A DNA stretch of 64,000 nucleotides from Blakeslea trispora (lineage: Eukaryota; Mucoromycota; Mucoromycetes; Mucorales; Choanephoraceae), in assembly GCA_025331445.1 (NCBI GenBank), contig JAIWNE010000129.1, positions 1 through 64,000 of the forward strand, read 5' to 3'. Under the pieces are notes generated by a model that saw nothing but the letters and a program-made list of their open reading frames with translations, did no database searches and was not told the DNA's origin. The position numbers were made by a program, and so were the translations under genes. This document shows, piece after piece, positions 1 through 64,000 of this stretch (positions are counted from its first letter, which is position 1; every line of letters starts with the position of its first letter).

Positions 1-309
1 GCAGTTCAGATCCAGAAAAGCGCCTCATTATAGAAGACAAAAGGTAAACCAAAGACAAAACAACTACTCATGCATAGATAAAGAGTATCATTTAGTAACT
101 TGATCATTTATTGCACCGATTTCTTTGATACTCTTGAACATCTTTGCCATGTTGACAACCGTAAGATGAACAGCAACTTTGAGCCTAGTCGAGTAGGCTC
201 TCGAGTATCCAAAGTTATGCCTAAAAGAAATACAGTTTTGTTGCGAGAATTACCTGAATGGGCTGTTGATCGTGAGCTTTTGTAACTTTTTCTTTAAGAA
301 AATCTAAAT
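1..309. other. No gene recognised
   Basis: AT-rich sequence with only a short plus-strand open frame (100-285) that resembles nothing I know. It probably belongs to the decayed transposon that follows. Confidence 0.4.
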
Positions 310-2560
310 TTATATGTACTTTCTTGTCAATCCAAGAGCGATAAAAACGTTACTCTTTTTTGTACTACGAAAGCGTATAGGTGTATACAGTTTTTGGACG
401 GGTAAGATACTATAAGAGCTTTTAGCCTCGGATTCTGTTCGGAAGGGTTTGTTTCTTTCACTCATGCCTGTTTCAATCAAGTCGGTACTAAGGCAAGGGT
501 TTTTATACCAACTGACGACTGCAAAACAGTGCTTGGTACTGAAAGCTTCTTCGTTTATATGGTACTTGGCTTCGTGAAAGAAAAAGTATTCAATAACACC
601 TACACGTAGATGCTCTTCGCTTCTGGTATCTAGAGTATCTTCCAAATCATCACTGTCATAGTTGTCTGGACGGTAGGCATAGATACGTGCCCCATTATCT
701 CAACCTGTCAAGCGCGACTTGTACACATTGTTGAGGACACTCACATAATAAAGCAAAATCATACTTGAAGTAGTGAAGACAAGGATCTCATTATAGACCT
801 GCTCGCACTGAAAGATAGAAATAGCTAAATAAATGGAGATTCCAATTATTGTCACTCTCACACAATAACTATATCAAAACCATGCTCATAGCACTTAAAT
901 CGTATTGCTCCTATATTACAATTATTTTATTTTCTTATTTAAGCTTAGTCGGGATCATAAATCGTCAGGTACAAAGAAGTCCTGTCAAAAGAAATTTCTT
1001 TTCGATTAAATTACCAGTCCTTCAGCAAGATTAACTGTCCGCTTCATTTAAGTATAAATAGGCATCAAGTTCATTAAATTATTAGTCCCTTCTTCTATTT
1101 TTCATAAATAAAAGTCTATACAAATTCTCACAGAATTTATCTCTTGTTCTTATCGATAATACATTCATATAACAACTACCTTTCCAACACACATACCCGA
1201 GTACCTTCATTTGCTTGATCTTTTGCACTTCGTTGGGTACATCAACATCCGTCTCATATAGCCTGTGGTAGTAAGCTTGTAAGCAATGGTAATCTTCAAG
1301 ACTCAATCTATTGGATTCTTTTCTGGCAAAAGAAACGATGGCATAACCATTTTCCTGTAACTGTTCGTGGCCTGTGGCGTCTCCATCTTTTTCGGAAAGT
1401 TTCAGTATGTCCTCTCTATGCAAGATTCTGTTGGATCCAAATTCCACAAGTTGTAAAGTGCTATGTTCTTCAGAAGTATGATGCATTTTAGTGTTTAAGA
1501 TAAAAATAAAAGTTAATTATTTTTTCGTCACCGTTTCAAAAATCCTTGAAAAAAAAAGCAACTTTTCCCTATTTGGCATATTTGATTTAAAATTGTTTCA
1601 ACTTTGCATTTTCCTGTTGGCGTTTTCTTTTTTTTTTACTTTATTCGAAGTAGTTTATAAAGACATTGCAAAAGGCAAAGTGTTACAGAACTACACCTTC
1701 TAAAATGCTTTTGTTGACAAAATCCAACAGTCAAGTTTATTTTTTCAACTACTTTAGTTTATTTAAATACAAAAAAAAATGAATTATAAAATACTAATAA
1801 AAAGTCTATAGGTAGCAAAAGAAGAAAAAAAACAGAGTATAACAAACGAAAAAAGAGAGAAAGAGAACAAATAGCGAACTTGCTCAAGAAGCATAGTGTG
1901 GAACAGAATCGTGATCGTTTGAAAAGATTATTGACTGCAATCGACGCATATATGTCTTTTCAAAACCTGGCTTGTGATTCGTATTAATGTTTTGATGAAG
2001 AGATTATTTCTTTCAAAACCAAATCCCCAAAAGCAAGACATTGGGCCAAACTTGTATATGCACTCGCAAAGATGTAACATAGAGTGGAAGTTGGGGGTGA
2101 CAGCTTGAGGGCCAAAGCGTTGTTCAAATCCCCGAGCAAAAGCAAGCAAATGGTTGTGGGCAACTTCTATGTCAATTATCTTGATAGCATTAGAGTCTAG
2201 AAGCTGAAGAGCAATGATTAGGTGCATGATTAAGTTGTAATCAGAGGCAGGCAACAGGGGAGGAAACAAGACATGTTCTGCAACAGAGGTCATGAATTCT
2301 TTGAATTCAGCAGCTTTGGTGTATGGCAGACCATCTTTGACTATTTTTTTGGCAAATGGAGCACAGGAAGCATCCGGGTTAAACTCAATGAACTCTTGCA
2401 TGGTCTTCTTGATCTTGAGGTGGGTACCCTTTAGTAACATAGCTTTCAAGGTTTTCTTCACAACATCAAGGTACAACACATGCATTGGCTCGATTGCTAA
2501 TGTGCCATAAGAATAGTAGGGCAGTTCAAACAAACACCACAGCGCAGAGGAGTTTTAAAA
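310..2560 (-). pseudogene. CACTA/EnSpm (TNP2-like) transposase remnant
   Basis: Three minus-strand open pieces (about 2560-1928, 1486-1082, 645-310) look like the C-terminal half of a fungal CACTA transposase. The first has an LFELPYY segment followed by EPMHVLYL, corresponding to the family LPYFD...DPMHNLFLG core, and then TPNFHSMLHL and FGFER, corresponding to PNFHLTLHL and FPFER. Near 1985-2005 the frame shifts: the other frame continues with NTNHKPGFEKTYMRR, the expected family continuation. The second piece has LEDYHCLQAYYHRLY. The last has YFFFHEAK and SILPVQKLY, matching the usual FF-H and SILPV-RI end of these proteins. The N-terminal half, the TIRs and the CACTA termini were not found. 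A dead remnant; the family call is from motif memory. Confidence 0.68.
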
Positions 2561-3346
2561 AACCCAGCATTTGAGTCTAGGATACAATAAGTGAGTTTAA
2601 ACTCACTTTGCTTTTGAAGGTTAGCTATACAGAGAGAATAAATGATGAAAGGGAAGGTTTTTTTTGTCGAAGTGTGATATAAAGGGTAATGGGAGGTTAA
2701 TTCTCAAGTTTAAAGCTGATCCGAGGAGATGAGTTGATCTCGGTTTTTTTTACATGTCAAAGGCCATAAAATAAATAAAAAGACCAAGAAAAACAATCTG
2801 TGAGAAAGAGATTTGGCTAAAAAGGGAAAAAAAATAGCAGTGAAAAGGAAGAGACAATCAAATGGGGGGATCAATTTCACAATTTATGCAAAAATATGTA
2901 CAAAAATGGCAAATGGGGGGATAGGCCAAGTGAGGTGAAACAGTCTGGGTAAAAAGTAAAGATGTATGTAAATTTAATTTAAAGGCAAAGAAGAGGTATT
3001 AGGAAGGTAATTTCTTGAAGTTAACTCAGATATTTTATAAGAAATAAGTGGCAGCCTGAAAGAGAAGAAAAGGAAGCATAGGCTATTAAATTTATATAGC
3101 CAAAGGTCGAAGAGCTAATTTTTAATTTTTTGTGTAATCATAACAATGAGTGGAAAGCTAAAGAAGTGTATATAAGGTAGTAAAATAAAACAATAAAGTT
3201 GAGAGAAGGTGTTTGCTATTCAGAATTTTAATTTCTAAGAAAGTGGTACAAGAAAGTTACGATCGTGACTGAATGTCGATCTTGAGATCTCTCATCACCA
3301 TCGCCAAAGCAACATGAGCACATGGAGAAGGACTCCATGTTGCTGT
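2561..3346. other. AT-rich DNA without recognisable gene
   Basis: Only purine-rich or A/T runs and no open frame of interest. An imperfect inverted repeat around CATGGAG...CTCCATG (about 3310-3340) sits just before the LTR-like repeat. Confidence 0.4.
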
Positions 3347-3759
3347 TGTGATATTTGCAGTCTCAGATAGATTCAATGAGAGGGAACTCGATTTTTTTTA
3401 TTAAAAAGAAAGAGAGGGAACTAGTTCTACTGCAAGTCCATGTTGTGTTTATATATTATTTCTATCTCAGTTTCAATCAATCACTCCGTTATAATTTTAT
3501 CCGTATGAGCAGTTTTCCTACTAGGATGACTGGTCACCTTAATGGAAAGATGGCTGTAGCCAGATTTCATCCCCCGCCCTGAATAAGGTGGAGATATACT
3601 GTTTACTTGATTTATATCTTGGAGAGATAATAATTATGCTCGACAAGATATGTTAAATCTTGATTAGTGTTCCAATATATCAGGCATAACTGTTTCATAC
3701 TTGTTCACTTGTTTCGTTGGATGTTAAGATCAGTTTAGATTAGGTGATAACGATAGACA
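3347..3759 (-). repeat. LTR-like dispersed repeat, copy 1
   Basis: A block of about 413 bp that recurs at 38231-38642 with few differences. Read on the minus strand it begins TGTCTATC and ends ATATCACA, with a TATA-like stretch (AATATATAAAC) and AATAAA downstream, as in a solo LTR. No matching 5-bp duplication flanks it, and the similarity between copies runs about 8 bp past the CA end, so the exact end is uncertain. The small open frame inside it is not a gene. No internal domain of the parent element is seen in this window. Confidence 0.55.
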
Positions 3760-6700
3760 AGCCCTTTGTAATTATGTCTCAGAACTATCGTTATCCAAGT
3801 AATGATTTAGTCTTTTCTTATAATGAAATATCTAGAATCATTGCTTGTTTTGTTAGATGCTGCTACCTTGGTATTATAAGGCCTATGCAACCATCCTGCT
3901 ATCACATGTATCATGTCATATAGCCATTTCAAGTATTGATGAAAAGAGAGTCAATGAATATAAATCTGATCATGCTTTCAATGTGTTAGCTAGGCACATT
4001 GAACGCTTTATATGTCATATCATCGCTTTTTACCAATGCTTGTTAGATGTTTGATTTCAGGACTACCTCTGGTAATATCTGAAATGATTTTAAGTTTCCA
4101 ACTTTGTGAACATTATTTGATTTATTGTTATTTTGACATTACCTGTCAAAATAACCTTTGATGATGATTAATTGAATTTCCGATTATAAGTCGTTCTGGC
4201 TTCTGTATATGCCCAAATACGACAGCTGTAAGTGTCCCTAGGCAAATAATATTTGGTAAAATAAATAACAGACATTCCAACAGCTAAATAAATAAATAAA
4301 AACTGTTATCATCTCTATATTAAGTGAGATTATATAGGATGGACTAAGTCAAGTTGCCATTCATGGGCGAAAATGAAGCAGAAATAAGATGGAAAAGTCT
4401 GACACAGGTGTGAGACTAGGAGTGACAAGTTAGAGACACGTCTGAAAAGGAAGAAAGAAATATATATAAACTGAAAGGTAGTCAAAAGGAAAAATTAAAA
4501 TAAAAAGGGAACTGATTCCAATTCCTACCTAATTTCTATTTTATCTTCAGCTAAAGACTCTCACTAAATAAGGATGAAATGTTTGATAGCCTTTTTTAAG
4601 AACTGTTAGTGTCATATATTAGAATTCAATCTTGAGACTAAGCGAATCAACAGTATAAACAAACAGTTACAAAGCCTTTGAAATAGATATTGGACTTAAT
4701 GGTGAAATAGAATCACTTGTTGAGAAGTCAGTGGAAAGGAATAGAGAGATTGATTGTAGACTCTAAAAGAGTGATCCATTCTCTTCTTTTATCAAGACAA
4801 TCGATAGTTGTACATGTTTATCGTAATAAAGTATCAGCAACAAGTACCAACATTTTCGGTCAATGCTAGCAACAATCCAACACTCTCTTTTCAGATAGAT
4901 CCATCATAATACGTTTTCATTTCTAAAATGATAAAAAAAAATAATCCAACTAGCTTTCAATGCAACCCGCCTCATAGATGCTTACCTTTCAAAAAATATG
5001 ATACTCTCTGAAGAACCTTTGATCATCCAAAGTGCCGTTGATATGTAATTTGAATTGATTCTTTCAACGGAAATGATGTTGACAGTGATGGAATCTTTCT
5101 TTGAATAAAACTGCCAACTTTTACTAATAACTTTACCTCTTTATTCAATTCTGTCATTCATAGGATTGATCTTTAGTAAATCAGATGTAAATTCGGCTAA
5201 GTACTGTTGTTTGGAGAGTGAAAGTATTGTCTTCAACAAACTGAAGTGATAAAAGCAGTTACCATAAGTTGAAGGTGCATTCCGAATGTTTAGATTGATT
5301 CAATCAGAAATGATAATGACTCCATACTACCTTCAAAGGTTTATATGTGAGTCCGGCAATCAATTGTAGAAATGGAACAATACCTTACTCTGCTTCAAAG
5401 ATCCATCAAGTTTCATCATAAAATAATCTTCTAAAAGTGCGACTAATACAATATCCATTTTCATTAAATGTTAGATGATAAAAGCTATATGTAATACCAC
5501 CGAGTTACTTACCTTTGCTTTATATTAAACGCGATTAAGAGAATTCTCATGTTAGAGTTATCATTTCCATCACTAATATTTTGGAAAATAGTGCAATGAT
5601 TGATTTGTTTTCGAATGGTTTAGAGATGGCGTGTTTAAATAACAGCAATTGTCTGCTTTGTGATGGTAAGATGAGTGGCTGTATGGTGAAGACATGAGCT
5701 GATCAAACAGAACGTCAACAAACTTCAAAGATAAGCCTCTTTCTAGACAGATAAAAGAACGGATAAGTTAGCGATCATGTTGAATGACTAGAATAAATCA
5801 CTTTAAACTAGAAAGAAAATATCGTCGAGATTCAGGAAAAAAAAAGGGTGTAGTAATCAATAGAGTGAAGAAAAAAAAAGGCGAGAAAAAAAGAACGAAA
5901 TCAGAAGAGAGAGAGTAATGTCACCCCCATTAATAACGCGGAATTTTGGGGGGCAATTTACTTTTAGAGTATGTCAGCTATCTTAATATAGGTAAAGAGA
6001 GAAAAGACCTGGAACCTTCTTAAAAATTGGCCAATCGGAACACGGGATTTTCCATTACTAAGAAAAAGATATAAGGTAAAAGTTGATGATTTGGTTCACA
6101 TTTCTCTTTGCATCATACGCTTCAACCAAGAAAAAAAGAGTTTTTGTGATATTGATGAATCCAATTATTCACTTAAAAAGAATGAGATATAGTCAAAAAA
6201 AAATTACATTTGAATTGTAGAGAAAAAAATAGACAATCATTACATTTCAAAAGAAACATGATTTACATGAAGCATTGATTTTATATACTCTGAATTGCTT
6301 TTACATATCAAGAACTGGCTAGAGTAGATATAGCTAGTAAGAAATATGTACTCCTTTATTTAAAAAAGTTGACTTCTACAAGCACATGTTAGCTTTCTCG
6401 CTGCTCATCAGTTCTGCATGTCGACATCTCAAACTTACATGAGCATGCAAGATGGTAAGCTTTCTCGGAAAAGGTTGAAGAAAAATAAAGTAAAAAAAAA
6501 GCATCTACAAATACCATAGAAAGCGATTGCTTATATGATAATGTTGAAAATATGAAATGTGATTGACCAATTTCTCAAAGAGATACTAAAAAGGGATACC
6601 TCTAAATTTAAAAGATAGATGTATGATGGTAAATTTTGCTACACAAGATCATATACAATGTAGATGAAAGTTTGATGGTATTGAACTGCTTATGAAGAAG

Positions 6701-6978
6701 CATTCATTTGCGTATAAAGTTATTTGATGCTTTCATAATGGAATAAACAAATATTCCTTGCTTTAATTATAATTTATAGAAACTATTGTTTGAAGTAATC
6801 AAATTTTCCTATTTATTTCTTTAAACAATTATATTTGAAGTGAAGTTGATAATCTCATAAAGTAGTATCGTACCATTCAAAGTGTTCGTAAAACTTGCAA
6901 TGATGCCAAATTATAAACAAGTTGCTTGGAATTGCATTTGATCCTCAGCCAAAGAGATCAATTGAAAGATCATCAACG
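3760..6978. other. Long AT-rich stretch, no gene seen
   Basis: About 3.2 kb in which I see no coding domain, no TIR and no tRNA. One open frame (3857-4054) matches nothing known. A GC-richer patch at about 5925-5950 holds CCCCC...GGGGGG inverted runs. Under the inversion model the right end joins the sequence now lying left of 47244. Confidence 0.35.
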
Positions 6979-6983
6979 TCTAT

Positions 6984-7145
6984 TGATGTATCGTAAGCTA
7001 GATGCATCATTAAATCAAGACATTTATTTAAGACACAATCCTACTTTGTGTCACCAAGCTCAATTTATATTGACAATCTCATTCTACACTGAATAAAACC
7101 CTCTCTTAATCTTGTTTAACTCATCTTGACTTAACAGATAAATTA
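6984..7145 (+). repeat. gypsy1-A 5' LTR
   Basis: 162-bp LTR beginning TGATGTATCG and ending AGATAAATTA; it ends in TA, not the usual CA. A TATA-like stretch (TTTATATT, about 7063-7070) precedes ACTGAATAAA, which probably lies near the transcript start and also supplies a polyadenylation signal. Other copies are at 12588-12749, 16661-16822 (solo), 47249-47410 and 52865-53026. Confidence 0.93.
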
Positions 7146-7166
7146 TTTTTTTTAAACAGGCAAAAG

Positions 7167-7176
7167 TTTATTCAGT
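7167..7176 (+). promoter_or_regulatory. Candidate self-priming site of gypsy1-A
   Basis: TTTATTCAGT, 21 nt after the 5' LTR, is the exact reverse complement of ACTGAATAAA at 7088-7097 inside the LTR, just downstream of the TATA-like stretch. Tf1-type elements prime minus-strand synthesis by pairing the RNA 5' end with such a site. No TGG-type tRNA primer site follows the LTR. Role inferred. Confidence 0.4.
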
Positions 7177-7185
7177 ATTAAGAAA

Positions 7186-10100
7186 ATGTCCAACAACAAC
7201 AACAACAACAACAACACCAAGAAGGCTAATGATGCTCATCGCGTCAACAACGACCCTAGTAGTCATCGTGTCCCTGTCACTACTAGCATCGACTACTCTC
7301 TTGATGAGTTTCCTCCTTTGCCTCCTGCTTCTCCTCGTCGCGATCCTATCGCTGCCACGAACATCAGAAACAGTGGTAATCCTTATGGACAAGAAAAGCC
7401 CAGCGAGTCCATGGATATTGACACATATACTGGCAATGCCCTGTCATCTCACGATGTCGCAGGAAGAACTTCCCCTCCGTCTGTCGAGGATGAAATGTTT
7501 GAAGATCTCGGTGACGATGATCTGATAACTGAGAAGTCTTTCAGAGAGACTATCTCTGATTTAAAAAAGAAGTTGACAAAGCTTTCTTTCGTTCTAGCTA
7601 ACGCTAAGAAAAGCTCAGACATTGATCGCTTGAGAGCTGAAAAGGATTTCGTTAAGCAACGTTATCTGCAAGCCCTTGAAGATTTTAAGGATCTTTTTGG
7701 GGACAATGAATCTACAATGTCGGCATTGACTCCCTCTACTGGAAGCAATGTTCCTGTGAACCCTGTCGTTCATCAAACAATGAGTTTAGTTCCCTCTAAT
7801 CTCCCATACTTTCAGTGGACTGGCTTCATCACTGATACCAGTCGTCAGTCTTACAAAACACCTAAAAAGTGTTTTAATGCATTTGAAAATGTATTGAATT
7901 CCCACTCTTTGTCTGTGGAGGCCAATTGGCAAAGACTTCTTCTCGTTTCGGCCCCCGATAATCTTATCGAGTGGGTTAAAGACTACTCACAGTCTCATCC
8001 CAACACATCCTGGAGTGCAATCAAAAATGCTATAGCAATCAAATTTGGGACCAGTCCTGAAAGATTGCGACAATTAGCCACGGACAGACTTTATCGTCTT
8101 GAGTTTCGTAGATACGAGACAATGTCACAATACGTGGCAAGATTCCGTGAAATTGCTCAAGAAGCGATGATCACTGAAGAAAGTATGTTGAAGCATTGTA
8201 TCATGCAACCAGTTCCTCGAGAATATCACATAGAGGTATTGAGAACTATAAAGATCACCAAAGATCCTAATGCTCAGTCATTGGACTTTACCATCCAAGC
8301 GTTGCTGGATGCGTATGATATCCTCAACGACCTTGACGTCAAAAAGAAGTTGCCTACTTCTCATAAAATAGTGCACTCCAAAAAGGCTCAGCCTTCCACA
8401 CCTTACTCTTCCTCTCGTCCGAGCAAATTCCGCTCTGAAGCCTCTTCCTCTCGCCATAAGCCTAGTCCTTATTGCAGCTATCATAACTCTCACGAGCATG
8501 ATACCGCTGATTGCCGAGCAAAACAAAAGAGAGCTGAACGAAAGCTGCATTTCCAGCAGTTCAAATCTAAAGGTAAGAAACGTACATGTTTCACCTGCAA
8601 AGGCCCATGGAAGCATGGTCATGTCTGCAAAGGCATGAGTAAAGGTAAACCCTCCAAGACCTCCAACAACAAAGACCCTGTGCCAAGACCTACTCAATCG
8701 GATGATGAAGGGGATGTCTTCATGGATGAAGGCTCCTCTGATAATGAAGACCACAATCTTCAATTCGCTGCCGCTGACTTTGACCCCAAGGGCAAAGGCA
8801 AAGCTGACTGTAAGTACACTGTCACCACAGATGACTACTTTGCACAATCGCCAAAAGACCTGTTAGCTGATAAGTTTATATATCTTCCGTTGTCAATAGA
8901 GAATGTGAAAACTTGGGCATTGCTAGATTCAGGCTGCTCTTTTTCTTCTATCTCTCCTTCTCTGGCAAAACACTTGAATTTAGAAATAAATAAAAGTAGA
9001 GGAAATATTAAACTTATCAATAGCAACACGGTTAAACGTCTAGGACATACGTCAGACAAATTAGAGGTCACATACAATTCCAAAACAATTCATTCACGGT
9101 TTGAAGTATTTAATCTGTTTAATAACATACATGTGTGCATTGGCATGGATTTGATATATCTTTTGGGTATTGAAATCTCCAATATCGCCATGGATTGGGA
9201 AAACAAGGTTGGTCCTGTTCTACCTCCTATTGATCCAAACCCATCTACACCCAACAATGATCCTTTTGGTACACAGACCGAGCGTAAGCAAATGATGGAT
9301 CAAATCGAGCCATTTATACAAGCCAACAGAAATATCCCTGTTGCAAACTACTGTAACATACCAGGAAGTGAAATACGCCTTCCTCTGAAAAAGGGTATTA
9401 CATCAGCTTATCGTAGACAATATGCAATCAAAGAATGTCATTTAGAAGCTGTTGAAAAACAAGTACAAGAATGGATCTCGGGCAATGTCATTGAACGCGC
9501 ACCTCCAAACAATCCTTTCAATTCCAGTTTACTCACTGTGTTAAAGCGATCCCCTGTAACAGGTGAATTAGATCCAAAAAAGGTACGTACTGTACTTGAT
9601 TGTCGTCTTGTAAATCAAAGCCTTGATCCCGCACAAATGGATAAATTTCCATTACCCTTGATCAGCACTTTGCATCGTAAATTGAGCAAATTCTCGCTCT
9701 TCACTACCATCGATCTTAGTGCATGCTTTCACAGTTTTCGCATCCGTCGATGTGATAGACCTGTTACTTCATTCACGGCTCCTAGCGGCCTGCAATATCA
9801 ATTCAAACGAGCTCCATTTGGATTGCTCAACGTATCCTCAGTGGTACAACGAAGCATCACCAGTCTCTTTGCTGACTTGGATTATTGTGTTCATTACATT
9901 GACGACATCTACGTTGCTACCGATGATAGTATCGACAACCATGTTCGTTGTCTACAAACAGTCTTATCTCGACTCACTCGATCCAATCTTCGCATCAATC
10001 ATGAAAAACTCAATCTCATGCAGAAATCAATCTTTGTTCTAGGATTTCGACTTTCTCATGATGCACTTACTCTGGATATGCGCAAGGTTACCAACGTATT

Positions 10101-12303
10101 ATCTTGGCCTGAAACGGTCCAAAACTCGAAAGAGTTAGGTCATCGACTTGGTGTGATCAATTACTTTCGTGAGCATGTACCTCGCATTTCCACCTTGATG
10201 GCTCCTCTGAACAAACTCAAAAATCATCCCAATATCAAGGAAGTATGGACTGCAGAGCATTCCAAAGCTATGCGTACATTGCAGCTCGTACTTGCTGATA
10301 CTCCTGTACTCAGTTGTCCTAACCTCAAATATCCTTTGCATCTCGTGACGGATGCTAGTGCTTACGGTATTGGTGGTTGTTTGTATCAGGTAATCGATAA
10401 CCATATTCGTTATATCGGCTTTGTTGCACGCACTTTATCAAAAGCAGAGCGCAACTATGAATCCTCTCGACGTGAGATCCTAGCGTTTCTCTATTGCACT
10501 ACCAAGTGGAAACAGTGGTTGTCTGGTCAACGCTTTCATTACTATACCGATAACAAAGGTATACTGTATCTGCACTCTCAACCAAAAATCAATCGAATCA
10601 TTGAAAATTACTACGAGATGATCTACGAGTTTGACTTTGACATCACCTTCTGTGCCGGAGTACGCAACATCTTGGCTGATCACTTATCGCGTTTGCTTTA
10701 TCCAGACGACGCTGATCAAACGCTGGAGAGGGGTGAGCAAGTAATTGATACGCAAGTTGAGACGAAAGCAGCCTCCAAAACAGCAAAAGAAAACCGTGAC
10801 AATTCGCCTCACGTAACCTCAGAAACAAATTCTGAAAACAGTAACACAATGGATAAAATTACCTCACAAATGGAAATGATAAAATTGAATAACGTTACTG
10901 ACCAAATCATTGCTGCTAGTCGTATAGACAAATACACGCAACCTCAAAATGAAGAGGAAAAACAAAATATCATTTCGCAATGTCATCTTGCTGGACACTA
11001 TGGAATCAACAGTGTCGAACGAATGATAAAACAAGAACATGGCATGAACTGGAAACACTTGCGCGAAGATGTAACAAAATACATCAAGAATTGTACAAAG
11101 TGCGCTCGATTCAATCTAGCAAAACATGTTTTCCACCCTCCAAAGAGTGATGCGCCCAACAATACATGGGACAAAGTCGCTATTGATCTAGGCACATTCG
11201 ATGTTACAACTCCTAGAGGTAATAACTACCTATTAGTGTGCGTTGACATCTTTAGTAGGTTTGTGATTCTCAGAGCAATCAAATCCAAAACAGCCCTAGA
11301 TGTTGCCAAGGAGTTGATACAGATATTTTCCATCATGGGATATCCTAAAGTACTTCAACATGACAGAGGACTAGAATTCTATAACGAATTGATCAAAAGT
11401 CTACGTCAACATATGGGCATTGAATCTGCTCTCTCATTACCTTACACTCCAGCTGGCAACTTGGAAACTCATGTAAAGACTGCTAAATCTATCATCCTCA
11501 AAATGCTGGATGGATATGAAGAATCATGGGATTTGTATGTCGAAGGTACCATGTATCTGATGAACCAACATATATCAAGACTACACAATCATACTCCATT
11601 CCAAGTGATGTTCAATCGCCAAGCAAATGATCTCAAAGATTATACAAAAGCTCTATCGAAAATGAATATCTCTGACGATATGATAGACACAGATAAGTTA
11701 AAGAAAGAAATCGAAAGATTCAATAACTATACCATTCCTGAAATTAGGAATCAGATCATTAAGACTCAAGAAAAAGATAATGAGCACTTTGAAAGAAAGC
11801 ATCGGATACTCAAAGATCCATTTCCCATAGGTGCTAAAGTTATGATCAAAAACATAGAAAACAAGCGTCGGAAAACAGATGCCAAGTATGAAGGTCCATT
11901 TTATGTACATGGTTATACAACCAATGGAAGCTACATCTTGACCGATCGCACAGGCTCCATTCTATCCAGAAACATCCCTACTTCGCAAATTAAATTAATC
12001 GCAAATGAAACGAACAAGTCTGATGAAAACAAAGACATTTATGAAGTTCAAGCCGTGATCAATCACAGGGAAGTAGAACCAAATGGTATCGAGTATTTAA
12101 CTACTTGGGTAGGATATCCGGACGAGCAAACATGGCAAAAGCCCGAAGACTTTGACAGTCCAGAAACTATTAAAGAGTACTGGAAACGACGTAACGCTAA
12201 CATGCCTACCAAGTCTGGTCAAGTCAAAAGAATTAAAGGATCACGCAAGCGCAAGACTCCTTTCAAGGAATCGGACGTCAACAAGAAGTCCAGATCAAAC
12301 TAG
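7186..12303 (+). CDS. gypsy1 Gag-Pol polyprotein (1705 aa), intact
   Basis: One uninterrupted frame encodes Gag, protease, reverse transcriptase, RNase H, integrase and a chromodomain, which copy the element through RNA and insert the cDNA. The start is the ATG 40 bp after the LTR, followed by an Asn run (8 residues here, 12 in copy B). Gag has two knuckles: CSYHNSHEHDTADC (about residue 430) and CFTCKGPWKHGHVC (about 468). The protease has LLDSGCS (about 581). RT carries YIDD (904-907). RNase H begins near VTDAS (about 1056). The integrase has an HHCC finger (from about 1267) and acidic residues in AIDLGTF (1334), HDRGLEF (1393) and NLETHVK (1427). A chromodomain (about 1619-1668, YEVQAV...YLTTWVGYP) follows, then a basic tail. 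All key residues are present, so it could be active. Confidence 0.95.
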   Translation: MSNNNNNNNNTKKANDAHRVNNDPSSHRVPVTTSIDYSLDEFPPLPPASPRRDPIAATNIRNSGNPYGQEKPSESMDIDTYTGNALSSHDVAGRTSPPSVEDEMFEDLGDDDLITEKSFRETISDLKKKLTKLSFVLANAKKSSDIDRLRAEKDFVKQRYLQALEDFKDLFGDNESTMSALTPSTGSNVPVNPVVHQTMSLVPSNLPYFQWTGFITDTSRQSYKTPKKCFNAFENVLNSHSLSVEANWQRLLLVSAPDNLIEWVKDYSQSHPNTSWSAIKNAIAIKFGTSPERLRQLATDRLYRLEFRRYETMSQYVARFREIAQEAMITEESMLKHCIMQPVPREYHIEVLRTIKITKDPNAQSLDFTIQALLDAYDILNDLDVKKKLPTSHKIVHSKKAQPSTPYSSSRPSKFRSEASSSRHKPSPYCSYHNSHEHDTADCRAKQKRAERKLHFQQFKSKGKKRTCFTCKGPWKHGHVCKGMSKGKPSKTSNNKDPVPRPTQSDDEGDVFMDEGSSDNEDHNLQFAAADFDPKGKGKADCKYTVTTDDYFAQSPKDLLADKFIYLPLSIENVKTWALLDSGCSFSSISPSLAKHLNLEINKSRGNIKLINSNTVKRLGHTSDKLEVTYNSKTIHSRFEVFNLFNNIHVCIGMDLIYLLGIEISNIAMDWENKVGPVLPPIDPNPSTPNNDPFGTQTERKQMMDQIEPFIQANRNIPVANYCNIPGSEIRLPLKKGITSAYRRQYAIKECHLEAVEKQVQEWISGNVIERAPPNNPFNSSLLTVLKRSPVTGELDPKKVRTVLDCRLVNQSLDPAQMDKFPLPLISTLHRKLSKFSLFTTIDLSACFHSFRIRRCDRPVTSFTAPSGLQYQFKRAPFGLLNVSSVVQRSITSLFADLDYCVHYIDDIYVATDDSIDNHVRCLQTVLSRLTRSNLRINHEKLNLMQKSIFVLGFRLSHDALTLDMRKVTNVLSWPETVQNSKELGHRLGVINYFREHVPRISTLMAPLNKLKNHPNIKEVWTAEHSKAMRTLQLVLADTPVLSCPNLKYPLHLVTDASAYGIGGCLYQVIDNHIRYIGFVARTLSKAERNYESSRREILAFLYCTTKWKQWLSGQRFHYYTDNKGILYLHSQPKINRIIENYYEMIYEFDFDITFCAGVRNILADHLSRLLYPDDADQTLERGEQVIDTQVETKAASKTAKENRDNSPHVTSETNSENSNTMDKITSQMEMIKLNNVTDQIIAASRIDKYTQPQNEEEKQNIISQCHLAGHYGINSVERMIKQEHGMNWKHLREDVTKYIKNCTKCARFNLAKHVFHPPKSDAPNNTWDKVAIDLGTFDVTTPRGNNYLLVCVDIFSRFVILRAIKSKTALDVAKELIQIFSIMGYPKVLQHDRGLEFYNELIKSLRQHMGIESALSLPYTPAGNLETHVKTAKSIILKMLDGYEESWDLYVEGTMYLMNQHISRLHNHTPFQVMFNRQANDLKDYTKALSKMNISDDMIDTDKLKKEIERFNNYTIPEIRNQIIKTQEKDNEHFERKHRILKDPFPIGAKVMIKNIENKRRKTDAKYEGPFYVHGYTTNGSYILTDRTGSILSRNIPTSQIKLIANETNKSDENKDIYEVQAVINHREVEPNGIEYLTTWVGYPDEQTWQKPEDFDSPETIKEYWKRRNANMPTKSGQVKRIKGSRKRKTPFKESDVNKKSRSN

Positions 12304-12587
12304 ACATCTGTGAATTAAGCGCAATCAGTATGGAGAACCTTTTTTACCCAGCTTCATCTTTTTTCCTCACGAAAGGTTTTTGATGAAATGGTTTTTTTAA
12401 TGGGGAATTCCAACGTACATACATGCAAAGAACAAAGCATACAATTTAACAACTATCTAATTCGCAAAAGCATCCATACATTATTCAAGAGCGATTTATC
12501 TGACTTCAAGAATCCAACACTCAATCAAGGTCCATCTAAATGTTATTCAAATCTTAACTAAACGGTTTTCAAGGTGGTCCAGGGTGA

Positions 12588-12749
12588 TGATGTATCGTAA
12601 GCTAGATGCATCATTAAATCAAGACATTTATTTAAGACACAATCCTACTTTGTGTCACCAAGCTCAATTTATATTGACAATCTCATTCTACACTGAATAA
12701 AACCCTCTCTTAATCTTGTTTAACTCATCTTGACTTAACAGATAAATTA
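12588..12749 (+). repeat. gypsy1-A 3' LTR
   Basis: Same length and apparently the same sequence as the 5' LTR. It abuts ATCTG, which is the reverse complement of the CAGAT flanking copy B at 53027, not of copy A's own left flank. Confidence 0.93.
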
Positions 12750-13481
12750 ATCTGCATCATGACGCTGTACGTTTACTTGTCTAGCAAACATCAACGAAAA
12801 TGGAGTGCTCTTGGTCTTTTCTCTGACTTTCATATTACACACAAGCTGTACCATATAAAGTATGTTATCCCAGTCACGTTGGTCATTACCGCACATTGTT
12901 CGAAGTGTATTTTGGACTACCTTGACAGCGTTTTCGGCGACTCCGTTGCTTTGTGGATAGCGAGGTGTTATGAAGCGATGATCAATAGCCAACGTCTTTG
13001 TCACTAATTTCATAAGGGAATTTTTATATTTTCCTCCGTTATCAGATTGCATCACTAAACTGTCAGGTAAGCCATAGTCAGCGAATACTTTGATCAGCAC
13101 ATCTACTATGGTCGTACTCTGCTTATTAGGTACAAGTCGAGCGATAATATACTTTGTGCACACGTCAACGATCACTACAATATAGCAGTTTTGTCTGTCT
13201 GTTATTGGGAATGGACCACAAGTGTCGATTGCGATATGCGAGAATGGTTCAAATGCGACAATAGGACGAAGTGGGTTGAATCCTTTTCTTACGATCTTGT
13301 GTTTAGCGCATTCTTTGCATGATTGCAAGATGGTCTTAACATCGTTATAGATTGAAGTCCAATGCAGGCCATGGTAAGTGTGTATGTGTTTCACTACAGC
13401 ATCAATACCCCAATGACCAAGCTTGTGAGCTTCCCGAATGATGTCTGCTCTGGCATGTTCAGGCGGACATACATAATCGGT
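12750..13481 (-). pseudogene. gypsy2 copy B, integrase fragment (split gene, part 1)
   Basis: Minus-strand frame with the integrase HHCC finger (HKLGHWGIDAVVKHIH, CKECAKHK) and catalytic IDTCGPF, QSDNGGKY and GVAENAVKV segments, nearly identical to gypsy2 copy A at 34813-35546. It stops exactly at the gypsy1-A LTR after ...GATGCAGAT. The next codons resume at 53027 (CAGATGCCGAAAAG), 40 kb away on the other strand; CAGAT is the 5-bp duplication made when gypsy1 inserted here. Upstream it is truncated at about 13481 by an LTR-like block. Confidence 0.9.
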
Positions 13482-13894
13482 TGTGTTATAATCCAATAAA
13501 TCACAATGAAATAAATCCAAGGAATTAACCAGACTAAAGATAATCTTTTATTTACTTCAAAATTGATGTGCTATTTATACTTTTCATGAAGATGATATTT
13601 CAACTGAGATTGTAAAACTTTTCTAAAAGCTTGTAGATGATTATGATAATAACAACGAATCGGATGAGAGATGAATGATGATAGTCTTGTAAAGAAGAAT
13701 TACTAAGATAGAATGATTGGCCATCTGTACCTTAAACCCAGTAACTGGTAAATTATTGGCAAGATGTCAGTCCTGACCTTGAATGAAGGTTTATCCGAAT
13801 TGAATGTCAAATGAAACAAGCTGAAGTTGAATTAGAGAATGGTTGTAGATTCATAAGTGGTTAAATAATTGATCCGTACTGTATGAATACAACA
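13482..13894 (-). repeat. LTR-like block between gypsy3 gag and gypsy2-B
   Basis: On the minus strand it runs from TGTTGTATTC to ATTATAACACA and contains GTATAAATAGC followed by AATAAAAG, like an LTR promoter and polyadenylation region. Flanks (TCGGT left, GTGTG right on the plus strand) do not match. It separates two truncated elements, so a deletion or LTR-LTR recombination is likely. Bounds are approximate. Confidence 0.45.
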
Positions 13895-14955
13895 GTGTGG
13901 TTGTTTAGATTGGGATGATTTTTACAAAATAGTTTTGCTCGTTTGGAAAATTGTTCATTTTGATTGGTCACCGTTATTTTTCTTTCTTCGTTTGTGTGTT
14001 CTTTTTTCCATTGCATTGTTTCCATACAATTGTACAGACGTTGAGCATCTTCAACAAGATACTTGATTTTGTTTCGTTTTTTAGAGGAAGCTGTGGCATT
14101 GAACAAGGACAGATGTTCGTATAGTCTGGGTTGTAGAGCTTCCAAAAAGAATTGGCATAACATATGCTCATCGAAAACTTGAGCTGCATTTTGCAGTGCA
14201 TTGAATTGATTGACAAAATGATCGATATGTTTGTTTTTTCCCATTTTAATGTTGAGTAGCTTGTTGGTAGCTGCTTGTTGCAACTTGTCGTTTGAAATAC
14301 CGTACTTTTCGTTAATAGCCTTGCACATCATTTCCCAGGTTACGTTTTCGTTTTGGGTAAGGTAATCACTAAACCAGCAATTCATTTTGTCAGAGAGACA
14401 GATGGGCAAGAGACGTTTGTAATACCAGTTGACATTCAATCCATACGACTGGACTACCGTTTCAAACCTGCGTAAACAAGCTTTAACATTTTCAAACACA
14501 GTAACATTTTCATTTTGGATTGGGCCACCTTTCCATTGTATCAAAGGGAGATTGGGAGGTACAACAAATTGCTTTTCTTCATTTTGCGGTTGCAATAGTT
14601 TTTGGCATTCTAAGGCGTACTTGAGCTTGGCTTTCACTCCTTTGAGCTGGGAGTGATTTTTATTGAACTGATCTGTATTGATGGAGTTGACAGATTTCAA
14701 GGTCAAAATCTCCAATTGTTCTCGAAGCTGCTGTATAGCTTGATCGATGTTGGATGCTTTAGGTGTTTCTTTAGTGTCGACTGAGTTGACATCAGTCATA
14801 TTGACGTCTTCTGATTCTTCGTTTTTGTTGTCGTTAGTTTGAGGTGAATCTGGTCGTATATCCTCAGTAAGTTGGAGGACAGCTGGTGAAGAGTGGGTTG
14901 AACTTTCAGCCGACGGAGTGTAATTGACGAGTGAGTTTTGGGGAGAGTTGCTCAT
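13895..14955 (-). pseudogene. gypsy3 Gag, truncated
   Basis: Minus-strand frame starting MSNSPQNSLV 43 bp after an LTR. It has an acidic Ser/Thr-rich N-terminus, a coiled-coil-like stretch (QAIQQLREQLEILTLKSV), and a retrotransposon Gag core resembling gypsy1 Gag (PNLPLIQWKGG, LLPICLSDKMNCWFSDYL, WEMMCKAINEKYG). It ends in FCKNHPNLNNHT, the start of a C-x2-H-x5-H knuckle, where it is cut by the neighbouring LTR-like block; the last codons of the open frame (down to 13861) come from that block. No protease or pol of this family is in the window. Confidence 0.8.
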
Positions 14956-14997
14956 TGTAGATTTCAGTATTCTTTTGTTGCAGGTAATTTCAAAAAA

Positions 14998-15280
14998 TGA
15001 TTTGTCAGTGTACAGAAATACAATAGTAGATTGAAATTAGCCAAAAAGATACTGTTTATTGAGTGTAGAATAATAGCTTATTTATACTAGAATATCTGTG
15101 TCAGATTGAAAGTACGAGTATAAGGGTTTGATACAATAACTGGGCTTTGCATTAGAATAGTTGACTAGCTATCACGTTTAATCAAAGACAGTGTAATGAA
15201 GCCATGTCAAAATCTGCATGATTTATTTTGTAATCGAATGTCAGTGATTGAACCCTTGACGTTCTGAGTAGATTACATCA
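14998..15280 (-). repeat. gypsy3 5' LTR
   Basis: About 283 bp reading TGATGTAATC...TGACAAATCA on the minus strand, starting like the gypsy1 LTR (TGATGTATCG). It has TATAAATAAG and CAATAAACAG. The sequence just past the LTR (14985-14993) is the exact 9-nt reverse complement of 15031-15039 inside it, again suggesting self-priming. It cuts the LINE at 15281. Confidence 0.7.
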
Positions 15281-17092
15281 GCTACATTGATCCAGCTATT
15301 TTATTGGTACATATGCGATGAATTATGCCATGTTGTATGATAGATACAACAGAAGGGTTGAGCACAATGAGTCTGACGACCTCATAGGGCAAACCATCCG
15401 GACCAGGACTACTTGTACGAGGACAGCGAGAGAAGGCTTCAATCAGTTCAATTAGAGTGATAGGCTCAAGCAACATCCTGGAGTCTGATTCAGAAATTCG
15501 AGCAGATTGAGGGAGAGAGTTCAAGAGTGAGGCAACAGCATTAGGATCAACAGGATCAGGCGAGTATAGCTTATCGTAGAAAACGAAAGCTGCATCCAGC
15601 ATCTCATCTTTAGTAGAGCAGAGACGATCTAGACCAGGATGATGGAGAGGTGGGATGGAACCTTTGGAGAGCCTAGCTTGAGCTGTCCGGCTAAGATAGC
15701 CAGCGGAGAGTTCTCCTTTCTCCCGCCAACGAATGCCTGCTTTCAACGCTAAGTTTTCGACATGGTATTGTTGCAAAGATGTTAGTTGATCTTGGACAAC
15801 TCGAAGTTGGGGAGACAACTCAGAAAACAAAGAAGGGTTACGAAGTATATTGGACTCAATCTTAGCACGTTTGCGTTGAAGCAATGATTCCGCGCGAGAA
15901 AAGGTGAATGCTTGGTGTCGAGAATGAGCCCTGGCAGTTTTGGCCGTTATCTGTTTCAGCTGCTCCCACTTGTAGGAAGCCGGAAGATGACTGTCCATGC
16001 TAGCTACCGCTTGTTGAAGATGAAAATCCAGCTTTCGTAGGAAATCTTTATTATTTGCCAAACGTGGGTGCGCTTTCCATAGGCCCTTTCCAATAGAGGT
16101 AGCCGGAGATGACGAAGACAAAGGAGGAGGCAGGCGCAAAGTCAAGGAAAGCAGTCGGTGGTCTGTCCAGTCTAGTGGTAGAAAACCAACCGTACTACAG
16201 TTCGGCTTGACATGTGATAGCATATCCTTAGTTGTAAAACAAAAGTCGATGCATGATGTTCCTCGATGGTTTTGAAAAGTTGGTGCCGCTAGATGACCTA
16301 CAGGTGTGATAGCATCCACAAAAAATTGGTCAATGTACTCTAGCCATTGTTGCGGAGCCTTCCTAGGGGTACTGCGAAAATGATTGGCATAGGAATAATT
16401 GAAGTCTCCCAAAATCACCTGCCGTGTGGGTGAAGAGGGAAAGAAAAGAGGTAAAGTATCAGAAGAGAGAAAAGAAAACCTCTCGGAACTGTTGGCAGGA
16501 AAGTAGGCGACTGTAACAGTAAAAGGAGCGAAAAGGTTGAAACGGTGAGTGACAGAAGTATGAATTAGACGGCCACAGCGGCTGACAAAGGAGTTGGAAA
16601 GCTCTATATCAGGCGTGAAACAGATCAGGCCACAATGAGTAGACCAGATACTGTCTTGGGTAATTTATCTGTTAAGTCAAGATGAGTTAAACAAGATTAA
16701 GAGAGGGTTTTATTCAGTGTAGAATGAGATTGTCAATATAAATTGAGCTTGGTGACACAAAGTAGGATTGTGTCTTAAATAAATGTCTTGATTTAATGAT
16801 GCATCTAGCTTACGATACATCATTGGGCTTGGAACTGAGTATGCAAAGTGGTTTGTAAAATTGGATCAGTAGCATGAGTTTCCTGAAGAGCTAAAATGTC
16901 ACAGGATAAGGTACGAAGATGGCGAATGAAAGATGTACGAACAAGGGGATTCGCTGTCTTAGCAATGCTGCGACAGTTAAGAGATCCCATTTTGAGGTTA
17001 AAGGGAGGACGAGATGATGGGTTGGGTTGTAAGTTTGAAGTAGGGAGAGGAATGGGCATAGGGTTCATATTCATAGACATAGGGTTATTCAT
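15281..17092 (-). pseudogene. LINE ORF2: AP-type endonuclease and start of RT, interrupted
   Basis: On the minus strand, directly after ORF1, a frame starts at 17092 and has endonuclease motifs in order: MGSLNCRSI, DILALQETHA, then (after a 162-bp solo LTR and one copy of the 5-bp duplication) STHCGLICF, ILGDFNYS, SCIDFCFTT and WTDHRLLSL. A linker leads to the RT start (CPRTSSPGPDGLPYEVVRL), where the gypsy3 LTR at 15280 truncates it. Reading is continuous once the LTR is ignored, so that LTR is the only break in the endonuclease. Family: non-LTR (L1/Tad type). The RT catalytic core is absent. Confidence 0.85.
16661..16822 (-). repeat. Solo LTR of gypsy1 in the LINE endonuclease
   Basis: A 162-bp gypsy1 LTR in reverse orientation with a perfect 5-bp duplication TTGGG at 16656-16660 and 16823-16827. 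The internal region was lost by LTR-LTR recombination. Confidence 0.95.
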
Positions 17093-17103
17093 AATTATAT
17101 TAA

Positions 17104-18558
17104 TTATTGTTGTGTAAGAGAGGAAATTAAAGAAGATTCAACGGGATCCACTGGAACAACAAAAGGTGGCATCTGAGTGTTTGGAAGCTCATCATCCATT
17201 TCCATGTCCGAGTCTGAAAGCTTAGAAAGAGATATCTGAGTAGACTGAGTATTTTCTCTTAAATATTTTGGGTTCTTTAGACAATGTTTGCTGGTAGTAC
17301 GACTATGTCCTTGTAAACCACAGTGTACGCACGTGGCAGGAGGTGGAGAGACAAGATCCAGAGGTATCTCCTGAACTTCCGGAGAGGACTGGCGCTCCAA
17401 GATACGCTGCGATTGGCGAGAGGAAGCTGTAGAGGAAGAAGGAATTTCAGGAACAGAAATAGGAACAGATGCCATCTTTGGCATCAAAGAACTGGGTAAC
17501 TCAAGCTCAATAGGGAGAGAACTCTGAGACAAAGAGACTGGAGGTGAGACCACCACAGGAGGTGGAGTGGATTGTGCAGGAACCGGAGCTGGAGTCTTAC
17601 GCTTTTTTCCTGAACCAATATTCTTTCTGGGACAGGATCTAGCGATATGGCCCGATTCGTGACAATTGTAACATAAAGTTGCGTCCCGTCTAAGCTTGCA
17701 ATCGGCCAAAGCATGGTCGGATGCATGACAGTAACGACAAAATGGAGCCATAGAGGCCCAAGTAGCTCTAACCTGAACTCGATTAGGGTTCTCAAGTAGT
17801 ACAATGGACTCAGTAACTGAGAAATCAACTGGATGATACGACCAATCGATTAAATGAGATAATGAATGATATGAAGGAGAGGTCGTCTTATCAGAACACT
17901 CAAGAACTACAAAACCATTTCCCGAAAAAGCGCCCCCAGCGCTGAAGTCAAGCCCACAATCAACAATTTTGCCAAAAGGCTCTAAATTGGAAAACATATC
18001 ACCTCGAAGTTGAACTAAGCCACTCGCGCCTCGACCATAGATTAATGGAAGACCCGAGAGTGAAACTTTGAGAATCTCAGCAGATGGAGAGAGAGATGGA
18101 AACACTGAGAACTTGCCATGAGTTTTCAGTTCGAAGCCGTCCCTCTGTAAACGAACGTAATGAGAAGGTGAAACTGTGATCTCGGCATACCACCGAGAGT
18201 ATTCACGACGAATGGTTTGAGAAATGCCCCAAAGATGTTCAGCACCTCCACTGTTGCAAAGTTCGTACAATTCAGCAACGAAGGAAGGTTAGTTATCGAC
18301 GCTAGTGATGTCGATCAGGAGTGAGTTGGAAAAGGTGCCCTTGAGAAATGGTCTCGCAACACGTCTGTAGACATCATTCACCGCACTTTCTGTGAGTTGC
18401 CCACGCTCCACAGAAGGCTGGGTGTTTGAAGGGTTATATGTAGTGATTGAGGTACGTTGTTTGCCTGCAGTTACTGCATCAACCCAAGACTTCATGTTTG
18501 TCTTCTTAATAATCGGGGTTTTAAAGGCCCCTTTGTGTTGAATAGTGGAAGAAGCCAT
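17104..18558 (-). pseudogene. LINE ORF1 (Gag-like, CCHC), one stop codon
   Basis: A nucleic-acid-binding ORF1 upstream of the endonuclease/RT ORF. The frame starts MASSTIQHKG at 18558 and is continuous to 17104 except for TAA at 18289-18291. The protein has a globular half and CCHC knuckles CRYCHASDHALADC and CYNCHESGHIARSC, then a Pro/Ser-rich linker and a third, CVHCGLQGHSRTTSKHC. Only 11 bp separate its stop from the ORF2 start. About 220 bp of AT-rich DNA upstream may be the 5' untranslated region. Confidence 0.82.
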
Positions 18559-18785
18559 GCTGATACATCTTTCTTTATTTTTCTCCTTAACAAGAAAAAA
18601 ACATTCAAGCTCAAGCTGAAATGTACTTAGAAAAAAAAAGGAGGAAATATTTCTCGAATTTTTATAGCTGAGATCTAGAATTTTTCTAGGAAATCTAGAG
18701 TTTTTCTTGGAAATTCAAACCACAGTGCTACCTTTTTGTTGTTGTTTTTGAAAAGAAGAAAGAAAAGAAAATGAGGAATTAGAAA

Positions 18786-18900
18786 GGTGAATACTTGGCG
18801 CACTCCGGTAGAACACTCCGGTGGCTTAGATATTATAGGTAGTGGCTTATGAGGACGTCCTTATTCTTAGTTATGCTAGTAATAAAATATGTGTGTAACA
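18786..18900 (+). repeat. MULE terminal inverted repeat, left
   Basis: 115 bp starting GGTGAATACTTGGCGCACTC and matching the reverse complement of 27663-27777 with one T/C difference. It contains two copies of ACTCCGGT. The arms diverge right after GTGTAACA. Confidence 0.95.
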
Positions 18901-19137
18901 CTCCGCTAGACATTGTTGCATGATTATTATGGATTGACAATCCAAAGACAAAGTAGCTTGTTTGAATTCGATTAAAAGTGTGTTGTTAATTCATATGAAT
19001 AATTATAAGTTACAGTGCCTCCAGTCTTAAATCTTATAAACTTTAATTTCTTTTCAAATTTTCCTTCATTTAAAATCCCGCTATATTATTAAAAATCCGA
19101 TAGTAATTTCCAAAATTTGTGATTTTATTGGGTGATT

Positions 19138-21333
19138 TTATTGAGTGATTTTATTGTCCACTTTCACTTTTCTGTGTGATAGGTATCTTTTGTTAACAAA
19201 TTTCTCTAATTCTAGAGAAATTTTTCGGCCATCACTACACTCACTGTATGCTTCAATGTAATCCATACACTTCTGGAAATACTTTCTTATATGAGCTGTA
19301 TTGCCAGCTGTATCCAGAAAGGTCGACACATTGGCTTCAAGCGATTTGAAGGTGTAATCACACTTCAAACGGGCTTCTCGCTTGGCATATGACCAATAGT
19401 ACTCTATCCAGTTACATTCGCAATGATACTTTGGATAGAGCTCAAAGATGTGACCAGCATCTTCAACAGTTTCTTGCAGTGCGGTTTTTTGAGCCTTGAA
19501 GTCTGGGCAACTTTCAAGATAATGCCTTGCACAACACATAGATTGAGCACATGCTGGCTTGCCACAATCCAGCTTCCAGGCTTTGCCTTGCAAATCGCGC
19601 CCAAACCACTGGCTTCTTTCTTCCAGGATTTTTTTTATTCCTATGATTTACCAAGTCAGACTGAGTGCGTAAAATGCCTTAAGCAATTACCTTTGAAGAA
19701 TCTTTTCTTTAATACCACTGGTCGATTCTTCTTATCCAACGTGTGGATCTCTTTGTCATAGTAAAATGACTTATTCAGCGGATCGCCGTTAGCCAAAGTA
19801 ACTAAAGTATCTTTGAACTGATACTTTAGCCTTTCACTCCATTCTTTTTCGTTGAGCGTCATTCTAGACGCAACCAAAGCATCATCAGCAAATGCACCAT
19901 GATTGGAACTGTTGTCAAATAGGAAGACAGCAGTACAATCAGGATGCAAGCTCTCGAAAAGCCCTATGGCATCCTCCTTGAGCTGCTTTACCATATGTGC
20001 GGAAGTCCACCCCCCTTCCCTACTGTCTCCTGCTTTGAAGTAGGTTCTTGAGGACCATCTCATCTGCTTCATAGTTCCATGGCATGGGCACTGGAACTCG
20101 CTTACCATGATTGACGAGCCCATGGACTTCTTGCGGATGTAGTTTTCATCCTCTTGCAACCACAATACTTCTTTTCCTAATTGTAGATACAGAAATGATT
20201 AGTAGATGAGCATCAAAGATCTAAACGTACTTACCGTCATTTGCATAAAAAGTGCATTCGTCATGAGTAACGAACACAATCTTGCTTTCACCCTCATTCA
20301 GCTTTGGCTCAAGAATAGCCTCTTGCTTCTCTCCAGAGTAAAAGTCTGATCTCCTCATATAGTTAATCATTCGCTTTGACTATTCATTTCTGTAGGCAAC
20401 TACATCTTCTCTTTCGTGGCCATCGAAATACACTGTCTTTTTGTTCTTTCGATAGCTGTAACCCCATTCAACCATATAGTTTGCAATGTTTGAAATGGGG
20501 ATACAGCTCTTCACACCCAAGACAGAAGGAACTGCTTCTTCATCAATGTACTTCTTCAGTACAACGAGAGATCGCTCAGCAGGAGGCATTTGCTTGATCT
20601 TCTCAAGGATCATCAACTTCACATCTGAGTCACTTAAGAGAGATGATCTCTTGACATGGGCGCCTTGCTGATGGTCGGACAGCTTACCCTGATCAAGAAA
20701 TTCCTTGACCCACTTGATAATAGTTGCAGCTCTATAAGGCTCTGAGTTGTCAGGCCAGTAGAGAATAGCAGCTGCCTTTGCAGCTTCACCTTTGTGTACA
20801 CCTTCAAGACGCTTCATGAAGTAGTACTTCACGGAGAGATACCGAGCGTTGTTATAGGTATCTCTCTTCTTACCTTCCTTCTGCTTGTTCATTACAGGTG
20901 AAACATACTTTTGAAGGTCACCAAGCTTCTCTCTGATCAAGGTGATCTCTTTCTCGCGAGCACTGATTTTCATTTCCTTTTTTTCAGGAACCGGCTTTTG
21001 CTGAACAGTGATACCAAAGCTCATCAATGTTTGTTCAGGCCTCACTTTCTCCTGTTCCTTCTTTCTTCTCCACTTGGTGGTAGTTGATACCCCTTGGTAT
21101 ATACCCTTTCTCTTCGTCAAATTGCTGTTGTTGCATGAGAGAGTGTTGTTGATGTTTTTCTCTGCAACCTCAACAGATTCCTCACTTTCAATTCTGGCAT
21201 TGACTTCATCCAAATTAATGCCATCAATGATCCAATCATCACGATCCTCTACTTCGTTAACTGTGACGAACTGATTGTTCTCATTTCTGCTTCTGTTCTT
21301 GAAAGCTTTTTGTCTAGCGTTAAGTGGAGGCAT
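19138..21333 (-). pseudogene. DDE transposase, three exons, one stop codon
   Basis: Cut-and-paste transposase. Exon 1 (21333-20235) has a basic N-terminus and a helix-turn-helix-like part, ending FDGHEREDVVAYRNE. A TAG at 20380-20382 interrupts it, after which the same frame continues to the first acidic site, VFVTHDECTFY. Introns 20177-20234 (GTAAGT...TTAG) and 19641-19690 (GTAATT...ATAG) are clear and keep the frame. Exon 2 (20176-19691) has GGWTSAHMVKQL and VFLFDNSSNH (second Asp). Exon 3 (19640-19138) has a Cys-rich part (CGKPACAQSMCC) and YHCECNWIEYYWSYAKR (Glu). This type is common in fungi, but I cannot name the superfamily with confidence. The stop fits a single TGG or CAG to TAG transition. 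Confidence 0.8.
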
Positions 21334-21534
21334 AATTTTATAATGTTTAATGAAAATGGAGAAGGGATATTGGGTTTGATGTTTTCTTAATTTATTGTCT
21401 GATATGGTTACACAAATATATTACAGGTTACACACTGCTATAACAATATCATATAGAAATTTTTTATTTTTCAAATCTGACCCTCCACCATATAACTCCC
21501 AGCCAAAATTTTTAAAAACCGACTAACTTCAAAA

Positions 21535-21661
21535 CCTATCTGCTCAAAACTTTTGGTGACAAAAACAAAAAGCGAGCCTGAACAATTGTTTAGAAAGGTT
21601 TAAAGAATATATATTCAGGCTCGCTTTTTGTTTTTGTCACCAAAAGTTTTGAGCAGATAGG
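21535..21661. repeat. Perfect 48-bp inverted repeat (hairpin)
   Basis: Arms 21535-21582 and 21614-21661 are exact reverse complements with a 31-nt spacer. They begin CCTATCTGCTCAAAACTTTT and include GCGAGCCTGAA. Weaker symmetry extends outward on both sides. It lies between the transposase start and the right TIR of the DDE element. Confidence 0.93.
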
Positions 21662-21858
21662 TTTCGAAAACTTGTAAAAATTTTCGTTATTTAAAAATGG
21701 AGGCACTGTAATAAAATAAAGAACAAAAAAAAAGTAAAAGAGAAAGGGTTTGTCTAATCTAGAAAAAGTACTTCACTATTGCCATTATCTGTCATGAAAA
21801 TTAATAAAAGGAACTTGCAGTTATTCAACGTAATCTTACCTGGATTTTTTTCTCTGCT

Positions 21859-22586
21859 TTAAAAGAACAAATAATGATTCCAGAAGGTGCGCTTGAAATT
21901 AGGAGAAATAGCAAGAGACTCACATGCACTTTCATACAGACTGGGTTGTGGCAATGGCCAAGTTGGTTTAATTGCTCTTTTCATGCTTAGAGTAATGAAA
22001 TGATTGTCATTAACTCTTTGCATAAGCAGAGGCATCTCTTTCTTCTTCTTGATTTCTTGCTTGACAATCAGGGGCACAAAAGTACATGGTGGCGTGTTCA
22101 TGTACTTTTTCTCTGCATAGGTAGCCACTAACCTTTGGAATGTGTCAGCGGCTAACTGTGCACATCCTGGTAAGGTAAACCAGTAGTCTTGGCCTGCATA
22201 AGTAAGCGATTTGTCGACCTTTTGGCAACCAACTTTGGCTTGCAAACCAAAACAAACGATCGACTTTAGCTCTTGGTAGTCTATAAACCCCCTCAGGTGC
22301 TTCTTGTAAAAGCCTGTGCTTTCATCTTTGCCCTCATCCATCGTCAAGAGAAAGTCTCTCATCATCATCTTCACCTCCCAAAACTTCTCTTCATCGCCGT
22401 ACAACTGCACTGCTAAAGCTCTAAAGCCACAGAATCCGTCAGCACGTACATTGATAGCAGCAGTGTACCAATTTTTTTCTATAGATGGATGTATCTGCTC
22501 GATAAGAGACAGATACTCCTCTTCTTCTTCTTTCAACAACTCATCATCACTCTGGCTTTTTTCGACTTCTTTTCTTTCTACTTTTA
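21859..22586 (-). CDS. OTU-domain (cysteine protease-like) exon of the MULE
   Basis: After a Glu-rich start (DDELLKEEEEEYL) the protein has the OTU signature NVRADGFCGFRAL, with catalytic-type Asp and Cys, and a later NDNHFITLS with the His. OTU proteins usually remove ubiquitin, and MULE elements of plants and fungi often carry such a domain; its role in transposition is unknown. The frame is open to 22653, but its first codons (MTKSRSDC) are read from the Tigger terminal repeat. A CTTCAG acceptor at 22587-22592 suggests the exon starts at 22586. Whether it is fused to the transposase or is a separate gene is unresolved, because a stop codon lies just before the candidate donor at 24711. Confidence 0.75.
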
Positions 22587-22628
22587 CTGAAGATGCAAGT
22601 TTTAGATGCGAGTTAATAGAAGCCAGAG

Positions 22629-24695
22629 TACAGTCAGACCTCGATTTTGTCATACGGTGGGTGGAGGCATATTCTATGACAAAATAAAATTATGTGACTG
22701 TGCAAATTTTAGCAGTCACATAGTGTTCCTGAATCATAAATTCAAAATTAGTTTACATCTTTGTCATATATAATAAACTTATAACATTTAAATGTCTATG
22801 CACAATTCATCAAACACTACACCTCTTGCTCTCGTCAATGATCAGCAAGCACCCGGAAAGATTAAGCGTGCAGCTTTCAATCAGAAACAGCGCTTGGAAA
22901 TTTGTCTCGAGGCCGCTTATGGACCCAAAAAAACTCAAGAACAGATGTGTCATTGGGCAAAGCGCCAATTCAACATGGATAGCTTGCCTAGCCAAAGCAC
23001 CATCAGCAAGATTATCAAGAAATCAAAAGAACTGTCTGAAATGTCAGACAAGGAATTGAGCGCTAGCAGCAGCAAGAAAGCTCACTACCCTGAATTGGAA
23101 GAGGAGCTAAGCAAGCTTATTGTTCGAATGAGCAATGAGAATGTTGCGATCAATAAGCACAGTGTGCTTGCATATGCAACTCACCTGGTCAACTCTAGAC
23201 CAGAGCTCACTGCTGGCAAAGCGAAGCCCCTCTTCTCCAATGGATGGATTAGTAACTTCATGAAACGTCATGATCTTAAATCAAGACAGATGAATGGCGA
23301 GGCTGGGTCTGTCCAGATTGATGCTGAGTCTGTTGCTACTCAAGTTGAGAAGTTGAAGAAGGAGAAGGAGAAGTACGAGTTGAAGGACATTCTCAACTTT
23401 GATGAAACAGGATTGTTTTATCGTGCTTCTCCTACAAGCACCATTGCTGACCACAATGTTTCTTGCATCAAGTTCGACAAGACCAGAATGACAATTGGTC
23501 TTCTTTGTAGTGCTGATGGCAGCATCAAGTATGATGCTCTCATCATTGGCAAGCACGAAAAGCCAAGATGCTTCAACCGCAAAACAGGTATGCTTTTTAT
23601 TCAGTTTGACATCTAGAAACACATATCTAATTCTTAATTTTAGCGGCTGAACTTGGCTTTCCCCATTACTACTTCAATTTGAAGAGTTGGATGACAAAAA
23701 GCATCTACATGTCTTACTTTCGTGCTCTTAACAGGAAGATGATCAGAGAAAATAGAAATATTTTCATCTTGGTTGACAACGCTCCTGTGCACGAAAAGGA
23801 CATGGAGATGTCAAACATCAAGTTTGGCTTTTTACCAGCAAACACCACGTCGCATTTGCAACCATTGGATGCTGGTATCATAGCCAACTTCAAGCATCAG
23901 TACAAGACCATCCAGTATAGACATGCTGCATTCAAGTCCTTGGCTGTTCTCAAGAAGAAGGAGAGAGATTCGGCTTTTGGCTTGGAGCAGGCCGAAAAAG
24001 AGGCCAGCACAGCCATGAAGAAGATTTACGAAATAAATCAACTTCAGGCTATGAAGTGGGTGAGAATCGCTTGGGAAAAGGTAACCCAAAGTACCATTTC
24101 CAACTGTTGGAAGCACGTTGGAATTCTTCCCGCCGCTCCCGCTGGTCAAGATGTTGGCACATTCGAGCCCGTCATTGAGGGTTGTAATGATGTGCTTGTC
24201 GAAAGTGGTTTGGCCACCACTTTCGATGATTTTCATTATGACTCCTTCTATGAGAATGATGGCATTTTTGAAGATCAAGAGGCCAACATAGCAGGTGAAG
24301 TAGAGGAAGAAGAAGTAGTTGATGCATCAACAAAAAGAAAGCGTCAGATGGAGCATCTGCAAGAGCTCTTGGAGACATATGAGGCATCGGATGATGAGGA
24401 GTTTAGCATGATGATTACCATGTCAAATGTCTTGAAGAAGCTCAAAAGACGAGAGCAAGAATCTCTTACGGTACAAAGTACAATTACAAATTTTTTCTCA
24501 AAATAAATCCAGTTTTTTTCTATTTTTCTGAATTTAAAATACGAAATAGCCAATAATATTTTTTTAAAAATTAAAATTTTGTCATACGGTTTTTGTAAAT
24601 TTTATGACTATGACAAAATCAAAATTTAGTCATATTTACATACCACCGAGAGTTGGTGGAGCCAAATCCTATGACAAAATCGAGGTCTGACTGTA
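22629..24695 (+). mobile_element. Tigger/pogo-like DNA transposon, apparently complete
   Basis: Element 22631-24693 (2063 bp) has 24-bp perfect TIRs starting CAGTCAGACCTCGATTTTG and TA on both sides (22629-22630, 24694-24695). The TIR resembles the CAG...ACCTCG ends of Tigger elements. It carries one intact transposase gene with a single intron and lies in the gap between the MULE transposase and its OTU exon, opposite in direction. Confidence 0.95.
22792..24506 (+). CDS. Tigger/pogo transposase (552 aa, two exons)
   Basis: Exons 22792-23587 and 23644-24506 join in frame (KT|AAELGF) across a 56-bp intron (GTATGC...TTTTAG). The N-terminus holds a CENP-B-like helix-turn-helix (FNQKQRLEICLEAAYG...SQSTISKIIKKSKEL) and a Tc5-type DNA-binding part (FSNGWISNFMKRHDLKSRQ). 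The DDD catalytic residues appear as ILNFDETGLFYR, ILVDNAPVH and LQPLDAGIIANFK. The tail is acidic. No stop or frameshift was seen, so with intact TIRs it could be autonomous. Confidence 0.93.
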
Positions 24696-24712
24696 TTAAT
24701 GAGTAACATACC

Positions 24713-27583
24713 TTTTATCTTTTCATTGTCGCTTGTCTTCTGTTTTTATCCTTTTCTGCCTTTTCTGCCTTCTCATCCATCTTTCTCTTCTTTCCTCTTT
24801 CTTTATCAGCCTCCTTCAATTTTTCTTTGGTAATCTCAATACCAATTTTGTTTCTCTTTGAAAGTTTTGGCCTTCCTTTGTGAACACTAGCCAGAGTAGG
24901 TGCTTTCACACTACTGATATCGTTTGGAGCTAATCTTTCAATAAGCTCCTCCATACTATCAAGAATGTCTTGTTTTTCTTGGTATGTCTTGCTACTCAAG
25001 AAAACTTCGTCTAATTGGTTTCGCAAGTGTTCGTACTCAATAGAAAATTCTTTTTGAACTACATCTTGATATTTTGTTGAGACAATCCCTTCAGTAATTG
25101 CTCTAGTTTCAGGATGACCAACTTTTTGAACTAGTAAAATTGTTAGTCCATAGTCGCGATTCATAAACATTTATTTATCATTATTATCGTACCGTCTTCG
25201 TTCATGAAAAAGATGTGCCATCTATGATGAACCAAGTCGAGCTTGACTTGTCCGTGTTCTTCGACACATTTGACCAGCTCGTGTCGGCAAGGCAATTTCC
25301 ATACCTTGACAAAGCAAGAGCAGACAGGACTCAATATGCCTTCTTGCTTCTCTTTTAGTCCTTTGACTAATTGATTCTTTACTTTGATTAATGCGAATTT
25401 AGTGATAGCTCTGTATATAGGCTTGAGCATATCACTAACTTCACTAGTAAGAAGAGAGACAGGGATAGACATACTTTCTCTTTCCATTTGAGACTTCAGG
25501 TAGTCCTCCTTCAGACTTGAAATTAGCAATTCTTGAAAATTATAAACATGTAGTAAAATTTACCCTTATCTTGTACCATTCATCAATTTTGTCTGTCACT
25601 GGACCCAGCTTGCCTTTTGACGAGCCAATATAGCCTTTCATTGCTGAATGGGTTCCTTCCACTCTGTTTGTAGACCTGTTGTTCATATGAGGATGCTTGT
25701 TTGCATAATAGCTTCCCCATTGAACTTCTACTTTCATCATCCTTCATGTAAAATAGAAACAAATTATTGAGATTATTTCTAAATTGAATATGAACAGCAC
25801 AACTTACAAATCGAAGTATTCTAGGCATGTGTTTTTGTTGATCAGAAGCCCCTCCTGGTTCAAAAAATTCACGTATGCTTTTTTGGCTTTTTCATAGCCT
25901 TCTTTCGTGGTACAACCACGAGCAATTGCAAAAAGCAAGTTTCTGTGCTCTGCCTCATAATTGTCACGAATAACCACTAAGCAATGACAAGATATTCAGA
26001 TTTTGGTTTAGATTTCATTAAAGTATCAACTGATTATTTCGCTTACCAGTAAAATTGGGGTTAATTTCCTTCAAAAACTTATCTCTGAAATGTCGTTCTA
26101 TATGAATGTAGCAGAGCAATTGAGAAGACTCAGGAAATACATCACTTAAAGCCCCTTTTAAAGCAGCGTCATTGTCAGTTACAAAGACACTAGGCAAGTC
26201 GAACTGCTCAGCTGCTGGTCCAGATGGCCAAACAATTTCTCTCAATTGTTCTAAAGCCCACTTGTAGTTGGACTTCGTCTCTCTTTCCATCCAAGCGGCA
26301 GCCACAGGAATAGTTGCCAATTGCTGTGGTCTTTTTCTACTAGCAACCGTTCCAGCAATGACAAAATTGACAAGAGCATACAAATGACAGTTGCTCTTGT
26401 AAGTGGCATCTACAACGACAGACTCGGGAAGCTTGCGCAATTCTTTAATTGCACTGTCTCTAATAAAGAAAACAGCCGTGATTCTGTTTTCTGAATTGGT
26501 AGTGTAACGAACATTGTATTGTTTGCGTTGCAAATCAGTAACAAACGAAGTCATATCAGAACCAGAGCGGAATTGCTGTTGCATGTTTTCCAAATCCTTC
26601 TTTTTCATATAGTTGATGTTTTTGACTTGAAGCATCTTTTTTTAAGTGTCACATTAGTCAAGCTATCTTTCATTCTAGTAATAGTTCCCAAGAATATACC
26701 TTTGAACAACAGAAGGTTTGTTTTTTTGCAAAAGCAAAATTGCCTCTTCAAAAATATCAGCATCAAGCTTTCGATGCAAGTGATAGGTGAGAGGATCGTT
26801 CACAATACGATGATTATGACTGCCATCAACACTTCTCACAGTGACAACTTTTCTAACAGGGCATAGTCTAGCCTCAATAATACAAGGACAATCGAACTTG
26901 AGGCTTTCTTTCTTGTATTCTTTGGACTTTGAATTTTTGTTACTGTTGACAAGATCAACATCAGTAACTTTCTTGGAGCGTCTGTAGTCCTTTCCATGTC
27001 TACAAATCATTCTAATTCTTTGCTCTTTTTGACTTGATTTGTCAGTTGTGATTGGGCGATTATATTTTTTGCCGAATTCTTGAGCACGGATACGTAATTC
27101 ATCAATATCCGAAAATTCTGTGCCGATAGAAAACAATTTCTCCATTTCTTCTTTCATCAATGCACAGACCTGCAAGTCCTTATCCGTGCAATGAAGGAAA
27201 CTTTCCTTACTGGTCTTTCCTTCATACTCTTCCTCATCGGTTGAAGAATCTTCCAAGTTGCTTTCATACTCGACACGTTTACTGACAAGTAGCTCTAATA
27301 TTCATTTTTTATTTTAAACACAACAGGCAACTTCATATTCCAGAGAATCTAACATAGAGTGCTATTACACACCTTCAGACTGAATTTCAGATATATCTTC
27401 AACATCGACTTCAGAATCAGAAGTGTCAATAGTAATGACTTCTTCTTGAATTTCGAGATGACAACTCGTCTCAACTTTGACTTGCTCGTTATCAAAAGGT
27501 TTGATGTCGATACCAGCACTACAGATAGATATTTCATCGTCCGAGGCTTCAATATCAATATAAAGCAAATTGTCTTGATTCAT
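24713..27583 (-). CDS. MULE transposase, multi-exon
   Basis: Catalyses MULE excision and insertion. The start MNQDNLLYID is at 27583. Introns 27295-27372, 25977-26046 and 25742-25807 have GT-AG ends and keep the frame; junctions near 26640-26699, 25516-25563 and 25165-25190 are approximate. Domains in order: acidic N-terminus; FAR1-like DNA-binding part (RIRAQEFGKKYNRPI...CPCIIEARLC...SHNHRI); MULE catalytic core with VVVDATYKSN (Asp), VFVTDNDAALKGAL (Asp), CYIHIERHFRDK and NRVEGTHSAMKGYI (Glu); SWIM zinc finger CSCFVKVWKLPCRH; a Lys/Glu-rich tail ending RRQATMKR. No inactivating change was seen inside the clear exons. Confidence 0.85.
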
Positions 27584-27662
27584 TTATAAAATTATTTAAA
27601 TAAGTGTTGACAAAGCGCTTTCCAGGGCCCATTGCTTCATTGACTTGATCTTTTCAGGTACA

Positions 27663-27777
27663 TGTTACACACATATTTTATTACTAGCATAACTAAGAAT
27701 GAGGACGTCCTCATAAGCCACTACCTATAATATCTAAGCCACCGGAGTGTTCTACCGGAGTGCGCCAAGTATTCACC
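27663..27777 (-). repeat. MULE terminal inverted repeat, right
   Basis: Reverse complement of 18786-18900 with one mismatch, followed by the 8-bp duplication ATTAGAAA. Confidence 0.95.
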
Positions 27778-27816
27778 ATTAGAAAAAAAGGTTTGTATGT
27801 AATACATATTACATGG

Positions 27817-28249
27817 TGCGATATTTAGGTATGAAAAAATAGATAAAGGTTTATAAGGAAAGTATAGTAAATAGTTTGGGACTATTTTACGTATGCCTTT
27901 ATTATGAACAAAATAAATGAGAGTATTTATACCAATTGCTATCTACTATTGCTATTACGTCTTTGACTTTCTTTAGTCTTTACTCTTTACTAAATCAGGA
28001 TATTCAAGAGAACAATGTCATAGACTAGTTTGTGTCACCTTTAATGACATATTGACATTTTACTTTCTTTAGCAAGACTTATTGCTTATCATCTTCTTTA
28101 GTCCAGATTCATAGCACTTGCTAATGAAATCATTCTAGAGTGACATAATGTTGGTAGGATTACTTAATCCAATTATGATGTAGATCTTTATATACAAATA
28201 TAGACCTCAATTCTTAAGGAATTCATGTTCAGACAAGCCAAACACGACA
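27817..28249 (-). repeat. Solo LTR, family S (433 bp), copy 1
   Basis: Same sequence family as 36251-36683. It is flanked by CATGG (27812-27816 and 28250-28254), a perfect 5-bp duplication. Ends are TG...CA on the plus strand. A GGTATAAATACTC box and AATAAAGG on the minus strand set its direction. No internal region of this family is seen here. Confidence 0.92.
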
Positions 28250-28571
28250 CATGGTAATGGGAATAAAAAAAGCAGTTAACCAACAAACCCATGTTAAACT
28301 ATAATTGAAAAGGAAAATGTCTTGAATTTGCATGAAATGATGGCAAGGCCTTTGTGATATTTGACGTATGAATCAGTAAGTTGTAAAAATGAGTCGGCTA
28401 AGCGAAATGAGTCTCCTTGAATCCTTTATTAAAAGTAAGGCAAGATTCATAAGTCAAAAATAAATTGGCTTATAATAAAAATCAGTCTCTTCTAATTTAA
28501 GTTCAGTACCAATAAAATACGTAGAATCATTTATATGATTTCTACCTTCTAATATATTGTTAACATTGTAT
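28250..28571. other. AT-rich DNA, no gene
   Basis: No coding signal. About 30 bp near 28302-28333 (AAAGGAAAATGTCTTG core) recurs at about 40726-40757, a minor dispersed repeat. Confidence 0.35.
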
Positions 28572-28795
28572 TAGAGTGCATCTATTTTATGGTCCGAAAT
28601 TTTTTTCGATTTTTTTAACTTTTTTAAAAACATATAGGGAAGTGGGGACTTGACTTTTTTCCGCTTCTGTTGACACTATTCTGTTCAGAATGTGATTCTC
28701 TATAAGATGGTGGACGAAAAGTTAAAAAAACTTGATTTTTTGAAAAGTGAATTGTCTTCAAAGATGAGTGTCTTAAGCAGGGAGGCCAGGATATG

Positions 28796-29302
28796 TGTAA
28801 ATAATGTGGGTTATGAATAAAAGAATCAACGTGACAGAAAGTACTTTGATAATCCTTTTATTCTTTAAAAGTAGAATAATGTTTCTAAACTAAATAATAC
28901 AGTGGTTTTTATACAGTTTCTAAAGTCTGTGTCTACTCGAATGTGAATGGATTTTACTAATCCTTATTCTCATAAAATATAAGGGAAATAATCTTTATAT
29001 GACGGTTGAGGTCTTCTTCCAGTGTTCTACCATTGTCCTGTATTTTTACCGTTCCTGAATACAGTTGGATTAGGACTTTAAATTTGGTAAACTTTGATTT
29101 GGGCTTTGTGTAATTTCCCCACCTTTTTATTATGAGTAAGCATTTAAGTACTTCTTTTAAGTTATACTGCTTGAGTCTGATTATTTGCATGAGTCGATTT
29201 CCCATGTCTAATTATGTGTTGTATTTTGGTACAAGTGATTGTCTTCTTATTTAAGTTATTGTTCTAATATATTATTATATTCAATATGGTGTAATCACCA
29301 CA
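28796..29302 (-). repeat. Solo LTR related to gypsy4
   Basis: 507 bp, TGTGGTGATTACACC...ATTTACA on the minus strand, with a perfect ATATG duplication at 28791-28795 and 29303-29307. Nearly identical to 56412-56919. It differs from the gypsy4 LTR at 58662-59168 mainly in the upstream part, so it belongs to a sister subfamily. An 82-codon open frame lies inside, in the LTR sense direction. Confidence 0.93.
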
Positions 29303-29514
29303 ATATGTCTTCTAAATTACAATATATCAGCCAATAATATTGCTTTATTTTAAGCGGCGACTTTATTCACAATGTAGTACAGAGGATCATCCTAATGCTT
29401 TCTTTTTGTGACTTGACAGAGTAAACATCTTTTCATCTAATTACATTTAAAATGCCAAAAATTTCAAAGCAAAAGCAAAGATTGAGACAAATCGGTAGAC
29501 TAGGAGCAGCCACC

Positions 29515-29878
29515 AAACTTTGCCAATCAAAAGTCCATTCTTGCAGAGGTTATAGAAGCCAACAGCTTTACTTTTGAGTTGCACCCCAAGTACCATTGTG
29601 AATGTAATTGGATTGAACGGTACTGAGGTGCAGCCAAAAAAGAAGCTCGCCAAGAATGCGACTATTCGTTTGAAGGTCTCAATGGCAACATTGATCGTTT
29701 CTTGGACAGTGTCTGCCCAATAGGAGAAGCTTCCCTGACAATTAGGAGATACTACAACAAGAGCTTCTCCTACATTAATGCCTACGGCCAAAGCAACAAT
29801 GTTCAAGAGGCCTTTGCTCTTGTGGAGCAATTCTCCAAGCTCCACAAGTCTCACCGAAAGCTCAGAATGAACCAATAA
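29515..29878 (+). pseudogene. DDE transposase C-terminal remnant
   Basis: The plus frame reads PNFANQKSILAEVIEAN, then ELHPKYHCECNWIERY, TGA (29624-29626), and GAAKKEARQECDYSFEGLNG to KLRMNQ-stop. It aligns with PDFKAQKTALQ...YPKYHCECNWIEYYWSYAKREAR of the element at 19138. The stop replaces the conserved Trp (TGG to TGA). Only exon 3 remains. Confidence 0.85.
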
Positions 29879-30009
29879 AAACTACTTCTGACTTTTAAAT
29901 GTTTTGTTTTGGGTTTGGAGTTTGTAACTCTCGAAAATGTCCGTTTTTCAAAAAATTCTGATTTTAAAATAGATGCACTCTAGAAGGTTTAAGTATTATA
30001 GGTGTAATC

Positions 30010-30759
30010 TAATTCGACTTGGCTAAAGGATGCCTAGGGAAATACCACACTGCTGAATCTACCTCTTCCGAGGCCACCGATGAGATTCTGTCCCACATCA
30101 CTAAATCACTTGATCCGGACGAAGCAAAGACAGTAGTGCTCTCATTCAGCCTTGCGGACATCCAGTTTGGTGCTTCTCGCTCTCCTCGATGTAGTAGCCC
30201 TGGGAAGGATGGTCTCCCGTATGAAATATTGTAATTGCTTTTCAAACATCCCGCTTGTAAAAATCTCGTCGTTCGAGTCTTCAATGATGCTATCACTTTG
30301 GGTGTTTTCCCCCCAATCATGGACTGAAACCTGCATTATTCATTTTCCGAAAAAAGGCGACCTCTCGGATCTATCCAATTGGCGGCCTATCTCACTAATC
30401 AACACTGACTGTAAAGTGTTTGCTCGGCTCCTTAACTTCATAGTTATGCGGGTATCTCATCGCCTCATTAATCGCTGTCAAGCTGGGTTTATGCATCGTC
30501 GGTTTATTGGCGATCATGGCCTGACTTGTCGAATAGTGATGCACGACGCCACCCTTAGCCAATCTTCTTCAGTTGGGATTATGTTGGATCAAAACAAAGT
30601 CTACGATCGTATTCATCCTTCTTATCTCCTCGAGATGCTTTGCAAATTCGGCTTTGACGACAGCTTTGTTCGTATCATTCGTAACTTTTTTTTCGGTACA
30701 AACATCTTGATCCTTTATAAATGGCTTCCTTTCTAGCCCGTTTGCCCAAGGAAGAGGTC
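30010..30759 (+). pseudogene. LINE reverse transcriptase fragment
   Basis: Plus-strand RT domain of an L1/Tad-like LINE in several frames: SPGKDGLPYEIL, then HFPKKGDLSDLSNWRPISL, then QAGFMHRRFIGDHGL and SVGIMLDQNKVYDRIHPSYL (motif A), ending near GFLSSPFAQGRGL. There is a stop after EIL and at least one frameshift. It ends where an LTR-like block begins at 30760. The next preserved LINE segment is at 37671; the catalytic motif between is lost. Confidence 0.8.
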
Positions 30760-30904
30760 TGTTGTGAGTGTAAGAATGAAACAGAGAAATCCTTTAGAAC
30801 TTGTATAGTGTATTAAAGAAAAATCAGATGTCGTTTATAGCTATGGAATATCTAGGGTATTTATACCTTTTAGGTCGGATGAACTAATTCTATCATCTAG
30901 AGAT

Positions 30905-31288
30905 TGTAGTGAACTACATAGCTATAGATACCTATATTCTTAAATCAACCAATCAAATCCTTCTATTTCAGTATAATAATAACTATTCTTCATGCTTCCA
31001 ATTTCGAGTCTGACATCGAAAGGCTATCCAAGTTAGTATTCTCGCCACACCTTAGATGCGTACTTTGAACTATCATAGATTCTAGATATCGACATCGAAG
31101 GAATCATGTTAATATACGATCAACAGCAAACTAGATATTATAAATCATCCTAGCTTTCGAAAAGTATAAATAGAGAGATAATTTAGAAGTAGGATTAGAT
31201 AAGATTCACTTTACTTTTGTATTGGAATAAACCCCTTTAAATCTATTTGTGTTTTTTTAATTTATTTTTTTAGCTGTCAAACAGTACA
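30905..31288 (+). repeat. gypsy2-A 5' LTR
   Basis: 384 bp, TGTAGTGAAC...AACAGTACA, with GTATAAATAGAG as TATA box and GGAATAAACC as poly(A) signal. The sequence at 31296-31305 past the LTR is the exact 10-nt reverse complement of 31236-31245 in the LTR. Other copies: 36836-37218 and 53883-54265. Confidence 0.93.
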
Positions 31289-31310
31289 TTTTTTTTAGAT
31301 TTAAACCGAT

Positions 31311-33080
31311 ATGACTATTCCTACCGAGAACATTCCTACCCAAGAACCTGCTACTACCGGTAGTCAAGAGACGACCCAAGTGTCAGAAAATTCTGTTCCT
31401 GTTTTTCCTGCTCCTGTACTTCCCCCTCTGGCTTCTGTTCTTGAGGATCTGAACCTCGACAAAATGGACATTGATGAGCAGCCCGCATCCGTCACAACAT
31501 CATCGAGTAAGCTCGGCACTGCCATTCAAGTGTTGATTACAAAGAGGGATTCGATCTCCGATCGTCTCTCAAACGTGATAATCATCGGCGGTGATGAGTC
31601 CATCATCGATGATTTGATGGGGCAGGTGCATGCCCTCAACAACAAGATCGCTGTTTTGGAGACCACTCTTGGCTCCACCAAGAAGATTCCCGGTGTACGT
31701 CTCACCAAGAGAGATGTACTCAAGTTCCAGCTTAAGGCCCAAGGCACCACTCCTTTCCCTGGTGAAGAAACCTTTGGCACGGTCGAGCAGTTTCTTCGGG
31801 CCTTCGAAAAGGTAATGGCATCCACTGACAATGATGTTAACCTGGTGTGACGCAAGTACATACCTCTTTCTCTCTCCTTGGACTTCGACGCTTGGTTGGG
31901 TACCGAACTCTTGCCTTGTGCTTCCTGGGTTGAGGCCAAGGCCAAGTTTGTCAAGACCTTTGGCAACTCTCTTCTCCGCCTGCAGGCCCGCCGCACTGTG
32001 ATGACAATGAGGATGAGATCGAACGAGACAGTAAGTGAGTTTGGGCTGCGTTTTGGGCGTGCTGTGGCCGATGCCGGCTACGATCGCATGGAGAATATTT
32101 TGGGGGATGTGTTCCTCTGTGGATTTCCCGAGTCCTGGCAGGTACAGATTAATACTGTACTTGCCTCGACTCATCAAGGTAATGCTACTTGGTGCTTCCA
32201 GGACATAGCCACTGAGGCTCAGAGCGTGTTTAGTGATAGACAGCCTGAAGGGCTTATTTTCGGTGCTGCTGGTTCGTCTGCTTCCAGGTGGGCATCTGCC
32301 GATGCAAGTGGTTCTGGTTCTGGTTCTGTCGCTGGCCCTTCGAAGAGAAGACGGACCGGTGACGGTGGTCGCCCCTTTGGTGGTTCTGGTTCCTCTGGTT
32401 CTGGTTCCTCTGGTTCTGGACGACGCTTCTTTTGCTCGAAGCATGGTGGAAGCAAGGCCGGCCATAACGAAGAAGACTGCTACAGCGGTAAGGGGAAGGG
32501 CAAGGCACCTGAACCTCAAAGGTGCCGTTACTGTGGCAAGCCTTGGACCCAGGAACATCACTGTAGCGAGTACCTTGAGGCCAAGGCCAAAAGTAAGAAT
32601 GTACAGATCTTGGCAATTGAGTCACAGGATATTAATGATACATCTACTAGACATGAAGAGACCTTGATGAAGAAGGCTTTAGAAGAAGACCAGTATGACT
32701 GTAAATATAAGCAGCATAAACATGGCAAGGGACTTCAACTAATCACTCCATTACTACTAGAGGGACAAAAAGTCACAGCCCTAGTCGATACTGGTTCTGA
32801 TATTAGTTGTATAAATAAAGATATTTTGAACAAAAATTTTGACTCCATTGAAATTAATAAGAGCTATGGTCATTTAAACTTTCTTACACTTGATGATAAG
32901 GGAAAAGGCACTCAGACTAATAGAATTGGCAGAACCACTCCTATGCATATTAAATATCTTGGAGGCATTATGACCAATCATGAGTTTGAAGTTGTACAAT
33001 TCAATGATATTAGGGCCACGAGGTTTGATGTCTTATTAGGCACTGACATTCTACCTAAACTACAGATCGGTCTTTATTGA
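31311..33080 (+). pseudogene. gypsy2-A Gag and protease, with stop codons
   Basis: The ATG is 22 bp after the LTR. One frame continues into pol. A TGA at 31848-31850 stands where TGG fits (NLV-W-RKYIPL). Gag has a Ser/Gly-rich linker and knuckles CSKHGGSKAGHNEEDC (32433-32480) and CRYCGKPWTQEHHC (32523-32564). The protease has ALVDTGSDISCIN. TGA at 33078-33080 follows LQIGLY. Confidence 0.9.
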
Positions 33081-36000
33081 GTTGCTCACAGATACCCTGA
33101 TGAACCCGAAAAAGAACTGACTCAATTTGAAAGCATAAGCTTTGATCCTGAAAATCTGATTAACCCAAAAGATTTAGACTATGGCACTGAACTTGAAAGA
33201 AAAGAGCTAATGAGCAAGGTCCAAGCATCATTAAACCGAAACATGAAAATACCTAGTGATGCAACATGCACTATGAAAGATGCAGTTGTCAAAATACCAA
33301 TGAAAGAAGGAGCTAATTGCTATGTAAGACAATATCCACTACCTGCCGCTGCTCATAAGGAAATTGAAACCTAATTATTCGAGTGGATTAGAGACGGGAT
33401 AGTAAAGGAGTGTAAGCCCTCAAACAAGTATCATTCACCACTTCTTGCTGTGCCAAAGAAGGCTGAAGAAGGTAAACCAGCAAAACTTAGAATTTGTTGC
33501 GATTTAAGACGAGTGAACAGTAATATCAGTGAAACGTACAATGAGGGTTATGCTGTACCCAAGATCCAAGAAATCTTTGACCGTGTTATTCAAAAGGGCA
33601 AGATATTCTCCAAGTTGGACTTGAAACAAGCCTATTACAGTTTCCCTGTAGATGAAGGATCGCAAGAAGTACTGACCGTCTCATACAACCATCGATTTTA
33701 CTGCTGGAAGAGAGCACCTTTCGGGCTATCATTCCTCACTAGCTTATTCTGCTATAATATGCGTCTACTACTAGGTGATATTCAAGGCGTTGAAACATAC
33801 GTCGACGACTGCATCCTTTTCTCTGATACTATTGAGGAGCATGTCGCAGTAGTCAACAAAGTGATTGACAGGCTCACATCCGTAAATCTACGAATCAACT
33901 TCGAAAAGACTGAACTGTTTAAAACAAGTGTGATCATGTTGGGATTTGTAGTCGGGCCTGGTGTTCGAAAGGTAGATTTGTCGAGACTATCCAATATTAA
34001 CAGTTGGAAGATCCCTCAAACTGCTGCACAGGTTAGAAGCTTAATGGGTATTATTTCGCACTTACGAGACTATTGTCCCATGCTCAGTAAGATCGCTGCC
34101 CCGATCGACAAGCTACGCACTGATTCAGACGTAAAGAATAACTGGACCGGGTTACATACCGAAAGGTTTAACTCTATCAAGCAGATACTTCAATCAGGAC
34201 TGGTACTGCATCAGGTGGATCTCAATAAGAAGATTTATCTGGAATGTGATGCATCTCTATATGGTATAGGTTGTGCTCTCTCGCAAAGGGATGAGCTGGG
34301 AAGAACAAAGTACATTGCATTCATTAGCAGATCGCTAAGCCCTGCTGGAAGAAATTGGTCTACAAATCGTCGAGAGACTGAAGCAATCTGCTTTGGCTTG
34401 GAACGATTCCGATCTCTTCTGTGGGGTAGAAGCAAACATATGTTTGAGATTCGCACTGACCACATGGCATTGACGTTCCTACATACTTCCACTAATCTCA
34501 ATCCATCTCTGCAATCACGTATCGAAATCATCAATGACTTTGATTTCATCATCACTCATGTTAAGGGCCTCGACAACACCTTACCAGACAGACTAAGCCG
34601 TCTTTATCCACCAATTCCCGAAGACCAAGCTTTGGCGGGGGAGGATGACAAGCAGTTGAATAGATTGAAACGCTTGATCTTGACTATACGAGCTGATCTG
34701 ATCCAAAACAAGTCAAAGAACCGATTTTCACAAAAACGACGCATTTATTCAAAAGATGAAAACCTGAACGTTTTAGCCATAACGTTGGACAGTGATGAGT
34801 ACAAAGCAAGAACAACCGATTATGTATGTCCGCCTGAACATGCCAGAGCAGACATCATTCGGGAAGCTCACAAGCTTGGTCATTGGGGTATTGATGCTGT
34901 AGTGAAACACATACACACTTACCATGGCCTGCATTGGACTTCAATCTATAACGATGTTAAGACCATCTTGCAATCATGCAAAGAATGCGCTAAACACAAG
35001 ATCGTAAGAAAAGGATTCAACCCACTTCGTCCTATTGTCGCATTTGAACCATTCTCGCATATCGCAATCGACACTTGTGGTCCATTCCCAATAACGGACA
35101 GACAAAACTGCTATATTGTAGTGATCGTTGACGTGTGCACAAAGTATATTATCGCTCGGCCTGTACCTAATAAGCAGAGTACGACCATAGTAGATGTGCT
35201 GATCAAAGTATTCACTGACTATGGCTTACCTGACAGTTTAGTGATGCAATCTGATAACGGAGGAAAATATAAAAATTCCCTTATGAAATTAGTGACAAAG
35301 ACGTTGGCTATTGATCATCGCTTCATAACACCTCGCTATCCACAAAGCAACGGAGTCGCCGAAAACGCTGTCAAGGTAGTCCAAAATACACTTCGAACAA
35401 TGTGCGGTAATGACCAACGTGACTGGGATAACATACTTTATATGGTACAGCTTGTGTGTAATATGAAAGTCAGAGAAAAGACCAAGAGCACTCCATTTTC
35501 GTTGATGTTTGCTAGACAAGTAAACGTACAGCGTCATGATGCAGATGCCGAAAAGAATCCTCAAAAGATTGGCAGAAAACCTTTCATGTCAGAAGACAAG
35601 CTGATGGAAAGAGTTGAATACATGCAAGACATTGTTTTTCCAGCTGTAAGCGAACGGGCAAAGAAGTTAGCCGATGAATACAGTAAAAGGTTTGATGACA
35701 AACACTACCTTATTGATATTCCTGTGGACACTACTGTCATGGTCAGATTGGATAGACGAAAGAACAAACTGGCACCTCTTTATGAAGGACCGTTCACAGT
35801 TGTTCGCAAAACTGAAGCCGGAAGTTATGTCTTGAAGGACGAAATGAACGAGCTCCTGCATCGTGAATATGTACCTTCAGAATTGAAAATCATCACTCTG
35901 GACGAATCTAAAATTGATGATGAAGTCTATGAGGTTGAAAGGGTCATCGATCATCGAGTCCTTGAAGGAGGTAAGAAAGAGTATTTGGTGAAATGGGTCG

Positions 36001-36224
36001 GTTATGACGATAGCTGGAATCTTTGGCTAGCCCCTGATCAATTCTCATCGCCTGTTACCATCAATGAGTATTGGCAGCGAATTGACGAGGCAAAACAGAC
36101 CACTGATTCTCAAGCTGGGTTGACGCGTAAGAGAGGCACTGGAGATAAAAGAAAGAATGATAGAAGCGAGAAAGACGTACGTGAGAGAAAGACAAGACGG
36201 TCTAAGAAAAGCAGAAAAAATTAA
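33081..36224 (+). pseudogene. gypsy2-A Pol (RT, RNase H, integrase, chromodomain)
   Basis: In frame with gag, broken only by TAA at 33372-33374 (CAA fits). RT motifs include LRICCDLRRVNSN, FSKLDLKQAYYSF and ETYVDDCILF (YVDD). RNase H has YLECDASLYGIG and FEIRTDHMAL. The integrase has the HHCC finger and IDTCGPF, QSDNGGKY and GVAENAVK. The chromodomain is YEVERVIDHR...EYLVKWVGYDD, then a Lys/Arg tail. From 33450 on, 924 codons are open. With its gag stops it would need suppression or trans help to move. Confidence 0.93.
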
Positions 36225-36250
36225 TCGCTTTCTAGAATTCCGCAGTCTCC

Positions 36251-36683
36251 TGTAATATTTAGGTATGAAAATAGATAAAGGTTTTAGGAGGAAAAATATA
36301 GTAAGTAGTTTGAGACTGTTTTACGTATGCCTTTATTATGAACAAAATAAATGAGAGTATTTATACCAACTGCTATCTACTATTGCTATTACGTCTTTGA
36401 CTTTCTTTAGTCTTTACTCTTTACTAAATCAGGATATTCAAGAGAACAATGTCATAGACTAGTTTGTGTCACCTTTAATGACATATTGACATTTTACTTT
36501 CTTTAGCAAGACTTATTGCTTATCATCTTCTTTAGTCCAGATTCATAGCACTTGCTAATGAAATCATTCTAGAGTGACATAATGTTGGTAGGATTACTTA
36601 ATCCAATTATGATGTAGATCTTTATATACAAATATAGACCTCAATTCTTAAGGAATTCATGTTCAGACAAGCCAAACACGACA
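36251..36683 (-). repeat. Solo LTR, family S, copy 2, inside gypsy2-A
   Basis: 433 bp with a perfect TCTCC duplication (36246-36250, 36684-36688). The other gypsy2 copy reads CAGTCTCCTCCTAG uninterrupted at about 53728, confirming the insertion site. Promoter-like GGTATAAATACTC on the minus strand. Confidence 0.96.
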
Positions 36684-36835
36684 TCTCCTCCTAGATACAC
36701 ACTTTCAAATTTTCTACAACCTTATATTTTATTTTTCATGCGCACATCAATTATGCAGATACCAAAAGCTTAAATCACATATATTGACTTCCTTAAACTA
36801 TCAAGTACAACTTCGTTGACTTTGGTGGGGGAGCA

Positions 36836-37218
36836 TGTAGTGAACTACATAACTATAGATACCTATATTCTTAAATCAACCAATCAAATCCTTCTATTTC
36901 AGTATAATAATAACTATTCTTCATGCTTCCAATTTCGAGTCTGACATCGAAAGGCTATCCAAGTTAGTATTCTCGCCACACCTTAGATGCGTACTTTGAA
37001 CTATCATAGATTCTAGATATCGACATCGAAGGAATCATGTTAATATACGATCAACAGCAAACTAGATATTATAAATCATCCTAGCTTTCGAAAAGTATAA
37101 ATAGAGAGATAATTTAGAAGTAGGATTAGATAAGATTCACTTTACTTTTGTATTGGAATAAACCCCTTTAAATCTATTTGTTTTTTTTAATTTATTTTTT
37201 TAGCTGTCAAACAGTACA
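36836..37218 (+). repeat. gypsy2-A 3' LTR
   Basis: 383 bp, nearly identical to the 5' LTR (length differs by one T in a T run and a few substitutions), preceded by a polypurine tract. Confidence 0.94.
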
Positions 37219-37670
37219 GAGATGATCAGGGAATCTATTTTAATATCGAGGATACGGAATACTATATCATTGATCATGTCTCAGATATTCAGTCTACTCA
37301 GCTCTCAGGTCATAGCTGATCTAAGATGGTAAGATAGAAAAAATTGTTTTAATAAATTCTTTAGCACCATCTTGTCATTTTCATTGTCACATCAATTCTG
37401 ATTCGGTATAGCTGATATCAATAGTTTATCCACATCGATAAGGTCTGAGTCCCAAGAGCCAATTGGTCTATTTGATATATGATCCAATTTGTCTCTCAAT
37501 TTAGCATCATTTTAGAATCGATCTCTAAAGGATAGATAGATGAAGTAGACATTGATCTATTACAGTTACTCTAGTTCTATTCTAGACTCTATGTCCAGAT
37601 ATAGCCTGTATAATAATACTTTGTATCATTTATTTCGTAATCAGTATATAGATTCTAAATGTTCACAACA

Positions 37671-38230
37671 ATGTACTTGTTTTCATCAATGATACAGCTG
37701 AACTCGATCACCCACAGACCTGCCTTACCCGGTACGGCCAGGCTTCAAACTCTTTGGTCAATTATCATAAATCTGTCGTCTTTCTTCTGTCCCGAATCCC
37801 GGTGCCCAACCTTCCTCTCCGATCATCGGTTCAAGAGAAGGGGCTTCGTTGGTATGATCATCGCTCCCCTGGTTTTCTTAGATACCTTGGTTACCCGATC
37901 TGGCTTGCGCCTCATCAGCAAACTTCCTATGTCGAAGGTACGATACGCACCATTATAGTCTCCATTGCGATACACTCAGGTAGACAGCTTTCTGTGTATG
38001 TGAGAGCATTGATAGCCAATTCCTTGATCCTGTCTAAACTCTGGCATGTCCTCAGACTGACTTCTTTACCTACTAACGTCTTAAATAAGATCAAATCGCT
38101 AATCTACCAGTTTGTCTCACACGGCTTCCTTTCTAAAATCCGTCGCTCCATTTTGCATCTTTCAAAATCTAGCGGAGGCCTGGGCCTCTTGGACATTAGA
38201 GCTCAGCGTCTATCTCTCCAGCTTCGCTGG
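37671..38230 (+). pseudogene. LINE C-terminal fragment
   Basis: Segments such as TRYGQASNSLVNYHKSVVF, LRYLGYPIWLAPHQ, ALIANSLILSKLWHVLRL and GGLGLLDIRAQRLSLQLRW match the region after the RT core of L1/Tad LINEs. It is probably from the same element as 30010-30759, with the middle lost. It has a frame change near 37740 and is cut by the LTR-like repeat at 38231. Confidence 0.78.
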
Positions 38231-38642
38231 TGTGATATTTGCAGTCTCAGATAAATTCAATGAGAAGGAACTCGATTTTTTTATTAAATAGAAAGAGAGC
38301 GAACTAATTCTACTGCAAGTTCATGTTGTGTTTATATATTATTTCTATCTCGGTTTCAATCAATCACTCCGTTATAATTTTATCCGTATGAGCAGTTTTC
38401 CTACTAGGATGACTGGTCACCTTAATGGAAAGATGGCTGTAGCCAGATTTCATCCCCCGCCTTGAATAAGGTGGAGATATACTGTTTACTTGATTTATAT
38501 CTTGGAGAGATAATAATTATGCTCGACAAGATATGTTTAATCTTGATTAGTGTTTCAATATATCAGGCATAACTGTTTCATACTTGTTCACTTGTTTCGT
38601 TGGATGTTAAGATCAGTTTAGACTAGGTGATAAGGATAGACA
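38231..38642 (-). repeat. LTR-like dispersed repeat, copy 2
   Basis: Matches 3347-3759 with a few substitutions and small indels, and ends with the same AGCCCTTT extension. It abuts the truncated LINE. No flanking duplication found. Confidence 0.6.
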
Positions 38643-38689
38643 AGCCCTTTCACCACAGCTTAAAAAATGCTGAGGTGAACTTTTTTTTT

Positions 38690-38778
38690 GTCAGAATCTG
38701 ACACGAAAACCTTGAAATTCAATTAAGGCGGTTTAAGGTTTTTGTCAGAATCTGACATGATTTCTGTCAGAATCCGAC
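38690..38778. repeat. Three near-palindromic GTCAGA-A-TCTGAC motifs
   Basis: GTCAGAATCTGAC at 38690-38702 and 38744-38756, and GTCAGAATCCGAC at 38766-38778. Each is a 6-bp inverted repeat around a single base (the third has one mismatch). Function unknown. Confidence 0.7.
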
Positions 38779-38989
38779 ATTTTTTGTTGAATGGCAAAAC
38801 CCTTTTGCGGATCATTTTGAATAGGAGTTGTCTATAATCGAATCATATCCAGCTTAAGTCTCAAAGGGGAGTTATAAGGACAAGTTGCCTTCGTCGTATA
38901 GAGCGATAGTGATTTAACAAGTTTTAGAAGTATAAGCAATAAATGGGCTAATCGTATCGCTTTAATTTTCGGATGAGCTTGGAATATGA

Positions 38990-39373
38990 TTGAATTATTT
39001 AGGTATTACGGGCAAATCAAGCTTCTTTAATTTTATTAATTTGAATCAAATAAATGCTATATATGGGTTCTTCTTTAGGCTGATTTGTAGCTCAGATGTC
39101 CTTTTTTGTAAAAGGGATGCTGCATCGGGTGTACCCAGATTGATTGGCATGCTTGGCTTTGATATAGATACCTTTTGGGACCATAAGAAGCAAATAGGAA
39201 GCAGAAATGAGTTAATTTCCATGACTAGAGCCATCAATAAGCACCTTAATCGCTTTGCAGTAGCTGCGCTTGAAAATTGTACAGCCTTAACCGAGAGTTT
39301 TTTTTTCGTAATTATTTTTTTTCTTGACAGCCATCTTGAAGCGACATGCAAGGTCATGAGCAACACCAAGTAA
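38990..39373 (+). CDS. Hypothetical ORF (127 aa)
   Basis: Open frame MNYLGITGKS... with a central stretch (KRDAASGVPRLIGMLGFDIDTFWDHKKQIGSRNEL) of ordinary protein composition, then a hydrophobic FFFVIIFFL run encoded by T-rich DNA. I recognise no domain. It may be an exon or remnant of an unknown element protein. Confidence 0.25.
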   Translation: MNYLGITGKSSFFNFINLNQINAIYGFFFRLICSSDVLFCKRDAASGVPRLIGMLGFDIDTFWDHKKQIGSRNELISMTRAINKHLNRFAVAALENCTALTESFFFVIIFFLDSHLEATCKVMSNTK

Positions 39374-41204
39374 GAGATCACTCGTCACCAGTACACACAA
39401 GAGTTAGAAACAAGAGAGGAAAAAAGTGAATAGCATATAAAGTCTAAAAAAAACGAAAAAAATAAAGATGAGACGCGATTCTTTACACATGTACTTTGTC
39501 ATCAGCATGTTGTGTTCTTTAGTTGCAATTAGGTACCTCATGAGTCCAGCCAATAGTGAGAGCAACAGTCAGAAGTAAACAGTTGATAAAGAGAAGTTCA
39601 CTCGGTAAGACAGTCAAGTCAAAATAATCTGGAAGCAGTATTTCACTTGTCAGGAAAGAGATTCAAAGCGATGAGGCAAGCTCATCTGAGATGGAGCACC
39701 CATGTAAGCATGAGCAAAGGCAGGAAGACACAAAAAGAAGAAAAACACAAGCAGTAAAGTTGGAAGGAACCCCAAGTTCAATCGAAAAGAGATTCGGCAA
39801 CCTTTAAAAGCACAGACCATAGTAGTGGAAGGAGAATAGGCGGATAAAGAGCATTTCTTGAAGATGAGGTAGAGAGATGGCGACATGAGAAGAGACAAAT
39901 TACCCTGAACGACGGTACATTAAAGGGAAATGGTAATTCAAAAAGCTAGGGCAATAACCAGAGACAATACTTAGATAGGTGGACCACATGTGCACATAAG
40001 AAAGAGGATAGACATGAATGAATCAGACATAGGATGGAAGCTTGGTAGGCGATTGGATATACGATTGTCAAAGGGTTTCAAGGCAATAACTACAAACAGA
40101 GCAAGTTAGTCGATGCAATGTATACAAAAGCATTTGAACATATAAATGGAGAAATCGAAGGACCTTAGGCAAGAGTAACTTGAAAAAGACGCATCAATCC
40201 AAATAGGCAGCCCTTTAAGAGATGGTATACAGAAAATAGTCAAAGAGGTATAAGTTTGAGCAGCATGATATAGAGCAGGCAGTTTGGATAAAAGAGTCAT
40301 TAATGAGTTGGCAGAAAGCAATACAGAAGAGTGTGACATGGATAAAGAATTGTCTATCAAAGTTAATGATGAGCATCTACACTAGTATATATAAAGTGGA
40401 TGATAAACAGATATATACAGATGATGAGTTGGAAGAAGCAAAAAAACAAGAAGAGAAGCGTAGTCGAGTTATTGAGATGCTGTCATGATAAGGTGATATA
40501 CATGTAGCTATTGTGAAACAAAAGAGTCAGTGATGTTGATGGATTATATGATATTTGTTAAAAAAAAAGAGATAAAAGTGCTTACCATTTGCTGTGCATT
40601 TACTGAAACAAAAAGAGAGAAAAAAGAAAATGGGGGATTGAAAAAAATGGCTAGTATATATGAAAAATATGGCAGTGATGGGAAGAAAGTATGATTTCAT
40701 TGACAGATTCAAGCTAAAATCATACTGAAAAGGAAAATGTCTTGGATTTGCATAAACAAATGTTATTAGTGATCAATTAAAGGAACGCTTTACAAAAGGG
40801 GATTTTAAAGAAGCACTTCAAACAGAATCTATGAAGAAAGCTGATAGTAAAGCGTTGAGCTGTTTCATGTTAAACAAATTTGAGTAAAGCAATTTTAAAC
40901 ATAAAAGTGATAAGTTAAAAATCATAATGTATTAAAAGCAACTCCTTACATAGTGTCGCTTTTGATCATGATTCAATCGATTATAATTATAGGATGGTAC
41001 ATTATGAGGCAAATATAATATAATCATTCATTTAGTGTAATCGCTCATACATATATAGTATCAGCGTCGCACCCTTTAGATCCATCTAAATACTAAACAT
41101 TGAAGAATGCAAGTTTCAGTTGTTCAATCAGGTAGAAAATTATAGCAAAGAAATTGTGAGATAAAAAGTTAACCCTTTATCCCTATATATTTAAAATAAT
41201 ATGG
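39374..41204. other. AT-rich DNA, only weak ORFs
   Basis: No recognisable domain. A minus-strand frame (39898-39650) has a signal-peptide-like core (LLLVFFFFLCLPAFAHA) followed by YMGAPSQMSLPHRF and then a stop. A plus frame (40303-40488) ends in an acidic stretch (DDELEEAKKQEEK). Neither is convincing as a gene. Confidence 0.35.
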
Positions 41205-44200
41205 TCCTGTAAAATAGTTACTGTTCGCAGTCACATTTCAACCAATAATAATGAGCTTTGAACAGCGACAAATTATGAGCGTTAAGTCAGCTGGGAGGGG
41301 GTTCAAGGGGGAGGGTCGTCCCTCCCCCTCACGCGAAGCCAGACAATCAATTTGTAAAAAAGTTATTGTTCGCAGTCATATTCCAGCTTTTCAATTTAAT
41401 TTTTTTTCTTCTTTCTTTACATTCACTTAAAACAAACTAAAATGACTGAAAGAATTTGTCCTCATTGCAACAAACCTGGCCATGTACGTCGCACTCATCG
41501 CGACTGTGATGCTAATTTGCAACGTAACTGTTCAAGCTGTGGACAAGAAGGCCATCGATTCAACACGCATCATGCTTGCCCAAACAATCCTGCAGTTTCA
41601 AGTTTGAATCAAGATAGCACCCAGACTCCATCCAATAGTACATCTCTTCCCACTGAAACTGGCATCCGAGAAAACCAAGATGGTGCGAACCAATACGTAT
41701 GCAACTCTTGCGGAAGTTCCACTCATCGTCGCAGAACCAACCGGAGTTGTCCTTTTTATCAAAACAATTCACTAATGGCTGCCAGAGATATATCCAAAGT
41801 TCCTACCGAAAGAGACGACTTAGGTATGATGGATGTTGTTTGTGTTGAGTGTAATGCCTTAATGTGGATTGAGGAGCGTACTTCAAACTCGAGCAAAATC
41901 CATCCCAACTTTCATTTGTGCTGTTGTAGTGGATCTGCTATCATTGAGCCTTTGAGTGCAACACCACCTGTTTTGGTTTCTTTGTTGACAGGTCGTGATC
42001 AAAGATCGATTGAATTTAGAAGCAATATTAGATCTTACAACAGTTCTCTTAGCTTTGCTTCATTGGGCGTAAAGCTTGATTTGAGCCTTGCAAACATGAG
42101 ATCTGAAAGCTATACATTTCGTATACAAGGTAGTCCTTATCATCTGATTGGACCTGCCCTTCCTGAGAATGAAGCAACTCCTAAATTTGCTCAAATATAT
42201 ATTCATGACTCAGCTAATGAGCTTCAAAATCGAGCATCCAGCTTTCCTGATATGAATCTGGATACACTTGAACAACTTCAAGAGATGATGCATTCAATGA
42301 ATCCGTTTGTTGAGTTGTATAAGAATATGATCCAAATTGCTGAAGAACAACGTGATAATGGTGTCCCTTCAAGTGTCAGTAACAATGGCATTAATGAATT
42401 GAATGAGGTTAAGATGATCTTTCGTGCTGAGGGCTTACCTGATAGAAGACGGTACAACAGGCCAACTGGGGATTCCGAAATAGGAGTGATTATAGTTGGT
42501 GGTGAAGGATCTTCTAATAACATGGCTACTTCAAATCGAGATGTGGTTGTTCAGTTGAAAGGCGATGGCTCTCTCACCAGGATAAATGAAACCAATCAGT
42601 TTTATGATCCTCTTCACTACGTTCTGTTACATCCTGACGGTATGGCTGCCTGGAATATTGAAACTAAGAGTCTCAATGCTCCACACAATAAAGTATCAGC
42701 TATGGCGTATTATAGTTCTCGCCTAATGGTCAGACCTAACACTGGAAATCTTCTTCATCTTTTTGGTAAACTATTCCATCAGTATGCAAAAATGGAACAA
42801 GGTCGATTATCATTTATCCGTCATCATCAAGAACAATTAAGATCTGAATTGTACCAAGGTTTAGAAGATGCTTTGAACAGTAATGACGGGGCAACTTCCT
42901 TAGAACAAATAGGGCAAAAAATCATCTTGCCTTCTTCTTTTGTCGGTGGGCCTAGACACATGCATCAAAACTATCAAGATGCTATGAGTATAGTTCGGCG
43001 TTCTGGCAAGCCTGACCTATTTATCACTGTAACGTGTAATCCTGCTTGGCCCGAAATTCAACCTGAGCTTCAACATGGACAAAAAGCACCTGACCGACCT
43101 GATCTATGCGCTCGAGTCTTCAACATGAAGCTGAACCGCATCATTGAGGAGATAACAAAGGGGTTGGTGTTTGGAAGAATTGTTGGCTTTGTGTATACAA
43201 TAGAGTTTTAAAAGCGTGGTTTACCACATGCACACATGCTTTTCATACTACACCCTGATGATAAGCCAGCAACTGCTGAAGAATTTGATGCAATGATCTC
43301 AGCAGAAATTCCAGATCCTAACTTGCATCCGCTTGCCTACGAAACTGTCACTAAAAACATGATTCATGGTCCATGCGGTGCACTTAATCCCAATTCACAA
43401 TGTATGAAAGATGGTCAATGTACAAAGCAGTTTCCTAAAAGCTTCTCTTCTGAGACGAAGATCAACGCTTCAGGAGGCTATCCTGAGTATATGAGACGTA
43501 ACAATGGAGTTGTCGTTTTGAAAACAATAAGTGGGAATCAAAGGCTAAGCATTGATAACAGGTGGATTGTACCCTACAATTTGTACCTTTGCACAAAATA
43601 CAACGCACACATAAACGTTGAATCATGTGCATCAATTGATGCTATTAAGTATGTCTTCAAGTACGTATACAAGGGTCATGACCGAGCTGCTGTTACCATA
43701 GAAGAAAGGAATGAAATCAAGCTCTATCTTGATGCTCGATACGTCTCTGCCCCAGAAGCATGCTGGCGGTTATTTCATTATCATTTGCATAGAGAATATC
43801 CTGCGCATCAACGCCTACAAGTTCATTTGGAGAACGAGCAAGCAGTATATTACAGCGAAGAAGACAATCTTAGCTTAGTGGTACAAAGAGCCGCTATTCA
43901 AGATACTACTCTGACTGCTTGGATGAAAACTAATAGGTCTGATCCCGCTGCCAGGAATATATTGTATCCTAACTTTTCAGAACATTATGTATGGCACAAT
44001 GACAGGAACAAGCACTGGACACCAAGAAAAAGAGGTAACACCATCGGTCGCATCTATACTGTTTCTCCAAAACAAGCTGAAAAGTACTACCTTCGTATGC
44101 TTCTATATCATATTCCTGGAGCTCAGTGCTTTGCTGATATGAGAACAGTAGACGGTACAGTCTACCCTACCTTTCAGCAAGCAGCAGAAGCACTTGGCAT

Positions 44201-46620
44201 ACTTAAATCTGATAGTCAATGGGAGCACTGTTTGGCAGAAGCATCTGTATTTCAGTCAGCAAAATCGCTCCGTAATCTGTTTTGTACTATTCTTGCTTTT
44301 TGCTTTCCTACGAATCCTTTTGAATTTTACTTCAAGTTTAAAAAGGACATGTCAGACGTTTACATGCATGAGTTACAAAACGATGAACAGATTGATCCAA
44401 TAATCACAGATATTGAAAGCCTTTCATACGACTATTGTCTTCTTGATTTGGATGAGACTCTACGTGGCCAATACGACATTGATCTCCGTACTTATTACGG
44501 ATTTAACATCCCTGACATTAGCATTAGATCAGGAAATACACACGATGCAAATGTTCCTATTATTATAAGAGAGCAACAACGTTTGATCATGATTGCGCAA
44601 GCCAAGCCAGATGATGTCAATGAATCGCAGTTCAACGAAGATCAGCTTTTGGCATACCGGGCCATTATTAATGCCTATCAAAACGTAGATTTGCCTTCTT
44701 CGGATGGAAAGATGTTTTTTGTTGATGGTCCTGGTGGGACAGGCAAAACCTTCTTATTTAATGCTTTGTTGCATAAAGTTAGAAGAGAAGGCAATATCGC
44801 TCTGGCTGTAGCTTCAAGTGGCACAGCTTCACTATTGATGGAAGGTGGAAGAACTGCTCACTCGACATTCAAGATTCCCTTGAAAATTATTGGATCTTCA
44901 ATGTGTGGCATCAAGCCCAACAGTAACACTGCTTTGCTTTTAAGAATGACAAAGATGGTGATATGGGACGAGGCTTCTATGATAAGCAGAGAAGTTTATG
45001 AAGCAGTAGATAGAACATTTTGGGATATCCTTAAAGCCGAAACCCCCATTTTTGCCGATATTCCTTTTGGTGGCTGTCTATTTGTGTTTGGTGGTGACTT
45101 TAGGCAAATTCTGCCTGTAATTCCAAAAGGTAGTAGAGCTGATATTGTATCGTCATGTTTAAACATGTCTTTCCTTTGGCAATACATCACAGTGCTCAAA
45201 CTTCGTGTAAACATGCGAGTCAAACAAGCTCTCAACCGTGATAATCCCAATCTTGCTCTTCAATTACAAGCATTTGCAGACTATCTTCTTGATATAGGGG
45301 ATGATAAGGTTGAAACTCTTTCAATCAATATCTACCGGCGCCCAACTAAGACCGATCTGATTAAGCTTCCAAAAGCTATGGTTGTTCCTGGTAACAACTT
45401 GATCAATCTCTTGAGGGGTGTTTATCCTGGGCTGTATTCAAATCCTCAGACAATCGATCACAGTTCCATGATGTCTTCAGCTATCTTGACTACTAATAAC
45501 AAAGATGTAGCCAGCATAAATGAGCTGCTGCTTAGAGTTTTCCCAGGTGAATCAAGAACCTACTACAGTGCTGATAAACCAAAAAACATGGATAATCAAC
45601 AGCTTGCACCAACTGAGCTTCTAAATTCTATCGAAACAGGTTCCTTGCCACCACATGCATTGACATTGAAAATAGGCGTTCCTGTCATGTGTTTGCGTAA
45701 TCTCAATCCCAAGCAAGGACTTTGCAATGGCACCCGCTTAATTGTTAAGTGTCTACTCGCAAATGTCATAGAAGCTTGCATTGCAACAGGATCTCATGCT
45801 GGAACCGTTGTTTATATTCCAAGAGTCAAAATACATACAGACAATGATCCCTCTGTTCTTATGCCTTTTGAAAGATGTCAGTTTCCTGTGCGACTTGCTT
45901 TTGGAATGACTATTAACAAAGCTCAAGGGCAAACTTTAGATAGCCTTGGATTGTATCTACCAAACCATGTTTTTGGTCATGGCCAATTATATGTAGCCTT
46001 ATCCAGAGTCAAAACCCCTGAATCAATTAAGATAATGGTGGACAGCAACTGCAACACAAAGCTTCCACACTCCATACAATCATCAAATGAAACATACACA
46101 AGCAATGTTGTTTATACAGAAGTTATTAAAAATTACAGCCCTGATATCAACATGGAATCTTAAAAACAATCTTATCAATTACCTTACATATATTATCTCA
46201 ATCTACTTTTGCTATTTAGAACAATAAACTCATCTTACCATAAAAACAAAATTTATACCTCTATGGAAAAAGTGCAATCTAACTCATACTATTAGGCTTT
46301 TTTTCAAAATCATCCAATTAGCTTAATTCGTTTCCACTGCCCCGGGACTCATGTTTTTTTTTACCAAAGCGACGGTTTAAAATACACGAAGCGCAGCGAA
46401 GGGGTTATTTTATACCATAGCGAAGGTTCAAAAAAAATATGGGTGGGGCCCCCACATTGATCTTCTCATCGAATTAGTTGGCCTGCGGCAGCACGAGCAA
46501 ATTACAAAGCGCAGCGTACCGAACCATAGTGAAGGTCAAGAAAATTAACCAGAGCGCAGCGGAGGTGCTAATTTTATTGCCGCAATGGAGGTGCGGTTTG
46601 TAACATGCTCGTTGTATGTA
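41205..46620 (+). mobile_element. Helitron (rolling-circle transposon), ends approximate
   Basis: Contains a RepHel gene. A candidate 5' end is TCCTGTAAAATAG at 41205. A 33-bp subterminal motif (41208-41240) recurs at 41353-41385 with 29 matches. Between them lies a GC-rich hairpin (41307-41328, loop TCGT). Downstream of the gene, three AGCGCAGCG motifs (46390, 46508, 46553) and a small hairpin (CCGCA...TGCGG, 46580-46596) mark a candidate 3' end, but no clear CTRR terminus was found. Confidence 0.75.
41442..46163 (+). pseudogene. Helitron RepHel protein with one stop codon
   Basis: Rolling-circle replication initiator fused to a Pif1-like helicase. One frame of 1574 codons, broken by TAA at 43209-43211 (EF-stop-KRGLPHAHM, where family members have EFQKRGLPHAHM, so CAA to TAA). 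The N-terminus has three CCHC-like knuckles (CPHCNKPGHVRRTHRDC, CSSCGQEGHRFNTHHAC, CNSCGSSTHRRRTNRSC). The Helitron-like domain includes NPAWPEIQ, the HUH site LPHAHM (codons about 594-599) and the Tyr region IKYVFKYVYKGHD (about 735-747). Helicase motifs: GPGGTGKTF (about 1096), VIWDEASM, FGGDFRQILPV, GMTINKAQGQTL and YVALSRV. All catalytic motifs are intact apart from the stop. Confidence 0.94.
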
Positions 46621-47243
46621 ATAATCAGATGTATTTATACTAATTTGAATATTTCTAGTTAATGCTGATGAGAATTGTGATGAAAGTGATTAAGTGTGAT
46701 GGGAAGGAAATCCACATGTATTTGAATCATGGTCATTCGTGTTTGTATGTGTTTTTATCCTTTTATTGACAAGACAATGTCTATTGTCATGCTTTGATTC
46801 ATTAGAAACCATACGCATGATTCTGTATGTGTACATTTGTCCAAATATGGATGTGTCAACATTGAAATTGGGACATGATTATTTATAACTGTAATTTGAG
46901 CCTGTGTAACTATGTCTGTATAAGACATCAGTTAGAACATGCTGTCATTTTATGACTGTTTCATGTTCCTCAATATATCGTAGGATGGTGGATATCAGAA
47001 ACACCAAAAAGAAGTATGCAAATAGATCATTCAGATGCAAAAAAATGGTGATGAATCCCTTTAATTTAATAAGAACTGTCCATTATGATTTTGCAATAAT
47101 CAATCTTCATTTTATCGAACCTCTAACGGATACCGTAAATTTATTTCTGAAGCAAACATACTTATTCGCTAAAGCGACTCAAATATGTATCTTGTTTAGG
47201 AGTGATGTATATGTGACTTATCGCATTAGATCAATAAATAAGT
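46621..47243. other. AT-rich DNA, no gene
   Basis: One open frame (46952-47251) matches nothing known and runs into the gypsy1 LTR. Under the inversion model the right edge (ATAGA, 47244-47248) was once next to the flank now at 6983. Confidence 0.35.
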
Positions 47244-47248
47244 ATAGA

Positions 47249-47410
47249 TAATTTATCTGTTAAGTCAAGATGAGTTAAACAAGATTAAGAGAGGGTTTTA
47301 TTCAGTGTAGAATGAGATTGTCAATATAAATTGAGCTTGGTGACACAAAGTAGGATTGTGTCTTAAATAAATGTCTTGATTTAATGATGCATCTAGCTTA
47401 CGATACATCA
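47249..47410 (-). repeat. gypsy1-B 3' LTR
   Basis: 162 bp, same sequence as the copy A LTRs in reverse orientation. Confidence 0.93.
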
Positions 47411-47694
47411 TCACCCTGGACCACCTTAAAAACCGTTTAGTTAAGATTTGAATAACATTTAGATGGACCTTGATTGAGTGTTGGATTCTTGAAGTCAGAT
47501 AAATCGCTCTTGAATAATGTATGGATGCTTTTGCGAATTAGATAGTTGTTAAATTGTATGCTTTGTTCTTTGCATGTATGTACGTTGGAATTCCCCATTA
47601 AAAAAACCATTTCATCAAAAACCTTTCGTGAGGAAAAAAGATGAAGCTGGGTAAAAAAGGTTCTCCATACTGATTGCGCTTAATTCACAGATGT

Positions 47695-50600
47695 CTAGTT
47701 TGATCTGGACTTCTTGTTGACGTCCGATTCCTTGAAAGGAGTCTTGCGCTTGCGTGATCCTTTGATTCTTTTGACTTGACCAGACTTGGTAGGCATGTTA
47801 GCGTTACGTCGTTTCCAGTACTCTTTAATAGTTTCTGGACTGTCAAAGTCTTCGGGCTTTTGCCATGTTTGCTCGTCCGGATATCCTACCCAAGTAGTTA
47901 AATACTCGATACCATTTGGTTCTACTTCCCTGTGATCGATCACGGCTTGAACTTCATAAATGTCTTTGTTTTCATCAGACTTGTTCGTTTCATTTGCGAT
48001 TAATTTAATTTGCGAAGTAGGGATGTTTCTGGATAGAATGGAGCCTGTGCGATCGGTCAAGATGTAGCTTCCATTGGTTGTATAACCATGTACATAAAAT
48101 GGACCTTCATACTTGGCATCTGTTTTCCGACGCTTGTTTTCTATGTTTTTGATCATAACTTTAGCACCTATGGGAAATGGATCTTTGAGTATCCGATGCT
48201 TTCTTTCAAAGTGCTCATTATCTTTTTCTTGAGTCTTAATGATCTGATTCCTAATTTCAGGAATGGTATAGTTATTGAATCTTTCGATTTCTTTCTTTAA
48301 CTTATCTGTGTCTATCATATCGTCAGAGATATTCATTTTCGATAGAGCTTTTGTATAATCTTTGAGATCATTTGCTTGGCGATTGAACATCACTTGGAAT
48401 GGAGTATGATTGTGTAGTCTTGATATATGTTGGTTCATCAGATACATGGTACCTTCGACATACAAATCCCATGATTCTTCATATCCATCCAGCATTTTGA
48501 GGATGATAGATTTAGCAGTCTTTACATGAGTTTCCAAGTTGCCAGCTGGAGTGTAAGGTAATGAGAGAGCAGATTCAATGCCCATATGTTGACGTAGACT
48601 TTTGATCAATTCGTTATAGAATTCTAGTCCTCTGTCATGTTGAAGTACTTTAGGATATCCCATGATGGAAAATATCTGTATCAACTCCTTGGCAACATCT
48701 AGGGCTGTTTTGGATTTGATTGCTCTGAGAATCACAAACCTACTAAAGATTTCAACGCACACTAATAGGTAGTTGTTACCTCTAGGAGTTGTAACATCGA
48801 ATGTGCCTAGATCAATAGCGACTTTGTCCCATGTATTGTTGGGCGCATCACTCTTTGGAGGGTGGAAAACATGTTTTGCTAGATTGAATCGAGCGCACTT
48901 TGTACAATTCTTGATGTATTTTGTTACATCTTCGCGCAAGTGTTTCCAGTTCATGCCATGTTCTTGTTTTATCATTCGTTCGACACTGTTGATTCCATAG
49001 TGTCCAGCAAGATGACATTGCGAAATGATATTTTGTTTTTCCTCTTCATTTTGAGGTTGCGTGTATTTGTCTATACGACTAGCAGCAATGATTTGGTCAG
49101 TAACGTTATTCAATTTTGTCATTTCCATTTGTGAGGTAATTTTATCCATTGTGTTACTGTTTTCAGAATTTGTTTCTGAGGTTACGTGAGGCGAATTGTC
49201 ACGGTTTTCTTTTGCTGTTTTGGAGGCTGCTTTCGTCTCAACTTGCGTATCAATTACTTGCTCACCCCTCTCCAGCGTTTGATCAGCGTCGTCTGGATAA
49301 AGCAAACGCGATAAGTGATCAGCCAAGATATTGCGTACTCCGGCACAGAAGGTGATGTCAAAGTCAAACTCGTAGATCATCTCGTAGTAATTTTCAATGA
49401 TTCGATTGATTTTTGGTTGAGAGTGCAGATACAGTATACCTTTGTTATCGGTATAGTAATGAAAGCGTTGACCAGACAACCACTGTTTCCACTTGGTAGT
49501 GCAATAGAGAAACGCTAGGATCTCACGTCGAGAGGATCCATAGTTGCGCTCTGCTTTTGATAAAGTGCGTGCAACAAAGCCGATATAACGAATATAGTTA
49601 TCGATTACCTGATACAAACAACCACCAATACCGTAAGCACTAGCATCCGTCACGAGATGCAAAGGATATTTGAGGTTAGGACAACTGAGTACAGGAGTAT
49701 CAGCAAGTACGAGCTGCAATGTACGCATAGCTTTGGAATGCTCTGCAGTCCATACTTCCTTGATATTGGGATGATTTTTGAGTTTGTTCAGAGGAGCCAT
49801 CAAGGTGGAAATGCGAGGTACATGCTCACGAAAGTAATTGATCACACCAAGTCGATGACCTAACTCTTTCGAGTTTTGGACCGTTTCAGGCCAAGATAAT
49901 ACGTTGGTAACCTTGCGCATATCCAGAGTAAGTGCATCATGAGAAAGTCGAAATCCTAGAACAAAGATTGATTTCTGCATGAGATTGAGTTTTTCATGAT
50001 TGATGCGAAGATTGGATCGAGTGAGTCGAGATAAGACTGTTTGTAGACAACGAACATGGTTGTCGATACTATCATCGGTAGCAACGTAGATGTCGTCAAT
50101 GTAATGAACACAATAATCCAAGTCAGCAAAGAGACTGGTGATGCTTCGTTGTACCACTGAGGATACGTTGAGCAATCCAAATGGAGCTCGTTTGAATTGA
50201 TATTGCAGGCCGCTAGGAGCCGTGAATGAAGTAACAGGTCTATCACATCGACGGATGCGAAAACTGTGAAAGCATGCACTAAGATCGATGGTAGTGAAGA
50301 GCGAGAATTTGCTCAATTTACGATGCAAAGTGCTGATCAAGGGTAATGGAAATTTATCCATTTGTGCGGGATCAAGGCTTTGATTTACAAGACGACAATC
50401 AAGTACAGTACGTACCTTTTTTGGATCTAATTCACCTGTTACAGGGGATCGCTTTAACACAGTGAGTAAACTGGAATTGAAAGGATTGTTTGGAGGTGCG
50501 CGTTCAATGACATTGCCCGAGATCCATTCTTGTACTTGTTTTTCAACAGCTTCTAAATGACATTCTTTGATTGCATATTGTCTACGATAAGCTGATGTAA

Positions 50601-52781
50601 TACCCTTTTTCAGAGGAAGGCGTATTTCACTTCCTGGTATGTTACAGTAGTTTGCAACAGGGATATTTCTGTTGGCTTGTATAAATGGTTCGATTTGATC
50701 CATCATTTGCTTACGCTCGGTCTGTGTACCAAAAGGATCATTGTTGGGTGTAGATGGGTTTGGATCAATAGGAGGTAGAACAGGACCAACCTTGTTTTCC
50801 CAATCCATGGCGATATTGGAGATTTCAATACCCAAAAGATATATCAAATCCATGCCAATGCACACATGTATGTTATTAAACAGATTATATACTTCAAACC
50901 GTGAATGAATTGTTTTGGAATTGTATGTGACCTCTAATTTGTCTGACGTATGTCCTAGACGTTTAACCGTGTTGCTATTGATAAGTTTAATATTTCCTCT
51001 ACTTTTATTTATTTCTAAATTCAAGTGTTTTGCCAGAGAAGGAGAGATAGAAGAAAAAGAGCAGCCTGAATCTAGCAATGCCCAAGTTTTCACATTCTCT
51101 ATTGACAACGGAAGATATATAAACTTATCAGCTAACAGGTCTTTTGGCGATTGTGCAAAGTAGTCATCTGTGGTGACAGTGTACTTACAGTCAGCTTTGC
51201 CTTTGCCCTTGGGGTCAAAGTCAGCGGCAGCGAATTGAAGATTGTGGTCTTCATTATCAGAGGAGCCTTCATCCATGAAGACATCCCCTTCATCATCCGA
51301 TTGAGTAGGTCTTGGCACAGGGTCTTTGTTGTTGGAGGTCTTGGAGGGTTTACCTTTACTCATGCCTTTGCAGACATGACCATGCTTCCATGGGCCTTTG
51401 CAGGTGAAACATGTACGTTTCTTACCTTTAGATTTGAACTGCTGGAAATGCAGCTTTCGTTCAGCTCTCTTTTGTTTTGCTCGGCAATCAGCGGTATCAT
51501 GCTCGTGAGAGTTATGATAGCTGCAATAAGGACTAGGCTTATGGCGAGAGGAAGAGGCTTCAGAGCGGAATTTGCTCGGACGAGAGGAAGAGTAAGGTGT
51601 GGAAGGCTGAGCCTTTTTGGAGTGCACTATTTTATGAGAAGTAGGCAACTTCTTTTTGACGTCAAGGTCGTTGAGGATATCATACGCATCCAGCAACGCT
51701 TGGATGGTAAAGTCCAATGACTGAGCATTAGGATCTTTGGTGATCTTTATAGTTCTCAATACCTCTATGTGATATTCTCGAGGAACTGGTTGCATGATAC
51801 AATGCTTCAACATACTTTCTTCAGTGATCATCGCTTCTTGAGCAATTTCACGGAATCTTGCCACGTATTGTGACATTGTCTCGTATCTACGAAACTCAAG
51901 ACGATAAAGTCTGTCCGTGGCTAATTGTCGCAATCTTTCAGGACTGGTCCCAAATTTGATTGCTATAGCATTTTTGATTGCACTCCAGGATGTGTTGGGA
52001 TGAGACTGTGAGTAGTCTTTAACCCACTCGATAAGATTATCGGGGGCCGAAACGAGAAGAAGTCTTTGCCAATTGGCCTCCACAGACAAAGAGTGGGAAT
52101 TCAATACATTTTCAAATGCATTAAAACACTTTTTAGGTGTTTTGTAAGACTGACGACTGGTATCAGTGATGAAGCCAGTCCACTGAAAGTATGGGAGATT
52201 AGAGGGAACTAAACTCATTGTTTGATGAACGACAGGGTTCACAGGAACATTGCTTCCAGTAGAGGGAGTCAATGCCGACATTGTAGATTCATTGTCCCCA
52301 AAAAGATCCTTAAAATCTTCAAGGGCTTGCAGATAACGTTGCTTAACGAAATCCTTTTCAGCTCTCAAGCGATCAATGTCTGAGCTTTTCTTAGCGTTAG
52401 CTAGAACGAAAGAAAGCTTTGTCAACTTCTTTTTTAAATCAGAGATAGTCTCTCTGAAAGACTTCTCAGTTATCAGATCATCGTCACCGAGATCTTCAAA
52501 CATTTCATCCTCGACAGACGGAGGGGAAGTTCTTCCTGCGACATCGTGAGATGACAGGGCATTGCCAGCATATGTGTCAATATCCATGGACTCGCTGGGC
52601 TTTTCTTGTCCATAAGGATTACCACTGTTTCTGATGTTCGTGGCAGCGATAGGATCGCGACGAGGAGAAGCAGGAGGCAAAGGAGGAAACTCATCAAGAG
52701 AGTAGTCGATGCTAGTAGTGACAGGGGCACGATGACTACTAGGGTCGTTGTTGACGCGATGAGCATCATTAGCCTTCTTGG

Positions 52782-52818
<37 letters not shown>

Positions 52819-52824
52819 GGACAT
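47695..52824 (-). CDS. gypsy1 Gag-Pol polyprotein (1709 aa), intact
   Basis: Same protein as copy A, with 12 instead of 8 Asn after the start and a handful of substitutions: V/A in the N-terminus, F/Y in the protease region, H/Y and E/G in RNase H, I/T in the linker, D/E in the integrase (VCVDIF in A, VCVEIF in B) and N/D in the chromodomain. Protease DSG, RT YIDD, integrase acidic residues and chromodomain are all kept. No stop or frameshift. Confidence 0.95.
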
Positions 52825-52864
52825 TTTCTTAATACTGAATAAACTTTTGCGTGTTTAAAAAAAA

Positions 52865-53026
52865 TAATTTATCTGTTAAGTCAAGATGAGTTAAACAAGA
52901 TTAAGAGAGGGTTTTATTCAGTGTAGAATGAGATTGTCAATATAAATTGAGCTTGGTGACACAAAGTAGGATTGTGTCTTGAATAAATGTCTTGATTTAA
53001 TGATGCATCTAGCTTACGATACATCA
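52865..53026 (-). repeat. gypsy1-B 5' LTR
   Basis: 162 bp with a visible A/G substitution near 52981 relative to the others. The self-priming-type complement after the LTR is kept as in copy A. Confidence 0.92.
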
Positions 53027-53709
53027 CAGATGCCGAAAAGAATCCTCAAATGATTGGCAGAAAACCTTTCATGTCAGAAGACAAGCTGATGGAAAGAGTT
53101 GAATACATGCAAGACATTGTTTTTCCAGCTGTAAGCGAACGGGCAAAGAAGTTAGCCGATGAATACAGTAAAAGGTTTGATGACAAACACTACCTTATTG
53201 ATATTCCTGTGGACACTACTGTCATGGTCAGATTGGATAGACGAAAGAACAAACTGGCACCTCTTTATGAAGGACCGTTCACAGTTGTTCGCAAAACTGA
53301 AGCCGGAAGTTATGTCTTGAAGGACGAAATGAACGAGCTCCTGCATCGTGAATATGTACCTTCAGAATTGAAAATCATCACTCTGGACGAATCTAAAATT
53401 GATGATGAAGTCTATGAGGTTGAAAGGGTCATCGATCATCGAGTCCTAGAAGGAGGTAAGAAAGAGTATTTGGTGAAATGGGTCGGTTATGACGATAGCT
53501 TGAATCTTTGGCTAGCCCCTGATCAATTCTCATCGCCTGTCACCATTAATGAGTATTGGCAGCGAATTGACGAGGCAAAACAGACCACTGATTCTCAAGC
53601 TGGATTGAAGCGTAAAAGAGGCACTGGAGATAAAAGAAAGAATGATAGAAGCGAGAAAGACGTACGTGAGAGAAAGACAAGACGGTCTAAGAAAAGCAGA
53701 AAAAATTAA
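53027..53709 (+). pseudogene. gypsy2 copy B, Pol C-terminus (split gene, part 2)
   Basis: Starts CAGATGCCGAAAAG right at the gypsy1-B LTR and encodes the end of the integrase (GRKPFMSEDKLMERVEYMQD) and the chromodomain (YEVERVIDHR...YLVKWVGYDDSLNLW; copy A has SWNLW). It is the continuation of 13481-12750, which lies on the opposite strand 40 kb away. Confidence 0.92.
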
Positions 53710-53882
53710 TCGCTTTCTAAAATCCGCAGTCTCCTCCTAGATACACCCTTTCAAATTTTCTACAACCTTATATTTTATTTTTCATGCGCACATCAATTAT
53801 GCAGATACCAAAATCTTAAATCACATATATTGACCTCCTTAAAACTATCAAGTACAACTTCGTTGACTTTGGTGGGGGAGCA

Positions 53883-54265
53883 TGTAGTGAACTACATAAC
53901 TATAGATACCTATATTCTTAAATCAACCAATCAAATCCTTTTATTTCAATATAATAATAATTATTCTTTATGCTTCCAATTTCGAGTCTGACATCGAAAG
54001 GCTATCCAAGTTAGTATTCTCGCCACACCTTAGATGCGTACTTTGAACTATCATAGATTCTAGATATCGACATCGAAGGAATCATGTTAATATACGATCA
54101 ACAGCAAACTAGATATTATAAATCATCCTAGCTTTCGAAAAGTATAAATAGAGAGATAATTTAGAAGTAGGATTGAAGAAGATTCACTTTACTTTTGTAT
54201 TGGAATAAACCCCTTTAAATCTATTTGTGTTTTTTTATTATTTTTTTTAGCTGTCAATCAGTACA
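53883..54265 (+). repeat. gypsy2-B 3' LTR
   Basis: 383 bp, TGTAGTGAAC...ATCAGTACA, preceded by the same GGTGGGGGAGCA polypurine tract as copy A and slightly more diverged. It abuts gypsy5 pol at TCGCG, so gypsy2-B had inserted into gypsy5. Confidence 0.92.
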
Positions 54266-57200
54266 TCGCGATGTTTTCGGATTGGATTACCATGACCTAA
54301 AACATACGAACCTTCTTAAGTTCTCGGTAGATACCGGAGACCATAAGCCGATATACAAGAAACCGAATAGGTTCATGTCGCATTCGGAGATAGAGGATTT
54401 GAAGAAAGAAAGAGAAGAAATGATAGAAAATGGCCAGATAGTCCCTACTCCCGGAGGTGCATCTTCAGGTTGGGCTTTCCCGGTACTGTATGTGAAGAAG
54501 AAACAAGGCGAGAAAAGACTCTGTGTCCAGTTTCAAGATTTGAACGCCATAACTATCCAGGATGCATGGCCGGTCCCTCATATCACTGATCTTTTGAAGT
54601 CGTATCGAGGCTCACGTGTGTTCACAACCCTAGATCTGCTAAAAGGCTTTAACCAAATTGCAGTAGCCGACGACACTATCCCTAAGCTTACGATGTCTAC
54701 GCCATGGGGACTGTACTCGTACTGCGTGATGCCATTCGGAATCAAGCCGGGTCCTGCTACATTTTGTCGCATGATATATCAAGCAATGGAAAAGTTCATT
54801 GGGCGATTCATGTCTACTTACTTGGATGACCTGTGTGTACATAGTAACGACTTTGAGGAACATTTGGGCCATCTGAAGCAAGTGTTGGAACGAATACGCG
54901 AGGTGAATCTAGTACTCAAGCCTAGCAAGTGCATGTGAGCAAGAAAAGAAGTAGAAGCGTTAGGGTTTATCGTGTCTTCAACTGGCATAAAGCCAAATCC
55001 GAAGAACGTCAAGAAAATAGAAGAGTTCCCAGTTCCCAAGAATGTTCGCGACGTAAGAGCTTTCATCGCATTGGCCGGGTTTTACAGGAGACATGTCCAT
55101 AGCTTTGGAGAGATAATCGATCCTCTAACTAATTTACTCAAGAAAAACGTTAGGTTTGAGTGGAACACCCAGCATCAGTCATCTTACCAAGTGATCAAGG
55201 AGTCAATCAAGAAAGCGGTAGAATTGAAATACCCAAATCCCAAAAAACGTTATCGACTGTATACGAATGCGTCAGACATTGGACTAGGAGCAGTGCTTAC
55301 TCAGGAAGACGACGAGACTGGAGAAGAAAGACCAGTGGTCTTTTTGTCTCGGAAATTGGTACCCGCCGAAGTAAACTACCCCACTGTGGAGAAAGAACTA
55401 CTTGCAGTTGTATACGCTCTCAAGAAGCTGAGAAATTATCTTCTAGATAAAGAGTTCGACTTATACACGGACAATACTGCGGTTCGGTACTTGTTCAAAA
55501 AGAATGATGTCTCCCAAAGGATGCAAAGGTGGATAATGTGTGTCCAAGAATACCAATTTAAGGTTTATCACTTACCAGGCAAGCAGAACGTGGTAGCCGA
55601 TGTGATGTCAAGGTACCCTCCGGCCATAAACTCACCTTCCGACGAGGAAGACCTGTTTGAAAGCATGTGCTACTCCCTTTTGATCGAGTCTAGTCATGAG
55701 GAAATCTATGAGCCTGAATAAACAAACTACGATCATATTTGTTGAATCCGGAAGACCAAGGAGTGGACACGAACCTGAAGAAAAAGGCACGAAACTACCG
55801 AGTGGGCGAAAAAGGTGAATTATATCGTTTGTTTCGGAATGAACGAATAGTACTCGTTCCGCGTTTAGGAGAACGTGCGGAATTGATAACAACGATGCAT
55901 GATCAGCATGGACACTATGGACAGGATGCTACCTGGGCCCGCTTGTACAAACGATACTGGTGGCCAACAGCCTATGAGGTTCTTCGAAAATACATAAAAA
56001 GTTGCCATGCATGTCAAATATTCTCCAACGTCCCGAACAAAATGGTACTAAAAGGAAACATCCCTACACATCATTTATTCGAAAGGTTCGCTATTGATTA
56101 CATTGGCCCTTTCCCCACTACAATCTCAAAAAACAAGTACATTATCCTAGCGGTGGAATGTTATTTAAGGTAGCCTATAGCAAAAGCAGTAAAGACAGCC
56201 GACTCGAAAACCACGGTGAAATTCATGTACGACGAGTTATTCACTGTGTTTGGAGCAACTAAGTTTCTTCTCTCGGATAACGGTCCGCACTTTACTGGGA
56301 AAGAGGTGGAAGAGTTCCTGCTACACATCAAGGTACAGCATCAGTACGCTGCTCCATATCACCCCCAAACAAATGGAATGGTAGAATCCATCAATGGGGT
56401 AATAGTCAAGTCTGTGGTGATTACACCATATTGAATATAATAATATATTAGAACAATAACTTAAATAAGAAGACAATCACTTGTACCAAAATACAACACA
56501 TGATTAGACATGGGAAATCGACTCATGCAAATAATCAGACTCAAGCAGTATAACTTAAAAGAAGTACTTAAATGCTTACTCATAATAAAAAGGTGGGGAA
56601 ATTACACAAAGCCCAAATCAAAGTTTACCAAATTTAAAGTCCTAATCCAACTGTATTCAGGAACGGTAAAAATACAGGACAATGGTAGAACACTGGAAGA
56701 AGACCTCAACCGTCATATAAAGATTATTTCCCTTATATTTTATGAGAATAAGGATTAGTAAAATCCATTCACATTCGAGTAGACACAGACTTTAGAAACT
56801 GTATAAAAACCACTGTATTATTTAGTTTAGAAACATTATTCCACTTTTAAAGAATAAAAGGATTATCAAAGTACTTTCTGTCCCGTTGATTCTTTTATTC
56901 ATAACCCACATTATTTACAAAGTCACTCAAGAAAGTCGTGTATGAAAGAAAGCTCAATTGGGATATAATGCTCCCATCCATATTGTATGCATATCGCACT
57001 AAGGCACATTCCATATTGAAACTGTCCCCTTACGAACTTCTCTTTGGGATCGAACCCTTAGGGAAGATAAAGATGTATTACAACAGTATGGAAGGAAACT
57101 AGGTTTCGAGAGACTAACCTTACTGCAACATCGAAATGGTCAACAAGATTTCATGCCTGACTATAACGTATCTGATCAAGTAACACCAGACGTCAGTGAA

Positions 57201-57428
57201 ATCAATATAGGAGATCCAGTATTGATGTTAAAGCATAATCGAAGAAACAAACTAGAACCCAAGTACCGGGACAGAATATACACTGTGCTAGCCAAGAAAA
57301 CGAACAACGTTTACATTTTGTCCAATGACAAGGGCATAAGGCTTAAAAGGGCTGTAAATGGCTCGCAAATACGAAGATACTACGCAAGAAACAACTCTGC
57401 AACATATCGACGACAAATTCATCAGTAG
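54266..57428 (+). pseudogene. gypsy5 Pol (RT, RNase H, integrase), degraded
   Basis: A different Ty3/gypsy lineage without a chromodomain. It begins in the linker before RT (HRDVFGLDYHDL). RT has RFMSHSEIEDLKKE, FTTLDLLKGFNQI, MPFGIKPGPATFCR and STYLDDLCVHS (YLDD). TGA at 54936-54938 interrupts it. RNase H: RLYTNASDIGLGAVL (NAS in place of the usual DAS). A stop and frameshift lie near 55720-55740, then the integrase: HGHYGQDATWARL, CHACQIF, IDYIGPFPTT, TAG (56171-56173), LLSDNGPHFTG, HPQTNGMVESINGV. A solo LTR splits it at 56411, after which it resumes SLKKVVYERKLNWD. The C-terminus (57153-57428) is in another frame. Confidence 0.88.
56412..56919 (+). repeat. Solo LTR related to gypsy4, inside gypsy5 integrase
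   Basis: 508 bp, TGTGGTGATT...TTATTTACA, with a perfect AAGTC duplication (56407-56411, 56920-56924). Removing it and one AAGTC restores the integrase frame. Nearly identical to 28796-29302 in the opposite orientation. Confidence 0.95.
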
Positions 57429-57435
57429 ATGAATT

Positions 57436-57744
57436 GTAGGTCTAATCAACTGGGTAGGAGAATGAGTCAACTGAGTCTGAATTATCCAAAACATAAGAAA
57501 TAGAAAATAATCAAATATTGACAGGCAGTATCAAAAGGCAGATTAGTTAGAACCCCATCATTTCCCTCTTTTTATCTCTGCTTAAAAACACTAATTAATT
57601 GTTGTAAAAACTAACTATCACAAAACCTTTAAGTATGTATATCAAAAGTACTATTTGTATGAAAAACCGATCACTAAATAAAGTTTAAAGCTGTCACATA
57701 AAAGCCAAAAAGTAAATACATTTCAAACAGACAAATTCACTACA
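57436..57744 (+). repeat. LTR of gypsy5/6
   Basis: About 309 bp between gypsy5 pol and a gag, with ends TGTAG...CTACA. Just after it, TGGTGCTCATTACAG (57747-57761) looks like a tRNA primer site (TGG start), as in classical Ty3/gypsy elements. It could be the 3' LTR of gypsy5 and the 5' LTR of the next element at once. The left end is less certain because no polypurine tract precedes it. Confidence 0.6.
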
Positions 57745-57796
57745 TTTGGTGCTCATTACAGGGGAAACATAAATCAAAAAATATAAAAAATCGCAA

Positions 57797-58666
57797 ATGA
57801 ATAATAACAGAAGACGATCATCCGCTATTGAAGAAGAACTTACTGTGTTGGCTCAAAACAACGGTGAAGTAATACTAGCAGGCAAAAAACTACCTACGTT
57901 CAGAGGTACTGAAGATGAAGACTTTAAGGCTTTTTTGAATACATTGGAAGATCATTTTGGCGTTCATAATATTACGTCCGAAAATCAAAAGACATCCACA
58001 CTAAAGATACTATTGGTTGGAAAGGCCAAAGCTGACTTCAATGCAAACTTTACCCGTGATGAAGAGACAGGCCAATACGAAGAGACCTATACTGAGATAA
58101 CAAAGGTCCTTCGAGGTATATTTGGTAGTAAGAAAGAAAACTCCGAATACCAGATTGAACGTTTCTTTCGGCTATCTCAACTGAAGCATGAATCTCCTAA
58201 AAACTACTACTTGCGAATAATGGAGGCGGCTGAAGAAGCCAATATTACGGATCAAAATATTATAAAATCAAAATTCATTACCGGGCTATATGAAGAAATA
58301 CAAGATCATTGTCATGCCTTAGGCGCATCCTCTTTTGATGACTACATGAAATATGCACAAGGATATTATACTGCGTATATGGCACCGTTATGGTCTTATC
58401 AAGAAGAAAGGAAAGCTAATGAAACAAAGACAAAAGATGAACCAAAAAACGAAGAAAAAATGGTCATCAAGGAAACCACTTCAGTCACCACCCCGTTCAA
58501 TCAAGACGAACTTATCAAGGTCGTGCGTGAAATATTAAAATCAGAGATAACAAAGACCACACCTCAGGAAAATAAGCAGGAGGAACGTGGTGGATACAAA
58601 GGAAAAAACTTCGATCCGAACTATAAAAGTCGAAAACAAGCTCCAAACTATTACAACCACGTGTAA
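57797..58666 (+). pseudogene. Gag of gypsy5/6, cut by gypsy4
   Basis: Frame MNNNRRRSSAIEEEL... with a Gag core (LPTFRGTEDEDFKAFLNTLEDHFG, STLKILLVGKAKADF, ERFFRLSQLKHESPKNYYLRI) and a basic tail (GGYKGKNFDPNYKSRKQAPNYYNH). A CCHC knuckle and protease would normally follow, but the gypsy4 LTR starts at 58662. The fusion to an LTR-encoded stop is accidental. Confidence 0.8.
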
Positions 58667-59168
58667 TGATTATGGGTTAGTGAATAAAGGAAAAACAAGA
58701 AAGTACTTTGATAATCTCTTTATTCTTTAAAAGTGGAATAATGTTTCTAAACTAAATAATACAGTGGTTTTTATACAATTTCTAAAGTCTGTGTCTACTC
58801 GAATGTGAATGGATTTTACTAATCCTTATTCTCATAAAATATAAGGGAAATAATCTTTATATGACGGTTGAGGTCTTCTTCCAGTGTTCTACCATTGTCC
58901 TGTATTTTTACCGTTCCTGAATACAGTTGGATTAGGACTTTAAATCTGGGATGGCTTGATTTGGAACTTGTGTAATTTTCTCTGTCCTTTTTCTTCTGAG
59001 TAAGCATTTACTGCTTACTGTGTCTTATGTGTATATGAGCTTTCACTCTTTACATTATGTTGGGCTTCTATTAGTTTGAGTTGTATATCGTATTTTAAAT
59101 AAACAATTCTTTTATTTGATATCATTTTCAGTATCTACTTTTATTTATCATATGGTGAAATCACCACA
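58662..59168 (-). repeat. gypsy4 3' LTR
   Basis: 507 bp, TGTGGTGATTTCACC...AATCATTACA on the minus strand. Similar to the solo LTRs at 28796-29302 and 56412-56919 in the central and 3' parts but different near the start. Confidence 0.9.
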
Positions 59169-59180
59169 TTCTCCCCCTCC
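59169..59180 (-). other. gypsy4 polypurine tract
   Basis: GGAGGGGGAGAA on the minus strand, directly before the 3' LTR; the usual primer for plus-strand synthesis. Confidence 0.85.
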
Positions 59181-59231
59181 AATGTCAACCACAATTGGGG
59201 TTGTACATGATCTCTATTCTCTATTAGGATC

Positions 59232-62200
59232 TTATTGTCTAAGTCTTTTATTCTGACGTAGTTTCTGGGGTGTTGTACTCGTCGATCTTTTTCCGACTTT
59301 TTTATCAGTTTGGTCGTTTGTACTATGGGTCTGTGCTTTCTTTTCTAATTCTTTAAGCTTTTTTACTTTTGCCCAATATTGGGGAATGACTACTTCTGGA
59401 TTTGTAAATGAAGATACAGGTTCCCATGTATTAGCTCTATCACCATAACCAGCCCATCTAACAAGATATTCTCGATTGGATGCTGGCCCTCTATGATCTC
59501 TAATTTCTTCAATTTCGTATGTTTCATCTTCAATTAGAGTTTCATCTATAGCAACTACTTTAAGTTCTGATGGGGTATAATCTCTGTGTAAGAGTTCGCC
59601 TTGTTCATCTTTAAGAACGTAGTTGTTGGCTGCTGTCTTTCGTACTACTATATAGGGTCCTTGATAAATTGGAGCTAACTTGTGTGCTCTATGAGGTTGT
59701 TGTATTTTACACATAACAGCAGTACCATTTTCGATATGAACCAAGTTATTTTTATCATCAAAGTTCTTGGCTTGCATCTCGGTAATCTTTTTTGTTCTTT
59801 CCTGAATTGCTGGTAAGACAATGTTTGCCATTTTCTCAATTCTTTCTTCGAGCTCTTCATGAGATAAAACTCTATAATTGCCATCACTGTCTTTTTCAGT
59901 GTAGTCTTTGAAGTCATTTAATCTTCTTGCAAACATCAATGAGAATGCTGAAGATAAGGTGCGCTCTCGTATCTTATAATTGATACTAAGTTGTACAACA
60001 GGTACATATTCTGCCCATGCTTCATATTCATAATTGACATATTTTCGCAGGACTTGTAAGACTGTTTTTACTGAGTTTTCTACAGCACCTCTTGATCTAG
60101 CATGATAGGGTATAGAGTATCTTCTATCAATGCCTAGTGCGCTACTAATATGGTTCATCACCGAGTTTCGGAATTCTCTTCCGTTGTCACTACTCAATGT
60201 TTTCATGAGACCAAAGTCGCCCATTATTTTAACGAGTTCATTGGCTATAGTACTTGACATCTTATTTTTCACAGGTCTGATGATGACATATTTTGTACAT
60301 ATATCTACACAGATTAAAATTGCTGTGTATTGTTCTTCTCCGGAAGGAATAAATGGTCCTATCATATCAATAGACCAATGATCACCTGGCATCATGGCCA
60401 AAATGGGCTTTAATGGGTTATAGCCTGTTTTTGCAATATTATACTTTTGACAAGGTGGACATTGTTTGACAATATCTTTTGCTTCATCCACTAGCTTTGG
60501 CCAATGGTATCCTTTGGCATGAATTTCTTTAACCATGCTTTCACTTCCAAAGTGTCCGAAATTGTGTACGTCTTTAAGAATTTGTTTTCTTTCTTCTTCT
60601 TCTGGTGTAATGTAGTCTATTTGAATGGCGGATGTTATATAAACATTTTTATTTTCATACATTTCTGTTGTTCCTATCTTTCTTGGATAGGCTTGTTTGA
60701 ATTGTTCTAATTCATCCAATTTCTTTTGTGCTATTACTTTGTGTACATTACGCACATTTCCCATAAACAGTTTTTGCTTATTTTCAGGTAGTCGTGACTG
60801 CTGTACTAAAGACTTTTTGATCAAATCTTTTTCATCTCTCTTTTCCTTATTCTTTTTTCTCCGTTCTTCGTTTAACCGATCTTTTTCGATCTTGGTCAAA
60901 AAATCATCCTCCCCCTCCAGTCTGAAAGACGGTTCGTAGAGTCGACTTAAGCAATCTGGCAACACGTTAAGGATACCAGGGATATGCACGCATTGATATT
61001 GATACGCGAGTAGTGTTTCGAGCCAAGTATACATGAGTGGCGACAGTACCTTTTGCGTATGCAGAGATGTCAGTGCTTGATGATCCGTGAAGATGATAAA
61101 TTCTCTTCCATAGAGGAATTGATGGAATTTTTTGATACCGAATACGATAGCTAAGAGCTCGCGTTTACTAGTATTGTATAAGCGTTCGGACTGAGAGAGA
61201 CTTCGAGAGACGAAACCAATATGTTTGATTCTTTGATATCGATCTCGTTGAGTGAGAACTGCAGCGATGCCATATTTGGATGCATCAGTATGAAGATAGA
61301 ATGGTTGGGATAGATCCGCATGATGCAGGATATTGTTGGATTGCAGTACCTTTTTGAGTAGTAGGAAGCTTCGGTCCTGTGCTGGACCCCATTTACTGGC
61401 GACATCCTTTTCATTTCTTAATGCATCAATTGGCGCACTTATTTGTGATACCATTGGGATGTAGTCGCGGAAGTAGTTGATAGTACCCATGAGTGACATG
61501 ACCTGTTTACTGTTTTCAGGCTTTTTCCATTCTTCAATATTTGTCAATTTTCTTTGATCCACTCTTGTACCCGTTGCAGATACTGAGAAGCCCAATAAGT
61601 ACACTTCTTTCATGAAGAAGAAGCATTTTTCCGGGTTAAGAATTAGATTGACTTGTGTCAATCTTTCGAGAATGCGGTTTACATGGATAATATGTTCATC
61701 CACTGTTTTACTCGCAATCACCAAGTCATCTAAGAACGCATGTACGAATGGCATACCCTGAATAATGTTGGTCATTACTCTTGCAAAGTTACCGGGCATG
61801 TTACGCAACCCAAAGGGTGCTCCTACAAATACATATTGTTGCAAGTTATGTGTGAATGCGGTTTTTTCTTGGTCATCAGGGTGGATCATAAATTGATTAT
61901 AGGCACCTTTTAAATCTAAGGTACTGAAGATAATACATCCTGTAAGACTTTCGAATATCTCTTTTACTAACGGTAATTGGAATCCATCGTTAGGTAAGTA
62001 TTGATTTAATTGGCTGACATCAAGACAGGGTCGTTGTTTGGTCTTATTTCCGTTAGCATCCTTTTTACCCGCCAATGTCAGTGGGCTGTTAAAGCGGGTA
62101 TTAATTGGAGCCTTTTTAATGATACCATTATCGAGCCATTTCTTAATTTCAACGTCTAGTAGAGGTCTAAGTTGATATGGGATTGGATATTGGCGCAGTT

Positions 62201-62286
62201 TGATGACCACGTCTTCTTTCATGGGGAGTCGAATTATAGCTTTAGGCAAGTTACAGAAAGAATGTGGCGGGATTGCTGCATTTTTT
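59232..62286 (-). CDS. gypsy4 Pol (RT, RNase H, integrase, chromodomain), about 1010 codons
   Basis: Open from just inside the gag overlap to 59232. The pol frame reads IPPHSFCNLPKAIIRLPMKE, then RT (RPCLDVSQLNQYL, FSTLDLKGAYNQF, HAFLDDLVIA with LDD), RNase H (YLHTDASKYGIAAVL, IIFTDHQAL), and integrase (HNFGHFGSESMVKEIH, CPPCQKYN, SIDMIGPF, SSDNGREF, GAVENSVK). A chromodomain (YEIEEIRDHR...EYLVRWAGYGD) and a basic tail follow. It has no ATG of its own near the start; it lies in the -1 frame relative to gag. Catalytic residues are all present. Confidence 0.9.
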
Positions 62287-64000
62287 GTAATGCGTCCTTA
62301 ATCGCCTCTTTGTATTTCATTTGTTCTTCTTCCGTACCGTATGGGCACTTGTTTGGAATAACATCGTCTTGGTAGATGTTTATATTCATTGCCTTATTTC
62401 TGATATGGTTAGGAATCCAATCATATTGTACCCCGAATAGTCCCACATTTAACTTAGCCAGTATGTCTGTACCCAAGAGAATATCGTATTTCATGTTTTC
62501 ATTGAATTGCATGATTTCAAAAGGGAATTCTGTATTTATATCACCATAAGTAATTTTTAATGGAATGGTTTGATCAATTCTTTTCTTATTGTTATTGGCT
62601 CCTGCAAAGTTTAAATATCCGTTTATAGGCTTTATGAATTTTTTGTGCAATGATGGATAGTGTTTATTCAAAATAGGTATTAATTTCAAAAAAGTCTGCT
62701 TGTTCATGATAGTTAATTCGCTACCAGTATCTACTTGGGCCCATAGCTCTTCTCCTTCTATTAAAATAGGAGTGTTAATTTTGAAGTTATTACTTTTTAT
62801 GGTGGATTGATCAGATAACTTACAAGCTTCAACGTCACCCAAGAACTCATTCATGTCCTCGTCATCATCATCGTGCTCTTTGTTATCAGTCTTTTGTTCC
62901 TTCTCTCTGCAAGCTCTAAGCATGTTCACTTGTTTTATTTGCAAGCGACGTTTGTAGTCGTCACTGTCAAAGTACTCAGGGCATCGGTGACCTTTGCCCC
63001 AAGCTTTCTTACCATAGCGGCAGTTGTCAGCGGCAGGTTGTTGGGCCCAGCGTGACTGGGTGGTACCATAATTCATAGTGCTTGCTGAGCGGGGTTGGTT
63101 TTTTTCTCCATAAAACAAATTCTTTGTTTGTTTCTTTCTGTTTTCACACTCAATAGTAGTATGGCTACTATTTTTTCCATGGTGCTTGCAGTAATAAAAT
63201 CCTGCGCGAGTTGATTGACTTGACGAACCATTTGATTGGCTGTTTTGGCTGTTTCTATTTTCATTCATAGAACTGTTCATATGTCTGGTTCGACCACTGG
63301 AACCAAATCTACCTTCATCGTAGAAGCTGTAATAGTCATCCACACAGTCGCCTAAAAGTTCTCTTGCAACGGCAGCTGCTTCGTTCACGTTCCATTGGCG
63401 TGGGTCATTGCTTCGGCGGAGAGGTAACCACGAGGCGGCAACTTGGTGATGTATTTCAGGTGTCATAGAAGCCACAAACCGTTCCACGATCCCTTTGTCG
63501 TCAAGGGCAAGCTCAGCCTGTTCGCATTTATTGATGAAACGGGTCGTGTAGTCGGCAATGGACTCTCTCTTTGTCATGGTCATTGTGAGCGCCTCAGTTG
63601 TAGCATTGACGGTGGCTCGTGTAGATTTGAACTTCATCTTGAAGGCTTCCTTAGTTTCTTCCCACGTCATAGCCGTTCTTACCGTATCTTGGATCCATCG
63701 TGCGTGCTTATCATCAACAACCAAAGGTAGGATATGCTTCCAATGCTTAGTGAGCGAAATGTTAGAACTCATGTTGACTAATTTCTCCAAGTCCCAGAGA
63801 TAGTTGTCTACAGATTGGTAAGCGTGTTCCGTAGGGTAAGGTTTGTTAGGCCAGGCGTCGAGTTGGAAATGGGGTAAATCCTTGTAGTTCAGGCGGAGGA
63901 AAGATTCAGTAGCTTCAGCGTCAATATCGACCTTCATAGGGCTGGTCTTAGTATTGATGGACTTGACCCTATGAAGTGTTTGATTGAATGTGCGAATCTG
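62234..64000 (-). CDS. gypsy4 Gag and protease, partial at window edge
   Basis: The frame is open to the window edge; an internal ATG at 63937 (MKVDIDAEATESF) is the first candidate start seen, but the protein may begin outside. It has a Gag core (HWKHILPLVVDDKHARWIQD, WEETKEAFKMKFKS), knuckles CKHHGKNSSHTTIEC and CRYGKKAWGKGHRC (second Cys replaced by Gly), and protease LWAQVDTGSELTIMN. It ends at 62234, overlapping pol. The shift to pol is at a run of six A (62281-62286, minus strand), which could be a -1 slip site or a lost base. Confidence 0.88.
   Translation of the reverse strand, partial: QIRTFNQTLHRVKSINTKTSPMKVDIDAEATESFLRLNYKDLPHFQLDAWPNKPYPTEHAYQSVDNYLWDLEKLVNMSSNISLTKHWKHILPLVVDDKHARWIQDTVRTAMTWEETKEAFKMKFKSTRATVNATTEALTMTMTKRESIADYTTRFINKCEQAELALDDKGIVERFVASMTPEIHHQVAASWLPLRRSNDPRQWNVNEAAAVARELLGDCVDDYYSFYDEGRFGSSGRTRHMNSSMNENRNSQNSQSNGSSSQSTRAGFYYCKHHGKNSSHTTIECENRKKQTKNLFYGEKNQPRSASTMNYGTTQSRWAQQPAADNCRYGKKAWGKGHRCPEYFDSDDYKRRLQIKQVNMLRACREKEQKTDNKEHDDDDEDMNEFLGDVEACKLSDQSTIKSNNFKINTPILIEGEELWAQVDTGSELTIMNKQTFLKLIPILNKHYPSLHKKFIKPINGYLNFAGANNNKKRIDQTIPLKITYGDINTEFPFEIMQFNENMKYDILLGTDILAKLNVGLFGVQYDWIPNHIRNKAMNINIYQDDVIPNKCPYGTEEEQMKYKEAIKDALQKMQQSRHILSVTCLKL

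Follow-up and report, generated by a model that had tools for sequence, protein, structure and literature searches.

Gypsy1 copies and their flanks

The window is the whole stretch of DNA analysed, 64,000 nucleotides corresponding to positions 1-64000 of contig C34 (92,359 bp). Paralogues were sought in the 37.2-Mb, 285-contig assembly. An EF-1alpha fragment of this genome was 96% identical to an entry named Mucor circinelloides/Mucoraceae and 94% identical to Blakeslea trispora, with all further rows among the 120 matches listed at 92% or below (the 8000 candidates with most shared words were scored); the host is thus most likely a mucoralean mould. The features needed for the analysis are as follows.

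6984-12749, + strand: gypsy1 copy A (gypsy1-A), a complete Ty3/gypsy LTR retrotransposon (self-BLAST, LTR scan, Pfam)
6984-7145 and 12588-12749: LTRs of gypsy1-A, 162 bp, identical (LTR scan)
6979-6983 and 12750-12754: flanks of gypsy1-A, TCTAT (left) and ATCTG (right)
47249-53026, - strand: gypsy1 copy B (gypsy1-B), complete, opposite in orientation to A (self-BLAST, LTR scan, alignment)
47244-47248 and 53027-53031: flanks of gypsy1-B, ATAGA and CAGAT on the plus strand
2535-6983, + strand: left part of the dispersed repeat TE3, target of one gypsy1 insertion, collinear with 2654-6239 of L046 (contig C32)
46928-47248 and 38816-41121 (span 38816-47248), - strand: rest of that TE3 copy (its right part), lying beyond the inversion, matching L046 6234-6555 and 6550-8876
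30905-37218, + strand: gypsy2-A, with no interruption at the insertion point, 35542-35546 (self-BLAST, Pfam)
12750-13484, - strand: upstream half of gypsy2-B, broken by a gypsy1 insertion, 99.5% identical to 34812-35546
53027-54266, + strand: downstream half of gypsy2-B with its 3' LTR, 98.6% identical to 35542-36251 and 97.0% to 36684-37218
16661-16822, - strand: gypsy1 solo LTR within the segment, its CCCAA duplication intact (internal control; LTR scan)
12750-47248, no strand: the 34.5-kb segment read as inverted relative to the insertion state, from exchanged target-site duplications (TSDs) and contiguous paralogues at both junctions

The LTRs of gypsy1 are 162 bp long with the ends TG...TA; together with 5-bp TSDs in the LTR scan and the domains of the coding region they place gypsy1 among Ty3/gypsy elements of the chromovirus type. 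A single 1705-aa open reading frame (7186-12303) encodes, in the order expected, gag, protease, reverse transcriptase, RNase H, integrase, and chromodomain. In Pfam, the protease, reverse transcriptase, RNase H, and integrase each matched at least one model above its cut-off, the chromodomain scored 25.3 bits against a cut-off of 25.1, and the gag match, at 21.7 bits, was below the cut-off of 24.1. The 24 database relatives of this protein have merely 21-29% identity to it across 10-54% of the reading frame. Copies A and B share a length of 5.77 kb and show 15 substitutions and a single 12-bp CAA-repeat indel in a pairwise alignment (99.5% identical), with zero differences from A position 446 to 2127. 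Relative to the earlier note, the boundaries of B are corrected to a start at 47249 with the left 5-mer at 47244-47248.

Neither copy has matching flanks. In element orientation, A is preceded by TCTAT and followed by ATCTG, and B is preceded by ATCTG and followed by TCTAT; that is, the 5-bp TSDs are reciprocally swapped. The LTR scan thus bears out what had been claimed before, that the left flanks of A and B are reverse complements of each other and that the right flanks are as well. Based on the 5-mer composition of the window itself, the chance of both matches occurring together is approximately 1.9e-6.

Target repeats at the two junctions

The right flanks of A and B lie in gypsy2. It had been proposed that the integrase gene of gypsy2-B is split, its halves meeting at the shared CAGAT in the way that gypsy2-A reads across this point. 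The halves 12750-13484 (-) and 53027-53735 (+) do meet at 35542-35546 of gypsy2-A. All 5 upstream-half and all 10 downstream-half candidates were scored, and the halves abut with a 5-bp overlap in all three copies with matches on either side of the point (gypsy2-A 35542-35546, C15 25624-25628, and C282 41796-41800). Matches away from the junction were on C31 for the upstream half and on C177, C146, C2, C246, C127, and C17 for the downstream half. The gene is broken here as proposed, but not in the integrase core; the insertion point lies near residue 595 of the 821-aa gypsy2-A reading frame, downstream of the core (430-528) and before the chromodomain (724-774).

Two other observations were made on gypsy2. 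Gypsy2-A contains a 429-bp insertion (36255-36683) that is 97% identical to 27821-28249 and is missing from gypsy2-B; it looks like a separate short insertion. The match between gypsy2-B and gypsy2-A stops at 13484, and beyond it is a gag-like reading frame (13861-14955, - strand) with 24-26% identity to the gypsy1 and gypsy2 gags and no Pfam match, which perhaps belongs to a third element family.

At the other junction, the left flank of A (6284-6983) has many genomic copies, and this flank and the last 321 bp of the left flank of B (46928-47248) are parts of one dispersed repeat, TE3. The match lists comprised the best 40 of 83 candidates for the A flank and the best 40 of 119 for the B flank. 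We defined close copies as those outside the window where the B-flank match reaches query position 696 or beyond, at 82-97% identity; two B-flank places, on C97 and at C266:127865, fall short of the junction end and were not counted. Among the matches listed, all 19 close copies have the two TE3 halves side by side, correctly ordered and oriented. The overlap between the halves is exactly 5 bp in 18 of these, and the copy on C66 abuts with trimmed ends. This junction had rested on a 5-mer alone and is now seen to be contiguous in every close copy among the matches listed.

Another 19 places, diverged copies with 78-83% identity to the A flank, reach the junction without a B-flank row among the matches listed. 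In all 19, the order and orientation are as expected for the far part of the B flank (for the most part the first 117 bp, at 66-73% identity), which comes next but lies nearer, with no alignable sequence directly at the junction. These copies agree in order but give no base-level test. TE3 falls into a close group (approximately 87-94% identical to the A flank) and a diverged group (78-83%), the latter shorter at the gypsy1 insertion point.

The L046 copy of TE3 carries, in order, window 2535-3346, 4225-6983, then 47249-46928, and then 41121-38816, which is the order of the window once 12750-47248 is flipped. A second close copy, L047, has the same order from 5972 on. In the window, the left part of TE3 is broken by an 879-bp block (approximately 3346-4225) and the right part is split by a 5.8-kb block (41122-46927) containing Helitron-type reading frames; these gaps are probably other insertions. 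A 316-bp repeat (46612-46927), beside the block of Helitron-type reading frames, adjoins the left flank of B and has many genomic copies of its own.

The flanks at both breakpoints are therefore contiguous in repeats of the same genome, which are paralogues and not an allelic strain. Flipping 12750-47248 had been predicted to restore both duplications and rejoin the gene, and the contiguous paralogues at both junctions agree with this prediction. Two unlinked insertions with errors in their flanks were ruled out, because the wider flanks and not merely the 5 bp are contiguous in paralogues. Because the target repeats show an interruption with a shared duplication only when 12750-47248 is flipped, both gypsy1 insertions predate the present order. 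How the segment is arranged, and how this relates to the insertion state, can be read directly in the assembly, and for the sequence as assembled it is as good as certain that 12750-47248 is flipped.

Gypsy1 copies elsewhere in the assembly

As a control, we scored all places with the 5' internal part of gypsy1 (18 of 18 candidates), which are A, B, and 16 others. The copies on C259, C253, C265, C246, and C283 were left out because an LTR was partial, not found, or past the contig end. An exact 5-bp TSD was found in eight of the 11 other copies with two LTRs (C237, C217, C103, C87, C15, C64, C214, and C274). Both the C15 and the C64 copy are interrupted by other DNA, as their ends are separated by 12-15 kb. 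One further copy, C266a, has flanks that are one base off. The flanks are unmatched in two copies, C19 (five of five bases differ) and C266b (three of five differ), the latter shorter than the rest by about 400 bp. All 10 gypsy1 solo LTRs among the best 40 of 140 LTR candidates have an exact TSD. Across the 78 pairs formed by the 13 two-LTR copies, A and B are the sole exact reciprocal pair.

These results bear on whether the flip arose in the assembly. The genome could be in the insertion-state order, the assembler having crossed between the 99.5% identical inverted copies and flipped the middle without other trace. One error would be enough, since a single wrong path through the inverted pair yields both junctions, and long stretches of A and B, such as A 446-2127, are identical. 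A contig end falls inside the gypsy1 copy on C283, so the element is not always spanned by the assembler, and the unmatched flanks of C19 and C266b also fit with joining errors. However, most other copies are spanned with their TSDs, eight of 11 exactly and one more with one base off, which suggests a low error rate for gypsy1. That the element is spanned with matching TSDs in most other places speaks for a real inversion. We consider an assembler error unlikely, if quite conceivable.

The C19 copy (L032, C19:52600-59300, element 501-6267) is another complete gypsy1 with the unmatched flanks CCTAG and ATAGC. A paralogue of its right flank lies on C15 from 94790 on (93% over 708 bp). The leftward continuation of this paralogue had no match to the DNA left of the C19 element and none in the genome but itself, and searches of this genome found no exchange partner. 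C19 is a second candidate for an exchange, a deletion, or a wrong join.

Origin of the present order

The central claim of the earlier note was an inversion bounded by two gypsy1 copies in opposite orientation, and the uninterrupted paralogues support it in that the assembled segment is flipped compared with the insertion state. Two hallmarks of a TE-mediated inversion are present: the breakpoints carry homologous copies that point in opposite directions, and the TSDs are exchanged. We infer that a homologous crossover between the inverted copies, in the organism and by ectopic recombination, is the likeliest cause, and we hold it to be probable. In the course we propose, two gypsy1 elements would have inserted separately and in opposite orientation, one into TE3, where TCTAT was duplicated, and the other into gypsy2-B, where ATCTG was duplicated. 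Within the shared 5.77 kb, a homologous crossover would then have inverted the intervening 34.5 kb and swapped the outer parts of the elements together with their duplications. The outcome would be the two target repeats, TE3 and gypsy2-B, each split across the segment. The crossover point would lie somewhere inside A and B.

A, B, and ten other gypsy1 copies were aligned and examined for a switch in the relatives of A and B along their length. Six of the 15 differences between A and B are private to A, five are private to B, and four are common with some other copy. Because 11 of the 15 are private, the test is uninformative on the relatives of A and B. Five sites separate A and B from the other ten copies. 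Four of these, at 5422-5494, recur in the 3' fragments on C177 and C198, both identical across a 106-bp probe, and on C234, which has one difference; therefore, they are a subfamily mark and not the result of an exchange between A and B. In A this cluster of four substitutions corresponds to window 12405-12477, with B likewise, and the LTRs of the three fragments that share it are of another subtype. The cluster probably goes back to an earlier template switch or conversion in the source that these copies have in common.

The LTRs were also compared. At LTR site 46, the 5' LTR of B has C, whereas its 3' LTR and both LTRs of A have T; C214, C87, and C266a have C in each of their LTRs. B looks discordant at this site, yet it does not decide the matter because either pairing needs one extra event, mutation or conversion. 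Dating of the exchange from the LTRs was tried and rejected; those of A are identical and those of B are one base apart, too little to order events.

Gene conversion alone was ruled out, since a conversion that lacks a crossover leaves kilobases of outer flank unexchanged. To our knowledge, there is no case in an LTR element of aberrant transposition of a hybrid element. For transposons, such transposition is described in the Galileo study (PMC2775673).

Both orientations could be present, between nuclei, between strains, or through a toggling inversion, with the assembly reporting one of them. Long inverted repeats such as these would permit recurrent flipping. Against this, no second allele of the left flank of A was seen in the assembly, the best other long match being 94% among the best 40 of 83 candidates, and the 11 substitutions private to A or B indicate that the copies are not wholly homogenised. 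We regard this as very improbable. A more specific form, a standing reversible inversion in which a single mycelium has nuclei of either orientation and the 5.77-kb gypsy1 pair keeps recombining, seems to us very improbable as well; if true, TE pairs would act repeatedly as a flip switch in the mould. The weights given here to crossover, wrong join, and mixed orientations are judgements and were not computed.

The proposed crossover between A and B has parallels. Ty-mediated rearrangements in yeast arise by ectopic recombination between dispersed LTR retrotransposon copies. This too is a fungal case, although the elements and the host differ. As a further comparison, inverted TE copies with exchanged TSDs are used as the signature of TE-mediated inversion by ectopic recombination in the Galileo study (PMC2775673). 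As described there, inversion 2z3 of Drosophila buzzatii is similar to the present case in having one TE, in opposite copies at both breakpoints, with TSDs swapped as reverse complements (PMC2775673). According to that study, Galileo is a transposon of the P superfamily with 7-bp TSDs, whereas the elements here are LTR retrotransposons with 5-bp TSDs (PMC2775673). Also, the non-inverted chromosome was sequenced for 2z3 and both copies are chimeric (PMC2775673), whereas the present case is known from one assembly and 11 of the 15 A/B differences are private; unlike 2z3, this segment is just 34.5 kb.

The locus, in which the element is an LTR retrotransposon and the host probably mucoralean, is a new instance of a known signature and not a new variant or mechanism. 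Among the titles listed in literature searches, 12 of 291 in one of them, none concerned such an inversion in Mucorales, which is not evidence of absence. The locus provides a base-level example of a pair of LTR retrotransposons reshaping a probable mucoralean genome, or misleading an assembler, and paralogous repeats confirm its two insertion sites. Exchanged TSDs combined with contiguous paralogues can be used to screen assemblies for such events without a second strain.

As a separate observation, approximately 140 bp at 21528-21668 match their own reverse complement at 88% in self-BLAST.
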